Below are positions 1 to 64,000 of a stretch of DNA of 64,000 nt, one piece after another. The number at the start of each line of letters is the position of its first letter. Position 1 is the first letter of the stretch. This stretch comes from a bacterium. GTDB lineage: Bacteria > Sysuimicrobiota > Sysuimicrobiia > Sysuimicrobiales > Segetimicrobiaceae. The notes beneath the pieces are model-generated. The model saw nothing but the letters and a program-made list of their open reading frames with translations. It was not told the DNA's origin and made no database searches. The position numbers and the translations under genes are program-made. The stretch spans positions 1 through 64,000 of the forward strand of contig DATGFS010000022.1 in the NCBI GenBank assembly GCA_035308905.1, in the 5' to 3' direction.

Positions 1-257
1 AGTGCCAGTGGAATATGCATGCCGTTCATCGGGCGCAGGCCGACGCAAGCAAGCGTGACCACGAGGAATCCACCGGCCACCACCAGGTGATCGTCTATCC
101 GGTGACCGAAGGCGATCCTACCGGGGAGCGTCACGTCGACGGCAATCCGCCATAGGACCGTCGCCGCGTCCAAGGCGGCGGTATCCGGGATGACGGCGGC
201 CAGACGATCCAGTCAGTACCGGTAAACCTCGATAATGCTCGCAAACCATTGGTATTC
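1..257 (-). pseudogene. Decayed tyrosine integrase (N-terminal part), runs off left edge
   Basis: Read leftward from about 257, one frame gives VYRY, a stop (TGA at 213-215), then LDRLAAVIPDTAALD. This matches residues 33-52 of the intact integrase at 22243-23175 (VYKWW then LDRLAAVVPDTSAVD). The frame stays open to the window edge with core-binding-domain character (GFLVV, GLRPM, HIPLA). A tryptophan codon has become TGA and I see no good start. It lies just past the 3' end of tRNA-Ala, the usual place for an integrase that targets a tRNA. The catalytic half would be outside the window. Confidence 0.6.
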
Positions 258-263
258 AAGGGC

Positions 264-338
264 TGGTGGAGACGGCGAGGTTCGAACTCGCGACCCCCTG
301 CTTGCAAAGCAGGTGCTCTCCCACTGAGCTACGTCCCC
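264..338 (-). tRNA. tRNA-Ala (TGC)
   Basis: A cloverleaf can be drawn with acceptor GGGGACG/CGTCTCC, D arm TAGCTCAGTGGGAGAGC, anticodon stem CCTGC/GCAGG enclosing TTTGCAA (anticodon TGC), T loop GGTTCGAACTC on the plus strand, and an encoded CCA at 264-266. A TAGAAT -10-like box lies at 350-355 upstream on the minus strand. Confidence 0.95.
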
Positions 339-442
339 ACGCGTGTTCTATTCTAGCATGCGCGGAATCACGTCTGCGGCCAGGCGTTCCATCTGCGCGG
401 CTTCATCGAACAAAGCGCATGCCTGTCCTCCGGCTCAGCTGA

Positions 443-1795
443 TTACGCAGCGATCGCGCGGTCTACGGCCGGCCGCACCGCGCCGAGCAGCGAGAGCGCC
501 ACGCCGAGCTGGACATCGTCGCCGCGCAGCATGTCCTCGACCGCCATCGAGACCGTGCGGTCCGGCGCGATGCCGATTCCCTCGATTTCTTCGTCGCGCG
601 GTCCCGTCAGCGCCCGCGTCGTGATCATGATGCCGCCTTCGGGAAGCGCGAAGTCGCGCGCGCCGCCGAACGCGCCCGCCGTCGCCTCACCCACGACGAG
701 CGCCCGATTCGCGTCTCGAAGCCCGATGGTGAGGATCTCCGCCCCGGACGCCGAGCCGTGGTCGGTGAGCACCACGAGCGGTGTGTCCCGGAACGGCGTT
801 TCGCCGCTGGCCGCGAACGCCCCTGAACCCGCGCTCGAGCGCGTCCGCGCGAGTACGGTCCCGGCCGGTACGAAGAGCCCGGCCACCCACTCGGTCTCGA
901 CCACAAGCCCGCCTGGATTCCCTCGAAGATCGATCACGATCGCGCGAATGCCACCGGGATCGCCGAACGCCTGCATGGCGCGCCGGGCTTCGACCGCCGC
1001 GCCGCGGGTGAATCCCCAGATCCGAACGTAGGCGACGCCGGGACGAACCATCTCGACCTCGACCGCGGGCGTCTGGATCACCGCGCGCGTCACCGGGATC
1101 TCAAGCGTTTCCCCGCGCCGCCGGATTTTCAGCACGACCGCCGAACCGGCCGGTCCGCGCAGCCGGGAGACCACGTCGATGGCGGAGCCGCCGCGAAATC
1201 CCACGGCGTCGGCGGCGAGGATCTGGTCGAACAACCTGACGCCCGCGGCCGCCGCGGGAGACCCCGGCACCACCGCAACGACGAACGGCCCATCGGCGCC
1301 CGCGGGGAACGTGGTCCGGATCCCGATCCCAGCGTACCCCGGCCGGCCGGCAAGATTGTCCTTGAACTCCGTGTACTGGTCGGGGGTCATGAACCGGACG
1401 TGACTGTCGTGGACCGACTGCAGCATCGCCCGCGTGACCGCGTAGGCGAACTCGGGCTCGCGCGCCGACGATGCGCTCTCGGCGCGCTCGAACTCGACGG
1501 TGAACTCCCGGACCGCCTCATCTTCCGCCATCCCGGGCGGGAGATCCGGAAGCGCCCCGGCGCCGAGCCCCGCGCGTGCCCGCAGCGAGGCGACCGCGGC
1601 GTTCAGCAGCGCGATGGGATCGAGGGCCCGGAAGTACTCGCGCTCCGCGATACGCAAAGCCGCCACGACGAGCGAGGCGTCCGCGGCCGCGGCGCGCGAC
1701 GGCGCCGCCGAGATGGCCGCCAGCGCGAGCGCGACCGCGAGCCACAGCGCGGTGACGCGGCGCAGTGCGATCCGCCCGCCGGATCCGGGAATCAT
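443..1795 (-). CDS. S41-family (C-terminal processing) peptidase with PDZ domain, exported
   Basis: Starting at the ATG at 1795 gives 450 residues that open with a basic stretch and a hydrophobic signal (VTALWLAVALALAAISAAPSRA). A more upstream in-frame start at 1882 would put 29 charged residues before it. A PDZ-like domain (GYAGIGI, VVPGSPAAAAGVRLFDQI) precedes the peptidase core with IDLRGNPGG and the serine motif HGSASGAE. In CtpA/Tsp enzymes the general-base lysine follows in GEKTFGKG; here that stretch reads GEATAGAFG, so the lysine is not in its usual place. It is convergent with tRNA-Ala and divergent from the MFS gene. Family is clear, activity is not. Confidence 0.85.
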   Translation of the reverse strand: MIPGSGGRIALRRVTALWLAVALALAAISAAPSRAAAADASLVVAALRIAEREYFRALDPIALLNAAVASLRARAGLGAGALPDLPPGMAEDEAVREFTVEFERAESASSAREPEFAYAVTRAMLQSVHDSHVRFMTPDQYTEFKDNLAGRPGYAGIGIRTTFPAGADGPFVVAVVPGSPAAAAGVRLFDQILAADAVGFRGGSAIDVVSRLRGPAGSAVVLKIRRRGETLEIPVTRAVIQTPAVEVEMVRPGVAYVRIWGFTRGAAVEARRAMQAFGDPGGIRAIVIDLRGNPGGLVVETEWVAGLFVPAGTVLARTRSSAGSGAFAASGETPFRDTPLVVLTDHGSASGAEILTIGLRDANRALVVGEATAGAFGGARDFALPEGGIMITTRALTGPRDEEIEGIGIAPDRTVSMAVEDMLRGDDVQLGVALSLLGAVRPAVDRAIAA

Positions 1796-1929
1796 GTCCG
1801 GCGATGTTCGCGTTGCGGGCGCCTCCTCCTCCGCTCCTTCGAGGAGTCGGCGGCCCGGCGTCCAACCTGTGCGTCGTGCCACTGCCGTCCGGGCCCGACG
1901 CCACGCGAGCCGCCGTTCCGTCTGAGACC

Positions 1930-3090
1930 GTGGTCTCGCGCACGTCGAGCTTAAGACTCGGCTTGTTCGGCGCCGCCGGCCTGTTGAACGCGATCTCGTG
2001 GCAGGTGGTCGTGCCGGTCCTCCCGCTGCATCTTGCGCGCATCGGCTACAGCGCGGCCGCGATCGGGTTTCTCGCGAGTCTGCTCAGCCTCGCGATGGGC
2101 GTCATCGAGCTCGAAGTCGGCCGGATCGCCGCCGTGCTGGGGCGGCGGCGCACGCTTATCGGCGGCCTGGCCCTCCACGCGCTGGCGCTCTTGGGGGCCG
2201 CCGAGGCGCGCACAACGGGGACGATCGCGCTCGCGCTCGCCGGGGTCGGCACCGCCCGCGGCGCGGTGTGGACGCCACTCATGGCCGGGGTCGCCGAAGA
2301 CGCCACCGCGCAGACGCGAGGCCGGACGTTCGGCATCTTCTGGACTGTGACGTCGCTCGGGTTTCTCCTCGGACCGGCCCTCGGAGGGCTCGTCGCCTCA
2401 CTGTACGGCGACCGCGCGGCATTCTATCTCGGAACGGTGCTGACTCTTGCCGCCGTGCCGGTGGTGTTGCCGATCACGAGCCCCGGCCGGCCGGCGGTCG
2501 CGGAACCGCGGGTGCACGCCCGGGAGGTCCTGCGCGAACCGGTGGTCGTACGCCTGTGCGTCGCGAACCACCTGCATTACGCCGTGTCCGCGATCTGGTC
2601 GACCTTTCTTCCCCTCTATGCCGCGGCGCAGGGCCAATCGGTTCTCGTCATCGGCGCGGTGTTCGCCGTCCAGGGCCTGACCTACGCGCTCTGTCAGATC
2701 CCTACCGGCCGGCTCACGGACCGGATCGGTCCCGAGCGGTTGATCGTACCCGCCGTCCTCGGCCGCGCCGCGGCCTCCCTGCTCGTCCCGCTGCTCCACA
2801 CGCCGGGTGCGTTCTTTGTCGTGGGCGCGCTGTACGGCCTCATCGGCGGCGTCGTCCCCGTCACCTTCACGACGCTGATCGCCCGCGTCACGACGCGGGA
2901 GCACTATACGAGCGCGATGGGCGTCTACAATAGCTCGGGCGACCTCGGGTTCTTCGTCGGACCGCTCCTCGGCGGCGCGGCGGCGTTCTTCGGCATCGCC
3001 GCGCCGTTCCTGCTGTGCGCGCCGCTCGGGGCGGCGGCCTGGCTCAGCGCGGAGAGCGCCGTCCGGGCGGTTCGAGCGCGAGAGGGCTGA
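1930..3090 (+). CDS. MFS transporter
   Basis: This is a hydrophobic protein of about 386 residues with the alternating membrane segments of a 12-TM major facilitator. The first helix begins at LGLFGAAGLLNAISWQVVVPVLPLHL, followed by a basic loop (GRRRTLIGG); a second MFS-type loop lies in the C half (GRLTDRIGPERL). The GTG at 1930 places helix 1 at the N terminus. The frame stays open to 1765, so GTG 1876 or ATG 1804 are alternatives, but those extensions are proline- and arginine-rich. Its 3' end overlaps the convergent marR gene by 47 bases. Substrate unknown; drug-efflux type is a guess. Confidence 0.8.
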   Translation: MVSRTSSLRLGLFGAAGLLNAISWQVVVPVLPLHLARIGYSAAAIGFLASLLSLAMGVIELEVGRIAAVLGRRRTLIGGLALHALALLGAAEARTTGTIALALAGVGTARGAVWTPLMAGVAEDATAQTRGRTFGIFWTVTSLGFLLGPALGGLVASLYGDRAAFYLGTVLTLAAVPVVLPITSPGRPAVAEPRVHAREVLREPVVVRLCVANHLHYAVSAIWSTFLPLYAAAQGQSVLVIGAVFAVQGLTYALCQIPTGRLTDRIGPERLIVPAVLGRAAASLLVPLLHTPGAFFVVGALYGLIGGVVPVTFTTLIARVTTREHYTSAMGVYNSSGDLGFFVGPLLGGAAAFFGIAAPFLLCAPLGAAAWLSAESAVRAVRAREG

Positions 3091-3529
3091 CCGGCCCGTC
3101 CAGCAAGGCCTCGATCGTGCGCATCGCCCCGACGAGGCGCGTCTGCGCGCGCGGCGGCAGACGGCGAAGCATCGCCGCGATCTCGTCGTGCGAACGCACG
3201 TCGAGCGGCGCGAAGGCGTCCCGGCCGCGCGGGGTGAGGACGAGCAGCCGCTGCCGGCGGTCGGCCCGGGACGGAATGCGGCGGAGCAGACCGCGCGCCG
3301 CGAAGCCGCTCAAGATGCGGCTCAGGTATCCCGGATCGAGATCCAGGTCGCGCCCAAGATCGGACGCGGTGGGGCGGCGGCTCCGCGCGATCTCGTACAG
3401 GACGCGCGCCTGCGTCAGCGAGAAGTGACTTCCGAGGTAATCCTTGCGCAGCAGCCCGATCCGCCGCGTGTAGAATCGGTTGAACGCCCGCACGGCGTCG
3501 ACGCGCGCCCCCAGGGCGCGATCAGGCAT
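3044..3529 (-). CDS. MarR-family transcriptional regulator
   Basis: A 161-residue winged-helix protein. HFSLTQARVLYEIARSRRPTASDLGRDLDLDPGYLSRILSGFAARGLLRRIPSRADRRQRLL is the MarR core: recognition helix then the wing with DRRQR. The ATG overlaps the stop of the upstream ABM gene (ATGCCTGA), so it is translated as the last gene of the alaX-yciI-ABM operon. MarR proteins usually repress their own operon. A near-perfect palindrome at 4886-4910 over the operon's promoter is the probable operator. Ligand unknown. Confidence 0.9.
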   Translation of the reverse strand: MPDRALGARVDAVRAFNRFYTRRIGLLRKDYLGSHFSLTQARVLYEIARSRRPTASDLGRDLDLDPGYLSRILSGFAARGLLRRIPSRADRRQRLLVLTPRGRDAFAPLDVRSHDEIAAMLRRLPPRAQTRLVGAMRTIEALLDGPVSPLALEPPGRRSPR

Positions 3530-3830
3530 CCTCGACCACGACCTCGTAGTGTTTGACCCGCGCGTCGTACCGGGTCAGCACCGCCGCGGCCTCGGGCTCG
3601 ACGACCGCCGCGTCGGGATCGGCGCCGGCGAACGCGCGCACCGCGTCGAGCGACCGCCACCGGGTCACGACGATGAGATCAGTCTCGCCGTCCGCGTCCC
3701 GGCGGAGCAGCGTGGCGCCGGTGTAGCCGTCGAGCGCGCGCAGCTGCGGCAGCACGCGGCCGCGCAAATGCTCGGCGTAGGCCGGCGCCCGGGCCGGCGT
3801 CGTCCGCGCGGTCCAGACCCTCGCGATCAC
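3522..3830 (-). CDS. Antibiotic biosynthesis monooxygenase (ABM) domain protein
   Basis: A 102-residue ferredoxin-like dimeric alpha/beta-barrel protein. IARVWTARTTPARAPAYAEHLRGRVLPQLRALDGYTGATLLRR and the closing YDARVKHYEVV are ABM-type strands and helices. The GTG start overlaps the stop of the upstream YciI gene (GTGA), which argues for this start rather than a long arginine-rich extension up to 4151. Proteins of this family include small monooxygenases and heme-degrading enzymes; substrate cannot be read here. Confidence 0.8.
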   Translation of the reverse strand: MIARVWTARTTPARAPAYAEHLRGRVLPQLRALDGYTGATLLRRDADGETDLIVVTRWRSLDAVRAFAGADPDAAVVEPEAAAVLTRYDARVKHYEVVVEDA

Positions 3831-4114
3831 GGGGTACCGCCGCCCACGACAACGGCCCACGGCTGGACCTCCCACCGCCGCACGAGGCCCTCGCGCACGT
3901 ACGGATCGGCCTGCGCGAACGCTTCGGCCGCGCTGCGGTCGGCGCTCCGGAAGACCAGCAGCGCGCGGGCCGGTGGGTCGCCGAGCGCGCCGGCCAGAAT
4001 CAACTCGCCGCGCGCGTTCGCCGCGCGCGCGAGGCGGAGGTGCGCCTCCCGGTGCGGGGTGCGGCGGGCCGCGAAGTTGTCGACGACCTCGTACAGCAGG
4101 ACGTAGTGCCCCAT
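3827..4114 (-). CDS. YciI-like protein
   Basis: A 95-residue protein. MGHYVLLYEVVDNFAARRTPHREAHLRLARAANARGELILAGAL and PYVREGLVRRWEVQPWAVV match the YciI/YCII fold, with the conserved His in the HREAHL segment and an Asp in the ADPYVREGL loop. The start sits 5 bases after the alaX stop, and its own stop overlaps the next gene by 4 bases. Biochemical role unknown; the family is often found with regulatory or catabolic genes. Confidence 0.85.
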   Translation of the reverse strand: MGHYVLLYEVVDNFAARRTPHREAHLRLARAANARGELILAGALGDPPARALLVFRSADRSAAEAFAQADPYVREGLVRRWEVQPWAVVVGGGTP

Positions 4115-4119
4115 CACCC

Positions 4120-4869
4120 TCACCCGCCCTGGGCCTGCTGGCGCGAGCCAAAGCGCGCCGGATCGGCCGTCAACTGGATCTCGAGACGCCGGTTGGCCTT
4201 GCCTTTGTTCTCCGTCTTGACGATGCGGAGGACGCCGACCTCCCCGGTCCGCGCGACGTGGGTGCCGCCGTCGGCCTGGGCGTCGTACCCTTCGATCTCG
4301 ATCACGCGGATGCGGTCGACGTCTTTCGGCACGAGGTCCCGGGCGAGCCGGACGAGATCCGACCGCGCGAACTCCTCGTGGGTCACAAACCGCACGACGA
4401 TCGGCCGGTCCTCCGCGAGCACCCGGTTGGTCTCGCGCTCGATCTCGCCGACGCGATCCTTGTTGAGGTCCTCGAGCGAGAAGTCCATGCGGGCGCGGTC
4501 CGGGTAGATCGCGCCGCCGGTGACCTTGGCGTTGAACAGCCGGTAAACCGCGCCGACGAGCACGTGCAGCGCGGAATGGTAGCGCATGATCGCGTAGCGG
4601 CGGTCCCAGTCGAGCGCCGCGCCCACCGCGGTGCCGGGCGCGGGCGGGGGCCCGTCGAGCACATGCCACACCGCGTCGCCGTCCCGGCGCATCTCGACGA
4701 CGCGCCGTTCGCCGCCCTCCCAGCGCAGCAGGCCCAGGTCGAACGGCTGGCCGCCCCCGCCGGGATAGAACACGGTGCGATCGAGCGCCACCGCCCCTTC
4801 GCCGGCGGACTGGACCACGGCGTCGGCTTCGCGGAGATAACTGTCCTGAAGGTACAACAGCTCCGTCAT
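4120..4869 (-). CDS. alaX: AlaX-type alanyl-tRNA editing protein
   Basis: A 249-residue free-standing homologue of the AlaRS editing domain, expected to hydrolyse Ser- or Gly-tRNA(Ala). The tRNA-synthetase second additional domain is plain: FYPGGGGQPFDLG near residue 34, the zinc motif HSALH near residue 98, and QADGGTHVARTGEVG near residue 205. The cysteine of the canonical CGGTH is Asp here, as in some AlaX subfamilies. It heads the alaX-yciI-ABM-marR operon. The promoter (TTGACT, 17-base spacer, CACGAT) ends 6 bases before the ATG, so the mRNA is probably leaderless. Confidence 0.9.
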   Translation of the reverse strand: MTELLYLQDSYLREADAVVQSAGEGAVALDRTVFYPGGGGQPFDLGLLRWEGGERRVVEMRRDGDAVWHVLDGPPPAPGTAVGAALDWDRRYAIMRYHSALHVLVGAVYRLFNAKVTGGAIYPDRARMDFSLEDLNKDRVGEIERETNRVLAEDRPIVVRFVTHEEFARSDLVRLARDLVPKDVDRIRVIEIEGYDAQADGGTHVARTGEVGVLRIVKTENKGKANRRLEIQLTADPARFGSRQQAQGG

Positions 4870-4875
4870 GGCGCC

Positions 4876-4910
4876 ATCGTGGCAGAGATAGTTGACCTAG
4901 TCAAGTATCT
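4876..4910 (-). promoter_or_regulatory. alaX operon promoter and MarR-type operator palindrome
   Basis: Minus-strand -35 TTGACT (4899-4904), 17-base spacer, -10 CACGAT (4876-4881). A 25-base palindrome covers the -35: plus-strand arms AGATAGTTGAC (4886-4896) and GTCAAGTATCT (4900-4910) around CTA, 10 of 11 positions matching. TTGAC/GTCAA half-sites are typical of MarR operators. Binding by the MarR encoded at the operon's end is inferred. Confidence 0.65.
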
Positions 4911-5038
4911 GCCCCGGCCCGGCGGACGAGGGGGCCGGCCGCGCATGACGATGGGGAACGCGGCGCCCGGCGGCGAATCGAGAGGGCGCCCGGATGCGGC
5001 CGCCGGGGACCAATGCCGCGACGACGAAGGGACGCACC

Positions 5039-5560
5039 ATGAAGATCCGGATACGCTACACGCGGCTCGCGCTCATCGCGCTGGTCGTCGCGCTGTCGGC
5101 GGCCGGCCGGGCCGCGGCGCAGGCGCCCGCGGCGCCGTTCCCGGACGTACCCCCGTGGCATTGGACCTATCAAGGCCTCGTACGTGACGCGCAGGCCGGA
5201 CTGCTTGTCGGCTATCCCACCGCGGTCCCCGAGCTCATCGAGAACACGCTCATCCAGCTCTACGACGGGTTCGTCCATTCGCGCGCCCCGGAGGCCCGGA
5301 CGTGGATCGAGCGCTTCACCTACAACCGGCCGGCCTCGTGGCCGCAGCCGCTTGAGCGCTCGTCCCTCGCGCGGTTCTCCCTCACCGGCGTGACATCGAC
5401 GGTCGGGGCGGACGCCGCGACCGCCACGTTCCGCGCGCAGGTCACGATGCGCAGCGGGGAGACCGCGACCACGCCGATGCGGGTGGCCCTGCGCCTGATC
5501 GATGGAGACTGGAAGGTCGACTACGCGGCGCTCGCGGGGGGAAGCGCCCTCTTCCGGTAA
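5039..5560 (+). CDS. Exported protein with SLH-like segment and NTF2-like tail
   Basis: A 173-residue protein with a signal peptide (MKIRIRYTRLALIALVVALSAAGRAAAQA). PFPDVPPWHWTYQGLVRDAQAGLLVGYP (about residues 32-60) has the S-layer-homology pattern F-P-D-V ... W ... GL ... GYP, but only one copy. The C-terminal half (ARFSLTGVTSTVGADAATATFRAQVTMRSG...VDYAAL) looks like a small cone-shaped secreted domain of the DUF4878/NTF2 kind. The ATG follows a weak GAAGG. Likely cell-envelope associated; function unknown. Confidence 0.75.
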   Translation: MKIRIRYTRLALIALVVALSAAGRAAAQAPAAPFPDVPPWHWTYQGLVRDAQAGLLVGYPTAVPELIENTLIQLYDGFVHSRAPEARTWIERFTYNRPASWPQPLERSSLARFSLTGVTSTVGADAATATFRAQVTMRSGETATTPMRVALRLIDGDWKVDYAALAGGSALFR

Positions 5561-5569
5561 AGCGCGGTA

Positions 5570-5586
5570 CCGGCACGCCGTGCCGG
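5570..5586. terminator. GC-rich hairpin after the SLH-like gene
   Basis: Arms CCGGCAC and GTGCCGG with a GCC loop, 9 bases after the stop codon and just past the 3' end of tRNA-Ser on the other strand. There is no U tract, so a terminator role is only likely. Confidence 0.4.
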
Positions 5587-5588
5587 CT

Positions 5589-5676
5589 TGGCGGAGGGAG
5601 GGAGATTCGAACTCCCGAGGGGTCGCCCCCTAGCGGTTTTCAAGACCGCCGCAATCGTCCACTCTGCCATCCCTCC
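5589..5676 (-). tRNA. tRNA-Ser (TGA)
   Basis: Acceptor GGAGGGA/TCCCTCC, discriminator G and encoded CCA (5589-5591). Anticodon stem GCGGT/ACCGC encloses CTTGAAA (anticodon TGA). A long variable arm and T arm GGGAGTTCGAATCTCCC are present. The 88-base length is typical of class II tRNA. A TATACT -10 box lies 7 bases upstream (5684-5689, minus strand). Confidence 0.95.
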
Positions 5677-5738
5677 GGTGCCCAGTATAGCATCGGCGGT
5701 GCGCGGTGGCCCGGGCTCGTCCGCCCGGCGCGGCGCTC

Positions 5739-6299
5739 TCAGCCCAACCGGAGCCGGCGCGCGAGTACAATCAGAGCATCCGCGACCGGAAGCAACAGGC
5801 GCCGGGCGCCGGTGACCGCCGCGGCGCACAGCGCGCCGACCGCCATGCCGCCGGCGATGTCCGACGGGTAGTGAATTCCAACGGCTACGCGGGCGAGTCC
5901 GATAACGGCCGCGCCGATCAGCGCGGCCACACCCCACGCCGCTCCGCCCCCCAGGATGAGCGCGACGCCGATGGCGGCGGTCACGGCCGCGTGATCGCTC
6001 GGAAACGACACGTCGTGCGGGCGCGGCACGAGCAAGTGCGCGGGCAGCACACTGAACGGCCGCGGCCGTGGGTACGCGATGTTCAGGGCCGCGTTGATGC
6101 CCAACGAGAGCACGGCCGCGAACACCGCGAGGAGCAGGAGCCGCCGGCGGTCGGCGGTCCGCGCCGTGCGCACCCACAGCCACAGCAGCAGAACGGCGTA
6201 GAGCAGGATCCCGTCCTCCGCAATGGCGACGGCGATCCGGCCGAGAACCGGCAGGCGCGCGGGCAGAGCGTTGAGCGTGGTGAAAAGCGCGATATCCAC
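5739..6299 (-). CDS. PAP2-family phosphatase (undecaprenyl-diphosphatase, BcrC-like)
   Basis: A 186-residue integral membrane protein with about six hydrophobic segments and the three PAP2 signature blocks: AYPRPRP near residue 75, FPSDHA near residue 98, and ARVAVGIHYPSDIAGG near residue 142. The fold and length fit lipid-diphosphate phosphatases of the BcrC/YbjG type, which recycle undecaprenyl diphosphate at the outer face of the membrane. It stands alone between tRNA-Ser and the repeat-protein pair. Confidence 0.85.
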   Translation of the reverse strand: MDIALFTTLNALPARLPVLGRIAVAIAEDGILLYAVLLLWLWVRTARTADRRRLLLLAVFAAVLSLGINAALNIAYPRPRPFSVLPAHLLVPRPHDVSFPSDHAAVTAAIGVALILGGGAAWGVAALIGAAVIGLARVAVGIHYPSDIAGGMAVGALCAAAVTGARRLLLPVADALIVLARRLRLG

Positions 6300-6381
6300 G
6301 GTTCCCCCGGATCAGCTTGGAGAACGGCGAAAGGACCGGACTACGCCGGTCCCTCCGCCCTTGCTCGACGACCGCGGCCCG

Positions 6382-7044
6382 CTACGGCGCTCCGGATTTG
6401 TGCTGGTTGCCTGGAGTCGCGCCGGCGGGAATCCCGCCCGACGAGCCGCCGGTGCCGGGCGCGGCGCCGCCCGAGCCGGCCGTCCCGCTTTTCCAGATGA
6501 TATTGCCCGAGTCGTCGGACACATCGACGATGGCCGTGCCGCCCGTCGTCCATCCGGCGTAGACGCGGTTTTTGCCGCGCTCGTCGTTGAGCGTCAGCTG
6601 CGGTGTGCGCAACTGCACGCCGAAGCCGAAGTACGTGCGCATCGTTCCCGTGGGATCGGAAAGGACGAGTTGGGCATCCCCGTGTTCGACATTAAATCCC
6701 ACGCTGACCCGCGGGCGCTCCGTCTCGTCCGCCAGATAGAACAGCGGTGAAGCCGGCTGGGTCCCAAAACCGAAGCGCAGCCGAGCCTTGCCCGCGTCGT
6801 CGTTCATCCAGATCCCGGGTCGGTTGTTCGTATCGCTGGACAGGACGATCCGCTGCCGGTTGTTCTGATCGACGAGCACGAGCGCGCGGGTCGACAACGA
6901 CGTGGCCTGCGACTGCGCCTGTCGCGCGCCTCCCCAGAGGACCGCGGCGATCACCGCGGCGGCGAACCCCGCCAACCACATCATGCGGGCCCCGCGTTCG
7001 AACCGGGCGAGATCTCGCTGCAACGCCTCGAGTTCTTTCTCCAT
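6382..7044 (-). CDS. Membrane-anchored repeat protein, function unknown (paralogue 2)
   Basis: A 220-residue protein: short N-terminal coiled coil (EKELEALQRDLARFERGAR), one membrane helix (MMWLAGFAAAVIAAVLWGG), then an extracytoplasmic part built of repeats of about 28 residues. Each repeat has a D-x-N/D-G-x-x-R turn and a GFG or similar strand (DQNNRQRIVLSSDTNNRPGIWMNDDAGKARLRFGFG). A glycine- and proline-rich tail ends in GNQHKSGAP. Start ATG follows GGGAGAGG. It is a paralogue of the gene 10 bases upstream, so the two form an operon. Not a family I can name. Confidence 0.75.
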   Translation of the reverse strand: MEKELEALQRDLARFERGARMMWLAGFAAAVIAAVLWGGARQAQSQATSLSTRALVLVDQNNRQRIVLSSDTNNRPGIWMNDDAGKARLRFGFGTQPASPLFYLADETERPRVSVGFNVEHGDAQLVLSDPTGTMRTYFGFGVQLRTPQLTLNDERGKNRVYAGWTTGGTAIVDVSDDSGNIIWKSGTAGSGGAAPGTGGSSGGIPAGATPGNQHKSGAP

Positions 7045-7054
7045 GGGCCTCTCC

Positions 7055-7624
7055 CTACGGCGCCGACCAGACCGTCTTGCCGGACTCGTCGCTCACCAGG
7101 ACTACCGGTTTCTCGGCGGTGCTCCAGCCGAGGTAGATGCGGTCGGTTCCTTTTTCGTCGGCGAGATCCAGCTGCGGTGTGGGCGCGCCGCTGGCCGCGA
7201 ACCCGAGGAAGCCGCGCTGCTTGCCGTTTTCGTCGAGCAGCACAAACTGAGGCGTGTTGCGTTCGATGCTGAATCCCATGCTGAGCCGCAGCCGGCCCGC
7301 TTCGTCGTTGAGTCCGATCAGCGGACGGCCGACTTCCTTGCCGAAGCCGATGAACATCCGGTCTTTGCCGGCGTCGTCCCGCAGCCAGATCGCGGGACGG
7401 CTGTTGGTGTCGAACGACAGGATGATCCGGTCCCGGCCGTTCTGATCCTGGACGGCGATCCGCCGCGCGACCAGCGCGGAGGATTGGGACTGCGCCTGCT
7501 GCGCGCCCACCCACAGCACGGCGATCACGATCACCGCCACGAGCCAGCTCAACGACGTGACGCGGAGCCTGCGTTCCGCGCGCGCCAACCGCGCCCGCAT
7601 CGCTTCCATATCCTCGGGTCTCAC
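7055..7624 (-). CDS. Membrane-anchored repeat protein, function unknown (paralogue 1)
   Basis: A 189-residue protein with the same architecture as its downstream paralogue: helical N terminus (MEAMRARLARAERR), one membrane helix (LSWLVAVIVIAVLWVG), then repeats such as DQNGRDRIILSFDTNSRPAIWLRDDAGKDRMFIGFG. The GTG at 7624 is fixed by GAGGAGG seven bases upstream; the longer open frame to 8551 lies antisense to nothing functional and overlaps the next permease, so it is not used. The beta-hairpin repeats suggest a surface-exposed adhesive or sensing domain, but this is inference. Confidence 0.75.
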   Translation of the reverse strand: MRPEDMEAMRARLARAERRLRVTSLSWLVAVIVIAVLWVGAQQAQSQSSALVARRIAVQDQNGRDRIILSFDTNSRPAIWLRDDAGKDRMFIGFGKEVGRPLIGLNDEAGRLRLSMGFSIERNTPQFVLLDENGKQRGFLGFAASGAPTPQLDLADEKGTDRIYLGWSTAEKPVVLVSDESGKTVWSAP

Positions 7625-7731
7625 GTTGCTGCCTCCTCTGGTCCGTCGATTGACGGCGCCCGAATATCCAAATACGGGCCGCCGGCGCGGCGGCCCTGCC
7701 GGGGACGCAGAGTCGTTCGGGTAGTCGCGCG

Positions 7732-8616
7732 TCAGTCCCGCAGGCGCGGGTCGAGCGCGTCGCGGATGCCGTCGCCGAGCAGATTGAAGCCGAGGACGGC
7801 GGCCGAGATCGTGAGGCCGGGCGCGAGCACGAGCTGCGGCGCCACGCCCAGGAAGTCTCGCGCGGTCGCCAGCATCGCGCCCCACTCCGGCGTCGGCGGC
7901 TGCACCCCGAGCCCGAGGAAGCTGAGTGACGAGGCGATCAGGATGGCGAAGCCGATACGCTGGCTCGCGTACACGATCGTCGTTGGGAGGGCCACAGGGA
8001 ACAGGTGCCGGGCCATGATGCGGTGGTTCGGCGCGCCCAGGGCCCGCGCGGCCATCACGAACTCCTGGCCCATCGCCGAGAGCGCCGGGCCCCGCACGAG
8101 GCGCGCGAAGGTCGGAATGCTGTAGAGGCCGACGGCCAGGATGACGTTCCAGAGGCCCGGGCCCAGCGCCGCGGCGATCGCGATCGCCAGCAGGAACCCC
8201 GGGAAGGCCAGGATGATGTCCACGATGCGCATGGAGACATTGTCGAACTGCCGGCCGTAGAAGGCCGCCGCGATCCCCCAGGCCGATCCAAGGAGCGCGC
8301 CCAAGCACGTCGCGACGAGACCGATGCCGAGCGAATAGCGGGTGGCGGCGATCAGGCGGCTCAGGATGTCGCGTCCGAAATCGTCGGTCCCCAACAGGTG
8401 GACCGGCGACGGCGGCGTGAGCGTGTGGTTGTAGTCGACGGCCGTCGGAGGGTACGGCGCGACCCACGGGCCCCCGAGCATCGCGAGCAGAAACACCGCG
8501 GTAATCGCGCCCCCGGCGACCGCGGTCCGGCGCCGCATGAAGCGGCTCCACGACCGCGTGCGCGGCCGCCGCCGTGCCGCCGCCGCGGGGGCCGGGAGGA
8601 CCGCGGCGTTACGCAT
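7732..8616 (-). CDS. ABC transporter permease, DppC/OppC type
   Basis: A 294-residue inner-membrane permease. The N-terminal helix (FMRRRTAVAGGAITAVFLLAMLGGPWVAPYPP) is followed by HLLGTDDFGRDILSRLI, a hallmark of DppC/OppC. The cytoplasmic EAA-type loop reads ARALGAPNHRIMARHLFPVALP. The end LGFNLLGDGIRDALDPRLRD is also typical. Its start overlaps the DppB-type gene by 8 bases. It should pair with that protein to import peptides, nickel or opines supplied by the family 5 binding protein. No ATPase is encoded nearby. Confidence 0.9.
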   Translation of the reverse strand: MRNAAVLPAPAAAARRRPRTRSWSRFMRRRTAVAGGAITAVFLLAMLGGPWVAPYPPTAVDYNHTLTPPSPVHLLGTDDFGRDILSRLIAATRYSLGIGLVATCLGALLGSAWGIAAAFYGRQFDNVSMRIVDIILAFPGFLLAIAIAAALGPGLWNVILAVGLYSIPTFARLVRGPALSAMGQEFVMAARALGAPNHRIMARHLFPVALPTTIVYASQRIGFAILIASSLSFLGLGVQPPTPEWGAMLATARDFLGVAPQLVLAPGLTISAAVLGFNLLGDGIRDALDPRLRD

Positions 8617-9532
8617 AACTGACCCGCGGGTCGAGGGCCGCGTACACCAGATCGACGACGAGGTTGATCAAGAGAAACTGGAGCGCGAACAGCAGAATCT
8701 CCGCCGTGAGCACGGGATAGTCGCGAAACGAGATCGACTGGATCAGGAGCCACCCGAGGCCGGGAAACGTGAACACAGTCTCCACGATGATCGCGCCGCT
8801 CAGCACGAACCCGAACTGCAGCCCGACGACCGTGAGCACCGGGATCAGCGCGTTTCGGAGCGAGTGATGCGCAAGCACCCAGGGCTCCCGCACGCCCTTC
8901 GCGCGCGCGGTGCGCACGAAGTCCTCGCCGAGCACTTCGAGGAGACTGCTGCGCGTGAAGCGGGCGATCGCCGCAGCTCCGCCCAAGCCCAGCGTCACCG
9001 CGGGCAAGATGAGGCTCCGGAGGCCCGCCGTCGTCCCGCCGGTCGGGAACCAGTGCAGGTCCACGGCGAAGATGTAGATGAGGAGCAGTCCGAGGAAGAA
9101 CGACGGCGTGCTGACGCCGAGGACCGACCCCACGGTGCTGGCGTAGTCACCGAGGGAGTTGCGCCGCACCGCCTGGAGGATCCCCACCCCCATGCCGAGC
9201 ACGACGGCCAGCACTGTGCTGGCCAGCGAGAGGACAAGGGTGGGCTGAATGTAGTGGGATATGGTCGGCCCGACGGGTTCCCGCGTCCGGTACGAGCGGC
9301 CGAAGTCGCCGACGAGCGCGCCGCGCACGAAGATGACGTATCGCACCGGCCAGGGCCGGTCGAGCCCGAGGCGCGCGCGCATCGCCTGCACGTCCTCGAG
9401 CGTGGCGTCCGGCCCCGCCAGCAGGCGGGCGGGATCTCCCGGTAAGAACTGATTGAAAACGAACGCTCCGAGCGAGACGCCGAAGAGAAGCGGAATCATT
9501 TGCCAAAGACGCCGGCCGATATACCGCAGCAC
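8609..9532 (-). CDS. ABC transporter permease, DppB/OppB type
   Basis: A 307-residue permease. MLRYIGRRLWQMIPLLFGVSLGAFVFNQFLPGDPA is the standard DppB/OppB N terminus, and RTARAKGVREPWVLAHHSLRNALIPVLTVVGLQFG is the cytoplasmic ATPase-contact loop. The end DLVYAALDPRVSYA also fits. It lies 71 bases downstream of the binding-protein gene, with a strong hairpin between them. Confidence 0.92.
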   Translation of the reverse strand: MLRYIGRRLWQMIPLLFGVSLGAFVFNQFLPGDPARLLAGPDATLEDVQAMRARLGLDRPWPVRYVIFVRGALVGDFGRSYRTREPVGPTISHYIQPTLVLSLASTVLAVVLGMGVGILQAVRRNSLGDYASTVGSVLGVSTPSFFLGLLLIYIFAVDLHWFPTGGTTAGLRSLILPAVTLGLGGAAAIARFTRSSLLEVLGEDFVRTARAKGVREPWVLAHHSLRNALIPVLTVVGLQFGFVLSGAIIVETVFTFPGLGWLLIQSISFRDYPVLTAEILLFALQFLLINLVVDLVYAALDPRVSYA

Positions 9533-9557
9533 GGGCGCCGCTCGAGGGGGTGTGTTA

Positions 9558-9596
9558 CCGCGGCATCCGGCCGAAACTGCTCACCGGATGCCGCGG
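9558..9596 (-). promoter_or_regulatory. Intercistronic stem-loop between binding protein and permeases
   Basis: Perfect 13-base arms (CCGCGGCATCCGG at 9558-9570 and its complement at 9584-9596) around a 13-base loop. It starts 8 bases after the binding-protein stop and lies before the permease start. Such hairpins often protect the upstream mRNA or partly terminate, giving more binding protein than permease. There is no U tract, so partial termination or mRNA stabilisation is more likely than full termination. Confidence 0.6.
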
Positions 9597-9603
9597 CCCG
9601 ATC

Positions 9604-11163
9604 CTACCGTCCCGCCATTTCTGCGCCGCGAAGATCCACAATCCCGTCGCCCAGCGTGAACATGCCTTTGACGTTTGTCCGCTGCGCCGACAGGATCTGC
9701 GTGTTCTGCAGCCAGATCCACGGGGCGTCGTTCCAGATGAGTCGGTCGGCCTCGGCGTAGTCCGCGGTGCGCTTGCGCTGATCGGCGGTCGCCAGCGCGG
9801 CCTGGATCAGCTCATCCACCTTCGGGTTCTTGTAGAATGCGAGGTTGAACAGCGCTGGCGGCCAGGACTCGCTGGCGAAGTTGGGCCGCAGCGCCCAGTC
9901 GGCGTCCCCGGTGGACGGCGACCAGCCGACGAGGACCATCTGAGCCTGGTTCTCCTTGAGGGGCTTGTACTGGAGCGCGCTGAGCGTCCCGACCTCCATC
10001 GGCGTGGTCTGCAACTGGATGCCGACCTGGGCGAGCTGCTGCTGCATGAAGTCACACATCCGGACCGACTCGGTCCGGTTGGTCGACCACAAGACGGTCT
10101 TGAAGCCGTTCGGGAAGCCGGCCTCGGACAAAAGGGCCTTGGCTTTCGCCACGTCGTACGGCCACCCGCCCTTCTGCGCCGGCCCCGGATAGCTGGCCAC
10201 GCCCGGCGCCATCGGCGCCTCCATCGGACGCGCCGTCCCGGCCAGCACCGCCTTGATGAGCGCGTTCTTGTCGACGGCGTAGTTGAGGGCCTGGCGTACC
10301 TGCGGGATGTTGAGCGGCGCGTGCTGCGTGTTCATCGCGATGCCGCCGGCGAAGATACTCCAGCGCTTCGGCACCTCGACTCCCTGCGCGCGGGAGACGG
10401 CCTCGAGCTGCACGCCGGGGACCGGGTAGATGAATTGCGCCTCGCCGCTCAGGAGCAGCGCGACACGGCTTGCGTCCTCGGTGACGAACCGGACGACGAG
10501 CCGGTCCACCTTCGGCTCGCCGCTCTGCCAGAAGTTGGGGTTGCGCTCGAGCACGATCTGCTGGCCGGGCGTCCAGCTCACGAACCGGAACGGCCCCGAG
10601 CCGACCGGATGGCGCGCGATCGCGTCTTCGCCCTGCTTGATGAGTGCCGGGCTGAGGATCCGGCTGCTCGGGTGGGCGAAGTTGAACAGCATGGCGCCGA
10701 ACGGCTGCTTCAGCGTGAACCGGACGGTGGTCGGGTTCACCGCGTCGATCGCCTGGATCATCTCGTAAAGGTTGTACTTCTTGAGCTTGTGCGCGGCGTC
10801 GCGCGCGCGGTCGAAGTTCAGCTTGACGGCCTCCGCGTCGAGCGGCGTGCCGTCCTGGAACTTGATGTTGGGACGCAGATGGAACGTAAAGACTTTCGCG
10901 TCGGGCGACGCCTCCCACGACGCCGCCAATTGCGGGATCGCCTTCATGTTTGAGTCGAATCCGAGCAGCCCGTCGTAGATTTCGCGTTCGACGCCCAGCG
11001 AGAGGTTGTCGTTGGAATCCTCGGGATCGAGGCTGATGGCGTCGGCGTACAGCCCCACGGTGACCGTGCGCGGCGCCTGCGCATCTGCCGGCAGCCGAGC
11101 CGGCGCGAGCGCCCAGGCCGCGGTGCAAAACACAACGACCAGGATCAGGACCCGCCTTGTCAT
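9604..11163 (-). CDS. ABC transporter substrate-binding protein, family 5 (oligopeptide type)
   Basis: A 519-residue exported protein with a signal sequence (MTRRVLILVVVFCTAAWALAPARLPADA). SLDPEDSNDNLSLGVEREIYDGLLGFD, then LAASWEASPDAKVFTFHLRPNIKFQDGTPLDAEAVKLNFDR, is the family 5 binding-protein signature. It has no lipobox cysteine, so attachment to the membrane is not obvious. The ATG follows GGGAGGGAG. First gene of an operon with the two permeases. Substrate (peptide, glutathione, opine, metal chelate) cannot be read. Confidence 0.92.
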   Translation of the reverse strand: MTRRVLILVVVFCTAAWALAPARLPADAQAPRTVTVGLYADAISLDPEDSNDNLSLGVEREIYDGLLGFDSNMKAIPQLAASWEASPDAKVFTFHLRPNIKFQDGTPLDAEAVKLNFDRARDAAHKLKKYNLYEMIQAIDAVNPTTVRFTLKQPFGAMLFNFAHPSSRILSPALIKQGEDAIARHPVGSGPFRFVSWTPGQQIVLERNPNFWQSGEPKVDRLVVRFVTEDASRVALLLSGEAQFIYPVPGVQLEAVSRAQGVEVPKRWSIFAGGIAMNTQHAPLNIPQVRQALNYAVDKNALIKAVLAGTARPMEAPMAPGVASYPGPAQKGGWPYDVAKAKALLSEAGFPNGFKTVLWSTNRTESVRMCDFMQQQLAQVGIQLQTTPMEVGTLSALQYKPLKENQAQMVLVGWSPSTGDADWALRPNFASESWPPALFNLAFYKNPKVDELIQAALATADQRKRTADYAEADRLIWNDAPWIWLQNTQILSAQRTNVKGMFTLGDGIVDLRGAEMAGR

Positions 11164-11251
11164 ACCGACCGCTCCCTCCCGATAAGAGGATGAACGGCCC
11201 CGTCCCCGTTGCAGGGGCGTGACCGGTAGGCCGAACCTACAACAATACCCG

Positions 11252-12223
11252 TCACAACACCTGCTGCAGGCGCGCCAAGTCCACGTTGCCGCCGCTCACC
11301 ACGACCGCCGCCGCGCGGAGATCCGCCGGGAGGCTTACCCGGCGGGCGAGCAGAGCGGCGACCCCGGCCGCGCCGGCCGGCTCGGCCAGCAGCTTCGTAT
11401 ACTGCAGCACCGCGCGCACACCTTCGGCGAGCTCCTCTTCGGACACCAGGACGACCTCGTCCACCAGCGCGCGCACGTGCGCGAGGGTATGGTCCCCGGC
11501 GATCGGCGCCGTGAGCCCGTCGGCGATCGTCGCGATGCGCTCGAGGCGCACCGGACGCCCCGCCCGCAGGGCCTCCGTCACCGTCGGCGCGCCCTCGGGC
11601 TCGACGCCGATGACGCGGGCCGAGGGACGCGTCCGCTTGACCGCGGCCGCGATGCCGGAGATCAGCCCGCCGCCGCCGACCGGCACGATCACCAGGTCGA
11701 CGTCGGGCAGATCCTCCAGGATTTCGAGCCCCACCGTACCCTGCCCCGCGATCACCAACGGATCGTCGTACGGGTGCACGAGCGTGAGCCCGCCCGACTC
11801 CCGCAGTTCGTGCATCTTTTCGAGCGCCTCGTGCACCGTGCCGTGCAACACGACCTCGGCGCCGTACCCGCGGCTCGCCGCGACTTTCGTCGGGCTGGCG
11901 CTCTCCGGCATCACGACGACGCACCGCAGCCCCTCGACGGCCGCCGCGTAGGCAAGCGCCTGCGCGTGGTTGCCGGCGGAGATCGTGATGAGGCCCCGCC
12001 GCTTCTCCTCCGGCGTGAGGCCGCGGAGCTTGTTGAGCACGCCCCGCGGCTTGAACGATCCCGTCTTCTGCAAGTTCTCGGCCTTCACGAAGAGCCGCGT
12101 CCCGGTCCGGCGGCCAAGCAGCGTCGCGGAAAACAGCGGGGTGCGGTGCACGCGGCCGGCGATGGCCTCGCGGGCGCGGCGCACGTCGTCGAAGGACACG
12201 AGGGAAGAGTCGGCCACGCGCAC
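11252..12223 (-). CDS. Threonine/serine dehydratase-like PLP enzyme (IlvA/TdcB family)
   Basis: A 323-residue fold-type II PLP enzyme. The Schiff-base lysine sits in KTGSFKPRG near residue 55, the substrate loop is SAGNHAQALAYAA, and the phosphate-binding loop is VPVGGGGLISG. The C-terminal SGGNVDL ends the catalytic domain, and no ACT regulatory domain follows, so it is the short catabolic type. Expected reaction: threonine or serine to 2-oxo acid plus ammonia; a racemase or hydroxyaspartate dehydratase relative is possible. I use the GTG at 12223; GTG 12217 is equally possible and no clear Shine-Dalgarno decides. Divergent from the hydrolase gene. Confidence 0.88.
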   Translation of the reverse strand: MRVADSSLVSFDDVRRAREAIAGRVHRTPLFSATLLGRRTGTRLFVKAENLQKTGSFKPRGVLNKLRGLTPEEKRRGLITISAGNHAQALAYAAAVEGLRCVVVMPESASPTKVAASRGYGAEVVLHGTVHEALEKMHELRESGGLTLVHPYDDPLVIAGQGTVGLEILEDLPDVDLVIVPVGGGGLISGIAAAVKRTRPSARVIGVEPEGAPTVTEALRAGRPVRLERIATIADGLTAPIAGDHTLAHVRALVDEVVLVSEEELAEGVRAVLQYTKLLAEPAGAAGVAALLARRVSLPADLRAAAVVVSGGNVDLARLQQVL

Positions 12224-12298
12224 AGATACGGGTGCGTCGCGCCGGAGCCCTTGTTGCGGTGACAAGGAGTCTCCGCGGGCGCCGGGGTACCAGTCGGC

Positions 12299-13336
12299 GT
12301 GGTCCCCCCCGAGCGCATCGAACCGTCCCCGCCGCGCGAGCCCGTCAACCGCATCGCCGACCGGTGGTTCCCGGTCGAGGCGGACGGGGGGACGCTCCGC
12401 ATGACGCTGTTCGCGACCGGGGATATGCTCGCGCCGCACCCGAGCGTGGCGCGGCTCGTCATCATGATCAACGGCACGCTCCGCAACGCCGACGTCTACT
12501 TCGACAGCACGATCGCCGCCGCGGCGGCCGCCGGCGCCGGGACCGACAGGACGTTGATCGCGGCGCCGCAGTTTCTTGCGACGCCGGATGCGGAGAAGTT
12601 CGCGCTCCGCGCCGACACCCCGTATTGGACGCCGGAGGGCTGGAAGATCGGAGACCGGTCCGTGCATCCGGAGCGCGGCCCGAGCTCGTACACGGTGATC
12701 GACGCGATGATCTCCGCGGCGTTGGACCGCGACCGGTTCCCGGCGCTGCGGGCGGTCGTCGTCGCGGGACACTCCGCGGGCGGGCAGTTCGTCCACCGGT
12801 ACATCGCGTTCAACCGCGTCCACGCGGCGCTCCGCCGCGCGGGCATCGCAGTCCGGTACATCGTCTCGAACCCGTCCTCGTACCTCTACTTCGACGGGCG
12901 CCGGGTCGACGGCGACCGGGGCCTCGCCCTCTATCCCCGCGAGCAGTGCGAAGATTTCAACCGGTACCGGTACGGGCTCGAGCAGCCGAACGAGTACGGG
13001 GCCGCGGCGCTCGCCGCCTTCGGCGGCGGCGACGCGGCCGGCGCAATGGCCCGCGAGTACGGCCGGCGCGAGGTGGCCTACCTGCTCGGCGAAGCGGACG
13101 CGGACCCCAACAGCGACTCGCTCGACCGGTCGTGCGGTGCGATGGCGCAGGGCGCGACGCGCCTCGAGCGCGGCCGGCGCTACTTCCGCTACGTGCAGGC
13201 GCTCCTCGGCCCCGAGGCGCTCGCGACGCACTCGCTCCACGTCGTGCCCGGCGTCGGGCACGATCACCGGGCGATGTTCATGTCGCCCAGCGGCCTCGCC
13301 CTCCTATTCGGCGACGGCCGCGCCCACCCGCAGTAG
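12299..13336 (+). CDS. Alpha/beta-hydrolase fold protein
   Basis: A 345-residue protein without signal peptide. The nucleophile elbow is VVAGHSAGGQFVHRY, the acidic residue may be in the GEADADPNSDSLDRSCG segment, and the catalytic histidine is in VVPGVGHDHRAMF. Strand LVIMINGTLRNADVYFDS and loop PQFLATPDAE fit a lipase/esterase-like fold. The GTG at 12299 gives the first sensible start; the nearest AAGGAG is some 30 bases upstream. It is followed by the NIPSNAP gene 22 bases on. Substrate unknown. Confidence 0.8.
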   Translation: MVPPERIEPSPPREPVNRIADRWFPVEADGGTLRMTLFATGDMLAPHPSVARLVIMINGTLRNADVYFDSTIAAAAAAGAGTDRTLIAAPQFLATPDAEKFALRADTPYWTPEGWKIGDRSVHPERGPSSYTVIDAMISAALDRDRFPALRAVVVAGHSAGGQFVHRYIAFNRVHAALRRAGIAVRYIVSNPSSYLYFDGRRVDGDRGLALYPREQCEDFNRYRYGLEQPNEYGAAALAAFGGGDAAGAMAREYGRREVAYLLGEADADPNSDSLDRSCGAMAQGATRLERGRRYFRYVQALLGPEALATHSLHVVPGVGHDHRAMFMSPSGLALLFGDGRAHPQ

Positions 13337-13358
13337 ATCCGATTCGGAGGTGAGTCCG

Positions 13359-13682
13359 ATGGTGTACGAACTCCGCGTCTACCGCTGCATGCCGGGACGC
13401 AAGGCCGACGTGCTGGCGCGGTTCCGGGACCACACGATGCGCCTCTTCACGAAGCACGGGATCCACGTGGTCGGCTTCTGGGAGACCCTCGTCGGCGAAC
13501 AGGAGGAACTCGTCTACATCACCCGCTTCGAGACGTGGGAGGAGCGTGAAAAGCGCTGGGGCGCCTTCCAGGGCGATCCGGAGTGGAAAGCCGCGCGCGA
13601 CAAGAGCCACGAGCGCGGGGTGATCGTCAAGAGCATCAGGACCGCGCTGCTCCAGGCGACGGACTTCTCGCCCGCGGTGTGA
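13359..13682 (+). CDS. NIPSNAP-family protein
   Basis: A 107-residue protein. MVYELRVYRCMPGRKADVLARFRDHTMRLFTKHGIHVVGFW and VYITRFETWEEREKRWGAFQGDPEW are the NIPSNAP ferredoxin-like pattern. The ATG has CGGAGG nine bases upstream. It probably forms a two-gene unit with the alpha/beta-hydrolase. The family is linked to small-molecule turnover in bacteria but has no agreed reaction. Confidence 0.88.
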   Translation: MVYELRVYRCMPGRKADVLARFRDHTMRLFTKHGIHVVGFWETLVGEQEELVYITRFETWEEREKRWGAFQGDPEWKAARDKSHERGVIVKSIRTALLQATDFSPAV

Positions 13683-13707
13683 CCGGCGCCGCGACGCCGC
13701 GCAGGCG

Positions 13708-14571
13708 CTAGCCTTTGACCGCGCCCGCCGTGAGCCCCTTGATGAACTGCTGCGACATGAGCACGTACAGCAGCAGCACCGGGGCGGCCGACAGGGTCAG
13801 TCCCGCGAACAGCGCCGCCCAATTGGTGGCGTACTGGCCGAAGAACACGGTGAGGCCGAGGGGCAGCGTCTTCAGCCGTTCGTCGTGGATGAACACCAGT
13901 GGGAAGAAGAAGTCGTTCCAGATCGGGATGATGTTGTACACGGTGACGATCGCGAGCGCCGGGCGGGCGAGCGGCAGCAGCACGCGGAGGAGGATCGCGG
14001 CCTCGCCGGCCCCGTCGACGCGCGCGGCGTTGTCGAGGTCCTGGGGCAGCGCGCGGAAGAAGCCGGTCAGGATGAAAATCGCGCTCGGCAGCCCGGACGC
14101 GGCATAGACGAGCACCAGCGACGCGAGCGAGTCGAGCAACCGCAGATCCCGCATCATGACGAAGAGCGGGATGATCGCGAGACGGATCGGCACCATGATC
14201 CCGCTGAGAAAGAACAGATAGACGAGGTCGTTGCCGCGGAAGCGATAGCGTCCCAGCGCGTAGGCCGCGAGCGTGCCCGCCGCCAGAATCAGCGCCATCG
14301 AAACGACCGTCACGACGACGCTGTTGCGCATGTACAGCCCGAAGTGGGCCGCGCTCCACAACCGCGTGTAGTTGTCCCACCGCGTGACCGCGGGCAGCCC
14401 GAACGGCCGCTGGAAGATCTCACGCGTGGTCTTGAGCGACGAGAGGCCCATGAACACGAGCGGCAGCACCACGAGGAGCGCGTTCGCGCCCAGCAGCGCC
14501 TGGGTGAGCACGGCGCGAACCGGGTCACCCGGCCGGCCCGGCCGGCGCACCGCGGACGCCGGCGCGTTCAC
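13708..14571 (-). CDS. Sugar-type ABC transporter permease (MalG/UgpE type)
   Basis: A 287-residue permease with six hydrophobic segments; SLKTTREIFQRPFGLP after helix 1 and the loop DNAARVDGAGEAAILLRVLLPLARPAL (EAA motif) are carbohydrate-uptake family 1 features. The GTG start overlaps the stop of the upstream permease (GTGA). It ends FIKGLTAGAVKG, the usual C terminus of this family. It pairs with the adjacent MalF-type permease and family 1 binding protein. The ATPase (MsmX/UgpC type) is not in the window and may be shared. Confidence 0.92.
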   Translation of the reverse strand: MNAPASAVRRPGRPGDPVRAVLTQALLGANALLVVLPLVFMGLSSLKTTREIFQRPFGLPAVTRWDNYTRLWSAAHFGLYMRNSVVVTVVSMALILAAGTLAAYALGRYRFRGNDLVYLFFLSGIMVPIRLAIIPLFVMMRDLRLLDSLASLVLVYAASGLPSAIFILTGFFRALPQDLDNAARVDGAGEAAILLRVLLPLARPALAIVTVYNIIPIWNDFFFPLVFIHDERLKTLPLGLTVFFGQYATNWAALFAGLTLSAAPVLLLYVLMSQQFIKGLTAGAVKG

Positions 14572-15512
14572 GCCTCGATCTCCCGCCGGCGCAGGTACAC
14601 CGCGCCCAGCCCGCTCGTCACCAGAATCAGCGCGAACATCACCACCGCGATCGCGGATCCCAGTCCGACGTCGGGGTTGCCGGTATCCACCGCGCCGAAC
14701 GCGGATCGGTAGAACAGCAGTCCCAACACGTCGGTGCTGTGGAACGGCTCGCCGGTCACGCCTTCCATCACGTAGGGCAGCTCGAACCAGTTGAAGGCCC
14801 CGATGAACGTCAGGATCACGATGATGTTGACCTGCGGCGCCAGCAGCGGCAGCACGATCCGCCGGAAGATCGTTCCCGGCCGCGCGCCGTCGAGGCGGGC
14901 GGCTTCGAGATAATCCTCGGGGACCGCCTGAATCCCGGCGAGGAACACGATCGTCGGGAACCCGACCCACCGCCACGCGTTGACCAGCACCAGCGCGACC
15001 AGCGCCGTATGCGGATCGCCGAGCCAGGGGCGCGCGAGCGCCCCCAGGCCGGCCAGCGCGAGCAGTTTGTCCACGGCGCCCCACACCGGGTTCAGGAATA
15101 GCTGCCAGAGAAACCCGACGACGACCAGCGACAGCACGACCGGCATGAAGAACACCGCGCGGTAGATCCGCACCCCCCACGCGCGGCCCGCGAGCAGGAC
15201 GGCGAACAGCATCGCCGGCACGTTCTGCACGATCATCGTGAGCAGAAATGTCCACACGTTGTGCCAGAACGCGGACGTCATCCGCTCGCGGTAGGGGTAT
15301 TGGGTGAACAGGCGATGGAAGTTGTCGAGCCCCGCGAAGCCCGCCCGTACGATGCCGTCCCACCGGCCGAAGGCGTAGGCCATCGCGGTCAGGACCGGAT
15401 AGGCGACGAATGCGCTGAACAGGAGGAGCGCCGGCGCCAGGCACGCCGCGACCCACAGCGCGCGGACGGTCTTATATGGAAGGGCCGCCCGCGCGGGCCG
15501 CGCAGGGGTTAC
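14568..15512 (-). CDS. Sugar-type ABC transporter permease (MalF/UgpA type), start unresolved
   Basis: The frame encodes a full MalF/UgpA-type permease: ALWVAACLAPALLLFSAFVAYPVLTAMAYAF as helix 1, GLDNFHRLF, then DYLEAARLDGARPGTIFRRIVLPLLAPQ (EAA loop) and the C-terminal VYLRRREIEA. The sequence begins right after the binding-protein stop, but there is no ATG, GTG or TTG between that stop and helix 1, nor for some 50 codons upstream in frame. I have set the boundary at the first codon past the stop. A CTG start or a small sequence error are both possible. Confidence 0.85.
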   Translation of the reverse strand, partial: VTPARPARAALPYKTVRALWVAACLAPALLLFSAFVAYPVLTAMAYAFGRWDGIVRAGFAGLDNFHRLFTQYPYRERMTSAFWHNVWTFLLTMIVQNVPAMLFAVLLAGRAWGVRIYRAVFFMPVVLSLVVVGFLWQLFLNPVWGAVDKLLALAGLGALARPWLGDPHTALVALVLVNAWRWVGFPTIVFLAGIQAVPEDYLEAARLDGARPGTIFRRIVLPLLAPQVNIIVILTFIGAFNWFELPYVMEGVTGEPFHSTDVLGLLFYRSAFGAVDTGNPDVGLGSAIAVVMFALILVTSGLGAVYLRRREIEA

Positions 15513-16771
15513 CGGCCGGCGAACGGCGGGAACCAGGTGCCGATGCCGCGGGTCACGTCCTCCCCCACCTGCTGCGGCGTCAACTTGCCCGCGAACATCC
15601 CCTGCAGATCGTTTTGAATCAGCTCGCTGCCGGTCGGGTTCTTCCACCGGAAGCCGACCAGCATGATATACGGCGTCGCGTGCCGCATCCAGATGACGAC
15701 CTGCTTGAGCAGCGGGTCGCGCACCTCGACGCCCGGCACGGCCGACAGCTGCTTCAGCTGGTCGGTGAACGCCTGGCCCCACTCGCGGGTCGCGGTGAAA
15801 CGGATGAACTTGATCGCCTCGGCCATGTGCGGCGTCTTGGCGTTGACCCCGTAGTTTCCGTCGTCGTAGCTGCTGACCCAGGGCGTGTCGCCGGCCTTCG
15901 CCACCGGACCGGGCATGACGCCGATGTTGAGCGACGAGTTCTGGCTCTGGAAGTAGCCGAGCTCCCAGATGCCGCCGATGAACATCGCGGCCTGCTCGTT
16001 AATGAACAGCTGCTGCATGTCCGTGTAGGCAACGCCCATGTAGCCGGACGAGAGGTACGGCCGCAGGTCTTCCATCTTGGCGAGCGCCCCGGTGAACTGC
16101 GGGCTGCGAAACGTGGTCTGTCCGTGCGTCACGGCCTCGTAGAAGTTCGTGCCGCCGTAGAAATTGGGCGCGACGACGCCCATCGCGATCTCGAGCGTCC
16201 AGCCTTCCTTGGCGCCGTTGGCCACCGGCGTGATGCCCTTGTCCTTGAGCATCCGCAGGGCGGACAGGAACTGGTCCCACGTCCACGTCGCCGCCGGCTG
16301 GACGCCCGCCCGCGCCAGCAGCTTCTTGTTGTAGAAGATCACGAGCGTCTGCACCGCGAACGGCACCCCGTACACCTTGTGGTCCGCCTGGCCGCGCGCC
16401 CCGTCCAGCCACTGCCGGGAGAACGTCTTGAGCTCCGGGACCTTGTCCTCGAGCGGGACGAGAAATTCCGGTCGCGCGAACGGCTGCAGCGCGCCGTACG
16501 CGCGCAGGTGCACGATGTCGGGGCCTTTGCCGGCCTGCATCGCGGCCGAGAGCACCGTGTTGTATTCGGTGGGCTTGTAGGTCTGGAACTCGATCGAGAC
16601 GCCGGGGTTCTGCGCCTCGAACTTCTTGATCATGCCCTCGTAGAACGCCCGGTCGTCGCCGCGCCAGCTCCAGAACGTCATCGCGGCTCTGCCCTGCCCG
16701 CCGACCGCCGCCGGCCACACACCGGCCAGCAGCACGGCGACGATCACCGCGGTCCAGATTCGCGTACGCAT
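15509..16771 (-). CDS. Extracellular solute-binding protein, family 1
   Basis: A 420-residue exported protein with signal peptide (MRTRIWTAVIVAVLLAGVWPAAVGG), then MTFWSWRGDDRAFYEGMIKKFEAQNPGVSIEFQTY and GKGPDIVHLRAY, the family 1 carbohydrate-binding pattern. ATG 16771 follows a GGGGGTGG stretch; a longer frame to 16855 would add arginine-rich sequence before the signal. No lipobox is visible. First gene of the binding protein, MalF-type, MalG-type operon. The sugar or polyol bound is unknown. Confidence 0.92.
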   Translation of the reverse strand: MRTRIWTAVIVAVLLAGVWPAAVGGQGRAAMTFWSWRGDDRAFYEGMIKKFEAQNPGVSIEFQTYKPTEYNTVLSAAMQAGKGPDIVHLRAYGALQPFARPEFLVPLEDKVPELKTFSRQWLDGARGQADHKVYGVPFAVQTLVIFYNKKLLARAGVQPAATWTWDQFLSALRMLKDKGITPVANGAKEGWTLEIAMGVVAPNFYGGTNFYEAVTHGQTTFRSPQFTGALAKMEDLRPYLSSGYMGVAYTDMQQLFINEQAAMFIGGIWELGYFQSQNSSLNIGVMPGPVAKAGDTPWVSSYDDGNYGVNAKTPHMAEAIKFIRFTATREWGQAFTDQLKQLSAVPGVEVRDPLLKQVVIWMRHATPYIMLVGFRWKNPTGSELIQNDLQGMFAGKLTPQQVGEDVTRGIGTWFPPFAGR

Positions 16772-16848
16772 GTCGCCACCCCCGAATGACATCGCTCGTG
16801 CTGTTTCTTGCGGCCCGGCGGCTCTCCTCCGTCGTCGGCCGCATCGGG

Positions 16849-16877
16849 ATGACAACCGGCGGGGAATCGGCTAGGCT
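16849..16877 (+). promoter_or_regulatory. Promoter of the PP-loop gene (leaderless)
   Basis: -35 ATGACA (16849-16854), 17-base spacer, -10 TAGGCT (16872-16877). The GTG start is at 16884, so the expected transcription start falls on or next to it. Confidence 0.5.
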
Positions 16878-16883
16878 GGGGAC

Positions 16884-17840
16884 GTGAAAGCCCGGTTGAT
16901 CGAGGAGATCCGAGAGACCACTGCCGGCGCGCCGGTCGTGGTCGCGTTCAGCGGCGGGCTCGACAGTACCGTCGTCGCGGCCCTCGCGCGGGACGCGCTC
17001 GGGCCCGACCAGGTCCTGCTCGTCACCGTCAACATGGGACCGTACGCGTACGCCCGCGGCAACGAGATCGTCCTGGAAGTCGCGGAGTCGCTCGGCCTCC
17101 GCCAGCGGTGCCTGCTCGGGCAGTACAAACAGCACCGGGTCCAGGCGGCCGGGCCGGCGTGCAACCGCTGCACCCGCGAGATCAAGCTCGGCATGGTCAA
17201 GGCCGTGTCCGGCGGCCGGCTTGTCCTCACCGGCGCGAACCGCAGCGACACGTGGGGCCAGCTCGGCCTCAGGGTCTGCAACGGATACTACGCGCCGCTC
17301 CTCGATCTCGACAAGCCCGAGATCCGCGCGCTCGCCGACCTGATGGGCGTCCGCCCGCCGCGCATCGGTGAAAACCCCGGGCGCGAGGGCTGCAAACTGA
17401 AGCACCTGCTCAAGCCGCTCGTCTCACCCGAGTATCACGGCCAGGCGGTGGCGCGGGCCAACGAGGTGGTGCTGCGCGTGCTGCGGGAGGCCGGGGTCGC
17501 CGCCGATCTCGCGAACGTGAAGATCATCGGCCCGCTCGGCCGCAACATCGGCCTCGTCAACGTGCGTCCCCTGCCGCCCGCCGCGGCGCGGGAGCGGCTG
17601 CGAGCGGAGCTCGAGGCGCTGCCCGAACTCGACGAGGTGCACATCGTCGACACGCCGATGACCCTGCTCGCGAAGGCGAGCCCCGCGATCCTCAACGACG
17701 AGCACGCCCGCTACTGGATCGAGCACGGCCGGCTGGCCCCGGACTTCGCGGCGGCGATCAAAGTAGAATGGCAGCCGACGACCAACCGGCGCCTCGGCAC
17801 GTTTCATATCGTGGGGTTCCGGCCGGGGATCGCCGCCTAA
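16884..17840 (+). CDS. PP-loop ATP pyrophosphatase (ExsB/LarE/TtuA-like superfamily)
   Basis: A 318-residue adenine-nucleotide alpha-hydrolase. The PP-loop is VVAFSGGLDSTVV at about residue 20. Downstream are a CNRC motif (ACNRCTREIK), TGANRSDTWGQ and a further cysteine in GREGCKLKHLLKP, so a metal or thiol chemistry is plausible. Enzymes with this fold activate a carbonyl or transfer sulfur, on tRNA or small molecules. It does not fit TilS, TtcA, MnmA or QueC by motif, so the exact family is open. It is convergent with the ABC-2 permease 15 bases on. Start GTG, probably leaderless. Confidence 0.75.
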   Translation: MKARLIEEIRETTAGAPVVVAFSGGLDSTVVAALARDALGPDQVLLVTVNMGPYAYARGNEIVLEVAESLGLRQRCLLGQYKQHRVQAAGPACNRCTREIKLGMVKAVSGGRLVLTGANRSDTWGQLGLRVCNGYYAPLLDLDKPEIRALADLMGVRPPRIGENPGREGCKLKHLLKPLVSPEYHGQAVARANEVVLRVLREAGVAADLANVKIIGPLGRNIGLVNVRPLPPAAARERLRAELEALPELDEVHIVDTPMTLLAKASPAILNDEHARYWIEHGRLAPDFAAAIKVEWQPTTNRRLGTFHIVGFRPGIAA

Positions 17841-17855
17841 GGCCCGACCCGCCGG

Positions 17856-18611
17856 TCACCCGTAGGCGCGCTCCGTTCGGGTCCGGTACCAAAACGCGGC
17901 CAGCACCAGCACGCCAAAGCCCGCCGCCCATCCCAACCCCGCCCAGAACTGCCACCACGCCGCGCGGTTCGTGAGCGCCCCCGCGACGACCATCTGCATC
18001 GGCAGGTAGGACGGAAAGAATTCGACCACCTGATGGTTCGCGGCCGCGCTGCCGATCGGGTTTTGCATGAACGTGTCGACGATGCTCAGCATGATGATGA
18101 AGAAGAGGCCTTCGAGATCTCCCGCCAGCACGACCCCGACCAGCATTCCGATCGCGACGTAGGCCGCCACGGCGACGAACGACCCCGCCGCGACGAGCGC
18201 GAAGTGCCGCGGCGGGAAGAACAGCGCCAGCATCCCGGTCGCGTACGCCGCGACGGCGAGCGATGCCAGGCCCAGCGCGAGGAGGCGCCCCAGCACCAGA
18301 GCCGCGCGCGAGTGGCCGCACAAGACCAACCGCTGGTCCACGGCCTCGGACTGCCGCATGACGGTCAGGCCGACGAACCCCATGATGAGCGTCGTCGCGT
18401 TCAGCATGCCGGTCAGCAGGCCGAGGCGCTCCTGGCTGGTGATGACGATGATGCCGAAGGCGCGCAGCTTGAACTGGATCGTGCCCGCCGACAGCGCGGC
18501 GATGATGCCGTACCACGCCGGCAGGTAGCAGAGGAGGAGCGCGATCGCGAAGCGATTGTGCTTCTGCTCGACGAGGCTGAGCCGGAAGGTGGTGCCGAAT
18601 TGGGCGATCAC
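17856..18611 (-). CDS. ABC-2 type transporter permease
   Basis: A 251-residue membrane protein with about six hydrophobic segments (for example YLPAWYGIIAALSAGTI, LALGLASLAVAAYATGML, VAVAAYVAIGMLVGVVLAG). The charged N terminus (TFRLSLVEQKHNRFA) and the conserved order fit ABC-2 exporters. The GTG start overlaps the ATPase stop (GTGA). Function: export of a drug, lipid or polymer with the adjacent ATPase. Confidence 0.8.
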   Translation of the reverse strand: MIAQFGTTFRLSLVEQKHNRFAIALLLCYLPAWYGIIAALSAGTIQFKLRAFGIIVITSQERLGLLTGMLNATTLIMGFVGLTVMRQSEAVDQRLVLCGHSRAALVLGRLLALGLASLAVAAYATGMLALFFPPRHFALVAAGSFVAVAAYVAIGMLVGVVLAGDLEGLFFIIMLSIVDTFMQNPIGSAAANHQVVEFFPSYLPMQMVVAGALTNRAAWWQFWAGLGWAAGFGVLVLAAFWYRTRTERAYG

Positions 18612-19225
18612 GCCGTGAGTTCCGCTTCCAGCACGCCGTCCCGGAGCCGTAGGACGCGGTCGAACCGCGCGAGATCGTAAAACAGGTGCGAGATGATGAC
18701 GATCGTTTGACCGGCGCGCCGCGATTCTTCGGCCAGCGTCCAGAACCGCTGATAGGTCTCCCAGTCGAATCCCTGGTAGGGCTCGTCGAGCAGCAGCACC
18801 GTCGGGGCGTGCATCAGGGCGAGCACCAGGTTGAGCTTCTGGCGGGTCCCGCCGCTCAGGTCCCGCACCAGCGCATGCCGGTACTGATCGAACGCCAGGC
18901 GCCTCATCAGCGCCTCTGCCGGCCCGGGATCGGGCATCCGGTAGGCGGCCGCGAACCACTCGAGATTCTGCGCCACCGTCAGCGCGGCGTGAGTTTGCGG
19001 CTCTTGCGGACAATAGCCGAGCCGTCCATGAATCTCCACCCGGCCGCTCGTCGCCGGCAGGAGGCCCGCCACGATCCGCATGAGCGTCGTCTTGCCGGCG
19101 CCGTTCTCCCCGACGATGCCGATCATCTCACCGGGATAGGCGCAAAACGAGACACCGCGGAGGACCTGACGGCGGCCGAACGCCCGCGCGACGTTCGTGG
19201 CCGCCAGCGACGGAGACGCATTCAC
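18608..19225 (-). CDS. ABC transporter ATP-binding protein (ABC-2 partner)
   Basis: A 205-residue ATPase, short for the family. Walker A GENGAGKTT, Q-loop YCPQEP, signature LSGGTRQK, Walker B VLLLDEP and H-loop ISHLF are all present. The frame stays open far upstream, but that part is antisense to queG; the GTG at 19225 gives the standard start just before the first strand. It is co-transcribed with the permease (GTGA overlap) and divergent from queG, 63 bases away. Confidence 0.88.
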   Translation of the reverse strand: MNASPSLAATNVARAFGRRQVLRGVSFCAYPGEMIGIVGENGAGKTTLMRIVAGLLPATSGRVEIHGRLGYCPQEPQTHAALTVAQNLEWFAAAYRMPDPGPAEALMRRLAFDQYRHALVRDLSGGTRQKLNLVLALMHAPTVLLLDEPYQGFDWETYQRFWTLAEESRRAGQTIVIISHLFYDLARFDRVLRLRDGVLEAELTA

Positions 19226-19288
19226 GATACGACAGGTTCCCGCGCATCGGAGCGAGTCCTCCGCGAAGGGCGATGCTATACTCGAACC

Positions 19289-20458
19289 GTGAACGCTCCC
19301 GCCTCCCTTGCCGCCGCGGTCAAATCCGAAGCGCGGGCGGCCGGGTTCGACCTGTGCGGCATCACGACGGCCGCGCCGTTCGCGCTCGAGGGCCGCGCGC
19401 TCGCGGAGTGGGTGGCCCACGGCTACCACGGCGAGATGACCTACATGGCGCGAAACGCGCCCCGGTCGCCGGCCCCGGCGGCCGTGGTTGCCGGCGCGCG
19501 GTCGCTCGTGGTGGTGGCGCTCTACTACGGGGACGCGGTCCCCGGCGGCGCGGGCGACGCGTCTTCGGCCCGCGGGCCGCGCGGGCGGATCAGCCGGTAC
19601 GCGCACGGCGACGACTACCACCTCGTGATGGAGCCGCGCCTGCGCCGGCTGGCGGAGTTTCTGCGCAGCCTCGGCGCCCGCGTCGCGCGGTACTACGTGG
19701 ACACCGGGCCCGTGATCGACCGGGCGGCCGCGCGGCGCGCCGGGATCGGGTGGTTCGGCAAGAACACCATGATCATCACGCAGCGCACTTACGGCTCGTG
19801 GGTCTTCCTCGGCGAGATCCTCACCGACCTCGAGATCGCCCCCGACCCGGAGGCGGAAGGCGACTGCGGCCGCTGCCGGATCTGTCTCGACGCCTGCCCG
19901 ACCGGCGCGATCGTCGACCCGTACACGGTGGACGCGCGCCGCTGCATCTCGTACCTCACGATCGAGCACCGCGGCCCGATTCCCCGGGACCTCCGGCCGC
20001 AGATCGGCGATCACATCTTCGGCTGCGACATCTGTCAGGCGGTGTGCCCCCACAACGCGCGCACCGCGTCCGCGCGCCACCCCGAGCTCGCGCCGCGCCC
20101 GGAGACCGGGGCCCGGCCGGAGCTGATTCCGCTGCTCAACATCACCCAGGCCGAGTTTCGGCGGCGCTTTCGCGGCTCGCCGGTGAAGCGCACGAAGCGG
20201 AGCGGCCTCCGCCGCAACGTCGCCGTGGCCCTCGGCAACGCGGGGGATCCGGCCGCCGTCCCGGCGCTGTGCGAGGCGCTCACGGACGCGGATGCGTTGG
20301 TCCGCGCGCACGCCGCCTGGGCGCTGGGGCGGATCGGCGGTGAGACCGCCCGCGAACACCTGCGCGGGCGTCTCACCGACGAACGCGATCTCGCGGTCAG
20401 GGAAGAGATCGAGCTTGCGCTCGGCGCGCGCGAGGACGCAGGGGAGCGGACCGCGTAG
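19289..20458 (+). CDS. queG: Epoxyqueuosine reductase QueG
   Basis: A 389-residue enzyme of the last step of queuosine synthesis (epoxyqueuosine to queuosine on tRNA), using cobalamin and two 4Fe-4S clusters. FDLCGIT at the N terminus, RYAHGDDYH, and GKNTMIITQRTYGSWVFLGEIL are QueG blocks. The clusters are CGRCRICLDACPTGAI and CDICQAVCPHNA. The C-terminal PBS/HEAT repeats (VRAHAAWALGRIGG) are normal for the family. The GTG at 19289 lies 6 bases after a TATACT -10 box (19277-19282), so translation is probably leaderless. coaB follows 11 bases downstream. Confidence 0.93.
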   Translation: MNAPASLAAAVKSEARAAGFDLCGITTAAPFALEGRALAEWVAHGYHGEMTYMARNAPRSPAPAAVVAGARSLVVVALYYGDAVPGGAGDASSARGPRGRISRYAHGDDYHLVMEPRLRRLAEFLRSLGARVARYYVDTGPVIDRAAARRAGIGWFGKNTMIITQRTYGSWVFLGEILTDLEIAPDPEAEGDCGRCRICLDACPTGAIVDPYTVDARRCISYLTIEHRGPIPRDLRPQIGDHIFGCDICQAVCPHNARTASARHPELAPRPETGARPELIPLLNITQAEFRRRFRGSPVKRTKRSGLRRNVAVALGNAGDPAAVPALCEALTDADALVRAHAAWALGRIGGETAREHLRGRLTDERDLAVREEIELALGAREDAGERTA

Positions 20459-20469
20459 AAGTTATCCTC

Positions 20470-21150
20470 ATGAGTCTTCGCGGACGCCGCATCCTCATCA
20501 CCTCCGGCCCGACACGGGCGCCGATCGACGCCGTCCGGTTCGTGTCCAACAAGTCCACCGGGCGGCTCGGCTCGCTGATCGCCGAGGCGGCGCTCGAAGC
20601 CGGGGCGGACGTCACGTTTGTCTACGGGCGCGGCAGCGCGCTTCCGCTCGTCCGCGGCGGCCGCATCGACCACCTGCGCGTGCTGCCGATCGACACGGTC
20701 GACGACCTGGTCGGGGTGTTCCGTCAGGAGCTGCCGACCGGCTATGACGCGGTCGTACACGCGATGGCCGTCCTGGACTTCCAGCCGGCCGAGACCCGCG
20801 AAGAGAAGGTCTCGAGCAATCTGACCGAGTGGAACGTCCGCCTGGTCCCGACCCCCAAGGCGGCGGCGCTGGTCCGCGACCTCGCGCCGCAGACGTTCTT
20901 CATTGGCTTTAAGCTCGAAGTCGACAAGTCGGCCGGGGACCTCGTGGGCATCGCCGCGGACTGGGCGCGCCGGACGCACGCCGATCTCGTGGTCGCCAAC
21001 GACATGCGCGACATCGAGCACGGCACCCACACCGGCCACCTGGTGCGGCCGGACGGCACGGTGGAACAGGTCGTGCAGGGCAAGGAGATGATCGCCCGCG
21101 CGCTCGTGACACTCCTCGACCGGCGCCTCGCGCAGCGGGTCGCTCGGTAG
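20470..21150 (+). CDS. coaB: Phosphopantothenate-cysteine ligase domain protein (CoaB-like)
   Basis: A 226-residue protein matching the CoaB half of CoaBC: ILITSGPTRAPIDAVRFVSNKSTGRLGSLIAEAALEAGADVTFVYG at the N terminus, VHAMAVLDFQP, and FFIGFKLEV with the later ADLVVANDM. The usual catalytic KI-K stretch reads REEKVSSN. It is a free-standing ligase, so a separate CoaC would be needed elsewhere. It joins 4-phosphopantothenate and cysteine in CoA synthesis. It is in an operon with queG. Confidence 0.85.
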   Translation: MSLRGRRILITSGPTRAPIDAVRFVSNKSTGRLGSLIAEAALEAGADVTFVYGRGSALPLVRGGRIDHLRVLPIDTVDDLVGVFRQELPTGYDAVVHAMAVLDFQPAETREEKVSSNLTEWNVRLVPTPKAAALVRDLAPQTFFIGFKLEVDKSAGDLVGIAADWARRTHADLVVANDMRDIEHGTHTGHLVRPDGTVEQVVQGKEMIARALVTLLDRRLAQRVAR

Positions 21151-21193
21151 CGCCCACGGGTCCGAAACCGGGGCATGCGAAACCGAAAGAAGG

Positions 21194-21227
21194 AAGGCCC
21201 CCGGTCCCGCTCAGGCCCGGGGGCCTT
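21194..21227 (+). terminator. Intrinsic terminator after coaB
   Basis: Arms AAGGCCCCCGG (21194-21204) and CCGGGGGCCTT (21217-21227), 11 perfect pairs, loop of 12 bases, then a short T-containing run. It lies between coaB and a convergent gene and may serve both. Confidence 0.75.
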
Positions 21228-21305
21228 CGTGTTTGGTGCGGTCCGGGGAAGCCGACGCCGGCCCCACCGGTTTCTACACTTTACTTACCCGCGCCCGCAA
21301 ACCGC

Positions 21306-21785
21306 CTAGCGTTCGTGAATTTCGATGGGCGGCGCCGACATGCCCGTCAAGACAATGCGGATCAGCGTCCCAAGATCCAGGATCTGCGCGGCGACCAGCG
21401 TCAGGGTGTTAAGCGGCACAAGGGCGGCCGTCGTTGACAACGGAATGAGGAACAACCGGCCCTTCAGTTTTGGACCGGCCGGAGTGTTGAGCCGCACGAG
21501 CTGTCCCGGCGGAATTTTCTCCCCCTGCGGCACGAACGCCAGGAACGTCCCGGTCCGATCGCGCAGGACGGACAGCATGAAGCACTGACCCGCCGGAATG
21601 ATGACGCTGCCGGCGACGAGCGTCCGGGTCGGACAGAAGGGGTCCCCTGCATGGCGGACCATGGCCTGTTGACCCGGGGGCGGCGCTCCCGGTCCACTCT
21701 TCGGCCCAGGTCCGGCGGCCGCCGGCAAGACCGCCAGCGTCGCGATCACACACGCAGTTAACAAGAGCGATGTGGCTCTCGTCAC
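21306..21785 (-). CDS. Exported protein, function unknown
   Basis: A 159-residue protein with a clear signal peptide (MTRATSLLLTACVIATLAVLPAAAGPG), a proline/glycine linker and a mostly beta, hydrophobic body with two cysteines (FCPTR, GQCFML). No family recognised. It is convergent with coaB across the terminator and begins 220 bases from tRNA-Gly on the opposite strand. Confidence 0.6.
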   Translation of the reverse strand: MTRATSLLLTACVIATLAVLPAAAGPGPKSGPGAPPPGQQAMVRHAGDPFCPTRTLVAGSVIIPAGQCFMLSVLRDRTGTFLAFVPQGEKIPPGQLVRLNTPAGPKLKGRLFLIPLSTTAALVPLNTLTLVAAQILDLGTLIRIVLTGMSAPPIEIHER

Positions 21786-21948
21786 GTAGGCACCTTCCTA
21801 TCTTGTTGTGTCGTCGTGGTCGGCAAGCAAAATGGCAGGAATCCAAAAACGACCACTACACTGCTTACCCCAAACGGGTGGAATATACGCATGTCTGGAT
21901 GGGTGGCCTCGGGGGTGCGCAGGCCGGGGGTACAAGGCCGCTCCGTCT

Positions 21949-21976
21949 TTGATTCCGCCCGGGCAGGGACTATAAT
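21949..21976 (+). promoter_or_regulatory. Promoter of tRNA-Gly
   Basis: -35 TTGATT (21949-21954), 16-base spacer, consensus -10 TATAAT (21971-21976), 32 bases before the tRNA. Confidence 0.7.
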
Positions 21977-22008
21977 AGGAGACGCCGTATCCCGGCACCA
22001 CAAGGCGA

Positions 22009-22083
22009 GCGGGAATAGCTCAGTGGTAGAGCATCTGCTTCCCAAGCAGAGGGTCGTGGGTTCGAATCCCATTTCCCGCTCCA
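22009..22083 (+). tRNA. tRNA-Gly (CCC), integration target
   Basis: Acceptor GCGGGAA/TTCCCGC, D arm AGCTCAGTGGTAGAGC, anticodon stem CTGCT with loop TTCCCAA (anticodon CCC), T arm GTGGGTTCGAATCCCAT, encoded CCA (22081-22083). The intact integrase starts 160 bases past its 3' end, so this tRNA gene is probably the attachment site of the island to the right. I could not find a second copy of its 3' end in the window. Confidence 0.95.
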
Positions 22084-22242
22084 GACCTAGTAAAACAAGA
22101 GTTTCTCGAACCTAGCACGTCGGGAAACGGGCCAGAAAAGCAGAGGCTCATCCCGGACAGATAATCAATCGCCGAGGCGCGCACAAGTCCCTCATCCTCG
22201 GCTCCTGACGGTGCCCCAGGGGACGGGGCGCAGGGAGCCAGT

Positions 22243-23175
22243 ATGCGCGCCAAGGTGTCGCCTCGGCCGTTCGCCGAGGTAGTTGAAGCGTTCCTGCTCC
22301 AAAAACAGGTGAACGGCTGCTCCGCCCGCACGGTAGCCGTTTACAAATGGTGGCTCGACCGCCTCGCTGCCGTTGTGCCGGACACCAGCGCCGTTGATCC
22401 GGCCGCCATGACGAGGTTCTTTGCCGGGCTGCGCGAGCGCGGCGTCTCGCCCTCGACGGTCCACCAGGCTTTCCGGACCTTCCGCACGTTCACGCGCTGG
22501 CTGATCGCGACCGGTGCCATCCGTCGGAATCGACTCGACGGGCTGGCGATCCGGACGCCGAAGACGCTCCCGGCCGTCCCTGCTGACGAGGAACTGAACG
22601 CCGTGCTGCAATCCTGTACCGACTCACCAGCCGGGATACGCAATTACGCCGCGATCCTCATGATGGCAGACGCTGGCCTGCGCGCGAGCGAGGCACTTCA
22701 TTTGCTGGTCGAGGACTGGCGGCCCGCTGACCGGTCCGTGTTCGTCCGGAGCGGCAAGGGGGCCCGGGATCGCGTTGTGTTTGTCGGTGCTACCACCGCG
22801 CGCGCTCTGAAGGCGTGGCTGTCCGTGCACCCGCAGCCCGGACCGGAGACGTGGCTTTTTTGCCAGCGCGACGGACGGCCGCTTACCAATCGAGGTCTCG
22901 TCACCATTCTGCACCGGCTCAGCGTACGCGTGGGCCTGCCGCCGGATCGGCGTCTGCATCCTCACAGTTTGAGGCATCTGGCCGCGACCGCGTGGTTGCG
23001 GAATGGGATGGGGCTCGACCAGGTGAGGCGGCTCTTGGGCCACAGCAGCCTGAACACCACGTTAAGGTACAGCAGCCTGGTCTCGGCCGACCTCCAGCAG
23101 GCCCATCGCGACGCTGGGGCTATAGAGCGCATGGGAGTTGACCGGTTGCAGCGCGCGCGTCGACGACCGGCATGA
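22243..23175 (+). CDS. Tyrosine recombinase / integrase
   Basis: A 310-residue XerC/D-like integrase. The N-terminal core-binding domain (FAEVVEAFLLQKQVNGCSARTVAVYKWWLDRL) is followed by the catalytic domain: Arg in DAGLRASEALHL, Lys in RSGKGARDRVV, HPHSLRHLAA (H-x-x-R), LLGHSSLNTTLRYSSL with the His and catalytic Tyr. All active-site residues are present. The location next to tRNA-Gly is typical of an island integrase. Related in sequence to the decayed copy at 1-257. No clear Shine-Dalgarno is seen before the ATG. Confidence 0.92.
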   Translation: MRAKVSPRPFAEVVEAFLLQKQVNGCSARTVAVYKWWLDRLAAVVPDTSAVDPAAMTRFFAGLRERGVSPSTVHQAFRTFRTFTRWLIATGAIRRNRLDGLAIRTPKTLPAVPADEELNAVLQSCTDSPAGIRNYAAILMMADAGLRASEALHLLVEDWRPADRSVFVRSGKGARDRVVFVGATTARALKAWLSVHPQPGPETWLFCQRDGRPLTNRGLVTILHRLSVRVGLPPDRRLHPHSLRHLAATAWLRNGMGLDQVRRLLGHSSLNTTLRYSSLVSADLQQAHRDAGAIERMGVDRLQRARRRPA

Positions 23176-23306
23176 CGTCGGTCATGATGTGATCGGACGT
23201 CCCCCCAGGGGGACATCGGCGTCAGCCGGGCAGAGGCGCCGGTTCACGGTTTCGGGGAACGCCGGGCGTTGTTGCGGCCGCGTGTACTAGCTCTAAAACT
23301 GCAGGA

Positions 23307-24278
23307 CATCCGTGACACATGAGGTAGCACCGCCAGAGCCTAGAGGGGGGTGCCCATGGGTCCGGATGACCGCGTCGTTCATCGACGGTTGGGCTGGTTT
23401 CGGCACGTCGACGAGATTACCCACAATGTCGCGAAGACCTGTCGGTACTTTGGAATCAGCCGCCAGACCTACTACCGCTGGTACCGACGCTACGGGAAGC
23501 TTGGGGAGGCCGGGCTTCGGGACGGATCCTCGCGGCCCTTGCATTCGCCCCGGGCGACGCCCTCGGAGGTCGTTGAGAAGGTTCTCTATTTGCGGCGATA
23601 CTACCACTTCGGCCCGGCCCGCATTTGCATGTACCTGCGGCGCTATCACGCGCTGACCATCAGCCAGTCCGGTATCTGGCGGCTGCTGAAGCGCGCCGGC
23701 GTAAGTCGACTGCCCTCCAATATGCGGTACCAGAGTCGCGAGCAGCGCTTCAAGCGTTATGAGAAACCGCTGCCTGGCCACCAGCTGCAGATCGACGTCA
23801 AATTCCTGGCCCCCGTCGCCGGCCGCACGCGGAAGTACTACCAGTACACGGCCATCGACGACTGCACGCGCATCCGCATCCTGAAGATCTTCGATGCGAA
23901 CACCCAGCAGGTCGCGATCGCGTTTGTCGACTATGTCCTGTCCAAACTCCCCTTCAAGGTCGAATGCATCCAGACCGACAATGGGGCTGAGTTTGGCCCG
24001 CAGTTCCACTGGCATGTCCTCGACAAGGGCATTCAGCACCGCTACATTCGACCGCGGCGCCCCTACCTGAACGGGAAGACCGAGCGATCTCACCGAATCG
24101 ACAACGAAGAATTCTATCGGCAGCTCGAGGGCGTCGTCATTTCCTCGGTGGCCGAATTCAACGGCCTGCTCCAAGAGTGGGAGCGGTTTTATAACTACGC
24201 ACGGCCACACGGCAGCCTCCAGGGGCAGACCCCCTACGAACGGCTCCGTGAGAAGCTCCAGGTCATGTGTCACGGATG
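23307..24278 (+). mobile_element. IS481-type insertion sequence
   Basis: 16-base perfect terminal inverted repeats (CATCCGTGACACATGA at 23307-23322 and its complement at 24263-24278) enclose one DDE transposase gene. Flanks AGGA on the left and ATTG on the right do not form a target duplication, so the element may have been rearranged since insertion, or the outermost bases are mis-set. Confidence 0.75.
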
Positions 24279-24279
24279 A
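23356..24279 (+). CDS. IS481-family transposase
   Basis: A 307-residue transposase. N-terminal helix-turn-helix (NVAKTCRYFGISRQTYYRWYRRYGKLGEAGL) and an integrase-type core with the DDE triad in QLQIDVKF, QTDNGAEFG and NGKTERSHRIDNEEF, followed by NYARPHGSLQGQTPYERL. The stop codon lies in the right inverted repeat. ATG 23356 follows a G-rich AGAGGGGGG; GTG 23350 is also possible. It appears intact and may still be active. Confidence 0.9.
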   Translation: MGPDDRVVHRRLGWFRHVDEITHNVAKTCRYFGISRQTYYRWYRRYGKLGEAGLRDGSSRPLHSPRATPSEVVEKVLYLRRYYHFGPARICMYLRRYHALTISQSGIWRLLKRAGVSRLPSNMRYQSREQRFKRYEKPLPGHQLQIDVKFLAPVAGRTRKYYQYTAIDDCTRIRILKIFDANTQQVAIAFVDYVLSKLPFKVECIQTDNGAEFGPQFHWHVLDKGIQHRYIRPRRPYLNGKTERSHRIDNEEFYRQLEGVVISSVAEFNGLLQEWERFYNYARPHGSLQGQTPYERLREKLQVMCHG

Positions 24280-24798
24280 TTGGCCAACCTACACCTAGCG
24301 CGTGAGATAAACTGCTGGGTAGCAGCCAGGACGCTCGGCAGCGGCGACGGCACGTTGCGGAGGCTTCTGGCCGGCGCGGCCGTGGGGAAGGTAGACCCGG
24401 TCCCCGCGTAGGCTGTCGAGCAAACCACGGCTATCCTAGGCCGCGCCAAAACCTAGTGGAAAGTCGCCCCCGGAAAGTCCGATAATCTGCCGGTTCCGGA
24501 CGGCATCGTGCGCCGCGTCAAAAGAGTTCTTTTGGCGCGGGGCGATTCGTGTCGGCACTGCAAAATCTTGTGAACGTCACCGAAGGTGGAGTATCGGCCG
24601 TCTGGCACCGTCCCAAGGCATCGCAAACACACTGGGACGTACGATACCCATCGCGTCGCCAGAGAGCCCCTTTGATTGGAGCCGCCAAAATTTTGCGCTC
24701 GTAATACCACACGACGTTGGTCGCAGAACCGGGCCGACCTCTCGTAGCCGCGCAAAACGAAAACAGCGCGCTTACATATCGCCTCGCGTGTCGAGGGT
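24280..24798. other. No supported gene; contains a 13-base hairpin
   Basis: About 520 bases without a convincing frame. It holds an inverted repeat at 24513-24540 (arms CCGCGTCAAAAGA and TCTTTTGGCGCGG, one mismatch, 2-base centre). The AT-rich middle of the stem and short centre look more like a protein-binding palindrome or a cruciform than a terminator. Confidence 0.4.
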
Positions 24799-25692
24799 CT
24801 ACTTCTTCACAAAGACGCGTACGACGCAGGACGCTAGTTTAGTAACGTTTATCGAATTCGGCACAGACCATGTCCATCCGTAAGCACCGTAAGTGGAATA
24901 TGTTTGGAAGTTGCGAGCATTTAAGGAAACCGCGCCGCGTGGATCCACCGCATAAGTGAACGGCGACGGGCAGGCAGCCGACTGCGTCACGGGGTAACCT
25001 TGCGCCGTCGGTTTCCCCGGTTTGAAGGTCAGGCCGTACTGGATCGGATAGTGGTAGTTGCAGCCTCCGTATTTCGCGACACCACCCTCCGATTGGCACA
25101 CCTTCGAGTCGGTGATCAAAGCGTCGAAGTCCACGTAATTGGTACGGATTGAATAGTACACTGCGATCGGGAGGTACAGGCAGGCTGTGGCAGCCGCGCC
25201 CTTGCAGAATGCCAAGAAATCTGCGGGAAACGGCCCGACGAACTCCTTCCCGGACACTTTGAAGCTGCTTCGTGAAAAATTCATGGGGAGCGGCGTGAGC
25301 GAACCTTCATTTTTCTCCGACTTCAACAGCGTCTGTAGCTGAAGAGCCCCGAGCTTCGCGGCGGTCGCGAAGCGTTGCAATCGGAGCTTGTGTTCTGAAC
25401 GAAGGACTCCAAGTGAGACCGTGGCGCCGATCTTGAGCTTGATCAGCGTCGCGTCAGGCAGACTGGCGCGGTCGGCGGCGCTCAGCGATTCGAGGTCGCG
25501 GGCGGTAGACGCGCCGAACGCGGGATAAGTAACGGCGGCGAGCAAGAGCGTCAACGCCGCGCACCCCACGCTGCGAACGATCCGGAACGAACACGCCCGG
25601 AGCATCAGGACCCGGGCCTTCCTCGATGGACGCCGGTCTGCGACCAACTTCTTGGTCTTGCTAACGGAATAAGGGTCTGGCACTTTAGGCAC
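24799..25692 (-). CDS. Exported protein, function unknown
   Basis: A 297-residue protein. The GTG at 25692 is fixed by AGGAGG eight bases upstream, giving a long basic N region (KTKKLVADRRPSRKAR) before the signal segment SVGCAALTLLLAAVTYPAFGA (about residues 41-60). The mature part has several cysteines (FCKGAAATACLY, KVCQSEGG, GGCNYHY, SAACPSPF, ASCVVRV), which suggests disulfides outside the cell. No family recognised. Base use is more AT-rich than the flanking chromosome. First of a run of exported proteins. Confidence 0.7.
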   Translation of the reverse strand: MPKVPDPYSVSKTKKLVADRRPSRKARVLMLRACSFRIVRSVGCAALTLLLAAVTYPAFGASTARDLESLSAADRASLPDATLIKLKIGATVSLGVLRSEHKLRLQRFATAAKLGALQLQTLLKSEKNEGSLTPLPMNFSRSSFKVSGKEFVGPFPADFLAFCKGAAATACLYLPIAVYYSIRTNYVDFDALITDSKVCQSEGGVAKYGGCNYHYPIQYGLTFKPGKPTAQGYPVTQSAACPSPFTYAVDPRGAVSLNARNFQTYSTYGAYGWTWSVPNSINVTKLASCVVRVFVKK

Positions 25693-26563
25693 GGTCTGGG
25701 CCTCCTAATTTTACGTCGATCCGAATTCAGGACGCGTCTCGATCAACGCACCCTCTACCGAGGCATGTTACCTCCATACGATGCGGCACGCCTACGACTC
25801 GCTCGAAATGCTGGCCCAAGATTTCCGCGCTGGCCCCGCTGGGGCCGGGCATGAGGCGACTGCTATCTTTTCGGTTGGTCGGATTGGTCACCTTCCCACG
25901 CCACTGTTCTTTCGGCAGGAAGGTCACGCGGTGGGCGAAGGTCTTCTCGATGCGCCGCGTCGTCCAGGACTACGTCCTCGCCGCCCTCGACCGCGCGACG
26001 CCGGACATCGAACGGTTCATTGCCGGGGCATCTGGAGTGCCCGGAGAGCGTCCCGCTGATTTTCGCCGACCGGCTGGCCTCAATACGCGAGATCAGGAGC
26101 GCAAAGATCATGCCCCGGTACCGGGCCGACTTTCCCGAGGTGGACGTCGCCGTCGTGATGCGGGTGTCCGTAAAGGCGAGAACGCGACGGGACAGGGCTG
26201 GCCAGGGGATACGGCCGTTCTTACTCGACGTGGCGTTGGATGCCGTCGGCACCGTGCAGGGCCACGGATACGACGTCGTGCCGCAGCGCGCGCGGCTCAC
26301 CGCGTGGTGGGGCGGAGAATAGATGCGCCCTGTGCGGTCGGACGCCAGGGAGCGACCGGGGGCAGGTGAATCCCGAGCGTCGCATGAATGGGCTTCCTCG
26401 CGCGTCGGCCCTGGTGAGCAGGACGTTGTTGATCCAGGGGCTCCTTCGGGGGATGGGAGGGAGACCACCGATGGCGTCCATCCCCACGTGGCAAATTGGT
26501 CGCTACCGTAGATCGCATATCACGGAAGAAGAGGTTGGGAGCCACGTTCCGGAGGTGTCGTCC
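25693..26563. other. About 870 bases without a supported gene
   Basis: Several short frames exist on both strands but none has a convincing start and protein-like composition. Two plus-strand stretches (around 25960-26050 and 26050-26322) read as pieces of one decayed gene in different frames; the second ends PQRARLTAWWGGE, and a similar end occurs near 34364. Probably a degraded phage-like or island gene. Confidence 0.4.
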
Positions 26564-27502
26564 GTGAAGAAGTCGCTTACTCGGCTTGCCGCCTTGGCGC
26601 TGTCAATGGTACTGCCTGGTGCGGCGCTGCTCGTTCCCTGGATAGCCACTGCAGCCCAACCACCGAACCCCGCGTGGCGACCCGCGCCAGTGATCCATAT
26701 CACCTTCATCGAGCGTTTCGCTTCCGGTTACGCGCCGGAAGTCGACCTTCGCCCCATCATCATGCGCCGCGGACTCGCCGTGCGCGACCAGGGCAATCGC
26801 GGCACGTGCACCGTGTTCGCGACGACGTTTCTGATCGAGTATCAGCGGGCCGCGATGACCAGCGCACACGGGAGCGGGGCTGCGCTGTCGGAGGAGTATC
26901 TCAACTGGGCGGGCAACAAAGCGACCGGCGAAGACAACGACGGCGGATTCTTCACGAAGATAATCAGCGGGTATCAGGCCTGGGGGGTCGCGCCAAACGC
27001 GAGCATGCCGTACCTGCCGGCATACGATCCCACCCATCCCGCGACGCCGAGCGCCTCGACCATCGCCGCGGCCAAGGCGATGTTTCCGGTGCGATACCCG
27101 TTCACCATCCTCAAGGTCTGGGACAACACGAAGGGGCTGACACCCGCGGAGCTGCAGCGCGTGCTGGCGACGCTCCGGTCCGGCCGTCCCGTGGCCACCG
27201 GAATCTGGTGGCTCACGAACTTCGCCACGGTGACCGTCGACGGCGTGCCGCTGCTCAAGGATTATCCTCGTAGCGCCAACTCGGGCTCTAACCCTCCGAT
27301 GTTCGACGGCCATTCCATCGACCTGGTCGGGTTCCACGAATCGCGCGCCTTTCCCGGCGGCGGCTACTTCATCTTCCGGAACAGCTTCGGCCCGGACTTC
27401 GGGAACGCCGGGTATGGGTTCGTCTCGTTCCAGTACCTGCGTGCCTACGCGAACGACGCCATCGCCATATCGCCGCCGCCCTGGCGACCGGTTCGGAAAT
27501 AG
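26564..27502 (+). CDS. Exported papain-like (C1A) cysteine peptidase
   Basis: A 312-residue protein. The GTG start has GGAGG eight bases upstream and leads a signal segment (KKSLTRLAALALSMVLPGAALLVPWIATAA). The catalytic triad is visible: VRDQGNRGTCTVFATTFLIEY (oxyanion Gln and nucleophile Cys), MFDGHSIDLVGFHE (His) and YFIFRNSFG (Asn). An inserted segment around GNKATGEDNDGGFFTKIISGYQAWGVAP matches the C1A middle. There is little or no propeptide. Likely an extracellular protease of the accessory island; it is followed 187 bases on by an exported Fn3-like protein. Confidence 0.88.
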   Translation: MKKSLTRLAALALSMVLPGAALLVPWIATAAQPPNPAWRPAPVIHITFIERFASGYAPEVDLRPIIMRRGLAVRDQGNRGTCTVFATTFLIEYQRAAMTSAHGSGAALSEEYLNWAGNKATGEDNDGGFFTKIISGYQAWGVAPNASMPYLPAYDPTHPATPSASTIAAAKAMFPVRYPFTILKVWDNTKGLTPAELQRVLATLRSGRPVATGIWWLTNFATVTVDGVPLLKDYPRSANSGSNPPMFDGHSIDLVGFHESRAFPGGGYFIFRNSFGPDFGNAGYGFVSFQYLRAYANDAIAISPPPWRPVRK

Positions 27503-27689
27503 GGGAACAGGAGTTCACCTTTTTCACGGACGGGGATCAATCCCGCGTGCGTCACCCGACGGCCAAGCGCACATGGACCGGAGAGGGGGCGATGAGTCGA
27601 CGACGAACGCTCGTTTCGTCTTGACTTCGATCACAAGTGGAAATCCCAGTCTCAATCGACCACGCCGTGCTTATAGGAGATGCGCTGTC

Positions 27690-28805
27690 GTGACTCAGCG
27701 CCCTCGTTTTGTCTCGACCCTGCTCGCAGCGATCCTCGGTTTGAGTACCCTAGGAGCGCCGCTTCCGGCCAGTGCTGCGATTGCGCGGCCGACGAACCTA
27801 CGCCCGGTACAAAGCAAGGCGGATTGCGCAACGGCTCTCAGCCTCGCCGCTGTTGTTTGTGATGCAGCCGTGAAGGCAGGCGACCTTCAACTGATCTGGG
27901 ACGAGTCGGATAAAACCGTGGCCGGGTACAAGGTGTATCAATTCGGTGCGGGCGGCAACCAACTCTTGGGGACGTCGACGGGGACGGCGCGTTACTACTT
28001 GGTCAAAAAGCCGCCGGAGGGCTACGCCAACTTGTGCTTCGCGGTCCAGGCGTACGTCGGTAGCCAAACCTCCCCGGATAGCCTGCACTACTGCTATGCG
28101 CCCGGCGCGACGGCTTCGACGCGGTCGTTTAAGCCCAGCCACACGGCGACGCAGGTCACCTGGAATGCGCCGACGAGTCAAGGGTGTGGGGCCAACCCGC
28201 CGTTCGGCGCCGCCAATTTCCGAAGCGCTGACACGAAGTTCGGCTCCGCCTTCACGGCGTTCTTCCCCTGGCTACTGAAGAACCCCCAGTCCGCCAATCT
28301 CCTGTCAGGCCGGCGTCGCGTAGGTGGTGTGTATGTCGGGAACGAGGCAGGGATCATTCACCCTTATGGTCCTTGTTCGACAGCGACAGTAACAGTCAAC
28401 GCCCTCGCGGGCGCGGCTTTCGATCTCGGGGCGCTCGCCCATCACAAACTGTACTCGGCCAGCCTGACGCTCAATGCGTCGCAAACCGTGGGCTTTGCCT
28501 CCGGGAAAGCCACGCTCTCCAACGGTGGTTGGTGCCCGATTTGGGTCGGGGCCGCGAATCGGGAGTGGTGGCTCGCTCCCCTTGGAAACTTGACCTCTAA
28601 CAAGTCCGGGCGGGTGCAGGTCGCGTCCTCGCCGACGACCGACACCGATGTCACCTCGCTCGCATCCGCCTGGGGAGTCAAGTACAACACCAACAACTAC
28701 GGATTCGTCATAGAAGGCAACCCCCCGTCGGGCGGTGCTCCGACCACGAGCAATGCCTGCCTCACGAAGTTCTCGACCCCGTCGCTGCAAATCGTATACT
28801 TCTGA
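27690..28805 (+). CDS. Exported Fn3-like protein, function unknown (copy A)
   Basis: A 371-residue secreted protein (signal RFVSTLLAAILGLSTLGAPLPASA). GTG start with AGGAGA ten bases upstream. The N-terminal third (LRPVQSKADCATALSLAAVVCDAAVKAGDLQLIWDESDKTVAGYKVYQ) resembles a fibronectin type III strand pattern with paired cysteines. The C-terminal part (LYSASLTLNASQTV ... SLASAWGVKYNTNNYGFVIEG ... FSTPSLQIVYF) resembles a carbohydrate-binding or adhesin beta-sandwich. Copy B at 32011-33138 is clearly homologous over its whole length. No named family. Confidence 0.75.
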   Translation: MTQRPRFVSTLLAAILGLSTLGAPLPASAAIARPTNLRPVQSKADCATALSLAAVVCDAAVKAGDLQLIWDESDKTVAGYKVYQFGAGGNQLLGTSTGTARYYLVKKPPEGYANLCFAVQAYVGSQTSPDSLHYCYAPGATASTRSFKPSHTATQVTWNAPTSQGCGANPPFGAANFRSADTKFGSAFTAFFPWLLKNPQSANLLSGRRRVGGVYVGNEAGIIHPYGPCSTATVTVNALAGAAFDLGALAHHKLYSASLTLNASQTVGFASGKATLSNGGWCPIWVGAANREWWLAPLGNLTSNKSGRVQVASSPTTDTDVTSLASAWGVKYNTNNYGFVIEGNPPSGGAPTTSNACLTKFSTPSLQIVYF

Positions 28806-28833
28806 GCGCCGCGACCCATGCGTATCGCGGCGC
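28806..28833 (+). terminator. Hairpin after copy A
   Basis: Perfect 9-base arms GCGCCGCGA and TCGCGGCGC with a 10-base loop, starting one base after the stop codon. No U tract follows. Confidence 0.55.
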
Positions 28834-29133
28834 AGACCTTCAAGTCAAAGCCGAGGGCTGACGCCGATTAACTACACGGAGGCGCTATCGCCGCGCTCGA
28901 CGCGGACAATCTCCGGCCCCCGCGTGGAATCCTGTAGTCACAATCGAATAAGGAGACTATCAAGAGCGACGCGGCAAGCGACGCGTCCGGCAACCTGGCG
29001 AGCGACGCCGAGGTGCCCGGCCTCGATGTTCGAGGCGATAGGCCCGCGAGGGAACCAAGGTCGCGCACCTCTCCGTGCGCGGAGGGGTTTCGTGTTCGCG
29101 CGCGCTTGATAGCCTCCCAAGAGGGAGGCGAAT
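28834..29133. other. Intergenic, no gene seen
   Basis: Three hundred bases with only short arginine-rich frames. It carries several near-repeats of GCGACG-type hexamers around 28965-29020 and a short GC hairpin (arms CGCGCAC and GTGCGCG at 29062-29081) ahead of the next gene. Confidence 0.3.
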
Positions 29134-29460
29134 ATGTCGGATCAGAGCGGGTACGAGCACGGCGGCAAGTGGCCGAGGCGGCTGGTGCATGAGGACATGC
29201 ACTACATCGTCCACAAGGTCGCGGAGGCGACCGTGCGCGACGGCGCGGTCGTGCTGTCCTGCGTCCATGAAGATGGCCGCCCGTATTACGGCGGGCCCTA
29301 CCACCCGAGTGTGTTCAAGAGCCACAGACGGCCGATCAACGAGCATCTGAGCGAGTGGGGTATCGTGCTTGAACGAACGCGCCGTAGCCGGCGCGCCGGG
29401 CGCATAACCAAGAGCCGTTCTCAGAACACCACGACCATAGCCGTGAACCCTGCCGATTAG
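29134..29460 (+). CDS. Small hypothetical protein
   Basis: A 108-residue soluble protein: MSDQSGYEHGGKWPRRLVHEDMHYIVHKVAEATVRDGAVVLSCVHEDGRPYYGGPYHPSVF, then a basic tail (ERTRRSRRAGRITKSRSQN). The ATG is preceded by GGGAGGCGA, a good ribosome-binding site, and the protein has balanced composition, so I take it as real. No family recognised. It is convergent with the serine hydrolase gene. Confidence 0.6.
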   Translation: MSDQSGYEHGGKWPRRLVHEDMHYIVHKVAEATVRDGAVVLSCVHEDGRPYYGGPYHPSVFKSHRRPINEHLSEWGIVLERTRRSRRAGRITKSRSQNTTTIAVNPAD

Positions 29461-29470
29461 AGTTGCGGCA

Positions 29471-30868
29471 TTAGTGAACGAACAAGCGCTTGGGATCGAT
29501 GAACTGCAAATGCGGCACCCCGGGTCGGTGCGGTTTACGCATCGTCGTTTCGAACGACGGCATGCCGTACATTGGGAACAGGTCAGGGGCCTTGCTCCAA
29601 TCCAAATGTTCCATCGCGCTGACCACCGGCGCGAAGGACGGATACCAATTAGAGTCGTGGCCCGTGTGCCCGCTGAAACACAACACGTACGCGAATGCGC
29701 CGGATTGGAAGTAGATCGCGTTCTGGCTGGTTTCCAGGTAGCCGCCTTTGTCGCCTTCGTACGGCGGAACGGAACTGCTCGGGGCGACCGGTCCGAGCGC
29801 GTCGAAGCCGAAGAACCCGAAGGCCTCGGAGCCGCTGTACGCGTGGTTGTGTAGGTCGTTGTAAGCGTACTTCAACCACCGAGTGAGCGCGGCGGCGCTG
29901 AATGCCGGGTTTCCGCGCTCCAGGTTGAACGCGGCGAGAAGGCGGGCCATGTCCGTTGCCGCAGCGCTCATCCCGCCGCCGCCCTGAAAGAGGGAGAAGT
30001 TCTCGTCGCCGTAGCCGAGTTCGACGGTGGGCTGGCTTGGGCTCATGACGCTTTTTGCGGTCGCGGACGGGTTGGGGTAGTAGATCGCCTCGCCCGGCAG
30101 CTGTTGGCTCAGCAACGCCTCAGCACCGCGGATCCGCGTGATGTGGAGAGGCTCCAGCAACGGTTTTCGAATGGCGTCAGCGAACGACTTCTCGCCACGC
30201 ATCTTCGCAACGATATAGCCCAAGAAGTTGAAGTTACTGTTGTTGTAGGCCGCCCGCGACTTGTCGCCGGGCTTGAATGCCAAGGTCTCGCCGGCTGCGT
30301 ACGTTTCGAGATCGTCGACGTTGACGGGAACCCTCTTGCCGACCGCCGCCGCGATCGCCGCGTCCGAATCTTCGAGCGCCGGATCGAGACCGGAATCCAT
30401 ATCGAGCAGATTTCGGATCGTGATGTCGCCAAAGCGCGGGTCCTTGGGAGGCCTGCCGCCGGGGGCGCGCAGGTGCAGGATGCTTTGCATCCGCGTGCTG
30501 AGCGTAAGTTTGCCTTCGTCGACCAACTGCATGATCGCCAGCGAGGTGATCAGCTTTGAAACGCTAGCTTGGCGGAAGTACGTCGTCGGCACGACCAGCG
30601 GCGTTGAGGACGGACCCCAAGTATAGCCTTTCGCGAAGACCAGGCGCGTGCCGTAGACGATCGCGAGCGACGCGCCGTGCACGCCGCCTCCCGCCATGAC
30701 CTTGCGCACGGCCTCGTCGATTTCGTCGATGCGGGGCGTGCCGACCATGCGGAAGGGCGGCGTCTCGGCGCGGCTCCAGGCCACGGCCGTTCCGCCGGAG
30801 GCCATCATCGATAACAGGGAGACGCAGACCACCACAAGCGCCGCACGGCGAAGACCTGGTGGGTTCAT
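29471..30868 (-). CDS. Exported serine hydrolase, beta-lactamase/class C PBP fold
   Basis: A 465-residue protein with a signal sequence (RRAALVVVCVSLLSMMASGGTAVA). The class C active site is complete in pattern: SVSK in YFRQASVSKLITS, YNN in RAAYNNSNFNFLGY, and HTG in CFSGHTGHD in place of KTG. GVHGASLAIVYGTRLVFAKGYTWG is the usual first strand. The ATG at 30868 puts the signal at the N terminus; ATG 30898 and 30943 are in-frame alternatives. Such proteins act as esterases, D-amino-peptidases or carboxypeptidases outside the cell. Part of the exported-protein run. Confidence 0.85.
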   Translation of the reverse strand: MNPPGLRRAALVVVCVSLLSMMASGGTAVAWSRAETPPFRMVGTPRIDEIDEAVRKVMAGGGVHGASLAIVYGTRLVFAKGYTWGPSSTPLVVPTTYFRQASVSKLITSLAIMQLVDEGKLTLSTRMQSILHLRAPGGRPPKDPRFGDITIRNLLDMDSGLDPALEDSDAAIAAAVGKRVPVNVDDLETYAAGETLAFKPGDKSRAAYNNSNFNFLGYIVAKMRGEKSFADAIRKPLLEPLHITRIRGAEALLSQQLPGEAIYYPNPSATAKSVMSPSQPTVELGYGDENFSLFQGGGGMSAAATDMARLLAAFNLERGNPAFSAAALTRWLKYAYNDLHNHAYSGSEAFGFFGFDALGPVAPSSSVPPYEGDKGGYLETSQNAIYFQSGAFAYVLCFSGHTGHDSNWYPSFAPVVSAMEHLDWSKAPDLFPMYGMPSFETTMRKPHRPGVPHLQFIDPKRLFVH

Positions 30869-31090
30869 TGATGAACTCTCGAGGTCCGAGAAACCCATCC
30901 CAGACGTTCCAAATAGCGCGAGGGAGCTGCACCGCACTCCCACGCGTCGCGGTTAGCCTTACGCAACCGCCCTCGGGTCCGACCCCTAACGGAGCGGGAG
31001 ACCCGGGACAAGCTGACCGGCTGGTGGCCGAGCTGCTGCCGGATCACGAACGCGTTCGTCCCCGAACGGCCAGGTGGCTGGCTCCAGCCC

Positions 31091-31945
31091 TCATGGAGGT
31101 ATTGGCGACAATTCCTGGCCCATCGGATTGCCGGAGGTTGTCAGGGGTTGGCCATAGACGACATTGGACGTCTCACCCGTGACGATCTGAGGGCCGCCGC
31201 AGGTGTTCGTGGCTCCTGTATACGGAATACGACCTCCCTGTACCGCAAGCGTGCCTGAGGACACCGAGTAGTTCAGGAACCCACCTGCTGACGTGAATTT
31301 GCAGGTGTGGGTGCCGCTAGGTGGTCCTACGAGATTGACCTGGAAGCCATAGATCGCATACAAGACGTTAGACGGGAACGTGAACGTGTGGCTGGAAACC
31401 TTACCCTTGGAACCGGTAACGCTGAACTTCGCCTTCGTCACATTGCCGTTGGCTTTAGTGTCGAGCGCGATTTTCATCACCGAGCCTGCCGGCACCCGAT
31501 TCGATGGGGCAGAGGCGAATGAGACGTAATTTGGGCTAGGGCTAAAACCGAAACCCTTTACCTTGGACCAGTACTGGACCCCCCACAGAACCGAGTTGTT
31601 TTGTACGGCGATGACGTACTGAAACCAATCCAGCGGCTTGCCCCGATAAGTAGCTTGGGGGTGGGTCTGCGGATAGCAATTCAATTGAAGCGAGAATCCA
31701 TTATTCCCGAGCGTGATCAAGTTCTGCGTGGCCCGCAAGGATACAGTCAGGTTTTGCAGACTCTGACACTTGTTGACGAAAATTACATTCTTGGAGCTCG
31801 GGAGATATGGGCCCTGCGCCTCGGCCATCCGCGGGAACGCCAGCGCGCCCCCCCACCGCGCCACAGCCGCGCCGCCTGCGACCACCGCGGACGTCTGGAA
31901 CAGATCTCGCCGTGTCATGCGCGTTGCCCTCTCCGGTGTCTTCAT
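31091..31945 (-). CDS. Tat-exported protein, function unknown
   Basis: A 284-residue protein with a twin-arginine signal (RMTRRDLFQTSAVVAGGAAVA). The ATG follows AGGAGA. The mature part is rich in Ser, Thr, Gly and Asn and in beta-type sequence (KNVIFVNKCQSLQNLTVSLRATQNLITLGNNGFSLQLNCY), with cysteines that could pair. It resembles carbohydrate- or protein-binding beta-sandwich proteins of other secreted types, but I recognise no family. Export folded via Tat is the one firm inference. Confidence 0.7.
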   Translation of the reverse strand: MKTPERATRMTRRDLFQTSAVVAGGAAVARWGGALAFPRMAEAQGPYLPSSKNVIFVNKCQSLQNLTVSLRATQNLITLGNNGFSLQLNCYPQTHPQATYRGKPLDWFQYVIAVQNNSVLWGVQYWSKVKGFGFSPSPNYVSFASAPSNRVPAGSVMKIALDTKANGNVTKAKFSVTGSKGKVSSHTFTFPSNVLYAIYGFQVNLVGPPSGTHTCKFTSAGGFLNYSVSSGTLAVQGGRIPYTGATNTCGGPQIVTGETSNVVYGQPLTTSGNPMGQELSPIPP

Positions 31946-32010
31946 GTCACTCTCCTGAGGTTGCTATCGCCAAGGCCGTACACGGCACTGCCACCGTAAC
32001 GGGTCGGCGC

Positions 32011-33138
32011 TCAAAAGTAGACGACCTTCAGTGACGGCGTCGTGAACTTCGTGAGGCAGGCGGTGCTCCTCAACGGGGAAGGGCCCGGCAGTTTCGCTAC
32101 GATGAATCCGAAGGCGGCCGCGTATTTTTGACTCGCCCAGACCGACACAATCGGGCTCACGTCGATGCTGGACGGCGGGTGAGACGCAAGCGTCACCAGT
32201 CCGTGCTTGCTGAACGTCAGATTCCCCAGGGGCGCGATCCGCCACTCTCGGGTCGCGGCGCCGACCGACACTGCGCACCAACCGCCGTTCCGGAGCGTGA
32301 AATTCCCCGAAGCAAACACCAGGGTCTGTACTGACTCGAGCGCCAAGGACGCCGAATAGAACTTGTGCCTGGTGAGTTCCCCGAGATCGAACGCCACGCC
32401 CGCGAGCGCGTCGACCTCCGCGAGCGCATAACCAGGACCGGAGACTGATCCGGTGCACGGCGCAAGAGCCGCGCTGGAGGTATTGAGCACGAATGCCTCC
32501 TCGTTCCCAGCGTAGACGCCGACCACGCCTTTTTGTCCTGACGTTGGCGGCTGCTTCTGAAGTTGCGAGAACGGCGAGTACGACGGCTGCGTGTTCTTCA
32601 CAAAGGGGAAGAACGCTGCGTAGGCGCCGCAGTTCCAGTTCATATAAGGTGGCTGTTGCCAGGTGACTTGTGTGACCGTGTGGCTTGGCTTGAACGAACG
32701 CGTCGTCGCCGTCGCACCGGGGGCGTAGCAGTAGCGCGCGCTATCGCCAGAGGTTTGCTCCCCGGCCAACGACTGGACCGCAAAGCACAGGTTGGCGTAC
32801 CCCTCGGACGGCTTCTTCACCACGAAGTAACGTACTGTTGGCATCCCCAAAAGTTGATGGCCGCCGCCGTCAACGCGAAACACCTTATACCCGGTTACGG
32901 TCTTGTTCGAGTCGTCCCAGATCAGTTGAAGGTCGCCTGCCCTCACGGCCGCGTCACAGATCACAGCCATGAGGCTCAGAACCGCACAATCCGCCTTGCT
33001 CTGCACCGGCCGTAGATGCGTGGCCTGCGCGATCGTGGTCTTGGCAGGAGTCGCGTCGGCTGGAAGCGGCCCGAAAAGGGCGGACAGAGCGAGAATTCCC
33101 GCGAGCATGCCCAGGACAACACGGCAACGCTGTGCCAT
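32011..33138 (-). CDS. Exported Fn3-like protein, function unknown (copy B)
   Basis: A 375-residue homologue of copy A (27690-28805), facing the opposite way. Shared blocks include LRPVQSKADCA, AGDLQLIWD, VVKKPSEGYANLCFAVQ, YCYAPGATATTRSFKPSHT and CLTKFTTPSLKVVYF. The signal is VLGMLAGILALSALFGPLPADA. The ATG at 33138 follows a G-rich stretch (GGGGGAAAG). The two copies bracket the serine hydrolase and Tat protein, an arrangement that suggests an old inverted duplication. Confidence 0.75.
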   Translation of the reverse strand: MAQRCRVVLGMLAGILALSALFGPLPADATPAKTTIAQATHLRPVQSKADCAVLSLMAVICDAAVRAGDLQLIWDDSNKTVTGYKVFRVDGGGHQLLGMPTVRYFVVKKPSEGYANLCFAVQSLAGEQTSGDSARYCYAPGATATTRSFKPSHTVTQVTWQQPPYMNWNCGAYAAFFPFVKNTQPSYSPFSQLQKQPPTSGQKGVVGVYAGNEEAFVLNTSSAALAPCTGSVSGPGYALAEVDALAGVAFDLGELTRHKFYSASLALESVQTLVFASGNFTLRNGGWCAVSVGAATREWRIAPLGNLTFSKHGLVTLASHPPSSIDVSPIVSVWASQKYAAAFGFIVAKLPGPSPLRSTACLTKFTTPSLKVVYF

Positions 33139-33575
33139 GACTCGCTTTCCCCCGGCCCACTTGCCCGACTTATGATCGCTACACTCTCCTTGCCGCGGGT
33201 CGTGGGCGTCAGGCAGAGTTAGTAGCGGGCTTCGGTGGGTTGAGGATAGATTCCTATGTTTTTGAATGGCGGCGCCTAAGTGCCGCACGCGTCAGCCACT
33301 CCGACCTTGTTGGCGCAAACGGATTGCAAACGGATTGCAAACGCCAGCCATGACAAACGGCGGAACGGAGCGTCTCAGGGTGACGCGCAACCCCCTTGAA
33401 AACACGCTCAGGGCGACATGTGGCGGCGGAGGGCGGAACATCAGGGAAATGGGCCTGGCGAATTTACACGGATGAGGCCGCAGGTTCAAGACCTGCACCA
33501 CCCACGGCACTCGCCCACGGCGCGCCCACGTCGGATGGCGCGGCATTGTGGTGCTGTGTAGATCTGTGAAACTCA
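33139..33575. other. Non-coding segment with tandem 11-mers and a tRNA 3'-end-like piece
   Basis: An 11-base unit GCAAACGGATT is repeated at 33314-33324 and 33325-33335, with a partial third to 33342. Further right, around 33484-33510, GCAGG-TTCAAGA-CCTGC forms a T-arm followed by ACCACCCA, as in a tRNA 3' end, but without CCA or a matching 5' half. Tandem decamers near a tRNA 3' piece resemble integrase arm sites and an att core. This is suggestive only. Confidence 0.35.
33314..33342 (+). repeat. Tandem 11-base repeat (2.6 units)
   Basis: Unit GCAAACGGATT occurs twice in full plus a GCAAACG remainder, with no mismatch. Confidence 0.85.
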
Positions 33576-34055
33576 TCACGAGCCACGTTTTGCCCTTCTT
33601 GCTATCCTCGCGGCGACGAGGGGGGCTTCAGTGGCGACTGACGTGCCCCTAGCCTCCGCGCGCCGCGGCGCGATCTCCCGCACACGCCGCACCTCGTTTG
33701 TGTGCTCTTGCCGCGCGATCGAGAACGCGATGCCGCGCGCGTCCGCGACCGCCTGTGTCGCTGCCTCGGTTTCCAATCTGAACGCGGCCCACTCGAGGCA
33801 TGCCTCAAATGTGCGGCGCGTCCCCTGCGCAGCAGCCTCCCGGTGGTTCTGATACGCAAGGGCGTACTGCCGCACCTCGGATTCGGCGCGCCTTACCTGG
33901 CGCGCGAACTCGTATTCCGTGACGCGTTCCCCATTCGTCCTATCGAGCGTCCAATGCCAACACAGTTCGGCAAGAGCGAGAGCCGACTGCTCCCACTCGC
34001 GCTCAAGCACGTGATCCTGCTCGATCACATCCTGCGGCAACCGGTGCTTCGTCAT
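33576..34055 (-). CDS. Hypothetical protein, possibly phage-derived
   Basis: A 159-residue, largely helical soluble protein (MTKHRLPQDVIEQDHVLEREWEQSALALAELCWHWTLDRTNGERVTEYEFARQVRRAESEVRQYALAYQ...). The ATG has GAGGAGG six bases upstream, one of the best ribosome-binding sites in the window. Basic C-terminal tail. No family recognised; context is phage/island-like. Confidence 0.7.
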   Translation of the reverse strand: MTKHRLPQDVIEQDHVLEREWEQSALALAELCWHWTLDRTNGERVTEYEFARQVRRAESEVRQYALAYQNHREAAAQGTRRTFEACLEWAAFRLETEAATQAVADARGIAFSIARQEHTNEVRRVREIAPRRAEARGTSVATEAPLVAARIARRAKRGS

Positions 34056-34189
34056 GTTTCACCTCCTCGGTTCGCCGGATCGGAGGGCGTACGCTGCGAT
34101 GAAGCGACCCGGCGGATACTGTGTGAATTGCGCCAAAATCCCACTCCCGGCACCAACGCTACTCACACACCCGTTCAGTCTTATAACGC

Positions 34190-34355
34190 AAACCCGCCCG
34201 GACCGACAGGGCTCTCGCTTGTCGCCAGCAGGCGCCAGCGGACCCGGCCGCCGCAGAGCGGGCATCGACTGAAGTACGCCGGGTGCTTCTCGTACCCGTG
34301 GCCGATGAATGTCGGAGTCCGATACCCGCAGCGTGCGTGGCTCGTCGCGTGGTGG
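34190..34355 (-). pseudogene. Zinc-ribbon-like reading frame without a start
   Basis: This frame reads HARCGYRTPTFIGHGYEKHPAYFSRCPLCGGRVRWR then a tail ending GGFAL, with C...CPLC ligands and protein-like composition, but it has no ATG, GTG or TTG after the preceding stop. An ACG sits where a start would be expected. A related stretch near 26281-26312 has GTG at that place. Probably a decayed or non-canonically started small zinc protein. Confidence 0.4.
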
Positions 34356-34368
34356 GGAGGGTGAACCT

Positions 34369-34620
34369 ATGCCGAAGCCGTCAGACGCACCGCAGAAGCC
34401 GGTGTCCGGGTCTGACCCCGACGACTACTGGCTGGACGCCCTGATCTACGCGGCGCACAACGCGGAGGCCATCGTGGCGGAGGAAGAAGCAGAAATGGAG
34501 CGACTCCGGAAGAAAGGCTTGTGGCCGCCCAAGAAGGGAACCTCAGATCGTCATCGGCTCGGCACCAACTCCCGGAGTTCGGTGAGGGTGACATTTGGGC
34601 TGTCTCGTGCGTCCTCATGA
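34369..34620 (+). CDS. Small hypothetical protein
   Basis: An 83-residue acidic protein: MPKPSDAPQKPVSGSDPDDYWLDALIYAAHNAEAIVAEEEAEMERLRKKGLWPPKKG, then a tail. The ATG has GGAGGG about nine bases upstream. The helix with EEEAEMERLRKK is protein-like. The part after KKG (around 34545) is less convincing and contains one copy of a 15-base repeat, so the gene may have been altered at its 3' end. Confidence 0.5.
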   Translation: MPKPSDAPQKPVSGSDPDDYWLDALIYAAHNAEAIVAEEEAEMERLRKKGLWPPKKGTSDRHRLGTNSRSSVRVTFGLSRASS

Positions 34621-34662
34621 TCTCCCCGCCTCAAATGGATCTACCAAATCGTCATCGGCTCG
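34547..34662 (+). repeat. Direct 15-base repeat pair
   Basis: ATCGTCATCGGCTCG occurs at 34547-34561 and again at 34648-34662, 101 bases apart, inside the accessory region. It could mark a small duplication or insertion scar. Confidence 0.6.
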
Positions 34663-34855
34663 CCAGCACCGGTAGATTCGTCGTGAGCACCCAGGCGTTA
34701 ATGTGGGCAACGACGCTGAGGAATAGGTTGAGCAACTCGGCGACAGCGACGAGGATGAAGGACGCCACGACTGCGGTCAGTAACGCGTACTCGACTGTCC
34801 CCTGGTTAGATCCGGGATGGCTCGAAGGCCGCGTAGCAGCCCGCGCGGAGCCCAC
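34652..34855 (-). CDS. Flp/Fap-type pilin-like small protein
   Basis: A 67-residue protein. SNQGTVEYALLTAVVASFILVAVAELLNLFLSVVAHINAWV has the Flp pilin signature G-x-V-E-Y-A-L followed by a single hydrophobic helix. Flp pilins are processed just before the hydrophobic stretch by a TadV-type peptidase and assemble into tight-adherence pili. GTG at 34855 is used as start; no strong Shine-Dalgarno. No tad genes are nearby, so it is an orphan here. Confidence 0.6.
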   Translation of the reverse strand: MGSARAATRPSSHPGSNQGTVEYALLTAVVASFILVAVAELLNLFLSVVAHINAWVLTTNLPVLASR

Positions 34856-35387
34856 ATTGGGACTGGGGTAATCGGAAAGCCACTCGTGGTACGTAACTTC
34901 TCTTGCTCGCGGACTCTAGCGGACCGTACCGGCGGCCGAAGTCGACGGTGCCGCGCGATGACGTCGAGATCACCGTACTCATCAAAAATCCCCCCTATTG
35001 AGCCGGGGAGACGGTGTCGTCGCCCCTCGGCAGCCCGGCTAACGTGCCAGCGACCCGCTGGCCAGTCCCGTGGCTTTGCGTCCCCAGGTTCCCCTGGGTT
35101 TGCCCTTGAACGAGGTGCCCGTATGTAATTGTCTCGCTATGATGGTAGGTCTCGTGAAACGGTGCCGCGTCAGGCGGACGTCTGATTCCGAGTCCGCAGA
35201 TCGTCTGATTCGCGTTACGCGGGCGTTCCGCCGTTCTTGATTGGATGCTCCACGTACCTTCTCACCAACCTACGGTTGGGAGGGATGCAGGCGTCAAAAC
35301 GGAAATCTCCGTCAAAATTGAGAGTCCCCGTAAACCATAAATCTTCAGGAACGGGCCCTTCTTGGGGGCGGGCGGGAGGAAACCCGG
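34856..35387. other. About 530 bases without a supported gene
   Basis: Only short frames, one of which (minus, 35215-35499) has fair composition but overlaps the start of the next gene antisense and lacks a ribosome-binding site. A small hairpin CAACC-TAC-GGTTG lies at about 35269-35281. I see nothing else. Confidence 0.35.
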
Positions 35388-36395
35388 TTGAATCAGGTAC
35401 ACGCTGAAACCCAGGCGAAAGACCTAAGCGGAAATTCCAGTTTGTCGGTCGCGAGAGCACGTGGAATCGTTCGGGTAGCCCCTGCGGCGATCGGTACAAT
35501 CGTGGTCACCTTGCTGGCAATGATCCCCTTCCCTGGGGGGAGCCACGCCCGTGAACTTTACCTCATCGATGTCCACAGCCAAATCGATCGCCAGACTCAG
35601 CCGGATACCGTCACGAAGTTGCTCGAACAGAGCGGAGTCCGGGAAACCATTCTCTCTTCAACGGGCAACGCATCGCAGGATAACGTACTTAGGCTTGCAC
35701 AGCGCAATCCCACCAAGATCATCGCCGCTGTTCGCACGAAGGACTACAAAGGCCCAGCTGTCGAGAGCCAGGTGCGATCCGGCAAGTACGGCGCGATGGC
35801 GGAAGTACTCGTGTATCACGTCGCCAAAGAGATGAGCAACGGACGGCAGATGCGGGCGGTAGACCTCGAACCAGACGACCCGAGCGTTCTCTTTGCCCTC
35901 GATCTCGCCATCCGCAATCACTGGCCATTCATTATCCATATCGAGTTCGCGGCGGCGCCTCCGGCACAGCGCACCGCGCTGATGAACAAACTCGAAGCAC
36001 TCATGACGAAGTACCCTGACGAACCCTTTGCCCTAATCCACATGGGCCAACTTAATGCATCGGAGGTCGGGCGCCTGATTGCCGCCCATCCGAACGTGTA
36101 TTTTATCGCGTCCACTTCCAACCCGATCACGGCCCACCGGGGTGGACAGCCGTGGACCAACATGTTCGCAGGCCGACATTTGGCGCCGGAATGGAAGGCG
36201 CTGCTCGTGGACCACCCCGATCGCTTCCTGCTGGGCTTCGACAACGTTGTCGCGAACAACTGGGGACCAGAGTACCTGGATCAGATCGCGCTCTGGCGCG
36301 GTGCCCTCGCCGACCTACCGGACGATGCCGCCGACGCGTTTGCCCATGGTAACGCCGAGCGGCTTTGGCATCTTCCGAGGCGGACGGCACCATGA
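35388..36395 (+). CDS. Membrane-anchored or exported amidohydrolase-2-like protein
   Basis: A 335-residue protein starting at TTG with GGAGG upstream. A hydrophobic segment (GTIVVTLLAMIPFPGGSHA, about residues 36-55) precedes a TIM-barrel metal-dependent hydrolase: LIDVHSQID in place of D-x-H-x-H, FIIHIEF, FALIHMGQLNASEVGRLIAAHPNVYF and FLLGFDNV are PF04909-type strand ends. Only one of the first two metal histidines is in place, so metal binding may differ. The stop overlaps the NHL gene (ATGA). Substrate unknown. Confidence 0.7.
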   Translation: MNQVHAETQAKDLSGNSSLSVARARGIVRVAPAAIGTIVVTLLAMIPFPGGSHARELYLIDVHSQIDRQTQPDTVTKLLEQSGVRETILSSTGNASQDNVLRLAQRNPTKIIAAVRTKDYKGPAVESQVRSGKYGAMAEVLVYHVAKEMSNGRQMRAVDLEPDDPSVLFALDLAIRNHWPFIIHIEFAAAPPAQRTALMNKLEALMTKYPDEPFALIHMGQLNASEVGRLIAAHPNVYFIASTSNPITAHRGGQPWTNMFAGRHLAPEWKALLVDHPDRFLLGFDNVVANNWGPEYLDQIALWRGALADLPDDAADAFAHGNAERLWHLPRRTAP

Positions 36396-37405
36396 AATTC
36401 GAGGTGCCGCTATTGGCTGTTAAGGGCGAGTCTTCGGGTCGTGTCGGGTGGTTCGCCCGGGTGGCGAAGGCGGCTATTGCGGTCATGGCAATGCTGTGGG
36501 CGGCTGCCGCTCCTACCACCCTCGGCGCGCCCGCACCCGCGTCGACGTTCGCGTCTGGTGACTACGTCTTGTCCCAGGAGAGTCCACAGGCCCGACAGCA
36601 GGAACAGAGTCGCTCGGCGGGATCATTCATTTTTCACCTGACACGAACCGGCCAAATCGACGTTATGTCCAAGCCGCCTCAGATCACTGCCCCCCGAGGG
36701 ATCCGCGCGCTCGGAGGGGACCGGTTCGTGTTTGCGGATGCGCTCGGCGGCGCCATACGAATCGTGACGGCGTGGGGTGCGATTACGACACTTCATTCCG
36801 GCGCACCATTGACTGAGCCTAAGGACGTAGCGGCTGATCGAGGCGGCGGATACGTGATCGCCGATTTCGACACGTTCAAGGCCAACGCACATGGATCCAT
36901 CTTCAAGTTGACAGATGCTGGCAAGATCACGACGGTCGCGAGCGGTCCACCGTTGCGGTGGCCCCACGGGATCGATGTGGACGCCGAGGGCAACTACATC
37001 GTCGCCGACCACTCGGGATCTGTGTTTCGCGTCTCTCCGCAGGGCAAAGTGACGACAGTGGCGACCGGCGCTCCGCTCGTCGCTCCGACGGACGTGAAGG
37101 TCGACAAGGACGGCAACTACATTGTGACGGAAATCGGCATTGTCTTGGATGAGAACGGCCGCATGGACCTGGAGAAATCCAGGCACCCGGGCACGCTATT
37201 CAAGATTACCTCCGACGGCCAAGTCTCGACGATCGCGCGGCGGCCGATGGCGCGGTTTCGGGCGGTGGCGCTGCACCCGGACGGCGGATACGTCGTAGTC
37301 GATTTCAACAGCGCACTTTACCGCATCATGGCTGATGGGAACATCACGGTGCTCTTTCAAGGGCCGCCGCTGCATCAACCGTCGGGCATCGCCATCGTGC
37401 CCTGA
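36392..37405 (+). CDS. Exported NHL/SMP-30-like beta-propeller protein
   Basis: A 337-residue protein with a signal-type helix (VAKAAIAVMAMLWAAAAPTTLGAPA). About six repeats follow, each with a D-x-x-G-N/G-Y-I/V-V turn: RGGGYVIADFDT, AEGNYIVADHSG, KDGNYIVTEIG, PDGGYVVVDFNS. This is the NHL/lactonase-like propeller pattern. ATG overlaps the amidohydrolase stop (ATGA), so the two proteins are probably made together and act outside the cytoplasmic membrane, perhaps on one substrate. Confidence 0.8.
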   Translation: MKFEVPLLAVKGESSGRVGWFARVAKAAIAVMAMLWAAAAPTTLGAPAPASTFASGDYVLSQESPQARQQEQSRSAGSFIFHLTRTGQIDVMSKPPQITAPRGIRALGGDRFVFADALGGAIRIVTAWGAITTLHSGAPLTEPKDVAADRGGGYVIADFDTFKANAHGSIFKLTDAGKITTVASGPPLRWPHGIDVDAEGNYIVADHSGSVFRVSPQGKVTTVATGAPLVAPTDVKVDKDGNYIVTEIGIVLDENGRMDLEKSRHPGTLFKITSDGQVSTIARRPMARFRAVALHPDGGYVVVDFNSALYRIMADGNITVLFQGPPLHQPSGIAIVP

Positions 37406-37672
37406 CGGGAGGCGGAACGAGGTTTTGTAAACGGCATCGTTGTCGGTCATGCTGCAGGAGGCGTTTACCGAACATCCGGAACGCAATGACGACGGCATCA
37501 ACGCCGCGCGCCTAGCCAGCCACGCTCTCCGCTAGTCGCGGGATGCTCGTGCCTGCCCCTGACTTTGGTGACTCCACCCTTGGAGACAAGGGCGCCCTGT
37601 GGGCAGGAGGGATGACGCATCTTTGTGAACCCCCCGAGAAACCGTGCTGACGCGTCGCGGGGGGTGGGTTAG

Positions 37673-39313
37673 GTGACACGACTGGGGAGAGGAATCGCGG
37701 CCTTATCGCTGGTCTGGATGCTCGCGGTCGCTTGCATCGGGACGACCGCCGCATGGAGCGCGAGTAAGCCGTCTGCGAACGAAATCTACGAAATGGCGAA
37801 ACTCGCCTCCGTCATGGTTCTGAATACGATCAACGTCCAAGTAGCCGTGCCACATGGTCAGATTTCTTCCGCAAAGTCCCAACTGCTCGTGCAGCAGGTG
37901 CGTCAGATGATGCAGGCGGGCCAGATCGCCCAAACTCAGGAGGCGGCCAAGGCAGCAGTGGTCCGGCTGTTGCTGAATGATCCGCTGGCCTACGTTGAAC
38001 CGAGCGACCGGTTTGTCCGCAAGCGGGTGCAGATGCAGGTAATGGGGTCGGGGTTCTTTGTGACGCCGGACGGCTACATCGTCACCAATGCCCACGTCGT
38101 CACACCATCATCGGACGACCTCAAACAGGCTGTCACTCAGACGGCGACGCAGTTCGTTGCGCAGTTCCTTGCAGAAGACACGCAGAGTTTGACTCAACTC
38201 CTCGGCTACCAGTTGTCCACCCAAACCATGAAAGACTTGCAGAACGCCGACACCCAGTACGTTCTGAAATATATGCGCATCGAAAACGTCGGCACAGCGG
38301 TCGCTGTAGAAATGGGGGCGGCGGTGCCGGGCGTTGTCGTCGGCCAGCGCGGCGCCGCGGCGGAGGTTGCCGCCAAGGGCGCGGTCACGCCGGGCAAGGA
38401 CGTCGCAATTCTGAAGATCGAGGGGCGGCAATACCTACCCACGCTCCCGATGGGGGACGAGACACAACTCAACGTGTCTGATCCACTGCTCGTGATCGGA
38501 TACCCTGGGGATGCCACGTTCCTCCCAATTCTCTCGAGTGCCAGCCAGGTGGAACCCACGCTGACCGCGGGCATCCTGAGCCGTCGAGCGGAAATGAGCG
38601 GCGGGTGGACCGCGCTGCAGACGGATGCGACGGTCCACCATGGCAACAGCGGAGGCCCGGTACTCAATACCCAGGGTCAGGTTGTCGGTATCGCGACGTT
38701 TGGCGCGAGCGACGCAGCGGGGACAAACTTCATTGTCCCGACGACCATCATCAAGGAATTTCTGAAGCGCGCCGGTGCGGACCCGCGGTCGAGTAAGACC
38801 TCCGAACTCTATGCGCAGGCGTTGGGGGATTACGGTCAAAGCCATTACCGGGCCGCCTTCGCGATCTTCCAGCAGGTCGACGCGTTGTTTCCAGGCAATC
38901 CGTTCGTCAAGCAGTTCATGTCCAGTTCGCAGGCGGCGATCCTCGCTGGCAAGGACCGGCCCGCAACGAGCGTGGTCGCCACCCTTGCCAAGTGGATTGG
39001 TGTTTTGGTTCTAGTGGCCGCGGTCATGGGTCTTGCGCTGCGCCGCGGTCAGACGCTTCCGGGGGCGCGGATTTTGAGCGTCCGCGGTGTGCATCCGAGA
39101 GCCGCAGCCGCCCCGGCTGCACAATCGGGTATTGTTCCGCCGACTGCCACCGCTTTGTGCTCCCAATGCGGCGCCGTCCTGACGCCCGGCCAGAAGTTCT
39201 GTGGCTCATGTGGAGCGGCGGCTGCACCCGCCCGCGCGGTGTGCTCGCAGTGCGGCGCCGAAGCGGCACCAGGTCAGAAGTTCTGCGGGGCCTGCGGAGC
39301 GCCAATCGCGTAG
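37673..39313 (+). CDS. Trypsin-like serine protease with TM helix and C-terminal zinc ribbons
   Basis: A 546-residue protein. N-terminal signal-type helix (GIAALSLVWMLAVACIGTTAAW), then a DegP-like protease: YIVTNAHVV (His), KDVAILKIEG (Asp) and HHGNSGGPVLN (Ser). A helical insertion of about 90 residues (LKQAVTQTATQFVAQFL...) separates the first two blocks. A short helical tail, a membrane helix (WIGVLVLVAAVMGLALRR, about 441-460) and two zinc ribbons follow (CSQCG ... FCGSCG and CSQCG ... FCGACG). Predicted topology: protease outside, ribbons inside. GTG start after a G-rich stretch. Mixed architecture, not a standard HtrA; no PDZ is visible. Confidence 0.85.
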   Translation: MTRLGRGIAALSLVWMLAVACIGTTAAWSASKPSANEIYEMAKLASVMVLNTINVQVAVPHGQISSAKSQLLVQQVRQMMQAGQIAQTQEAAKAAVVRLLLNDPLAYVEPSDRFVRKRVQMQVMGSGFFVTPDGYIVTNAHVVTPSSDDLKQAVTQTATQFVAQFLAEDTQSLTQLLGYQLSTQTMKDLQNADTQYVLKYMRIENVGTAVAVEMGAAVPGVVVGQRGAAAEVAAKGAVTPGKDVAILKIEGRQYLPTLPMGDETQLNVSDPLLVIGYPGDATFLPILSSASQVEPTLTAGILSRRAEMSGGWTALQTDATVHHGNSGGPVLNTQGQVVGIATFGASDAAGTNFIVPTTIIKEFLKRAGADPRSSKTSELYAQALGDYGQSHYRAAFAIFQQVDALFPGNPFVKQFMSSSQAAILAGKDRPATSVVATLAKWIGVLVLVAAVMGLALRRGQTLPGARILSVRGVHPRAAAAPAAQSGIVPPTATALCSQCGAVLTPGQKFCGSCGAAAAPARAVCSQCGAEAAPGQKFCGACGAPIA

Positions 39314-39332
39314 CGGGGAAACCGCCATACGC

Positions 39333-39542
39333 GGCTCCAGCACTCTGATCCTCGGCCAGTACAATCGCGAGGGGAACCTCGCGTACGCGGGTTTCTGCGC
39401 CAACGGCCTGACGGAAACGGCGCGCGCGGTCCTCCTGGAAGAACTCCGGGTCACGCCACCACCGGCGATCAAGATGATATCGGACCCGTTCGATAAACGG
39501 AATCGAGCCGACTACTTTGACGAGGTGGCTTTGCGAGAATGA
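39333..39542 (+). pseudogene. ATP-dependent DNA ligase C-terminal remnant
   Basis: The frame ending at 39542 reads SSTLILGQYNREGNLAYAG then FCANGLTETARAVLLEELR, as in the OB-fold end of ATP-dependent (LigC/LigD-like) DNA ligases. Only about 70 codons remain, with no start of their own; upstream is the zinc-ribbon gene in another frame. It is a gene fragment left by a deletion or insertion. Confidence 0.5.
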
Positions 39543-39638
39543 GATGTGGGTGGGATCGGTAAATTACGGCTTGGACCCGATGGTTCGCCAATTCGCTCCA
39601 CCCTTATCATGTTGGTGGGCAGTTCCCTGGAGGCGCTT

Positions 39639-40538
39639 ATGACGCAGCAGGCGGTTTCAATGGCGGGCATCTTCCCCCCGATTCCGACGCCGTTCGACAC
39701 GGCAGGCGAGGTAAATCTCGAGGCGCTGGCGTCCAACTTCCGGAAATGGAACACGTTTCCGCTGGCCGGGTACGCGGTGTTGGGAACGAACGGCGAGATG
39801 CCGTATCTCAGCGACGCGGAGAAGTTGACCTACTTCGAGGCTGCACGGAAGCTCATCCCGCCGGGGAAGCTGTTCATGGCGGGCTGCGGGTGCGAGTCGA
39901 CGCACAGCACGATCGCTCTGGTCAAGAAGGCCGCCGCCCTCGGCGCCGACATCGCCCTACTGATCAGCCCGAGCTACTACAAATCCAAGATGGACAACGC
40001 GGCCCTCACCGACTACTACCGCCGAGTGGCTGACGCATCGTCGATACCGGTGAGCATCTACAACATGCCCGCCAACACGATGGTGGATATGTCGGCGGAC
40101 CTGATCGTCACGCTGTCCGCGCACCCCAACATCGCAGGGGTGAAGGACAGCGGCGGGAACCTGGCCAAGCTGGGGGAGATCATCAGAAACAGCCGGCCTG
40201 GGTTCCAGGTGCTGGCCGGCTCCGCGGGCTTCCTCTATCCCGCGTTGTGTCTCGGGGCTGTGGGCGGCGTCTTGGCGCTGGCCAACATCGCGCCCCAGCA
40301 GTGTTGTGATCTGCTGAACCTCGCCACGCAGGGAAAGCACATCGACGCTAAGGAGCTCCAACTTCGCTTGATCTCGCCGAACACGGCGGTGACCGCCCGT
40401 TTCGGCGTGCCCGGGCTAAAGGCGGCGATGGAGATGGTGGGCTTGTTCGGAGGCAACCCACGCAGCCCGCTCCAGCCGCTCTCGGCTGAGCAGCGGGAGA
40501 TCCTCCGGCGTATCCTCACGGAGGCGGAGATCCTCTAG
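39639..40538 (+). CDS. Dihydrodipicolinate synthase / N-acetylneuraminate lyase family aldolase
   Basis: A 299-residue class I aldolase-type TIM barrel: GIFPPIPTPFD at the start, GTNGEMPYLS (usually GTTGE), IYNMPANTMVDM with the catalytic Tyr, and IAGVKDSGGNLAKLGEII with the Schiff-base Lys. TGGAGG lies five bases before the ATG at 39639; the frame extends upstream to 39546 but without such a site. The family covers DapA, NanA, and 4-hydroxy-2-oxoglutarate or keto-deoxy-sugar aldolases; the substrate cannot be chosen by sequence alone. Confidence 0.88.
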   Translation: MTQQAVSMAGIFPPIPTPFDTAGEVNLEALASNFRKWNTFPLAGYAVLGTNGEMPYLSDAEKLTYFEAARKLIPPGKLFMAGCGCESTHSTIALVKKAAALGADIALLISPSYYKSKMDNAALTDYYRRVADASSIPVSIYNMPANTMVDMSADLIVTLSAHPNIAGVKDSGGNLAKLGEIIRNSRPGFQVLAGSAGFLYPALCLGAVGGVLALANIAPQQCCDLLNLATQGKHIDAKELQLRLISPNTAVTARFGVPGLKAAMEMVGLFGGNPRSPLQPLSAEQREILRRILTEAEIL

Positions 40539-40559
40539 GCTGTCCTGTTGGGCTGGCTT

Positions 40560-40895
40560 CTATATGTATCTGTGTTCGCTAAGTGTCCGTCCGATCTCAG
40601 AGTCGCGGGCGGCACGAACCGCCCCAATGCCCTCGTCGATGGCATCGCGGGCCAGTTTCATCAATTGCTGCGCCTCTAAGTCGGACTCCGCCACGCCCTT
40701 GACCGACATCAGATTCGCGACAGCGAACCCCACAAACAACGCGCTATAGCGAACCGCATCCGGAACGGACGTGCCCCGTTCCTGAAAGAACCGCATGAGA
40801 TCCCGGATGGCTTGCTCCCGCAGCGGAAGAGCCTCCGCTGTTGTTTGAACCTCACTGTCCGGGTTAACCGGCTCCTTCTTGGCGAACCACGCCAT
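40560..40895 (-). CDS. Small helical protein, function unknown
   Basis: A 111-residue soluble protein: MAWFAKKEPVNPDSEVQTTAEALPLREQAIRDLMRFFQERGTSVPDAVRYSALFVGFAVANLMSVKGVAESDLEAQQLMKLARDAIDEG. ATG at 40895 follows AAAGGGTG; in-frame ATG 40922 is also possible. It is predicted mostly alpha-helical. No family recognised. Convergent with the aldolase gene. Confidence 0.6.
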   Translation of the reverse strand: MAWFAKKEPVNPDSEVQTTAEALPLREQAIRDLMRFFQERGTSVPDAVRYSALFVGFAVANLMSVKGVAESDLEAQQLMKLARDAIDEGIGAVRAARDSEIGRTLSEHRYI

Positions 40896-41167
40896 GGCAG
40901 CACCCTTTGATTGAGAAGTCATGAACGCGCTGCCGTGATGTTGGCGGATCCGCGGCGAACTCCTTGAACCGCGGAGGCTCCGCGTAATTCTGTGCAATTT
41001 TTGCCGGATTTTCCTACACCTTCAATCCGCGACAACGCAATATGTGGAGGATATCGTTTGGTCCCTTGGAACATCTACGTCGATTCGATCTGATGCTCTT
41101 ATCCGAGGCATGCTCGCCGGGCGGTCAAATGGTTGAGCCACGGGATCCCGGACATCAAGAAGACGCG

Positions 41168-41791
41168 ATGCTCAAGCTCATGGTCGAGTTTCGCCAGATA
41201 TGGCTCGCCGGTGAAGCATTGAGGGCGGGCCCGTCGGCTCCACCTCCACCCACACCAACGAAACGGATCAGGTTACGGGCCCTCATCCCGCTGCTGCTTG
41301 CCGCCATAACGTCCGCCTATCTCATCGCTCAACTGTTGGAACCCTCAAGCCGCATGTCGCTTCATGTCCCGTGGGGGCCGCGCGGACAGGCTGCGGCCCA
41401 TCCGGCTGCCGGTGGAACCCCTCCCCCCGCCTCACTCCTTCCCGCTGCAGGCCGGGAGGCGGCCCGATCTACGCCACCACTGTCCACCGTATCGCAGGAC
41501 GGACCCCCGCCGGCCGCGGGCGTCGATTCAGCCGCACTGGGGATCTCCGCGCCTCGCCCCGAGCAATCCCCCGGCTACCACGTTCAAGCCGGCGCGTTTA
41601 ACGTCCGCGAATATGCCGAAGATCTCATGCATCAGCTGCGTTCTCACGACTATCCCGCGACTCTGGTTGATGCCCGGACAGGACCACCGCATCGGGTGTG
41701 GATCAAGGGTACCTTCGACCGGTCGGACGCAGAGCAGCTCGCGAACCGGCTCCGAAGAGATGGTTTTGAGGCGATTCTCCTCCCTCAATAA
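41168..41791 (+). CDS. SPOR-domain membrane protein
   Basis: About 207 residues from ATG 41168. A basic stretch and a membrane helix (LRALIPLLLAAITSAYLIAQLLE, about residues 40-62) lead to a proline-rich linker and a C-terminal SPOR domain: GYHVQAGAFNVREYAEDLMHQLRSHDYPATLVDARTGPPHRVWIKGTFDRSDAEQLANRLRRDGFEAILL. SPOR domains bind denuded peptidoglycan, so it is likely a cell-wall or division-linked protein. In-frame starts at 41129 and 41042 exist and no strong ribosome-binding site decides. Confidence 0.75.
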   Translation: MLKLMVEFRQIWLAGEALRAGPSAPPPPTPTKRIRLRALIPLLLAAITSAYLIAQLLEPSSRMSLHVPWGPRGQAAAHPAAGGTPPPASLLPAAGREAARSTPPLSTVSQDGPPPAAGVDSAALGISAPRPEQSPGYHVQAGAFNVREYAEDLMHQLRSHDYPATLVDARTGPPHRVWIKGTFDRSDAEQLANRLRRDGFEAILLPQ

Positions 41792-41809
41792 CTCCGGAAC
41801 GAGACGGGG

Positions 41810-43069
41810 TCATGGAACTGCGCGTGCTACGCCACTCTCCTCCGCCGCGCGCACTCCCCGGAACTTGACCAGCAGTAAGATGTCGTATACCGCCTTCAGT
41901 GCCCCGCCGATGATCAGCGGCCACCCAAACGTCGAGAGGGTCAGCAGGTACCCGGCGAGGATCGGGCTCGCGGCGCTGGCGAGGCTGCGGGGAACGGCCG
42001 TGATGCTCGCCGCGGCGGGCCGCTCCCCGGGTGTGACCACCGCCATGACATAAGAGGTCCGGGTGGGCACATCCATCTGCGACAGCGCGTTCCGAGCCAG
42101 CAGCAGGCCGATCGCGGTGGCGAGGTTCGGCGCAAACGGGACCAGGATCAAGAAGATGTTGGACGGCAGGTGGGTGAACACCATCGTGTTGATCAGGCCG
42201 ATCCGCTCGGACACCGGCACGGCCACAAGAAAGGACACGGCGGCGCACACGCTGCTCCAGAAGAGGATCGACGAGGCCGTCGCGACCGAGAGATGAAACG
42301 CCTGGAAGAGCCAGAGCGCGAGCAGCGATTGGACGAAGAATCCGCCCCCGAACGCATCGATGCTGAACAGCGCCGCGAGACTGTAGACGATGTGTTTTGA
42401 TTGTCCCAGCGCGGACCGAGCGGCCGCGGCCACGGGCGGGGCTTCGACGGCCGCCGACAACGGGCGATAAAGCAGGAGCGCCGCCAGACCGAGCGCGCCA
42501 TAGACCCAGAACGTCGACTGTACCGCGGCGAGCGGGCTGACGCCGAAATGTGCCGCCGCGAAGTCGGGGAGCGACGCGGCCAGCGTCCCGATCCCCGCCA
42601 TGAGCGTCCCGGCCAGACTGTAGCGGGCAAACAGCGCGGTACGCCGCCTCGGGTCGACCGTCTCGGCCAGCACGGTGTGTTCGAGCGGCAGGAAAACGCT
42701 CACATCGCCGGCCGACGGGTTCAGGGTGCCGATAAATGCGATGACAAGGATCAGCCAGTATTGGTGCGTCAGCGCAAAGCCCGCACCCGTCGCCGCCATC
42801 AACAGGCAGGCGGCATACAGCATCCGTCGTCGGGAATACCGGTGCGCGATCAGCCCCAACGCGAGGGTAAGCAAAGCCGACCCCAGCAGCGTGCTGGTGA
42901 TGATGGCACCGATGGCCAGCGGGGTGAAGCCGAGCCGCAGGAGGTAGATCGGCAGCAGCAAGGAGACAAACCCGTCCGCGAAGGCCCGCACGCTCCGGCC
43001 GGCGAGCACCCGCAGGGCATCCGTTGAGAACCCCCGCGGCAGCGGCCGCCACCACTCCTCTCCTGTCAC
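41810..43069 (-). CDS. MFS transporter, last gene of the chr operon
   Basis: A 419-residue 12-TM major facilitator: RAFADGFVSLLLPIYLLRLGFTPLAIGAIITSTLLGSALLTLALGLIAHRYSRRRMLYAAC is helix 1 through the first MFS loop; a second loop reads FLVAVPVSERIGLINTMVF. The GTG at 43069 overlaps the stop of the phosphatase-like gene (GTGA), the style of this genome; ATG 43096 is an alternative. Its place at the end of the chromate operon suggests efflux of an oxyanion-related or stress-related compound, but the substrate is unknown. Confidence 0.82.
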   Translation of the reverse strand: MTGEEWWRPLPRGFSTDALRVLAGRSVRAFADGFVSLLLPIYLLRLGFTPLAIGAIITSTLLGSALLTLALGLIAHRYSRRRMLYAACLLMAATGAGFALTHQYWLILVIAFIGTLNPSAGDVSVFLPLEHTVLAETVDPRRRTALFARYSLAGTLMAGIGTLAASLPDFAAAHFGVSPLAAVQSTFWVYGALGLAALLLYRPLSAAVEAPPVAAAARSALGQSKHIVYSLAALFSIDAFGGGFFVQSLLALWLFQAFHLSVATASSILFWSSVCAAVSFLVAVPVSERIGLINTMVFTHLPSNIFLILVPFAPNLATAIGLLLARNALSQMDVPTRTSYVMAVVTPGERPAAASITAVPRSLASAASPILAGYLLTLSTFGWPLIIGGALKAVYDILLLVKFRGVRAAEESGVARAVP

Positions 43070-43491
43070 TGTCGCGATGCCGGCCGCCCCTCGCATTCGT
43101 ATCCGTCCAGCAACCTATGCACGCGTGCGACGATGGCGTCGCGGGCCGCCGCGAACCCCTCGCTGACCAACGGCACGTCATCCCAGCGCTCGACCTCAAG
43201 ACTCGAAGACGCAATCTCCCCGACGTCGCATCCGAACGACACCACCCGCCATGCGGCCGTCAATTCCTCGGGCGTTACCCGTCGAGGACGATAGCGTCTG
43301 ACATCAAGGCCGTCGGACAGAAGCCCCTCGCAGACGTGAGGCGGCACTTCGGACTCCGGTTCGATCCCGGCCGCGGCCGCGCGCAGTTGTAAGCCACGCT
43401 TCGTGGAGAGACGATTCAGATAGGTCGCGGCGATCACGCTCTTGGCCGCGCCGTGCAGGCACACGAAGACGATCGATCGGGCAGACGCCAT
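43066..43491 (-). CDS. Low-molecular-weight phosphatase-like protein (variant P-loop)
   Basis: A 141-residue protein with the LMW-PTP/arsenate-reductase fold: SIVFVCLHGAAKSVIAATYLNRL at the N terminus, where the catalytic C-x5-R-S loop reads CLHGAAKS, with Lys in place of Arg. A later YRPRRVTPEEL and SFGCDVGEIASSSLEVERWDDVPLVSEG keep the fold's second half, including an aspartate region near WDDVP. It lies between ChrA and the MFS gene in one operon. Whether it acts as a phosphatase, reductase or binding protein is open. Confidence 0.75.
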   Translation of the reverse strand: MASARSIVFVCLHGAAKSVIAATYLNRLSTKRGLQLRAAAAGIEPESEVPPHVCEGLLSDGLDVRRYRPRRVTPEELTAAWRVVSFGCDVGEIASSSLEVERWDDVPLVSEGFAAARDAIVARVHRLLDGYECEGRPASRQ

Positions 43492-43507
43492 CTTGCTCAG
43501 CTCCTCC

Positions 43508-44692
43508 CTATTTCACGAAAACCCACGTGGGCTTGAGCACCTCGAACCCAATCAGCCCAATGAGGGCGGTGAGCGCCACCAGGAGCGGATTACTCACCTT
43601 CCAGCGGACAAGCGCGACGAGACTCGCCGCGCCGATGAGCGCGGTGAACCAATCCCCGACGGCGATTCTCGCCAAGAGCACCCCCGCGCCTACGATTGTC
43701 CCAATCGCCGCTGCGTACGCGCCTTTCACGAAGCCCTGGATGTTCGGATTGTCCCGATGGCGGATAAGAATCGGGGCGACGATCAGCACCAGGAGAAACG
43801 ATGGCAAGAAAATCCCGATGGTGGACACGACGGATCCCCAAAACCCCGCCACTAGATACCCGACGAACGTCGCTGTGATAACGACCGGCCCGGGGCTCAG
43901 CATGCCCATCGCCACGGCAATGAGGAACTGCCGGCCGTTGAGCCAGCCGGTCTGCTGGACCAGCCCCTTCTCGAGAAACGGCACGATCACGAGCCCGCTG
44001 CCGAACGTGAGGCTCCCGGCCTTCAGGAAGAACACGAGCAACTGGCCGAGGAGGGATCCCGTTGGTGCGGCCACGGCGCCCGCTTTTGCGGGCAGGGCGG
44101 CCAGCAGCGGGAGGGTGGCGGCCCGTGCCCGTCTTCGAAACAGCGTCCCATAATACGCAATCCCGATCGCCCCGGAGATGATGAACAGAAGCGCGACCTC
44201 CGCCTGCACGGCGACCGTGACGATGAAGCATCCCGCGGCGGTCGCCCACTGCAGCCGGTCCTCCATGCCCAGCTTGGCCAGCCGGTAAGATGAATAAAGG
44301 ATAAGCGCGATCACGGCCGGGCTCACCCCGTAGAAGATCGCTTTGATCGGCGGGAGGTCGCCAAAGTGAACGTACAGCGCGCCCAACGCCGCCACGAAGA
44401 GGAAGTTGGGGAGAATGAAGGCCCAGCCTCCGGCGCACGCGCCCCAGAACCCGCCGCGAATGTAGGAAATGAAGATACCGACTTGAATCGCGAGGGGGCC
44501 CGGCAGGGACTGGCACACCGCCAGGCCCTCGCGGAATTCTTCTCTCGTGAGCCACCGGCGTTCCTGAACGAGTTCTTTCTCCATCTGCCCGACGAGGGCG
44601 ACGGGACCGCCGAAGCCGATGGTGCCGAGACGCAGATAGTATGAGACGAGATCCTGCAACGGCACCCGGCGATCAGTTTCTCTTCGGCTCAT
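43508..44692 (-). CDS. chrA: Chromate transporter ChrA
   Basis: A 394-residue long-chain CHR protein with two homologous halves. The first half has LRLGTIGFGGPVALVGQMEKELVQERRWLTREEFREGLAVCQSLPGPLAIQVGIFIS; the second has FLKAGSLTFGSGLVIVPFLEKGLVQQTGWLNGRQFLIAVAMGMLSPGPVVITATFVG. These GFGGP/FGSG and LPGP/SPGP motifs define ChrA, which exports chromate. The ATG follows GAGGAG. It is the third gene of the operon led by the ChrB-domain protein. Confidence 0.95.
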   Translation of the reverse strand: MSRRETDRRVPLQDLVSYYLRLGTIGFGGPVALVGQMEKELVQERRWLTREEFREGLAVCQSLPGPLAIQVGIFISYIRGGFWGACAGGWAFILPNFLFVAALGALYVHFGDLPPIKAIFYGVSPAVIALILYSSYRLAKLGMEDRLQWATAAGCFIVTVAVQAEVALLFIISGAIGIAYYGTLFRRRARAATLPLLAALPAKAGAVAAPTGSLLGQLLVFFLKAGSLTFGSGLVIVPFLEKGLVQQTGWLNGRQFLIAVAMGMLSPGPVVITATFVGYLVAGFWGSVVSTIGIFLPSFLLVLIVAPILIRHRDNPNIQGFVKGAYAAAIGTIVGAGVLLARIAVGDWFTALIGAASLVALVRWKVSNPLLVALTALIGLIGFEVLKPTWVFVK

Positions 44693-44713
44693 TCACCGCT
44701 CCTCGCGATGGGG

Positions 44714-45616
44714 CTACTTCTCCTCGTATACCGCCGCGCGGCAGCTGTTCGGGAGAAACACATAGAGGAGCTGCCGGACGCGGTCAAAGGCGGTGGTGTG
44801 CGCGCCGCGTTCCGTTGGAAGCTCCTCCGCGAGCCGCATGTCTTGCGTATCGATGACGTCGAGGACTCCGGGTTGTCCAATGGCAACGTACACGCGTGAT
44901 CGATCGGCGTTGTACCAAATCGCGTCGGGTACCCCGGCGATCGCCACGCCGGCCAGTTCGCGTCCCATCTTCAGGTCGATCGCGAGCACCTTGCCGCCGT
45001 CGCAGGCGACAAACGCCCGGCCGCGTTCCGAATCAAGGTCGAGTCCGTGAGGGCCGGCCGAAGATACCGGCCACGCGCCCAGCGGCGCCGCCGTGTCCGC
45101 GGTCAGAACGGCCACGCATGCCGGTTCCCGGATATTGACGAGAAACCGATCGGCGCCGGCGTCGTAGACGCACCAGCGCGGTCTCCCAGGCAACTCCGTG
45201 TCGCTGACGACCGCGCCCGCGTATGGGTCCACGAGCCTGGCGCGAAGATCTTGGACGTCGGCAACCAGGAGCCGCTTTCGGCGCGAACCCCAGGCCAGGC
45301 CGTTCGGCTTCGGCCCCACTGCGATGGCCTTGACTACGCCGCCTGACGCCGCCGCGATGAGAAGAACCTTGCCGGCGCCGCGCGCCGCCGCGAAGACGAG
45401 CCCTTCCTCCTGACCGCACACCACGCCGCTTGCTTCCGGGCAGTCCGGAATCGTGCCGCTGTGGACGCCGCGCTCGCCGTCGATGACTTCCACGGTCCCG
45501 ATCGCGGTGTGCGCGACGAACACCCGTCCAGACCGGAGACATACGTCGCCGTGATCAAAGCCGCCGCCCGCGGGATGGGCCGGCAGTTCTATTGACCGGG
45601 CCGGGACCAGCGTCAC
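44714..45616 (-). CDS. Cytosolic YncE/SMP-30-like beta-propeller in the chr operon
   Basis: A 300-residue propeller protein without signal peptide. Repeats: SGRVFVAHTAIGTVEVIDGERG, GAGKVLLIAAASGGVVKAIAVGPKPNGLAW, RKRLLVADVQDLRARLVDPYAG, DRFLVNIREPACVAVLTADTAA, RGRAFVACDGGKVLAIDLKMGRELAG and RSRVYVAIGQPGVLDVIDTQDM. The GTG overlaps the ChrB-domain stop (GTGA). Position between a ChrB-domain gene and chrA suggests a role in oxyanion sensing or handling, which is inference. Confidence 0.8.
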   Translation of the reverse strand: MTLVPARSIELPAHPAGGGFDHGDVCLRSGRVFVAHTAIGTVEVIDGERGVHSGTIPDCPEASGVVCGQEEGLVFAAARGAGKVLLIAAASGGVVKAIAVGPKPNGLAWGSRRKRLLVADVQDLRARLVDPYAGAVVSDTELPGRPRWCVYDAGADRFLVNIREPACVAVLTADTAAPLGAWPVSSAGPHGLDLDSERGRAFVACDGGKVLAIDLKMGRELAGVAIAGVPDAIWYNADRSRVYVAIGQPGVLDVIDTQDMRLAEELPTERGAHTTAFDRVRQLLYVFLPNSCRAAVYEEK

Positions 45617-46062
45617 CGCCTGTCCGCGCCGTCGGCGACCTGCTGTTGGCACCACGCGTACAAGGCGTCGTAGAGGGGCGTCTCCAGCCGAACCTTTTCG
45701 TGGTCGTCGTCTCCATGCAACAGCGCGAAGCCGTGGGCGATCGCCTTGAGCCCCGCCGCCTCCGGCACGATGTTAACGTCCGCGGCGACATCCGCTCCAT
45801 GGACAATCTTGGCCAGCTTCTGCAGGGCAGGGTCGGTGAGATTGTACTTGACCATGATCGATTCGAAGCTGCACCGGCCGTCCACGTGGCCCAACTCGAC
45901 GCCCTTCACGTCGTAGGGAATGGCCTTCTCCCGCTCGGCCGCGGCCTGCACGTCTTCCGCCGACACGTAGATGAACACGGGATCCTTGTCGACGAACGTT
46001 CGGATGAGCCATGGACACGCGATCCGGTCCACGTTCGCGTTCTTGCGGGTGACCCACTTCAT
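45613..46062 (-). CDS. Stand-alone ChrB C-terminal domain protein (chromate resistance)
   Basis: A 149-residue protein: MKWVTRKNANVDRIACPWLIRTFVDKDPVFIYVSAEDV, then GRCSFESIMVKYNLTDPALQKLAKIVHGADV, matching the ChrB C-terminal (Chrome_Resist) domain alone. The conserved D-R-I-A-C-P-W-L-I-R and C-S-F-E motifs are complete. ATG has GGAGG nine bases upstream. First gene of the chr operon. It lacks the N-terminal domain of ChrB, so it may be a metal-binding or sensing partner rather than the repressor. Confidence 0.88.
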   Translation of the reverse strand: MKWVTRKNANVDRIACPWLIRTFVDKDPVFIYVSAEDVQAAAEREKAIPYDVKGVELGHVDGRCSFESIMVKYNLTDPALQKLAKIVHGADVAADVNIVPEAAGLKAIAHGFALLHGDDDHEKVRLETPLYDALYAWCQQQVADGADRR

Positions 46063-46106
46063 TGCCTGACACCTCCGCTGTCTCGGGCCGGTCGATCTTG
46101 TTCTGG

Positions 46107-46150
46107 TAATATGTGTTGCAGATACTAGCAACATATGCTACGTTTGTCAA
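46107..46150. promoter_or_regulatory. chr promoter and operator between the divergent chrB-type genes
   Basis: Minus-strand promoter: TTGACA (complement of 46145-46150), exact 17-base spacer, TAGTAT (complement of 46122-46127). The -10 sits inside an inverted repeat with arms TGTTGC (46114-46119) and GCAACA (46128-46133), extended by two further matching bases beyond a mismatch on each side. A repressor on the repeat would cover the -10. On the plus strand TAATAT (46107-46112) may serve as a -10 for the regulator gene. The ChrB protein is the likely binder. Confidence 0.7.
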
Positions 46151-46156
46151 CGTCAA

Positions 46157-47230
46157 ATGGCGTGGATCGTTCTCTCCTACTCCCTCCCGTCCGCCGGGCG
46201 GTCGAGCCCGCGGGTCGCGGTATGGCGCCGCATGCGGGCCTTGGGCGCCGTATCTCCCAAGGGCGGCGTGCACGTCCTGCCCGCCCGCGACGAGTGCGTG
46301 GAGGCGTTCCAGTGGCTCGCTCAGGAGGTCGAGCAGGCGAAAGGAGAAGCGCTGCTCATGCGCGTCGAGCGGTTCCAGGGACTGAGCGATACCCAGCTGA
46401 TCGCGCTATTCCAGGAGGCGCGGAAGCAAGACTATGCTGCGCTCGACGCCCGGGCCGCGGCTTTGGAGAAAACCCTCGCCGGCTCGCGCAAACGCGATCC
46501 CAGGGATGCCGCCCAGGCGCGGGAGCTGCTGGCCAAACTCAGGCGGGAGCACGGGGAGATCGCGCGGACCGACTTCTTCGACTCTCCGGCGGGAGCGCAG
46601 GCCGGCTCACGGCTGGCCGCGCTCGAGGAGAAGCTCTCGCCCGCGCGGCCGGATGAGCCGCCCGTGGCGCCCGCGGCGCTCTCAGCCTACCGGAACAGAC
46701 ATTGGGTGACGCGGCCCAGCCCGCACGTCGACCGGCTGGCGTGTGCCTGGCTGATCCGGCGCTTCATCAATCCCCGCGCCGTGATCCACTATTCCGAGGC
46801 GCCGCTCGCCGACGAAGTCGCCTTTGACATGAGCCGGGGCCCGTTTAGCCACCACGGGAATCTCTGCACGTTTGAGACGATGGTCAGAGCCTTCGGGCTG
46901 AACGATCCCGCGGTGGACGCGATCGCGGAGATCGTGCACGAGATCGACCTGCGCGACGGCCGGTATGTCCGCCCCGAGGTGCCGGGGATCGACGCGGTCC
47001 TCCGCGGCTGGACGTCGCGCGCAGACGCCGAGCGCGAAGCGCATGGGGTCGCCCTGTTCGACGGGCTCTACGCGGCGCTCACCCACACGGGCTCTCGGAG
47101 GGACGCCGGAGAGCGCCGCGGGCCGGCCATGGGTCCGATCACCGCTACCGCGGCTCCCCGCGCAGCGGTGGGGGCACTACCTCGTCCGGAATCGGGCACA
47201 CGTAACCGTCGCCGCCGACCCGCTCCCTAA
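46157..47230 (+). CDS. chrB: ChrB: chromate-responsive regulator (full-length)
   Basis: A 357-residue protein with both ChrB domains. N-terminal part: WIVLSYSLPSAGRSSPRVAVWRRMRALGAVSPKGGVHVLPARDECVEAFQWLAQEV. C-terminal part: HWVTRPSPHVDRLACAWLIRRFINPRAVIHYSEAPLADEVAFDMS and NLCTFETMVRAFGLNDPAVDAIAEIVHEIDLRDGRY. ChrB is known as a chromate-sensitive repressor of chr genes. The ATG has no Shine-Dalgarno. The basic tail (RNRRRRPAP) overlaps the convergent amidohydrolase gene by 86 bases. Divergent from the chr operon across the operator. Confidence 0.9.
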   Translation: MAWIVLSYSLPSAGRSSPRVAVWRRMRALGAVSPKGGVHVLPARDECVEAFQWLAQEVEQAKGEALLMRVERFQGLSDTQLIALFQEARKQDYAALDARAAALEKTLAGSRKRDPRDAAQARELLAKLRREHGEIARTDFFDSPAGAQAGSRLAALEEKLSPARPDEPPVAPAALSAYRNRHWVTRPSPHVDRLACAWLIRRFINPRAVIHYSEAPLADEVAFDMSRGPFSHHGNLCTFETMVRAFGLNDPAVDAIAEIVHEIDLRDGRYVRPEVPGIDAVLRGWTSRADAEREAHGVALFDGLYAALTHTGSRRDAGERRGPAMGPITATAAPRAAVGALPRPESGTRNRRRRPAP

Positions 47231-48569
47231 GCTCGGCTTTGGCGCGCCACAGCAGCTCCGGGTCGCGGATCGCGTCCAGCGCCGTGGCCGCCATCACCTT
47301 CGCGGCGTGGACCATGCCCTTGTGGGCGGCCGGCGTCATGCCCTGCGCCACGAGCTGCCAGGAGTGGCCCGGCGTCCCGACCGCAAAACAGGCGCCCCAC
47401 ATCTGCACCGTCGGGACGATCCAGCTGACGTCGCCGACGTCGGTCGAGCCGCCGATGAGGCGCGGCGTGGGGTCGAGCGGCACCGGCGCGCCGTACAGCA
47501 CGGCGGACGCGGCTTCCGGCGTTCCATACATCTCGATGCTGTGCGCGACGTCGTCCGGGGTCAGCGTCTCCCGGATCTGCTCGGCAAAGGCGGCGTCCCG
47601 CGCGTCGAACGGCACCGGCCCGATGCGGGTCAGGTTCGCGTGCATCGCTTCCGCCAGCGTCATGTTGGGAACGATGTTGGAGCAGGCCTTGTCGATCTCG
47701 AATTCGACGGCCGTCTCCGTCATCAAGGCCGCGCCGTCGCCGATCTTGCGCACGCGGTCGAACAGCTTCCGGGCCTGGCCGACTTCCGGCGCGCGAATCA
47801 GGTACAGCACCTCGGCCCGCGGCTGTACGACGTTCGGCGACACGCCGCCCGCGTCGGTGATCGAGTAGTGGACGCGCGCGCTGGACGGCATGTGCTCGCG
47901 CAGAAAGTTCACGCCGATGTTCATCAGTTCCACGGCGTCGAGCGCGCTGCGTCCGAGGTGCGGCGCTCCGGCGGCGTGGGAGGCGCGCCCGGTGAACCGC
48001 CAGTACACCTGGAAGTTGGCCAGTGAGCTCCGCGACATCACGCCGGCGAAGCACCCGGGATGCCAGGAGACCGCGGCATCCAGGTCGTCGAAGGCGCCGG
48101 CGCGCGCCATGAACGTCTTGCCGGAGCCGCCTTCCTCCGCCGGACAGCCGTAAAAGCGGACCGTGCCCTTGACGCCGGTGGCCATCAAGTAGTTCCGCAG
48201 CGCGACCGCGGCGAGCGCCGCCCCCGCGCCGAGCAGGTTGTGGCCGCAGCCGTGGCCGACCGCGCCGGGCGACGGCGTCCGGGGCTGCGCCACCCCGGCG
48301 TCCTGGCTCAGCCCGGCCAACCCGTCGTATTCGCCGAGGAATCCGATCACCGGACCGCCCGCGCCCGACTCCGCGACAAAGGCGGTATCCATGCCGGCGA
48401 GGGTGCGGGTCACGCGAAAGCCCTCTTCCTCCAAGGCGGCGGCGTGCGCGGCGGCAGACTGATGCTCTTTGAATCGAATCTCGGCGAGCCGCCAGATTTC
48501 GTCCGCCAGCGCAACAAACGTATCGCGCTTGGCGTCTACCTGCCGGACGATCTCCTCGACCTTGACCAC
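47145..48569 (-). CDS. M20-family amidohydrolase, AbgB-like (p-aminobenzoyl-glutamate hydrolase subunit type)
   Basis: A 474-residue metallo-amidohydrolase: IGFLGEYDGLAGLSQDAGVAQPRTPSPGAVGHGCGHNLLGAG holds the metal site (H-x-C-x-H), and the acidic pair is in CPAEEGGSGKTF with AAVSWHPG next. The dimerisation domain has FTGRASHAAGAPHLGRSALDAVELMNIG. GDVSWIVPTVQMWGACF is the last metal-site block. AbgB-type end (VPPPLRG). GTG 48569 is preceded by GAGGGGAGAGG. It cleaves an amide of an amino acid or p-aminobenzoyl-glutamate-like compound in the cytosol. Confidence 0.88.
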   Translation of the reverse strand: MVKVEEIVRQVDAKRDTFVALADEIWRLAEIRFKEHQSAAAHAAALEEEGFRVTRTLAGMDTAFVAESGAGGPVIGFLGEYDGLAGLSQDAGVAQPRTPSPGAVGHGCGHNLLGAGAALAAVALRNYLMATGVKGTVRFYGCPAEEGGSGKTFMARAGAFDDLDAAVSWHPGCFAGVMSRSSLANFQVYWRFTGRASHAAGAPHLGRSALDAVELMNIGVNFLREHMPSSARVHYSITDAGGVSPNVVQPRAEVLYLIRAPEVGQARKLFDRVRKIGDGAALMTETAVEFEIDKACSNIVPNMTLAEAMHANLTRIGPVPFDARDAAFAEQIRETLTPDDVAHSIEMYGTPEAASAVLYGAPVPLDPTPRLIGGSTDVGDVSWIVPTVQMWGACFAVGTPGHSWQLVAQGMTPAAHKGMVHAAKVMAATALDAIRDPELLWRAKAELRERVGGDGYVCPIPDEVVPPPLRGEPR

Positions 48570-48715
48570 AGCGGCCTCTCCCCTCTCGGACTCAGGGCGC
48601 CTGCCCCTTCGGCGGCGCGGTGGCCGATTTCCTCGACCGAACGGCCGCGCCGGCACTGCTGCGAGCCGCGGATCGCGCGAGGAGTGCCGCTCCATCCCGC
48701 GAAAATGGCAGGACC

Positions 48716-49510
48716 ATGGTATGCGGCGCCATCGCGAGGTTCCGGTCTCGAACGGCCGCGGCCGCATTGGTGGTTTGCGCCGGCATCGGTCTAATCGTCG
48801 CCGCGACGGCATTCGCGGATCCCAACGCGCTGTGGACGATCGTGCACACCAAGTGCGTCCCGAACGAGCAGCAGCAGGGCAACCCCGCGCCGTGCCGGCT
48901 CGTGGACCTGAGCCGCGGAGAACAGCACGGCTACGTGGTGCTGAAGGACTTGGTCGGCGCGACCCAGTTTCTGCTCATCCCGACCGCGCGCGTCATCGGC
49001 ATCGAGAGCCCCGCGCTTCTTGCGCCGGGTGCGCCCAACTACTTCGCCTATGCATGGCGGTCACGCACGTATGTCGACGGCGCGCTGCGCAAGGCGCTGC
49101 CCCGCGACGACGTCTCGCTGGCCATCAATTCGGTCTCCGGCCGGTCGCAGAATCAGCTTCACATCCATATCGACTGCGTCCGCGGTGATATCCACGCTGC
49201 TCTCAAACAATGGGAGGCGTCGATCGGCGGCCGCTGGGCGCCCCTCGGTGCTCCGCTCGCCGGGCACGCGTACCTGGCCATGAAGGTGGCTGGCGCGGAC
49301 CTCGACCACGTCAACCCCTTCACGCTGCTGGCCGACGGCGTGGCGGGCGCCCGGCAGGACATGGGACACCACACGCTCGTCGTCGTGGGGGCGACCTTCT
49401 CCGGCGGTCTCCCCGGGTTCATTATTCTTGACGACCACACGAATCCAACCGCGGGAGACGATGCGAGCGGCGAAGAGCTTCAGGATCACGCCTGCGGCAT
49501 CGCCAAGTAA
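48716..49510 (+). CDS. cdh: CDP-diacylglycerol pyrophosphatase (Cdh-like)
   Basis: A 264-residue membrane-anchored or exported enzyme with an N-terminal helix (TAAAALVVCAGIGLIVAATAFA). DPNALWTIVHTKCVPNEQQQGNPAPCRLVDLSRGEQHGYVVLKDLVG, then SRSQ-type QNQLHIHIDCVR with the HIT-like His-x-His-x-His pattern (LHIHID), and DMGHHTLVVVGA, are Cdh blocks. It converts CDP-diacylglycerol to phosphatidate and CMP. ATG 48716 has AGGA just upstream. Divergent from abgB-like gene; followed closely by the flavoprotein. Confidence 0.88.
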   Translation: MVCGAIARFRSRTAAAALVVCAGIGLIVAATAFADPNALWTIVHTKCVPNEQQQGNPAPCRLVDLSRGEQHGYVVLKDLVGATQFLLIPTARVIGIESPALLAPGAPNYFAYAWRSRTYVDGALRKALPRDDVSLAINSVSGRSQNQLHIHIDCVRGDIHAALKQWEASIGGRWAPLGAPLAGHAYLAMKVAGADLDHVNPFTLLADGVAGARQDMGHHTLVVVGATFSGGLPGFIILDDHTNPTAGDDASGEELQDHACGIAK

Positions 49511-49524
49511 CCGGGACAACCGGC

Positions 49525-51216
49525 ATGACCGGCGCGCGACAAGATTGGGACCGGGAGGCCGACGTCGTGGTCGTGGGGTCCGGCGCGGCGGGCCTGTCCG
49601 CCGCCCTCGCCGCCGCGGCTGGAGGCGCCCGCGCGCTCGTGCTCGAGAAAGCGCCCGTGCTCGGCGGGACGACCGCCATGTCGGGGGCCGGCACGTGGAT
49701 CCCGGCGAACCGACATATGCTCGCCGCGGGTCTGGCGGACTCGGAAGACGAGGTCCTCATGTATCTCCGCGCCGTCGCCCCGGAGGGCTGGCGAGACGTG
49801 GAAGAGTCCCTCTGGCGGGCGTTCGCCGGGGCCGCAGCCGAGGTGCTCACCTTTATCGAAACCCATACGCCGCTCGAATTCGAGCTCGTGCATCATCCCG
49901 ATCCGTACGCGGAGGCGCCGGGAGGCAGGGCGCACGGCCGGATGCTCTCGCCTCGGCCGATCAGCCGCAACATCCTCGGGCCGTGGCGCGACCGCATTCG
50001 GCCGTTTACGGTGGGGCAACTCTTCACGTACCGCGAGATGGTGGTGGGACCCGTATTGTCCCGGCCCGTTGGGACGCTGCTACGGATGGCGCCGACGCTC
50101 ATGTACCGGTGGCTCACCCGCCGCGTCGGCATGGGGAACGCGCTGGTGACCGGACTCGTCAAAGGCTGCCTCGATCACGGTGTCGAGATCATCGCCGAGG
50201 CCCGCGCGCACCGCCTGGTGACGGACGGCGGTGAGGGCCCGTGGGAGCGTGTCGCCGGGGTCGAGGCGGTCCGCCGCGGCCGGCCGCTCACCGTGAAGGC
50301 GAGCCGGGGCGTTGTGCTGGCCACGGGCGGGTTCGAATGGGACCCGGACCTCCGGGCGCGCTACTTCCCCGGGGAGGTCGGCCTGATCGGCAGCCCGCGG
50401 ACGAACACGGGCGACGGCCAGCGGATGGCGGTGGCGGCGGGCGCCAAACTCGACCGGATGGACCAGGCGCTCATCTACTGCGTCCTGCCGATCAGGTACG
50501 AGGGCCACCGGCACGCGGTCCCAATCACCGACGTCTACGCACCGCACTGCATCCTCGTGGACCGCGCGGGCCGGCGCTTCTTAAATGAAGGCAGACCCAA
50601 TCTCGGTGTGGTCATCGACGAGCGGGACCCGGCTACCGGGCTGCCGGTCCATCTGCCGGCGTGGCGAATCTTCGACACGCAATTCGCGCGAAAGAATCCG
50701 ACGGTCATGCTGCTCGGCCGGATGGATCGCGGATGGCTCCGCAAGGCCCGGAGCGTGGCGGAGCTCGCAGGCACGATTAACTGCAATCCGGACGTGCTCA
50801 CGGAGACGGTCGAGCGATTCAACCGGTTCGCCCGCACCGGCCGGGACGAAGACTTCCACCGCGGCGAGACCGCCTGGGAGAAATTCAACGCGCCGGACCC
50901 CGGTCCGGAAACGGGCGGGAACGGCGCGCTCGGCACGATCAGGATCCCGCCGTTCTACGCCGCGCCGTACGACCGTGCCATCCTGGCCACCAAAGGCGGC
51001 CCGCGCACCAACGAGCGCGGGCAAGTTCTCCGCGAGGACGGCAGCGTCATCGAAGGCCTCTACTGCGCGGGCGTGGCCATGGCCAACCCGATCGGGTCGA
51101 AAGCGGTCGGCGCCGGCAGTACGATCGGACCCTGCCTGACCTGGGGCTACATCTGCGGCCGCGATCTGGCGCGGGGACGCGCTGCGCCGAAAGGCGCGGC
51201 CGCCTCGACCGCGTAG
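49525..51216 (+). CDS. FAD-dependent oxidoreductase (fumarate reductase / 3-ketosteroid dehydrogenase-like)
   Basis: A 563-residue flavoprotein. FAD-binding VVVVGSGAAGLSAALAAAAGG at residue 13, then LEKAPVLGGTTAMSGAGTWIPANR, GVVLATGGFEWDP, and the C-terminal GAGSTIGPCLTWGYICGRDLA. This order is typical of FAD-binding-2 (KstD/FrdA-like) proteins. It lies 14 bases after cdh and 39 before the dipeptidase gene, so probably one transcript. No covalent-flavin motif is obvious. The substrate, a ketone or unsaturated acid, cannot be read. Confidence 0.88.
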   Translation: MTGARQDWDREADVVVVGSGAAGLSAALAAAAGGARALVLEKAPVLGGTTAMSGAGTWIPANRHMLAAGLADSEDEVLMYLRAVAPEGWRDVEESLWRAFAGAAAEVLTFIETHTPLEFELVHHPDPYAEAPGGRAHGRMLSPRPISRNILGPWRDRIRPFTVGQLFTYREMVVGPVLSRPVGTLLRMAPTLMYRWLTRRVGMGNALVTGLVKGCLDHGVEIIAEARAHRLVTDGGEGPWERVAGVEAVRRGRPLTVKASRGVVLATGGFEWDPDLRARYFPGEVGLIGSPRTNTGDGQRMAVAAGAKLDRMDQALIYCVLPIRYEGHRHAVPITDVYAPHCILVDRAGRRFLNEGRPNLGVVIDERDPATGLPVHLPAWRIFDTQFARKNPTVMLLGRMDRGWLRKARSVAELAGTINCNPDVLTETVERFNRFARTGRDEDFHRGETAWEKFNAPDPGPETGGNGALGTIRIPPFYAAPYDRAILATKGGPRTNERGQVLREDGSVIEGLYCAGVAMANPIGSKAVGAGSTIGPCLTWGYICGRDLARGRAAPKGAAASTA

Positions 51217-51255
51217 ACTGACGTACGCACCTTGGGCGGAAGGGGATGAAGATCC

Positions 51256-52377
51256 ATGCTCATCGTCGACAGCCACCTGGACCTGGCGCTTAACGCGCTC
51301 CAGGGCAATCGCGACCTGCTGGAGTCGGCGTACACGGTCCGCGTGCTGGAGCGGTCGATGCGGGGCCCGGGACGCGCGCAGGGCACGGTCGGGTTCCCGG
51401 AGATGCGCCGCGGCAGGGTCGCGCTGTGCATTACCACCGTACTCGCGCGCTCCACCGGCCGCCCGGAGCCGCATATCGACTACCCGACGCCCGCGCAGGC
51501 GCACGGAATCGCGAAGGGCCACCTCGCCTACTACCACGCCCTGGAGCGCCAGGGACACCTCCGCATCGTGCGCGACGCGGCGCAGCTCGACGCGCACATG
51601 GCCGAATGGCGCGACTGGGACACCCGGCGTCCCGGCGACGAAGACGGCGCGACTCCGCCGCTCGGCGCGGTCATCACGATGGAGAGTGCGGACCCGGTCC
51701 TCGAGCCGGCGACGCTCGGCGAGTGGTGGAACGGCGGCCTCCGCCTTCTCGGCCCGGCGCACTTCGGCCCGGGCAGGTACGCGGGCGGCACGGGCTGCGA
51801 AGACGGATTGACCGATCTCGGCCCCGCGCTGCTGGCCGAGATGGCGCGCCTCGGGATCGCGCTCGACGTCTCGCACTTCTCGGACCGCGCGTTCTGGGAG
51901 GCGCTTTCGAAGTATGACGGCCCGGTGCACGCAAGCCACAACAACTGCCGGGCGCTCAACCCCCACCAGCGGCAGCTCACCGATGAGCAGATCCGCGCCG
52001 TCGTCGAGCGCGGCGGGGTCATCGGCATCGTCCCCGGCTGCTGGCAGCTCAAGCCCGGTTGGCGGAACGGCGACAGCAACGAGGGCGTGAGCCTCGCGGA
52101 CGTCGTGCCGCACATCGACCGCATCTGCGAGATCGCGGGGAACGCGCGCCACGCCGGTATCGGCAGCGACCTGGACGGTGGGGTGGGCCGCGAAGGGTTC
52201 GCGCACGACCTGGACACCATCGCGGATCTGCAGAAAATCGCGGGCCTGCTCGCCGGCCGTGGGTACAGCGCCGATGACGTCGCGGCGATCATGCACGGCA
52301 ACTGGTGCGGATTCCTCCGGCGCGCGTGGACCCCGTCTTCGCGGGGCGGTGCTGCCGGCGCGGCGGAACGCCGCTAG
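51256..52377 (+). CDS. Membrane dipeptidase (M19, renal-dipeptidase family)
   Basis: A 373-residue zinc dipeptidase-type TIM barrel: VDSHLDLALNALQGNRD (H-x-D), MESADPVLEP with the bridging Glu, LALDVSHF-type block GIALDVSHFSD (His), VHASHNNCRALNPHQRQLTDEQI (His) and GIGSDLDGGVG (Asp). All metal ligands are in place. It has no signal peptide, so it is cytosolic despite the family name. GGGG/AAGGGG upstream of ATG 51256. It hydrolyses dipeptides or N-acyl amino acids. Followed by the lactonase gene 17 bases on. Confidence 0.9.
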   Translation: MLIVDSHLDLALNALQGNRDLLESAYTVRVLERSMRGPGRAQGTVGFPEMRRGRVALCITTVLARSTGRPEPHIDYPTPAQAHGIAKGHLAYYHALERQGHLRIVRDAAQLDAHMAEWRDWDTRRPGDEDGATPPLGAVITMESADPVLEPATLGEWWNGGLRLLGPAHFGPGRYAGGTGCEDGLTDLGPALLAEMARLGIALDVSHFSDRAFWEALSKYDGPVHASHNNCRALNPHQRQLTDEQIRAVVERGGVIGIVPGCWQLKPGWRNGDSNEGVSLADVVPHIDRICEIAGNARHAGIGSDLDGGVGREGFAHDLDTIADLQKIAGLLAGRGYSADDVAAIMHGNWCGFLRRAWTPSSRGGAAGAAERR

Positions 52378-52394
52378 CCCGGACGGAAGCAGAG

Positions 52395-53414
52395 ATGCCC
52401 ACGGTTGTGTACGTCGCCAATGCCGACAGCCGCGAAATCTTTGTCGCGCACCTCGACAACGCGACCGGCGCGGTGGACGTGATTCAGCGGGCGCCGGTCC
52501 CGGGCGTGGTCATGCCGCTCGCGATCAGTCCGGACCGGCGGTTCCTCTACGCCTGCCTCCGTTCGGAACCGTTCTCGGCCGCGACCCTCAGGATCGATCC
52601 GGCGACCGGCGCGCTGAGTCTGCTCGCGACCGCACCGCTGCCGGACAACATGGCGTATCTGGCCGTCGACCGGACGGGGCGGTTCCTCTTCGGCGCGTCG
52701 TACTCGGGCGATAAAATCTCGGTCAACCCCATCGGCCGCGACGGGTTGGTGGGGGCCGCGCCGCTGCAGATCCTCGCGACGGACCGGCACCCCCACTCGA
52801 TCATGACCGACCCGTCGAACAGCCACCTCTTCGTCCCGTGCCTCGGCGGTGACGTGATTTTGCAGTACACGTTCGACTCCACGACGGGACGCCTCACGCC
52901 CAGCGCACCGCGCGCCGCGGAGGCAGCACCGAAGGCCGGACCGCGCCATCTTGTGTTCCATCCGAATCGCCGGTTCGCGTACTGCACGAACGAGCTCGAC
53001 GCGACGGTGGCAGCCTACCGCCTCGATGAAGCGGCGGGGACGCTCGGGCCGATCGGCGCATGGAGCCTGCTGCCGTCCGGCCATCGGGGCGGCGCGCCCT
53101 TCGCGGCCGCGGATATTCACATAACGCCGGACGGCCGCCGTCTCTATGCCTCCGAGCGGGCGTCGAACACCCTCTCTGGTTTCAGGATCGCCGCCGAAAC
53201 CGGCGCGCTCGCGCCGGCGGGCAACGTTCCGACCGAGGACAAGCCGCGGGGCTTCAACGTCGATCCGCGGGGACGGTATCTCCTCGCGGTGGGGCAGGCA
53301 TCGAACCAGATGACGTGCTACGCGATCGATCCGGACACCGGCGCCCTTGCGCCACGGCACCGCTACCCGATGGGCGAGAATCCCAACTGGGTTGAGATCC
53401 TCGATCTCCCCTAA
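52395..53414 (+). CDS. pgl: Lactonase-family beta-propeller (6-phosphogluconolactonase, Pgl/YbhE type)
   Basis: A 339-residue seven-bladed propeller: MPTVVYVANADSREIFVAHLDNATGAVDVIQRAPVPG opens it, with DPATGALSLLATAPL, SIMTDPSNSHLFVPCLGGDVILQYTFD, RHLVFHPNRRFAYCTNELDATVAAYRLD and NVDPRGRYLLAVGQASNQMTCYAIDPDTG. The P-N-R-R-F-A-Y-x-x-N-E motif and length match the cycloisomerase-2/YbhE family. Cytosolic. The exact lactone is not certain. Confidence 0.85.
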   Translation: MPTVVYVANADSREIFVAHLDNATGAVDVIQRAPVPGVVMPLAISPDRRFLYACLRSEPFSAATLRIDPATGALSLLATAPLPDNMAYLAVDRTGRFLFGASYSGDKISVNPIGRDGLVGAAPLQILATDRHPHSIMTDPSNSHLFVPCLGGDVILQYTFDSTTGRLTPSAPRAAEAAPKAGPRHLVFHPNRRFAYCTNELDATVAAYRLDEAAGTLGPIGAWSLLPSGHRGGAPFAAADIHITPDGRRLYASERASNTLSGFRIAAETGALAPAGNVPTEDKPRGFNVDPRGRYLLAVGQASNQMTCYAIDPDTGALAPRHRYPMGENPNWVEILDLP

Positions 53415-53436
53415 CGCTATCGCGCGTGGTATAGAG

Positions 53437-53466
53437 CGAGGGTGCGGCAGGGTCGCCGCACCCTCG
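53437..53466. terminator. Bidirectional terminator
   Basis: Perfect 12-base arms CGAGGGTGCGGC and GCCGCACCCTCG around AGGGTC, placed between the convergent lactonase and Tyr-rich genes. Confidence 0.65.
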
Positions 53467-53506
53467 CGATGGCGTAATTTAGACTCTACCGCGTCGCCGC
53501 GCGGCG

Positions 53507-53842
53507 CTACGGTCCGTAGTAGTAGTAATACGGACGCGAATAGTAAATGGTGTTGTCGGGCGGGTAGTAGTAGTTGTTGTAGGGATAGCCGTAGTACACC
53601 GGCGCCGCCGGAGCCGGACTATACACCGTCGCCGGCGGGTTCGTGCACGACATATACGACAACACCCCGAGCGAGACCGTCGAGCAGGACGTCTGGTACA
53701 CCGGGGCCGGCGGATACGTGTAGTAATAGACAACCTGGGCCTGAGCGGGAAGCCCGCTCATTGCGATGAAAGCCGCCGCGATGAGCGCCAATGCCGCGCC
53801 GCGTACAATCACGTGCTTGGGATATCGAGTGCCAGCCACCAT
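53507..53842 (-). CDS. Exported tyrosine-rich protein
   Basis: A 111-residue protein: signal peptide VIVRGAALALIAAAFIAMSGLPAQA, then a low-complexity mature part rich in Tyr, Pro and Asn (VVYYYTYPPAPVYQ, YYGYPYNNYYYPPDN, YYSRPYYYYYGP) with one cysteine pair (SCSTVSLGVLSYMSC). ATG has AGAGGAGG about ten bases upstream. Such proteins can be surface or matrix proteins cross-linked through tyrosine; that is inference. Confidence 0.75.
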   Translation of the reverse strand: MVAGTRYPKHVIVRGAALALIAAAFIAMSGLPAQAQVVYYYTYPPAPVYQTSCSTVSLGVLSYMSCTNPPATVYSPAPAAPVYYGYPYNNYYYPPDNTIYYSRPYYYYYGP

Positions 53843-54021
53843 GATGGAGTCACCTCCTCTAGTGGTTTTTGGTGGCCTTCAACGATATTTTTTACCCCGG
53901 CGAAACTCGAGGGTATCTCGCGCACATTCATAGCGCATTCATAATTGAGGGCGCGGCGGTGTCGATTCCCCGCGCCGCCGAACGACTATTCGTCGACACA
54001 AATCGTGTGGAGGGAGTTGAG

Positions 54022-54495
54022 ATGCAGAAGATCACGCCGTTCCTGTGGTTCGACGATCAGGCCGAAGAGGCCGCGCGCTTTTATACGTCCGTCTTCAAGA
54101 ACTCGAAACTGGGAAACGTCAGCCGCTACGGAGACGCGGGGCCCGGACCGAAGGGACGGGTGATGGTGGCGCAATTTCAGCTCGAGGGACAGGACTTCTT
54201 GGCGCTGAACGGCGGTCCGCAGTTCAAATTCACGGAAGCCGTCTCGTTCGTCGTGAACTGTGAGACCCAGGACGAAGTCGATTACTTTTGGGAGAAGCTG
54301 TCCGAGGGCGGCCGCACCAGCCAGTGCGGGTGGCTGAAAGACAAGTTCGGACTGTCCTGGCAGATCGTGCCCACGGCAATAGGCAGCCTGCTCGGAGGCA
54401 AGGATCCGGCGAAGTCGCAGCGGGCCATGCAGGCCATGCTGCAGATGAGCAAAATCGATATCGCGGCCCTGCAGCGGGCATACGATCAGGGCTAG
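54022..54495 (+). CDS. VOC-superfamily protein (PhnB / 3-demethylubiquinone methyltransferase-like fold)
   Basis: A 157-residue protein: MQKITPFLWFDDQAEEAARFYTSVFKNSKLGNVSRYGDAG and LNGGPQFKFTEAVSFVVNCETQDEVDYFWEKLSEGGRTSQCGWLKDKFGLSWQIVP are PhnB-type. The domain is one glyoxalase-like VOC unit. The start has GGAGGGAG before it. Catalytic role unknown; many such proteins are binding or resistance factors. Confidence 0.88.
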   Translation: MQKITPFLWFDDQAEEAARFYTSVFKNSKLGNVSRYGDAGPGPKGRVMVAQFQLEGQDFLALNGGPQFKFTEAVSFVVNCETQDEVDYFWEKLSEGGRTSQCGWLKDKFGLSWQIVPTAIGSLLGGKDPAKSQRAMQAMLQMSKIDIAALQRAYDQG

Positions 54496-54574
54496 ACTTC
54501 GCGTCCGCCCAGGGGCGTCGCTCGCCGGGAGTGAATCCCTCATCGACCGCGTCGGGCTCGGGAGGACAGACGAC

Positions 54575-56260
54575 ATGACCCTGCGGGGAGCGCACCTCGC
54601 GCTCCGTTGCCTCAAACTCGAAGGCGTCCGGCGGCTGTTCACGATCGTCGGCGATACCATTCTGCCGCTCTGCGACGCCGCGGTGGACGAAGGGTTGGAG
54701 CTCGTGGACACGCGCCATGAGGCGGCGGCGCTGCATATGGCGGACGCGTGGACGAGGGTGACCGGCGAGCCGGCAGTGGCGCTCGTGACCGGCGGCCCCG
54801 GCTTCGCCAACGCGATCTCGGCGCTGCCCCCGATCCATGCCAGCGAGAGTCCGGTCATTCTCCTGGCCGGGTGCGGGGAACTCGCCGAGCGCGGGATGTA
54901 CGGGTTCCAGGAGATCGATCAGGTCGGGCTCGCCGCGCCCGCGACCAAGGGCTCCTGGATGGTGCTGGACCGGCGCCGCATCCCCGACATGGTCGCGACC
55001 GCGTTCCGCACCGCGCTCGAGGGGCACCGGGGGCCGGTGCATCTCACGATCCCGATCGACATCCAGGAAGAGCCGATCACCGACGCGGACCTGCCGAAAT
55101 ACTCGCCACGGGAATACCGTCACGCCGGCCGCGCCCAGGGCGACCCGGCCCTCGTTGGGGACGCGGTCGCGATCCTGCGCGGCGCGGAGCGGCCGGTCGT
55201 CATCGCCGCGAACGCCGCGCGGCCGTCCGTCTCGCGGCGGAGCCTTACCGAGTTCATCGAAGAGACGGGCCTGCCGTGCTTCACCGTCGACCAGGCGCGC
55301 GGCCTCCTCTCGGACGATCACCCGCTGTGCTTCGGCTACGCGGATCCGGCCCTCAACGAGGCCGCGAGGCATTTCCGCGAAGCGGACGCCGTTCTGCTGC
55401 TGGGCAAGCGCCTCGACCACCGGTACCGCTACGGGATGCCCCCGTTCTTTCATCCGGCCGCCAAGCTGATTCAGGCCGATCCCTCGCCCGCGGAGATCGG
55501 GCGGAACCGCGGCGTGCACGTGGGGATCGCCGGCGATCTCGGCGCGATCGTGGAGCAGATGACCGCCGCCGCGGCCGGAGGACGGTGGAACAGCGCCGCG
55601 GCTTGGCGGCAGCAGCTCGCGAAGACGCGGGACGCCCAGCGCCGCCGCTTCGAAGCGCTCGGCACGGACGAGGCGCCGCTTCACGCGATGAGGGTGCTGC
55701 GCGACGTCGACGCGGTCACGAACGACAACACCGTGCTCGTCGTCGACGGCGGTGACTTCGCGGGGTGGGGCCGCAGCTACCTCAAAGCCCGGAACCCCGG
55801 CGGGTGGCTGCGGCTCGGGCCGCTCGGACAATTGGGCTGCGGCATCCCCTACGCGATCGCGGCGAAGCTCGCGCGGCCGGAGGCGGACGTCCTGCTCCTC
55901 ATTGGCGACGGATCGTTCGGATTCTACGGCATCGAGTACGACACGGCGGTCCGGCACGGGGCGGCCTTCACCGCGGTGATGGGCCACGACGCCCTGTGGG
56001 GGATCGACCGTAACTTTCAGCTGGCGTATTACGGCCGGGCGGTCGGGACGGAGCTGCGGCCGGCGCGCTACGACAAGATGGTGGATGCGTTAGGCGGGTA
56101 TGGCGAGCACGTTGAGGAAGCGGCCGGCGTCGCGCCGGCGATCCGGCGGGCCCGCGAGTCGGGAAAGGCCTCGCTCGTGAGCGTGGCCATCCGCAACACG
56201 CCGTGCCCGCTCGCCGACGCGATGATGGCCCGGAAAGGCGCTAGGCCTTCGGCGCGATAA
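54575..56260 (+). CDS. Thiamine-pyrophosphate-dependent enzyme (acetolactate synthase/oxalyl-CoA decarboxylase-like)
   Basis: A 561-residue three-domain ThDP enzyme. PYR domain: VDTRHEAAALHMADAWTRVTG with the catalytic Glu, and GGPGFANAISALPPIHASESPVILLAG. Middle domain: GAERPVVIAANAAR. PP domain: VLLLIGDGSFGFYGIEYDTAVRHGAAFTAVMGHDALWGIDRNFQ with the G-D-G motif; the usual N-N reads H-D. Start ATG after GGGAGGAC. Reaction could be a decarboxylation or carboligation of a 2-oxo acid; the family cannot be narrowed from motifs alone. Convergent with a small gene and upstream of the aldo-keto reductase. Confidence 0.85.
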   Translation: MTLRGAHLALRCLKLEGVRRLFTIVGDTILPLCDAAVDEGLELVDTRHEAAALHMADAWTRVTGEPAVALVTGGPGFANAISALPPIHASESPVILLAGCGELAERGMYGFQEIDQVGLAAPATKGSWMVLDRRRIPDMVATAFRTALEGHRGPVHLTIPIDIQEEPITDADLPKYSPREYRHAGRAQGDPALVGDAVAILRGAERPVVIAANAARPSVSRRSLTEFIEETGLPCFTVDQARGLLSDDHPLCFGYADPALNEAARHFREADAVLLLGKRLDHRYRYGMPPFFHPAAKLIQADPSPAEIGRNRGVHVGIAGDLGAIVEQMTAAAAGGRWNSAAAWRQQLAKTRDAQRRRFEALGTDEAPLHAMRVLRDVDAVTNDNTVLVVDGGDFAGWGRSYLKARNPGGWLRLGPLGQLGCGIPYAIAAKLARPEADVLLLIGDGSFGFYGIEYDTAVRHGAAFTAVMGHDALWGIDRNFQLAYYGRAVGTELRPARYDKMVDALGGYGEHVEEAAGVAPAIRRARESGKASLVSVAIRNTPCPLADAMMARKGARPSAR

Positions 56261-56429
56261 ACTCGAACGACCGCCGCTGCTCCCGCTTGGAAAGCTTCCG
56301 GGTGTCCGGCATGGACGGGTCCCACGGAAACGGGCCCGCGGGCACGCGCTTGCGGGTCGCCCAGACCAATTCCATCTTGGTCGGCTTCGCGGTGCGGGCG
56401 CTGCCGGTTTGTCGCTGATCTCGTCTCAT
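56241..56429 (-). CDS. Small hypothetical protein
   Basis: 62 residues: MRRDQRQTGSARTAKPTKMELVWATRKRVPAGPFPWDPSMPDTRKLSKREQRRSFEFIAPKA. It overlaps the end of the TPP gene by 20 bases in convergence. AAAGGGATGATGAG precedes the ATG. The middle is protein-like (FPWDPSMPDTRKLSKREQRRSFEF). A real basic small protein is possible but not certain. Confidence 0.4.
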   Translation of the reverse strand: MRRDQRQTGSARTAKPTKMELVWATRKRVPAGPFPWDPSMPDTRKLSKREQRRSFEFIAPKA

Positions 56430-56514
56430 CTCATCATCCCTTTCCGCTGTTCGGAGGGTGGCTTCTCAGTGTAGCACAGGGTTCAGAACGCTGCGGCCGA
56501 AAGGGAGAAACGAG

Positions 56515-57390
56515 ATGCCCGACCCCGTTCCCCCCGTTCCGACCGCGGCGGCCGCCGGCACGACCGTCCTCGGCGGCGATCTGCGCGTCGCGCGGCTCGG
56601 TTTCGGCGCGCTTCGCATCCTCGGACGCGGAGGTCTGGGACCGCCGCGTGACCGCGCCCGCGCCCTCGGCGTCCTACGGCGGGCGGTCGATCTCGGGATT
56701 ACGCTCATCGACACCGCGGATTCGTACGGCCCGGGCGTCTCCGAAGAATTGATCGCCGAGGCGCTGCACCCGTATCCGGCGGGGCTCGTCATCGCGACGA
56801 AAGCGGGGTTCATCCGTCCGGGAGGGGCGTGGGTGGCGAGGGGCCGGCCCGCGCACCTGCGCGAGGCGCTGGAGGGCAGCCTCCGCCGCCTGCGGCTCGA
56901 GCGCATCGACCTCTATCAACTGCACACGGTGGACCCCAAGGTGCCGATCGAAGAGTCGGTCGGGACGCTCGCGGAGATGCAGGCGCAGGGCAAGATCCGG
57001 CACATCGGGGTCTCCAACGTCTCGGTCGAGGAACTGCGCCGGGCGCAGGCCGTCGCCCGCATCGTCTCCGTGCAGAACGAGTACAGCCTCGCCGAACGGG
57101 AATCCGACGACGTCGTCGACGTGTGCGCGCGCGAGGGGCTGGCCTTTCTGCCCTGGGCCCCACTGGCCGCCGCGCGGCGCGGTGGCAAGACGCTCGCGGC
57201 GAACCTCGCGAAGGTCGCGTTGAAACGGGCGGCCACCCCGGCGCAGGTGGCGCTCGCGTGGCTCTTGCGCCGCTCGCCCGCGGTGCTCCCGATCCCGGGC
57301 ACCGGGTCGCCGGAGCATTTGGAGGAGAACGTGGCCGCGGCGGGGCTGCGGCTCAGCGACGAGGAATACGAGACCCTGGCCCGACTCTAG
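56515..57390 (+). CDS. Aldo-keto reductase
   Basis: A 291-residue NADPH-dependent TIM-barrel reductase. Tetrad: Asp and Tyr in LIDTADSYGPGVSE, Lys in VIATKAGFI, His in YQLHTVD. Also KIRHIGVSNVSVEELRRA and VLPIPGTGSPEHLEENVAAA. The ATG at 56515 follows AAGGGAGAAA. It is followed by the beta-lactamase-like gene 21 bases on. It reduces an aldehyde or ketone; substrate unknown. Confidence 0.92.
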   Translation: MPDPVPPVPTAAAAGTTVLGGDLRVARLGFGALRILGRGGLGPPRDRARALGVLRRAVDLGITLIDTADSYGPGVSEELIAEALHPYPAGLVIATKAGFIRPGGAWVARGRPAHLREALEGSLRRLRLERIDLYQLHTVDPKVPIEESVGTLAEMQAQGKIRHIGVSNVSVEELRRAQAVARIVSVQNEYSLAERESDDVVDVCAREGLAFLPWAPLAAARRGGKTLAANLAKVALKRAATPAQVALAWLLRRSPAVLPIPGTGSPEHLEENVAAAGLRLSDEEYETLARL

Positions 57391-57411
57391 GCGAAGGCGG
57401 TGGTGTCCGGC

Positions 57412-58293
57412 ATGATCACGGCGCGCGGCCAACTCGCGGCCTCGCTCGACGAGCTGTGCGCGGCGCAGCCGTTCGAGACCGGCTGGTATTTCAAGGATCT
57501 GCGCGGCGGCGCGTCGGCGAACCGGCGGGGCGACGTGGTGGTACCGTCGGCGAGCACGCGCAAAATCTCGATACTGATGGCGGCGCTGCGGGACGTCCAC
57601 GCCGGGCGCCTCGCGCTCGATCAGCGGATTGCGATCGAATCACGGTACCAGATCAGCGACAGCGGCTGCCTGCAGCACTTCCGCCCCGGCTCGACGCTCA
57701 CGCTCCACGACTTTCTCGTCATGATGATCATCGTGAGCGACAACGTGTGCACCGGCACGATCGCCGACCTGGTCGGCCTCGACCGGATCAACGAGCTCTG
57801 CCGCTCGATCGGCATGGCCGGCACGACCCACCGCGCCGGCATCCCCACCGAAGACTACCCGCTGATGCCGCCCGGCCAGGTCCCGCCGCACGACGTGGGC
57901 CGCCTGAACGCGACCACCCCGGCGGACGTCGGGCATCTGCTCGAGGCCATCCTGCGCGGCACGGAGGACGAGGCCGCCGCGGACCGTCTCGGTTCCACGC
58001 CGGCGCTCTGCCGGTACGCGATCGATATCCTGAGCTGGCAGAATCTGATCGCCCGCCTGCCCGCGCTGCTGCCGACCGGGACCAAGGTGGCGCACAAGAC
58101 CGGCACCGGGGGCAACGCCGTGTGCGACTGCGGCATCATCTTCCAGAACGACCGGCCGCTGTTCGTCCTGACCGTCTACACCTATCCCGTGCCGCGCGTG
58201 CTGGCGAACGGCGAACCGGGCAAGGCCGTCGCGACCGCGCACATCGCGCGGCTGAGCCGGACGTGTTGGGACGCTCTGGCCGCACCATCGTAA
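57412..58293 (+). CDS. Cytosolic class A beta-lactamase-like serine hydrolase
   Basis: A 293-residue protein with all three serine-transferase motifs: S-T-R-K in VVPSASTRKISILMAAL, S-D-N in MIIVSDNVCTGT and K-T-G in VAHKTGTGGNAVCDCG. The region that would hold the class A general-base Glu reads HRAGIPTEDYPLMPPG, so it is unclear. There is no signal peptide, which is unusual for a class A enzyme. It is therefore unlikely to protect from beta-lactams outside the cell and may be an esterase or amidase. In-frame GTG 57400 is an alternative start. In a unit with the aldo-keto reductase. Confidence 0.82.
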   Translation: MITARGQLAASLDELCAAQPFETGWYFKDLRGGASANRRGDVVVPSASTRKISILMAALRDVHAGRLALDQRIAIESRYQISDSGCLQHFRPGSTLTLHDFLVMMIIVSDNVCTGTIADLVGLDRINELCRSIGMAGTTHRAGIPTEDYPLMPPGQVPPHDVGRLNATTPADVGHLLEAILRGTEDEAAADRLGSTPALCRYAIDILSWQNLIARLPALLPTGTKVAHKTGTGGNAVCDCGIIFQNDRPLFVLTVYTYPVPRVLANGEPGKAVATAHIARLSRTCWDALAAPS

Positions 58294-58311
58294 CGTAGTC
58301 ACCGCACCCCG

Positions 58312-58686
58312 TCACCGTGCCTTGCAGCGGCGCACGGTGTACGTGACCCAGAAGACGTTCCATGCGACCAGCATCATGCCGGCGACCGCCAGCCGCGCCA
58401 CGTCGACGATGGGCTTCACCTTCGTCCCGTCGGGGCCGACCTCGAGCACCGCCACGGGCCTCACCGACACCCGTCCGCCGCCGCCCCCGCCCGCGCCGCT
58501 GGGGCCGGACTTTTCCCCGCCGCCGTCTTTCGCATCGCCGCGCCCGCCGCCGAACCCGAAGCCGAACGACACCTTCGCCACGGGAATGATCGTGCGGCCA
58601 GCGACCTGATACGGCTCGCCGAACACCGTCTTCACCGTGGCCCGCTCGTGGATCTCGCCGAACCGGTTCAGGATCTCCTCGAACAT
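58312..58686 (-). CDS. GerW/YtfJ-family sporulation-type protein
   Basis: A 124-residue protein: MFEEILNRFGEIHERATVKTVFGEPYQVAGRTIIPVAKVSFGFGFGGGRG, a glycine-rich loop, then RVSVRPVAVLEVGPDGTKVKPIVD, the GerW (YtfJ) pattern, and a C-terminal membrane helix (LAVAGMMLVAWNVFWVTYT). Fixed by GAGGAGG six bases before the ATG. In Bacillus the family is linked to spore coat and germination; relatives occur in many Terrabacteria. Convergent with the beta-lactamase-like gene. Confidence 0.85.
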   Translation of the reverse strand: MFEEILNRFGEIHERATVKTVFGEPYQVAGRTIIPVAKVSFGFGFGGGRGDAKDGGGEKSGPSGAGGGGGGRVSVRPVAVLEVGPDGTKVKPIVDVARLAVAGMMLVAWNVFWVTYTVRRCKAR

Positions 58687-58843
58687 GATGGGCCTCCTCG
58701 GCGGCGCCGCGCGCCGCTCGCTTCCATAGTACGCCTCGAAACCGCGGCGCGAACGTCGCGGCGTTCCGAGCAGGTCAACGCAAGAAATATTCCGAACCGA
58801 TCGAGGCACGTTTCGCATCAACGCACATACCGGAGGGTCCTGA

Positions 58844-60277
58844 ATGACAGACAGGTCCGAGAGCAGTGGCGGCACCGTGGACGAGGCCGCGGTCCGGGAG
58901 TTGAGAGGACAGCTCGCCGGCGACGTCATCGTCCCGGACGACGACGGCTACGACGCCGCCCGCGCGGTGTGGAACGGGTACATCGACAGGCGGCCCCGCG
59001 TCGTCGTCCGGTGCCGGGGGGTCGCCGACGTTCTTGCCGCCGTCCGGTTTGCCCGGGCGCAGACCTTGCTAACGGCCGTTCGCGGCGGAGGGCACAACGT
59101 CGCCGGCTTCGGTACATGCGATGGAGGAATCGTGATCGACCTGGCTCCCATGAAGGGGGTGCGGGTGGACCCGGAGGCGCGGACGGCACGCGCGCAGCCG
59201 GGGCTTACCTGGGGCGAGTTCGACCGCGAAACGCAGGCCTTCGGCCTCGCGACGACCGGCGGGCTCGTGACCACAACCGGGATCGCGGGATTCACGCTCG
59301 GCGGCGGCATCGGATGGCTCATGCGAAAACACGGTCTCACCATCGACAATCTGATCTCCGCCGACGTCGTGACCGCGGACGGCCGGCTCGTGACCGCGAA
59401 CGCCGCGAGCCATCCCGATCTCCTTTGGGCCCTGCGGGGCGGCGGCGGGAACTTCGGCATCGTGACCTCGTTCGAATACCGGCTCCATCCGGTGGGCCCC
59501 ATCGTGGTGGGCGGCGCCGTCTTCCATCCGGCCGAGAAGGCCCGCGAGGTGCTGCGCTTCTACAACCGGTGGGTCGCCACGCTGCCGGACGAAATGACGT
59601 CCATGGCGGCGTTCATCACCGCCCCGCCCCTGCCGTTCATCCCGCAGTCGCTGCACGGAACGCCGATGCTCGCGGTCGCCGTGTGCTATGCGGGGCCCGT
59701 GGAGGACGGACAGCGGGTGGCGCAGCCGCTCGTCTCGTTCGGGCCGCCCGCGGTGGCGCACGTCGGGCCGGTGCCGTATACCATCCTCCAGGGCATGTTC
59801 GACGCCAGCGCGCCGCGCGGGATCCATTCGTACTGGAAGACGCACTATGTGGCGGACCTCTCGGACGCCGCGATCGACGCGCTGACCGCGGAGACCGCGA
59901 AGATGCGTCCGCTGTCGCCGTTTACGACGCTCCACATCCACCATCTCGAGGGCGCGGTGAGCCGCGTGAATCCCGATGCGACCGCTTTCCGGCACCGCGC
60001 ACCGCGCTACGCGATGAACGTCGTCGGTCTATGGACCGCCGCCGAACCGGCGGAGCCGCACATCGCGTGGGTGCGCCGGACGTTTGACGCCGTGCAGCCG
60101 TTTGCCACGGGCGCCCCGTACCTCAACTTTCTCGGCGACGAGGGGGCCGATCGTGTGCGCGCGGCGTACGGGTCCGAGACCTACGATCGGCTGGCGAAGA
60201 TCAAGGAACGGTACGATCCGGCGAACTTCTTCCGGGTGAACCAGAACATCCGGCCCGCGGCGCCGGCGCGCGCGTAA
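58844..60277 (+). CDS. FAD-linked oxidase of the berberine-bridge (BBE) family
   Basis: A 477-residue flavoprotein. FAD-binding-4 domain: LTAVRGGGHNVAGFGTCDGGIVIDLAPMKGVRVDPEARTARAQPGLTWGEFDRET with the His that takes the flavin in GGGHN, and GGLVTTTGIAGFTLGGGIGWLMRKHGLTIDN, where the second (Cys) flavin link of bicovalent members is absent. C-terminal BBE motif: YDPANFFRVNQNI. No signal peptide. SD GGAGGG ten bases before ATG. It oxidises an alcohol or C-H bond of an unknown substrate. Confidence 0.9.
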   Translation: MTDRSESSGGTVDEAAVRELRGQLAGDVIVPDDDGYDAARAVWNGYIDRRPRVVVRCRGVADVLAAVRFARAQTLLTAVRGGGHNVAGFGTCDGGIVIDLAPMKGVRVDPEARTARAQPGLTWGEFDRETQAFGLATTGGLVTTTGIAGFTLGGGIGWLMRKHGLTIDNLISADVVTADGRLVTANAASHPDLLWALRGGGGNFGIVTSFEYRLHPVGPIVVGGAVFHPAEKAREVLRFYNRWVATLPDEMTSMAAFITAPPLPFIPQSLHGTPMLAVAVCYAGPVEDGQRVAQPLVSFGPPAVAHVGPVPYTILQGMFDASAPRGIHSYWKTHYVADLSDAAIDALTAETAKMRPLSPFTTLHIHHLEGAVSRVNPDATAFRHRAPRYAMNVVGLWTAAEPAEPHIAWVRRTFDAVQPFATGAPYLNFLGDEGADRVRAAYGSETYDRLAKIKERYDPANFFRVNQNIRPAAPARA

Positions 60278-60293
60278 GCAGCCCAGGAAGTTC

Positions 60294-60346
60294 TTGACAC
60301 CGGGCCGTCCGCGGCCTATCTTATTGGTAACCGAATGGTTACCAAT
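60294..60346 (+). promoter_or_regulatory. arsR-ahsA promoter with operator across the start codon
   Basis: -35 TTGACA (60294-60299), 17-base spacer, -10 TATCTT (60317-60322). A perfect 24-base palindrome follows: arms ATTGGTAACC (60323-60332) and GGTTACCAAT (60337-60346) around GAAT. The ATG (60335-60337) lies in its centre. The transcription start should fall about 5 bases before the ATG, so the mRNA is almost leaderless and the repressor would sit on both start sites. Confidence 0.75.
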
Positions 60347-60664
60347 CAGCGGACCCCTCGTGATGTCGTGTTTCGGGCGCTGGCCGACCCGACCCGCCGG
60401 AGAATCCTCGGCCTCCTGCGCGGCGGCCGCCGGACGGTCGGGGAGCTCGCGGGGCATTTTCGGACGAGCCGGCCTGCGATCTCGAAGCACCTGCGGGTGC
60501 TGCGCTCCGCGGGCCTGGTGGTCACCCGCCGGGACGGTACCGCGCGGATCTGTCAGTTGAACGCCGCACCGCTGCGCACGGTCGGCGCGTGGCTCCAGGA
60601 CTATCAGGCGTTCTGGGGCGAGAGGCTCCGCAATCTCAAGCAGTACGTGGAGGAGACGCGATGA
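60335..60664 (+). CDS. ArsR-family repressor
   Basis: A 109-residue winged-helix protein: PRDVVFRALADPTRRRILGLLRGGRRTVGELAGHFRTSRPAISKHLRVLRSAGLVVTRRDGTARICQLN is the ArsR core, of the group without metal-binding cysteines that often pairs with an AHSA1 gene (SdpR/YdfF-like). C-terminal helix AWLQDYQAFWGERLRNLKQYVEE. The stop overlaps the next ATG (ATGA). The palindrome across its own start codon is the probable target. Confidence 0.92.
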   Translation: MVTNQRTPRDVVFRALADPTRRRILGLLRGGRRTVGELAGHFRTSRPAISKHLRVLRSAGLVVTRRDGTARICQLNAAPLRTVGAWLQDYQAFWGERLRNLKQYVEETR

Positions 60665-61110
60665 GTGCAACGCGGGCAGACGACACCATCGTCGAGGAAA
60701 TCACGATCAAGGCGCCGGCGGACCGGATCTTCGAGGCGCTGACCAACCCCGAGGAATGCATGAAATGGTGGGGGTACAAAGGGCAGTTTGAAACGACGCA
60801 CATAGAGTCCGACCTCCGCCCCGGCGGCCGGCGGGTGATGCGCGGCACCGGCATGGGCGGGCGGCCGTTCACCGTCACCGGCGTGTACCGCGAGATCGAG
60901 CGACCGCGCCTCCTCGTCTTCACGTGGCGTCCCGACTGGCAGGGAGACGACACCGAGAGCGTGGTGCGCTGGGATCTGGAAGAAAAGGCCGGGGTCACGA
61001 CGGTTCGTGTGACCCACTCGGGGCTTGCGACCGAGAGCTCGCGCACCAGTCATCGCGGCTGGCCGAACATCCTCACCTGGCTGCGGTCGCACGTCGAACG
61101 CGCGGGGTAG
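60661..61110 (+). CDS. AHSA1/SRPBCC-family protein
   Basis: A 149-residue START-like protein: TIVEEITIKAPADRIFEALTNPEECMKWWGYKG, RPFTVTGVYREIERPRLLVFTWRPDW and VTTVRVTHSGL are the AHSA1 pattern. It makes a hydrophobic cavity that binds a small ligand. It is co-translated with the ArsR repressor. Partner and ligand unknown. Confidence 0.92.
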   Translation: MSATRADDTIVEEITIKAPADRIFEALTNPEECMKWWGYKGQFETTHIESDLRPGGRRVMRGTGMGGRPFTVTGVYREIERPRLLVFTWRPDWQGDDTESVVRWDLEEKAGVTTVRVTHSGLATESSRTSHRGWPNILTWLRSHVERAG

Positions 61111-61156
61111 CACACATGAAGGCAGCGAGAGAACCATCCGTAAGAGGCCGCGGCGG

Positions 61157-62107
61157 CTACGGCGCCGTCACGGGCCACAGCACGAGCGCGTTCGCGATCT
61201 CCCGGCCGGGTCGCACGAGGTAGTTGCCGGCGCAGATGAGACTGCTCGAGGCGTTGTCGTCGAGATTCATCGCGTCCCACGCGCCGAGGCGCCGCGCTGC
61301 CTCGGCGGCCTCCGGGATCGTGGCGCCGCTCACGACGGCGAGCAGGACCTGCCGGTCCGACGTGTAGCCGATCAGCGAACGCGTGCCGCGGTATGCGGTA
61401 ATTTTGGGATCGTGGAAGCCCTCGGCCACGGCGTCGGAAACGACGGCGCCGTGGTCGACCAGCCTCGGCCCGGCGCCCAGGCTGAAGCGGGTGCGAAGCG
61501 GCTCGCCGTCCTGCACGGCGCGGTAGTCGATGCGCTGCCCGATCCGGAACTTCCAGCCGAGGACGCCCACCTCCCGGCCCATCAGCGCCAGCACGAAGCC
61601 GTCCTCGGGAATGGGGGCGTCGCGGTACTGCTCGATCGAGACCACCCAGCCGCGGTGGGCCGTGATCGCAAGATCGGCCCGGAACCCGAGGCTCGGACCG
61701 CGGTCCCGTGTATAGATGAAGGCGCCGGTCGCGGCCGTCGGGGTTTGGTTGAGATTGTAGGCGTACCAGTTGTCCGGGTAACTCTCGCGGCCGTCGAGGG
61801 AGCCTCGGATCTGCAGGCGGTCACGGGCCATCCGCATGCCGCCGTTGTCGAAGACGTCGAGCCGGGTGCCGAAGTCGCCGAGGTGCAGGAGCCGCCCGTT
61901 GACGACGAGCGTGCCGTAGGGCTCACGCGTCTCGCCGGCGTACGCGGCGAAGAAGGTTCCGTTGATGGCGCAGGCCGCGCCGGACGACTGCGCGATCGAG
62001 GCGAGCCACGCGTTGTCGCCGACGCGGCTGCCGGCGAGCGCCACGCCGAGGCGGTAGCGCGACAACGGCGCGTGGACCACGATCGCGGGCAGCGCCCGGC
62101 CGCCCAC
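61157..62107 (-). CDS. Phosphodiester glycosidase (NAGPA-domain) family protein
   Basis: The GTG at 62107 gives 316 residues: ACAINGTFFAAYAGETREPYGTLVVNGRLLHLGDFGTR, later LIGYTSDRQVLLAVVSGATIPEAAEAARRLGAWDAMNLDDNASSSLICAG, the NAGPA/phosphodiester glycosidase pattern seen in secreted proteins. Upstream in the same frame (about 62110-62270) a hydrophobic segment AVALTIAIVAVLPGAAPALPAP continues, as expected for a signal peptide, but no ATG, GTG or TTG begins it. GGAGGG followed by a GTG lies there in a different frame, so a frameshift or sequence error is possible. Confidence 0.8.
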   Translation of the reverse strand: MGGRALPAIVVHAPLSRYRLGVALAGSRVGDNAWLASIAQSSGAACAINGTFFAAYAGETREPYGTLVVNGRLLHLGDFGTRLDVFDNGGMRMARDRLQIRGSLDGRESYPDNWYAYNLNQTPTAATGAFIYTRDRGPSLGFRADLAITAHRGWVVSIEQYRDAPIPEDGFVLALMGREVGVLGWKFRIGQRIDYRAVQDGEPLRTRFSLGAGPRLVDHGAVVSDAVAEGFHDPKITAYRGTRSLIGYTSDRQVLLAVVSGATIPEAAEAARRLGAWDAMNLDDNASSSLICAGNYLVRPGREIANALVLWPVTAP

Positions 62108-62365
62108 GCTGACGGACGTGCGATCGTAAGGCGCGGGGAGCGCGGGCGCGGCGCCCGGCAGGACGGCGACGATCGCAATTGTCAGCGCAACGGCGGCGCC
62201 TCGCGCGTGCGGCGCGAGGCGCCCGAAGATAGTAACGTGGTCAGGCCGGCGCGAGCCGGCACGTTCCCTCCGAATTGTGCGCTCCCCCCGTTCCCTTACT
62301 GCCTGATGCTTGTTATGCCCGCCTGGGCCTGATGTCGGCCCCCGGCGGCCGGTCCGAGGACTCGC

Positions 62366-64000
62366 TCAGGACTCTCTGACGCGCGCCGCCGTGATCGCGT
62401 CCGCCAGCGAGTCGAACACCGGCAGCGCGGAGGCGATGTCCATCGCCGCGAGCACCGGACGCATCGGCGCCTCCGGGCCGACGACCAGCAGCAGCATGCA
62501 CCGCATCGTCGCCAGCCGCTGTCCCGTCTGCAGCAGCGCCCGCAGGCCCTGGCTGTCGAAGTAACGCACCGGCGTCAGCGACAGCACCACCGCGCCGCGC
62601 CGGGCCTGCCCGCAGGCGTCCTGGACCATCGCCTTGAAGCGGCCGACGTTGTCGAGATCTACGTCGCCGGAGAGCTCGACCACCGGCACGCCGTCCACGA
62701 CGCGCGTCCTCCAGTTCTGCCAATCCCCGGCCGCCCGGCCGGACCGGGACGCGCTTCCTACACGACGCACGATCGGCGCCGAGGGTTCCTTGGGAAGGGC
62801 CTGCGTGGGCGCGGACTCCGCGCCGGGCGCGCCCGTCGTTTTGGTCGGCAGCGGGATGGCGAACGTGACCGTCGTGCCCGCCGGCGTCGTGACGATGTCC
62901 ACTTCTTCGGCGAGCGCACGGATCAGATCGAGGCCGCGCCCGCCCGTGTTGTGGGCCCGCTCCGGCCGCCACCTGCCGCGGTCGTGGATCTCGACACGCA
63001 GCATGCCCTCCTGCGGCGCGGCGCGCAGCACCACCGTGCCCGGCACGGCGCCGTAGGCATGCTCGATCGCGTTGTTGACGGCCTCGCCGGACGCGATCAT
63101 CAGCGCGGAGACGGTTTCTTCGTCGAGCTGGAGCCCCCGGCTCATCTGCCGCAGCGCGTGCCGCATCAACCGGAGGCTCGACGGCAGGGCCGGCAGCATA
63201 ATGTCGAGCCGGTCCACCGGATGCGGGTCCACCGCGAGAATCACGATCGCGATGTCGTCGGGCGCCGTTTGGCCCACCATGCGCGAGAGGATCGTGCGGG
63301 CCGCGTCGGGTGAGCGCTCCTGGGCCTCGCGCGCGACCGCGTCGAGCAGCGCCGCCTGCCCGTAGGCCGGATCGCGCGTCGACTCGATCAACCCGTCGGT
63401 GTGCAGCACGAGCAGCGACCCCGGCGGCAGCTCGACCGCCCAGGAAGGCGCGGCCGGCGCGTCCAGGAAGCCCAGCGGGAGGCCGCCGGACGGCAGGAGG
63501 CGGACGCCGAGCGCATTCGCCACGATCGGCGCGGGGTGTCCCGCCGTCGCGTACGCGAACCCGCCGGTCACGGGATCGAAGATCCCGAAGATCGCCGTGG
63601 TCATGCCCTCGTGCCCGTGGCTGAGCCGGATCACCTGGCTCGCGATCGCGAGGACTTCGGCCGGCAGATGCCCCTCCAGGGCCGCGGCCCGGACGGCCTG
63701 ACGCACCTGGCCCATCACGACCGCGGCCTCGAGGCCGCGGCCCACCACGTCGCCGATCGCCAGCGCGACTCGCCCGTCGGGGAGCCGGAAGACATCGTAC
63801 CAATCGCCGCCGATGCTCGGTTCCTGCGCGCTCGGCACGTAGACCGCGCGCAGCCGAAGCCCGGGGACTTCGGGCATCCCCGCCGGCAGCAGCGCGCGCT
63901 GAAGCGTCCCCGCGGTTTGGTGCTCGTGGGCGTAGAGGCGTGCGCGCTCGAACGCCTGCGCGCACTGCCTGCCGAGCGTGAGCAGAAAATCCGCTTCGTC
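62366..64000 (-). CDS. PP2C phosphatase-HATPase-STAS fusion (RsbU-RsbW-RsbV-like), 5' cut by window
   Basis: At least 545 residues; the right edge cuts the N terminus, which reads as the end of a GAF domain (LLTLGRQCAQAFERARLYAHE). The PP2C/SpoIIE domain (from LRLRAVYVPSAQEPSIGGDWYDVFRLPDGRVALAIGDVVGRG to GLIESTRDPAYGQAALLDAV) has the metal-binding aspartates. A GHKL ATPase follows (ASGEAVNNAIEHAYGAVPG ... NTGGRGLDLIRAL). A C-terminal STAS domain (VPVVELSGDVDLDNV ... RYFDSQGLRALLQ) carries the conserved phospho-site Ser in DSQGL. One chain thus holds phosphatase, kinase and antagonist of a partner-switching module. Confidence 0.88.
   Translation of the reverse strand, partial: DEADFLLTLGRQCAQAFERARLYAHEHQTAGTLQRALLPAGMPEVPGLRLRAVYVPSAQEPSIGGDWYDVFRLPDGRVALAIGDVVGRGLEAAVVMGQVRQAVRAAALEGHLPAEVLAIASQVIRLSHGHEGMTTAIFGIFDPVTGGFAYATAGHPAPIVANALGVRLLPSGGLPLGFLDAPAAPSWAVELPPGSLLVLHTDGLIESTRDPAYGQAALLDAVAREAQERSPDAARTILSRMVGQTAPDDIAIVILAVDPHPVDRLDIMLPALPSSLRLMRHALRQMSRGLQLDEETVSALMIASGEAVNNAIEHAYGAVPGTVVLRAAPQEGMLRVEIHDRGRWRPERAHNTGGRGLDLIRALAEEVDIVTTPAGTTVTFAIPLPTKTTGAPGAESAPTQALPKEPSAPIVRRVGSASRSGRAAGDWQNWRTRVVDGVPVVELSGDVDLDNVGRFKAMVQDACGQARRGAVVLSLTPVRYFDSQGLRALLQTGQRLATMRCMLLLVVGPEAPMRPVLAAMDIASALPVFDSLADAITAARVRES

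Follow-up and report, generated by a model that had tools for sequence, protein, structure and literature searches.

Mobile DNA commonly lands in tRNA genes, and a change of integrase target has mostly been inferred after the fact. Tycheposons join a tRNA-linked tyrosine recombinase to cargo, and in integron attI sites the recombination site is accompanied by core-like accessory repeats; both traits have counterparts at the locus described here, the likeness to tycheposons being one of description only and the accessory repeats being candidates. In a single order of uncultured bacteria, many related integrases sit beside different tRNAs and are accompanied by candidate recognition boxes, and target switching is therefore directly testable. 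The Islander database report (PMC4383910) gives anticodon-centred sites for 2083 of 3919 islands and describes a search that excludes the Xer and integron subclasses. The tDNA genomic islands described there resemble ours in having a tyrosine integrase, a whole tRNA at one end, a displaced 3' fragment at the other (here seen in relatives) and anticodon-centred sites, whereas no closing fragment was found for our island and its integrase is XerC-like. The tRNA-Lys mycobacteriophages (PMC10865867) likewise have a core within the tRNA, flanked by putative accessory sites for the integrase, but their integrases are described as carrying an arm-type binding domain at the N terminus; no such domain was found in the present integrase, and the boxes here look like a core half-site.

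Our reading, held at a probability of about 0.78, is that tRNA-Gly(ccc) marks a hot spot occupied by a composite genomic island that has decayed and whose cargo consists of changing, mostly exported, narrowly distributed proteins and not of one machine. The island itself is an ordinary decayed hot spot and an example of exported-protein gene turnover.

Extent, edges and composition

The window, meaning the whole stretch of 64,000 nucleotides analysed, holds an intact tRNA-Gly(ccc) (22009..22083, + strand) followed by a XerC-like tyrosine integrase of 310 amino acids (22243..23175, +; PF00589, E 1.4e-34), which bears out the accessory region beside tRNA-Gly proposed by a first-pass annotation. 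The tRNA marks the left end of an island of 20–25 kb that looks like a foreign, worn-down patchwork. The lower GC claimed from the integrase to about 41.8 kb was recovered: GC is 0.623 in 22084–41800 against 0.698 and 0.697 in the flanks, GC3 is lowered likewise (0.768 versus 0.906 and 0.883), and the coding share of called genes falls to 0.68 from 0.91 in the flanks. The start had been put at 21306 and has to be moved, because the exported gene at 21306–21785 has homologues (70–71% identity) immediately left of tRNA-Gly in G001 and G002, the two same-genus genomes; judged by gene order, it is conserved flank outside the island, which starts at 22084.

The right boundary had been reported as not found, and indeed no attR is seen, but comparison with both same-genus genomes (G001:C80 and G002:C8) indicates that the right edge is at about 47.15 kb, where synteny resumes at an M20-family peptidase-like gene (47145..48812, −). 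The stretch just before it (41801..47144), defined by Pfam and synteny, encodes an MFS protein (PF07690), an LMW phosphatase-like protein (PF01451), a chromate transporter (PF02417) and two ChrB-type proteins (PF09828), and in both sisters it is positioned left of tRNA-Gly. The distance from tRNA-Gly to the 47.15-kb gene is approximately 25.5 kb in G002:C8, with another integrase and other genes, and approximately 7 kb in G001:C80, so that G000, G001 and G002 differ here and occupancy is variable among close relatives. Many relatives might have carried these genes in this order at this site with ordinary composition; instead, the island block was found in 0 of 11 family relatives at the DNA level.

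Two tRNA remnants lie inside the island: a tRNA-Val(cac) 3' fragment covering positions 34–73 (33466..33505, +; 97.5%), and the 20-nt 3' end of tRNA-Leu(gag) joined to about 24 nt that follow the tRNA in G007 (34136..34179, +; 44 nt, 95.5%, E 1.5e-15 to L163, the tRNA-Leu part by itself reaching E 0.009). Another fragment, of tRNA-Ala(cgc), is on G001:C111, and 36 tRNA queries found none in 351 kb of control stretches, including the masked 2.9 kb. A tRNA-Gly 3' copy closing the island was not found within the window, attR candidates at 41.8 and 47.1 kb were sought and none was found there, and the only near matches to tRNA-Gly in the rest of the assembly are two other tRNA-Gly genes. Hence, the left end and the comparison with relatives are what lead us to infer integration at this particular tRNA, and we class the island as a relic and not as an intact tDNA genomic island. 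As its integrase retains the catalytic residues, the island may have decayed recently or only in part.

Under the favoured reading, a Xer-like tyrosine integrase element would have entered the anticodon arm of tRNA-Gly, restoring the 3' half of the tRNA to give a left end made up of tRNA, spacer and integrase. The attachment site on the right would then have been lost, and later pieces (the IS481 element, the stretches bearing the tRNA-Val and tRNA-Leu fragments, the riboswitch modules and the chromate block) may have accumulated up to the 47.15-kb gene.

Cargo genes and predicted export

The integrase is followed by an IS481-type insertion sequence (23307..24278, +) with 16-bp inverted ends read in the sequence and a Pfam-matched transposase ORF (23350–24279), a protein of no family with a predicted signal peptide and one more hydrophobic stretch (24799..25692, −), and a module with a small ORF ending ...VVPQRARLTAWWGG (25839..26315, +). 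Next come an exported papain-family protein (26540..27502, +; PF00112, 1.1e-7), 89% identical at the amino acid level on G001:C111, exported Fn3-like protein A (27687..28805, +), and a SAM-I/IV riboswitch match (28952..29068, +; 44.7 bits, gathering score 41.1) ahead of a 108-aa ORF of no family (29134..29460, +); this riboswitch and the VVPQRARLTAWWGG module are both repeated in several G001 contigs. The minus strand then encodes an exported beta-lactamase-family serine hydrolase (29471..30943; PF00144, 1.4e-38), an exported protein of no family with a Tat-like signal (31091..31945; Pfam TAT_signal below cut-off) and exported Fn3-like protein B (32011..33288). The Fn3 label is that of the first-pass annotation: A and B are paralogous, exported and 59% identical, but neither has an Fn3 match in Pfam. 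The Fn3-like protein occurs in 2 of 61 genomes (G000 and G001) and has no match in plasmids; structure prediction gave it a mean pLDDT of 27, and the Tat-signal protein 31.

The annotated pilin is probably the small ORF at 34652..34855 (−), which we take to be pilin-like from a motif; it has no Pfam pilin match and lies downstream of a c-di-GMP-I riboswitch (35026..35114, −; Rfam). Further right are an exported amidohydrolase (35388..36395, +; PF04909), an exported NHL propeller (36365..37405, +; PF01436), a trypsin-like/HtrA-like protease with hydrophobic stretches and C-terminal zinc ribbons (37673..39313, +; PF13365, PF13240), a DHDPS-family enzyme (39546..40538, +) and a SPOR-domain protein (41042..41791, +; PF05036). 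The names first given to the papain-like, serine hydrolase, amidohydrolase, NHL, trypsin-like and SPOR genes each have a Pfam match.

By a crude, home-made signal-peptide rule, 8 of the 15 called island genes are predicted to be exported against 50/315 in 20 control stretches (one masked) of the same genome (Fisher p=0.0014), at least one of the eight calls (40560–40895) being doubtful; against the window's own flanks (10/40) the excess is marginal (p=0.049). The island is therefore enriched over control DNA, as had been claimed, but 'nearly every gene' overstates it, given that the integrase, the IS481-type transposase, the DHDPS-family enzyme and small ORFs are also present. Elements in relatives with both ends defined hold few predicted exported genes (0/8 in G014, 0/6 in G022 and 1/12 in G006; at tRNA-Gly, 1/5 in G004, 2/5 in G041 and 0/3 in G007), and exported cargo thus need not have arrived with the integrase.

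The integrase family and readings of the region

All of R147, K172, H241, R244, H267 and Y276, presumably the catalytic residues, are present in the integrase, and no arm-binding domain is among its Pfam matches. Homologues number 23 in 16 of the 43 genomes of the order (E<=1e-30); at 12 of these 23 loci a whole tRNA on the same strand ends approximately 50–190 bp before the first matched residue, the tRNAs being Gly, Ala, Arg, Pro and Ile. An integron was rejected (69.7 bits with the integron-integrase model, cut-off 265), and Rfam lists no attC at gathering scores. A search of genome contigs returned 17 loci, mostly distant, viral contigs gave 11 distant integrases, and the 370 from phage records are all below 60% identity.

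Six tRNA/fragment pairs bound islands in relatives: at tRNA-Arg in G022 (6.6 kb, with a perfect repeat no shorter than 119 bp), at tRNA-Ala in G014 (8.2 kb) and G006 (16 kb, 29 nt at 93%), and at tRNA-Gly in G004 (14 kb), G007 (2.5 kb) and G041 (6.8 kb), the last three with no integrase of this family seen between their ends. Four pairs begin in the anticodon arm and two beyond the anticodon loop, the G004 Gly pair at position 43 and the G006 pair at about 47; among the 16 fragment starts listed, 14 fall at tRNA positions 25–43 and 10 at 25–33. The window has a second hot spot at tRNA-Ala(tgc) (264..338, −), with a decayed integrase remnant of this family below it (about 156–290, −; tblastn with G001 integrase residues 31–53, 91%, E 5e-10). 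All genomes are fragmented assemblies and adjacency in G001 rests on contig ends: its contig C49 ends at the counterpart tRNA-Ala and shares an overlap of 141 identical bases with C111.

An intact mobile element (ICE, prophage or satellite) with an unrecognised right end would account for the six catalytic residues and the complete left attachment module. It is nevertheless improbable, as no attR was found, Pfam gave no conjugation family among 20 proteins, PHROGs matched, among eight window proteins, only the integrase plus two weak hits (a peptidase and an unknown) with no other phage family, and there is no Prim-Pol, unlike in G014, G016 and G004:C31. We consider it equally improbable that this is an ordinary hypervariable region of relaxed composition with an incidental integrase. 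That reading gains from the block on the right that is located elsewhere in the sisters, from an amidohydrolase paralogue elsewhere in the same genome (76% at the nucleotide level) and from two control stretches of the same genome that also have a GC of 0.63; against it, members of this integrase family lie downstream of many other tRNAs, and relatives show paired ends, three of them at tRNA-Gly(ccc).

A single extracellular system for attack or scavenging, built from the exported proteins and moving as a unit, is very unlikely, despite the clustering of exported hydrolases (papain-like, serine hydrolase, amidohydrolase/NHL and trypsin-like) and the c-di-GMP riboswitch beside the small pilin-like ORF. 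The cargo genes lie on mixed strands, and a DNA search of 11 family relatives, which could miss diverged homologues of other cargo proteins, found no conserved co-occurring set. Only the papain-like and Fn3-like genes recur together, on G001:C111, apparently at tRNA-Ala, where mainly these and the integrase are shared. Elsewhere, G004 has the papain-like gene on C88, and G002 has the DHDPS gene on C32 (83% at the nucleotide level), the 40560 ORF on C11 together with a 45-bp stretch of the SPOR gene, and other cargo at tRNA-Gly. Among ten proteins PADLOC matches the trypsin-like protein alone, and a defence island was also dropped on this result.

Putative attachment site and candidate accessory boxes

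By analogy with relatives, the crossover region would be the anticodon arm of tRNA-Gly, CTGCTTCCCAAGCAG (22035–22049, +). The post-tRNA spacer contains a B-like box, ACAAGAGTTTC (22095..22105, +; alignment A2), and an A box, AAAGCAGAGGCTCA (22137..22150, +), whose GCAGAGG equals the 3' strand of the tRNA-Gly anticodon stem. Across 26 loci (29 less L141, L076 and L147, dropped for weak context), the 7-nt box at the end of this spacer tracks the anticodon-stem 3' strand of its own tRNA (permutation p=5e-5, an optimistic value given the non-independence of related loci). Flanks alone determined where the box was placed, the flanks having been picked after the alignment had been seen, and the box model was built from 15 of the test's loci.

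The A boxes are candidate core-like accessory integrase sites that would switch with the target. More broadly, in Xer-like integrase elements without an arm-binding domain, accessory sites may be copies of the core half-site (the anticodon-stem 3' strand) that co-evolve with the target, in which case close integrases would have switched between the tRNAs for Gly, Ala, Arg and Pro through joint changes of core and boxes. We hold this tentatively, at a little under even odds. A competing reading, in which the match reflects shared ancestry, a vestige of earlier insertions or an RNA-level role (alternative pairing with the anticodon stem) and no integrase-binding site, is a serious possibility, if less than an even one. 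Many loci are related and share GCAG stems, the tRNA-Gly fragment in G007 starts about where a box would sit, and the box at Ile locus L073 does not track its tRNA. Furthermore, 12 of 18 far ends have no box at the expected distance. However, when far ends are put in register with the core, the other six (G004:C31, C12 and C51, G011:C191, G014 and G022) have a box 61–62 bp before the core start, compared with 65 of 3,000 random windows at 60–62; one of the six scores low (7), a score that 90% of random windows reach. No such box was found at the two window tRNA fragments (Val and Leu) or at the G001:C111 fragment. The 11 loci outside model building still track (p=0.0035), and between G029 and G016, whose integrases are 77% identical, GCAG changes to GCCG in both tRNA and box.

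Extent and cargo of the tRNA-Gly island

The DNA to the right of tRNA-Gly(ccc) (22009-22083), with its integrase gene (22243-23175) and a conserved gene near 47.15 kb at its far side, is an ordinary tRNA island, composite and decayed, that carries genes for exported proteins; the attachment-site pattern of the integrase family around it is of moderate interest. GC is 0.623 in 22084-41800 and 0.664 in 41801-47144, against 0.698 and 0.697 in the left and right flanks, and GC3 drops from 0.91 to 0.77 going into the island. By a home-made signal-peptide rule, 8 of the 15 genes called in the island are predicted to be exported. The same rule marks 50 of 315 genes when applied to 20 control stretches from this genome (Fisher p=0.0014), and 10 of 40 when applied to the flanks of the window (p=0.049). 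The window itself is positions 1-64000 of contig C22, from a 4.0-Mb assembly that comprises 81 contigs. The lower-GC, export-rich region that the first-pass annotation had placed beside tRNA-Gly thus holds in outline (GC, GC3 and predicted export), but two of the control stretches also have a GC of 0.63, and low GC is therefore not unique to this site. Nor does the region start at 21306, as had been proposed: the exported gene at 21306-21785 is flank, because its homologues (70-71%) lie directly left of tRNA-Gly in the same-genus genomes G001 and G002.

In G002, contig C8 begins shortly before a tRNA-Gly whose integrase is a different one (38% identity), and joins window position 47153 at C8:26000. 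The first bases of G001:C80 match the final 12 of tRNA-Gly and the attachment module behind it (90% over 181 bp), and this contig joins window position 47161 at C80:7142. The right flank is therefore common to all three genomes, with different DNA intervening. The block at 41.8-47.1 kb (MFS, phosphatase-like, chromate transporter and two ChrB-type genes) is found left of tRNA-Gly in G001 (C49) and G002 (C72), its gene order partly changed. Complete tRNA-Gly(ccc) genes occur twice in G002 (C72 and C8) and probably twice in G001 too (C49 and the beginning of C80), suggesting that islands lie here in tandem.

The integrase (74%), the papain-like protein (26540-27502; 89% aa) and an Fn3-like protein (66% aa) all have homologues on G001:C111. 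The island on this contig most likely sits at tRNA-Ala, because the integrase end of C111 and an end of C49 overlap by 141 identical bases at tRNA-Ala(tgc). A decayed integrase piece of the same family (23 residues, 91%, E 5e-10) follows the window's own tRNA-Ala (264-338). The C111 stretch is rich in predicted exported proteins (11/24), the G002 island less so (6/22), and the short G001:C80 island has none (0/4). DNA searches found the papain-like gene in G004 (80% nt), the DHDPS gene (39546-40538) in G002 (83%) and an amidohydrolase paralogue inside the window's own genome (76%); among 11 family relatives they revealed no co-travelling set of exported genes, although diverged homologues may escape such a search.

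tRNA fragments and bounded islands

Six islands in relatives are bounded by tRNA/fragment pairs: tRNA-Arg in G022 (6.6 kb, perfect repeat of at least 119 bp), tRNA-Ala in G014 (8.2 kb) and G006 (about 16 kb; 29 nt, 93%), and tRNA-Gly in G004 (14 kb), G007 (2.5 kb) and G041 (6.8 kb). The fragment starts within the anticodon arm in four pairs, at the arm's last base in G004 and further on in G006. Across 16 fragments, 14 start at tRNA positions 25-43, 10 of them at 25-33. Anticodon-centred islands are common, according to the Islander paper (PMC4383910) and an archaeal review (PMC8371274). A Prim-Pol gene is carried by elements of G014, G016 and G004:C31, and a DnaB-N/AAA_25 protein by that of G022; neither occurs among the window proteins scanned with Pfam. 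A 2932-aa open frame takes up most of the bounded tRNA-Gly island of G004 (L033, 5085-13883).

No tRNA-Gly fragment closing the window's island was found. Pieces of two other tRNAs lie inside the island: at 33466-33505 a fragment of tRNA-Val(cac) that begins in the anticodon, and at 34136-34179 the 3' end of tRNA-Leu(gag). The tRNA-Leu part taken by itself is a weak match (E 0.009), but together with its downstream DNA it matches G007 over 44 nt at 95.5%. On G001:C111 there is a fragment of tRNA-Ala(cgc); no tRNA fragments turned up in the control stretches. Outside the window but in its own genome, at C26:29398-29432, lies another 3' fragment of tRNA-Val(cac), identical over 35 nt.

Integrases and a box that tracks the tRNA

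Integrase homologues (E<=1e-30) occur in 16 of 43 genomes of the order, with 23 matches. A whole tRNA (Gly, Ala, Arg, Pro or Ile) lies directly upstream on the same strand at 12 of these loci, and none within the stretch examined at the others. Integrases that are close to each other can sit at different tRNAs: Gly in the window's genome vs Ala in G001 (74%), Arg(tct) in G029 (77%) and Ala in G014 (76%), each vs Arg(ccg) in G016, and Gly in G002 vs Ala in G006 (69%). Pfam finds only core-binding and catalytic domains, and likeness to XerC is below the model cut-off (162 vs 335 bits). Several tRNA-linked copies are broken or truncated; those at L129, L132, L149, L151 and L153, some near contig ends, match over the first ~85-115 residues only, as if the catalytic domain had been lost repeatedly.

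The post-tRNA spacer was modelled from 15 rows, and this sequence model has 41 matches (E<=0.01) in 22 of the 43 genomes, its own rows included. Of 30 loci retrieved, 27 have a tRNA that ends at the match start or a few bases from it (one tRNA partial). The spacer terminates in GAAAA-N7-CTCACCCC or similar. With the N7 box placed by its flanks, it fits the anticodon-stem 3' strand of the host tRNA better than that of other tRNAs (mean 5.69/7 vs 4.88 permuted, p=5e-5, with 26 of 29 loci used); at 11 loci outside the model the match is 5.18 vs 4.49 (p=0.0035). These p values are optimistic because the loci are related. A better argument is the co-change of box and tRNA in close integrases. Six of 18 far ends have their best box 61-62 bp ahead of the start of the core, the inferred crossover region in the anticodon arm, vs 65 of 3000 random windows (60-62 bp), and the far-end box of G022 is identical to its left-end box. 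We read the boxes as putative core-like accessory integrase sites. Titles and abstracts on arm-type or core-like sites and tRNA integrases, mostly from the non-subscription literature, mention no accessory boxes tracking the tRNA, and 'integrase' and 'genomic island' are absent from the accessible text of the CSP1-3 paper (PMC11604079).

Riboswitches and small modules

A short module with an ORF ending in ...AWWGG (25839-26315 and 34326-34360) is repeated across several G001 contigs. At 28952-29460, a match to the SAM-I/IV riboswitch is followed by a 108-aa ORF; this unit is multi-copy in G001 (C164, C170, C15 and C41), the C170 copy adjoining tRNA-Pro, and the riboswitch is also present in G002:C82. 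A c-di-GMP-I riboswitch (35026-35114, minus strand) lies upstream of a small pilin-like ORF in the window, and further c-di-GMP riboswitches occur at loci L042 (class II) and L168 (class I).
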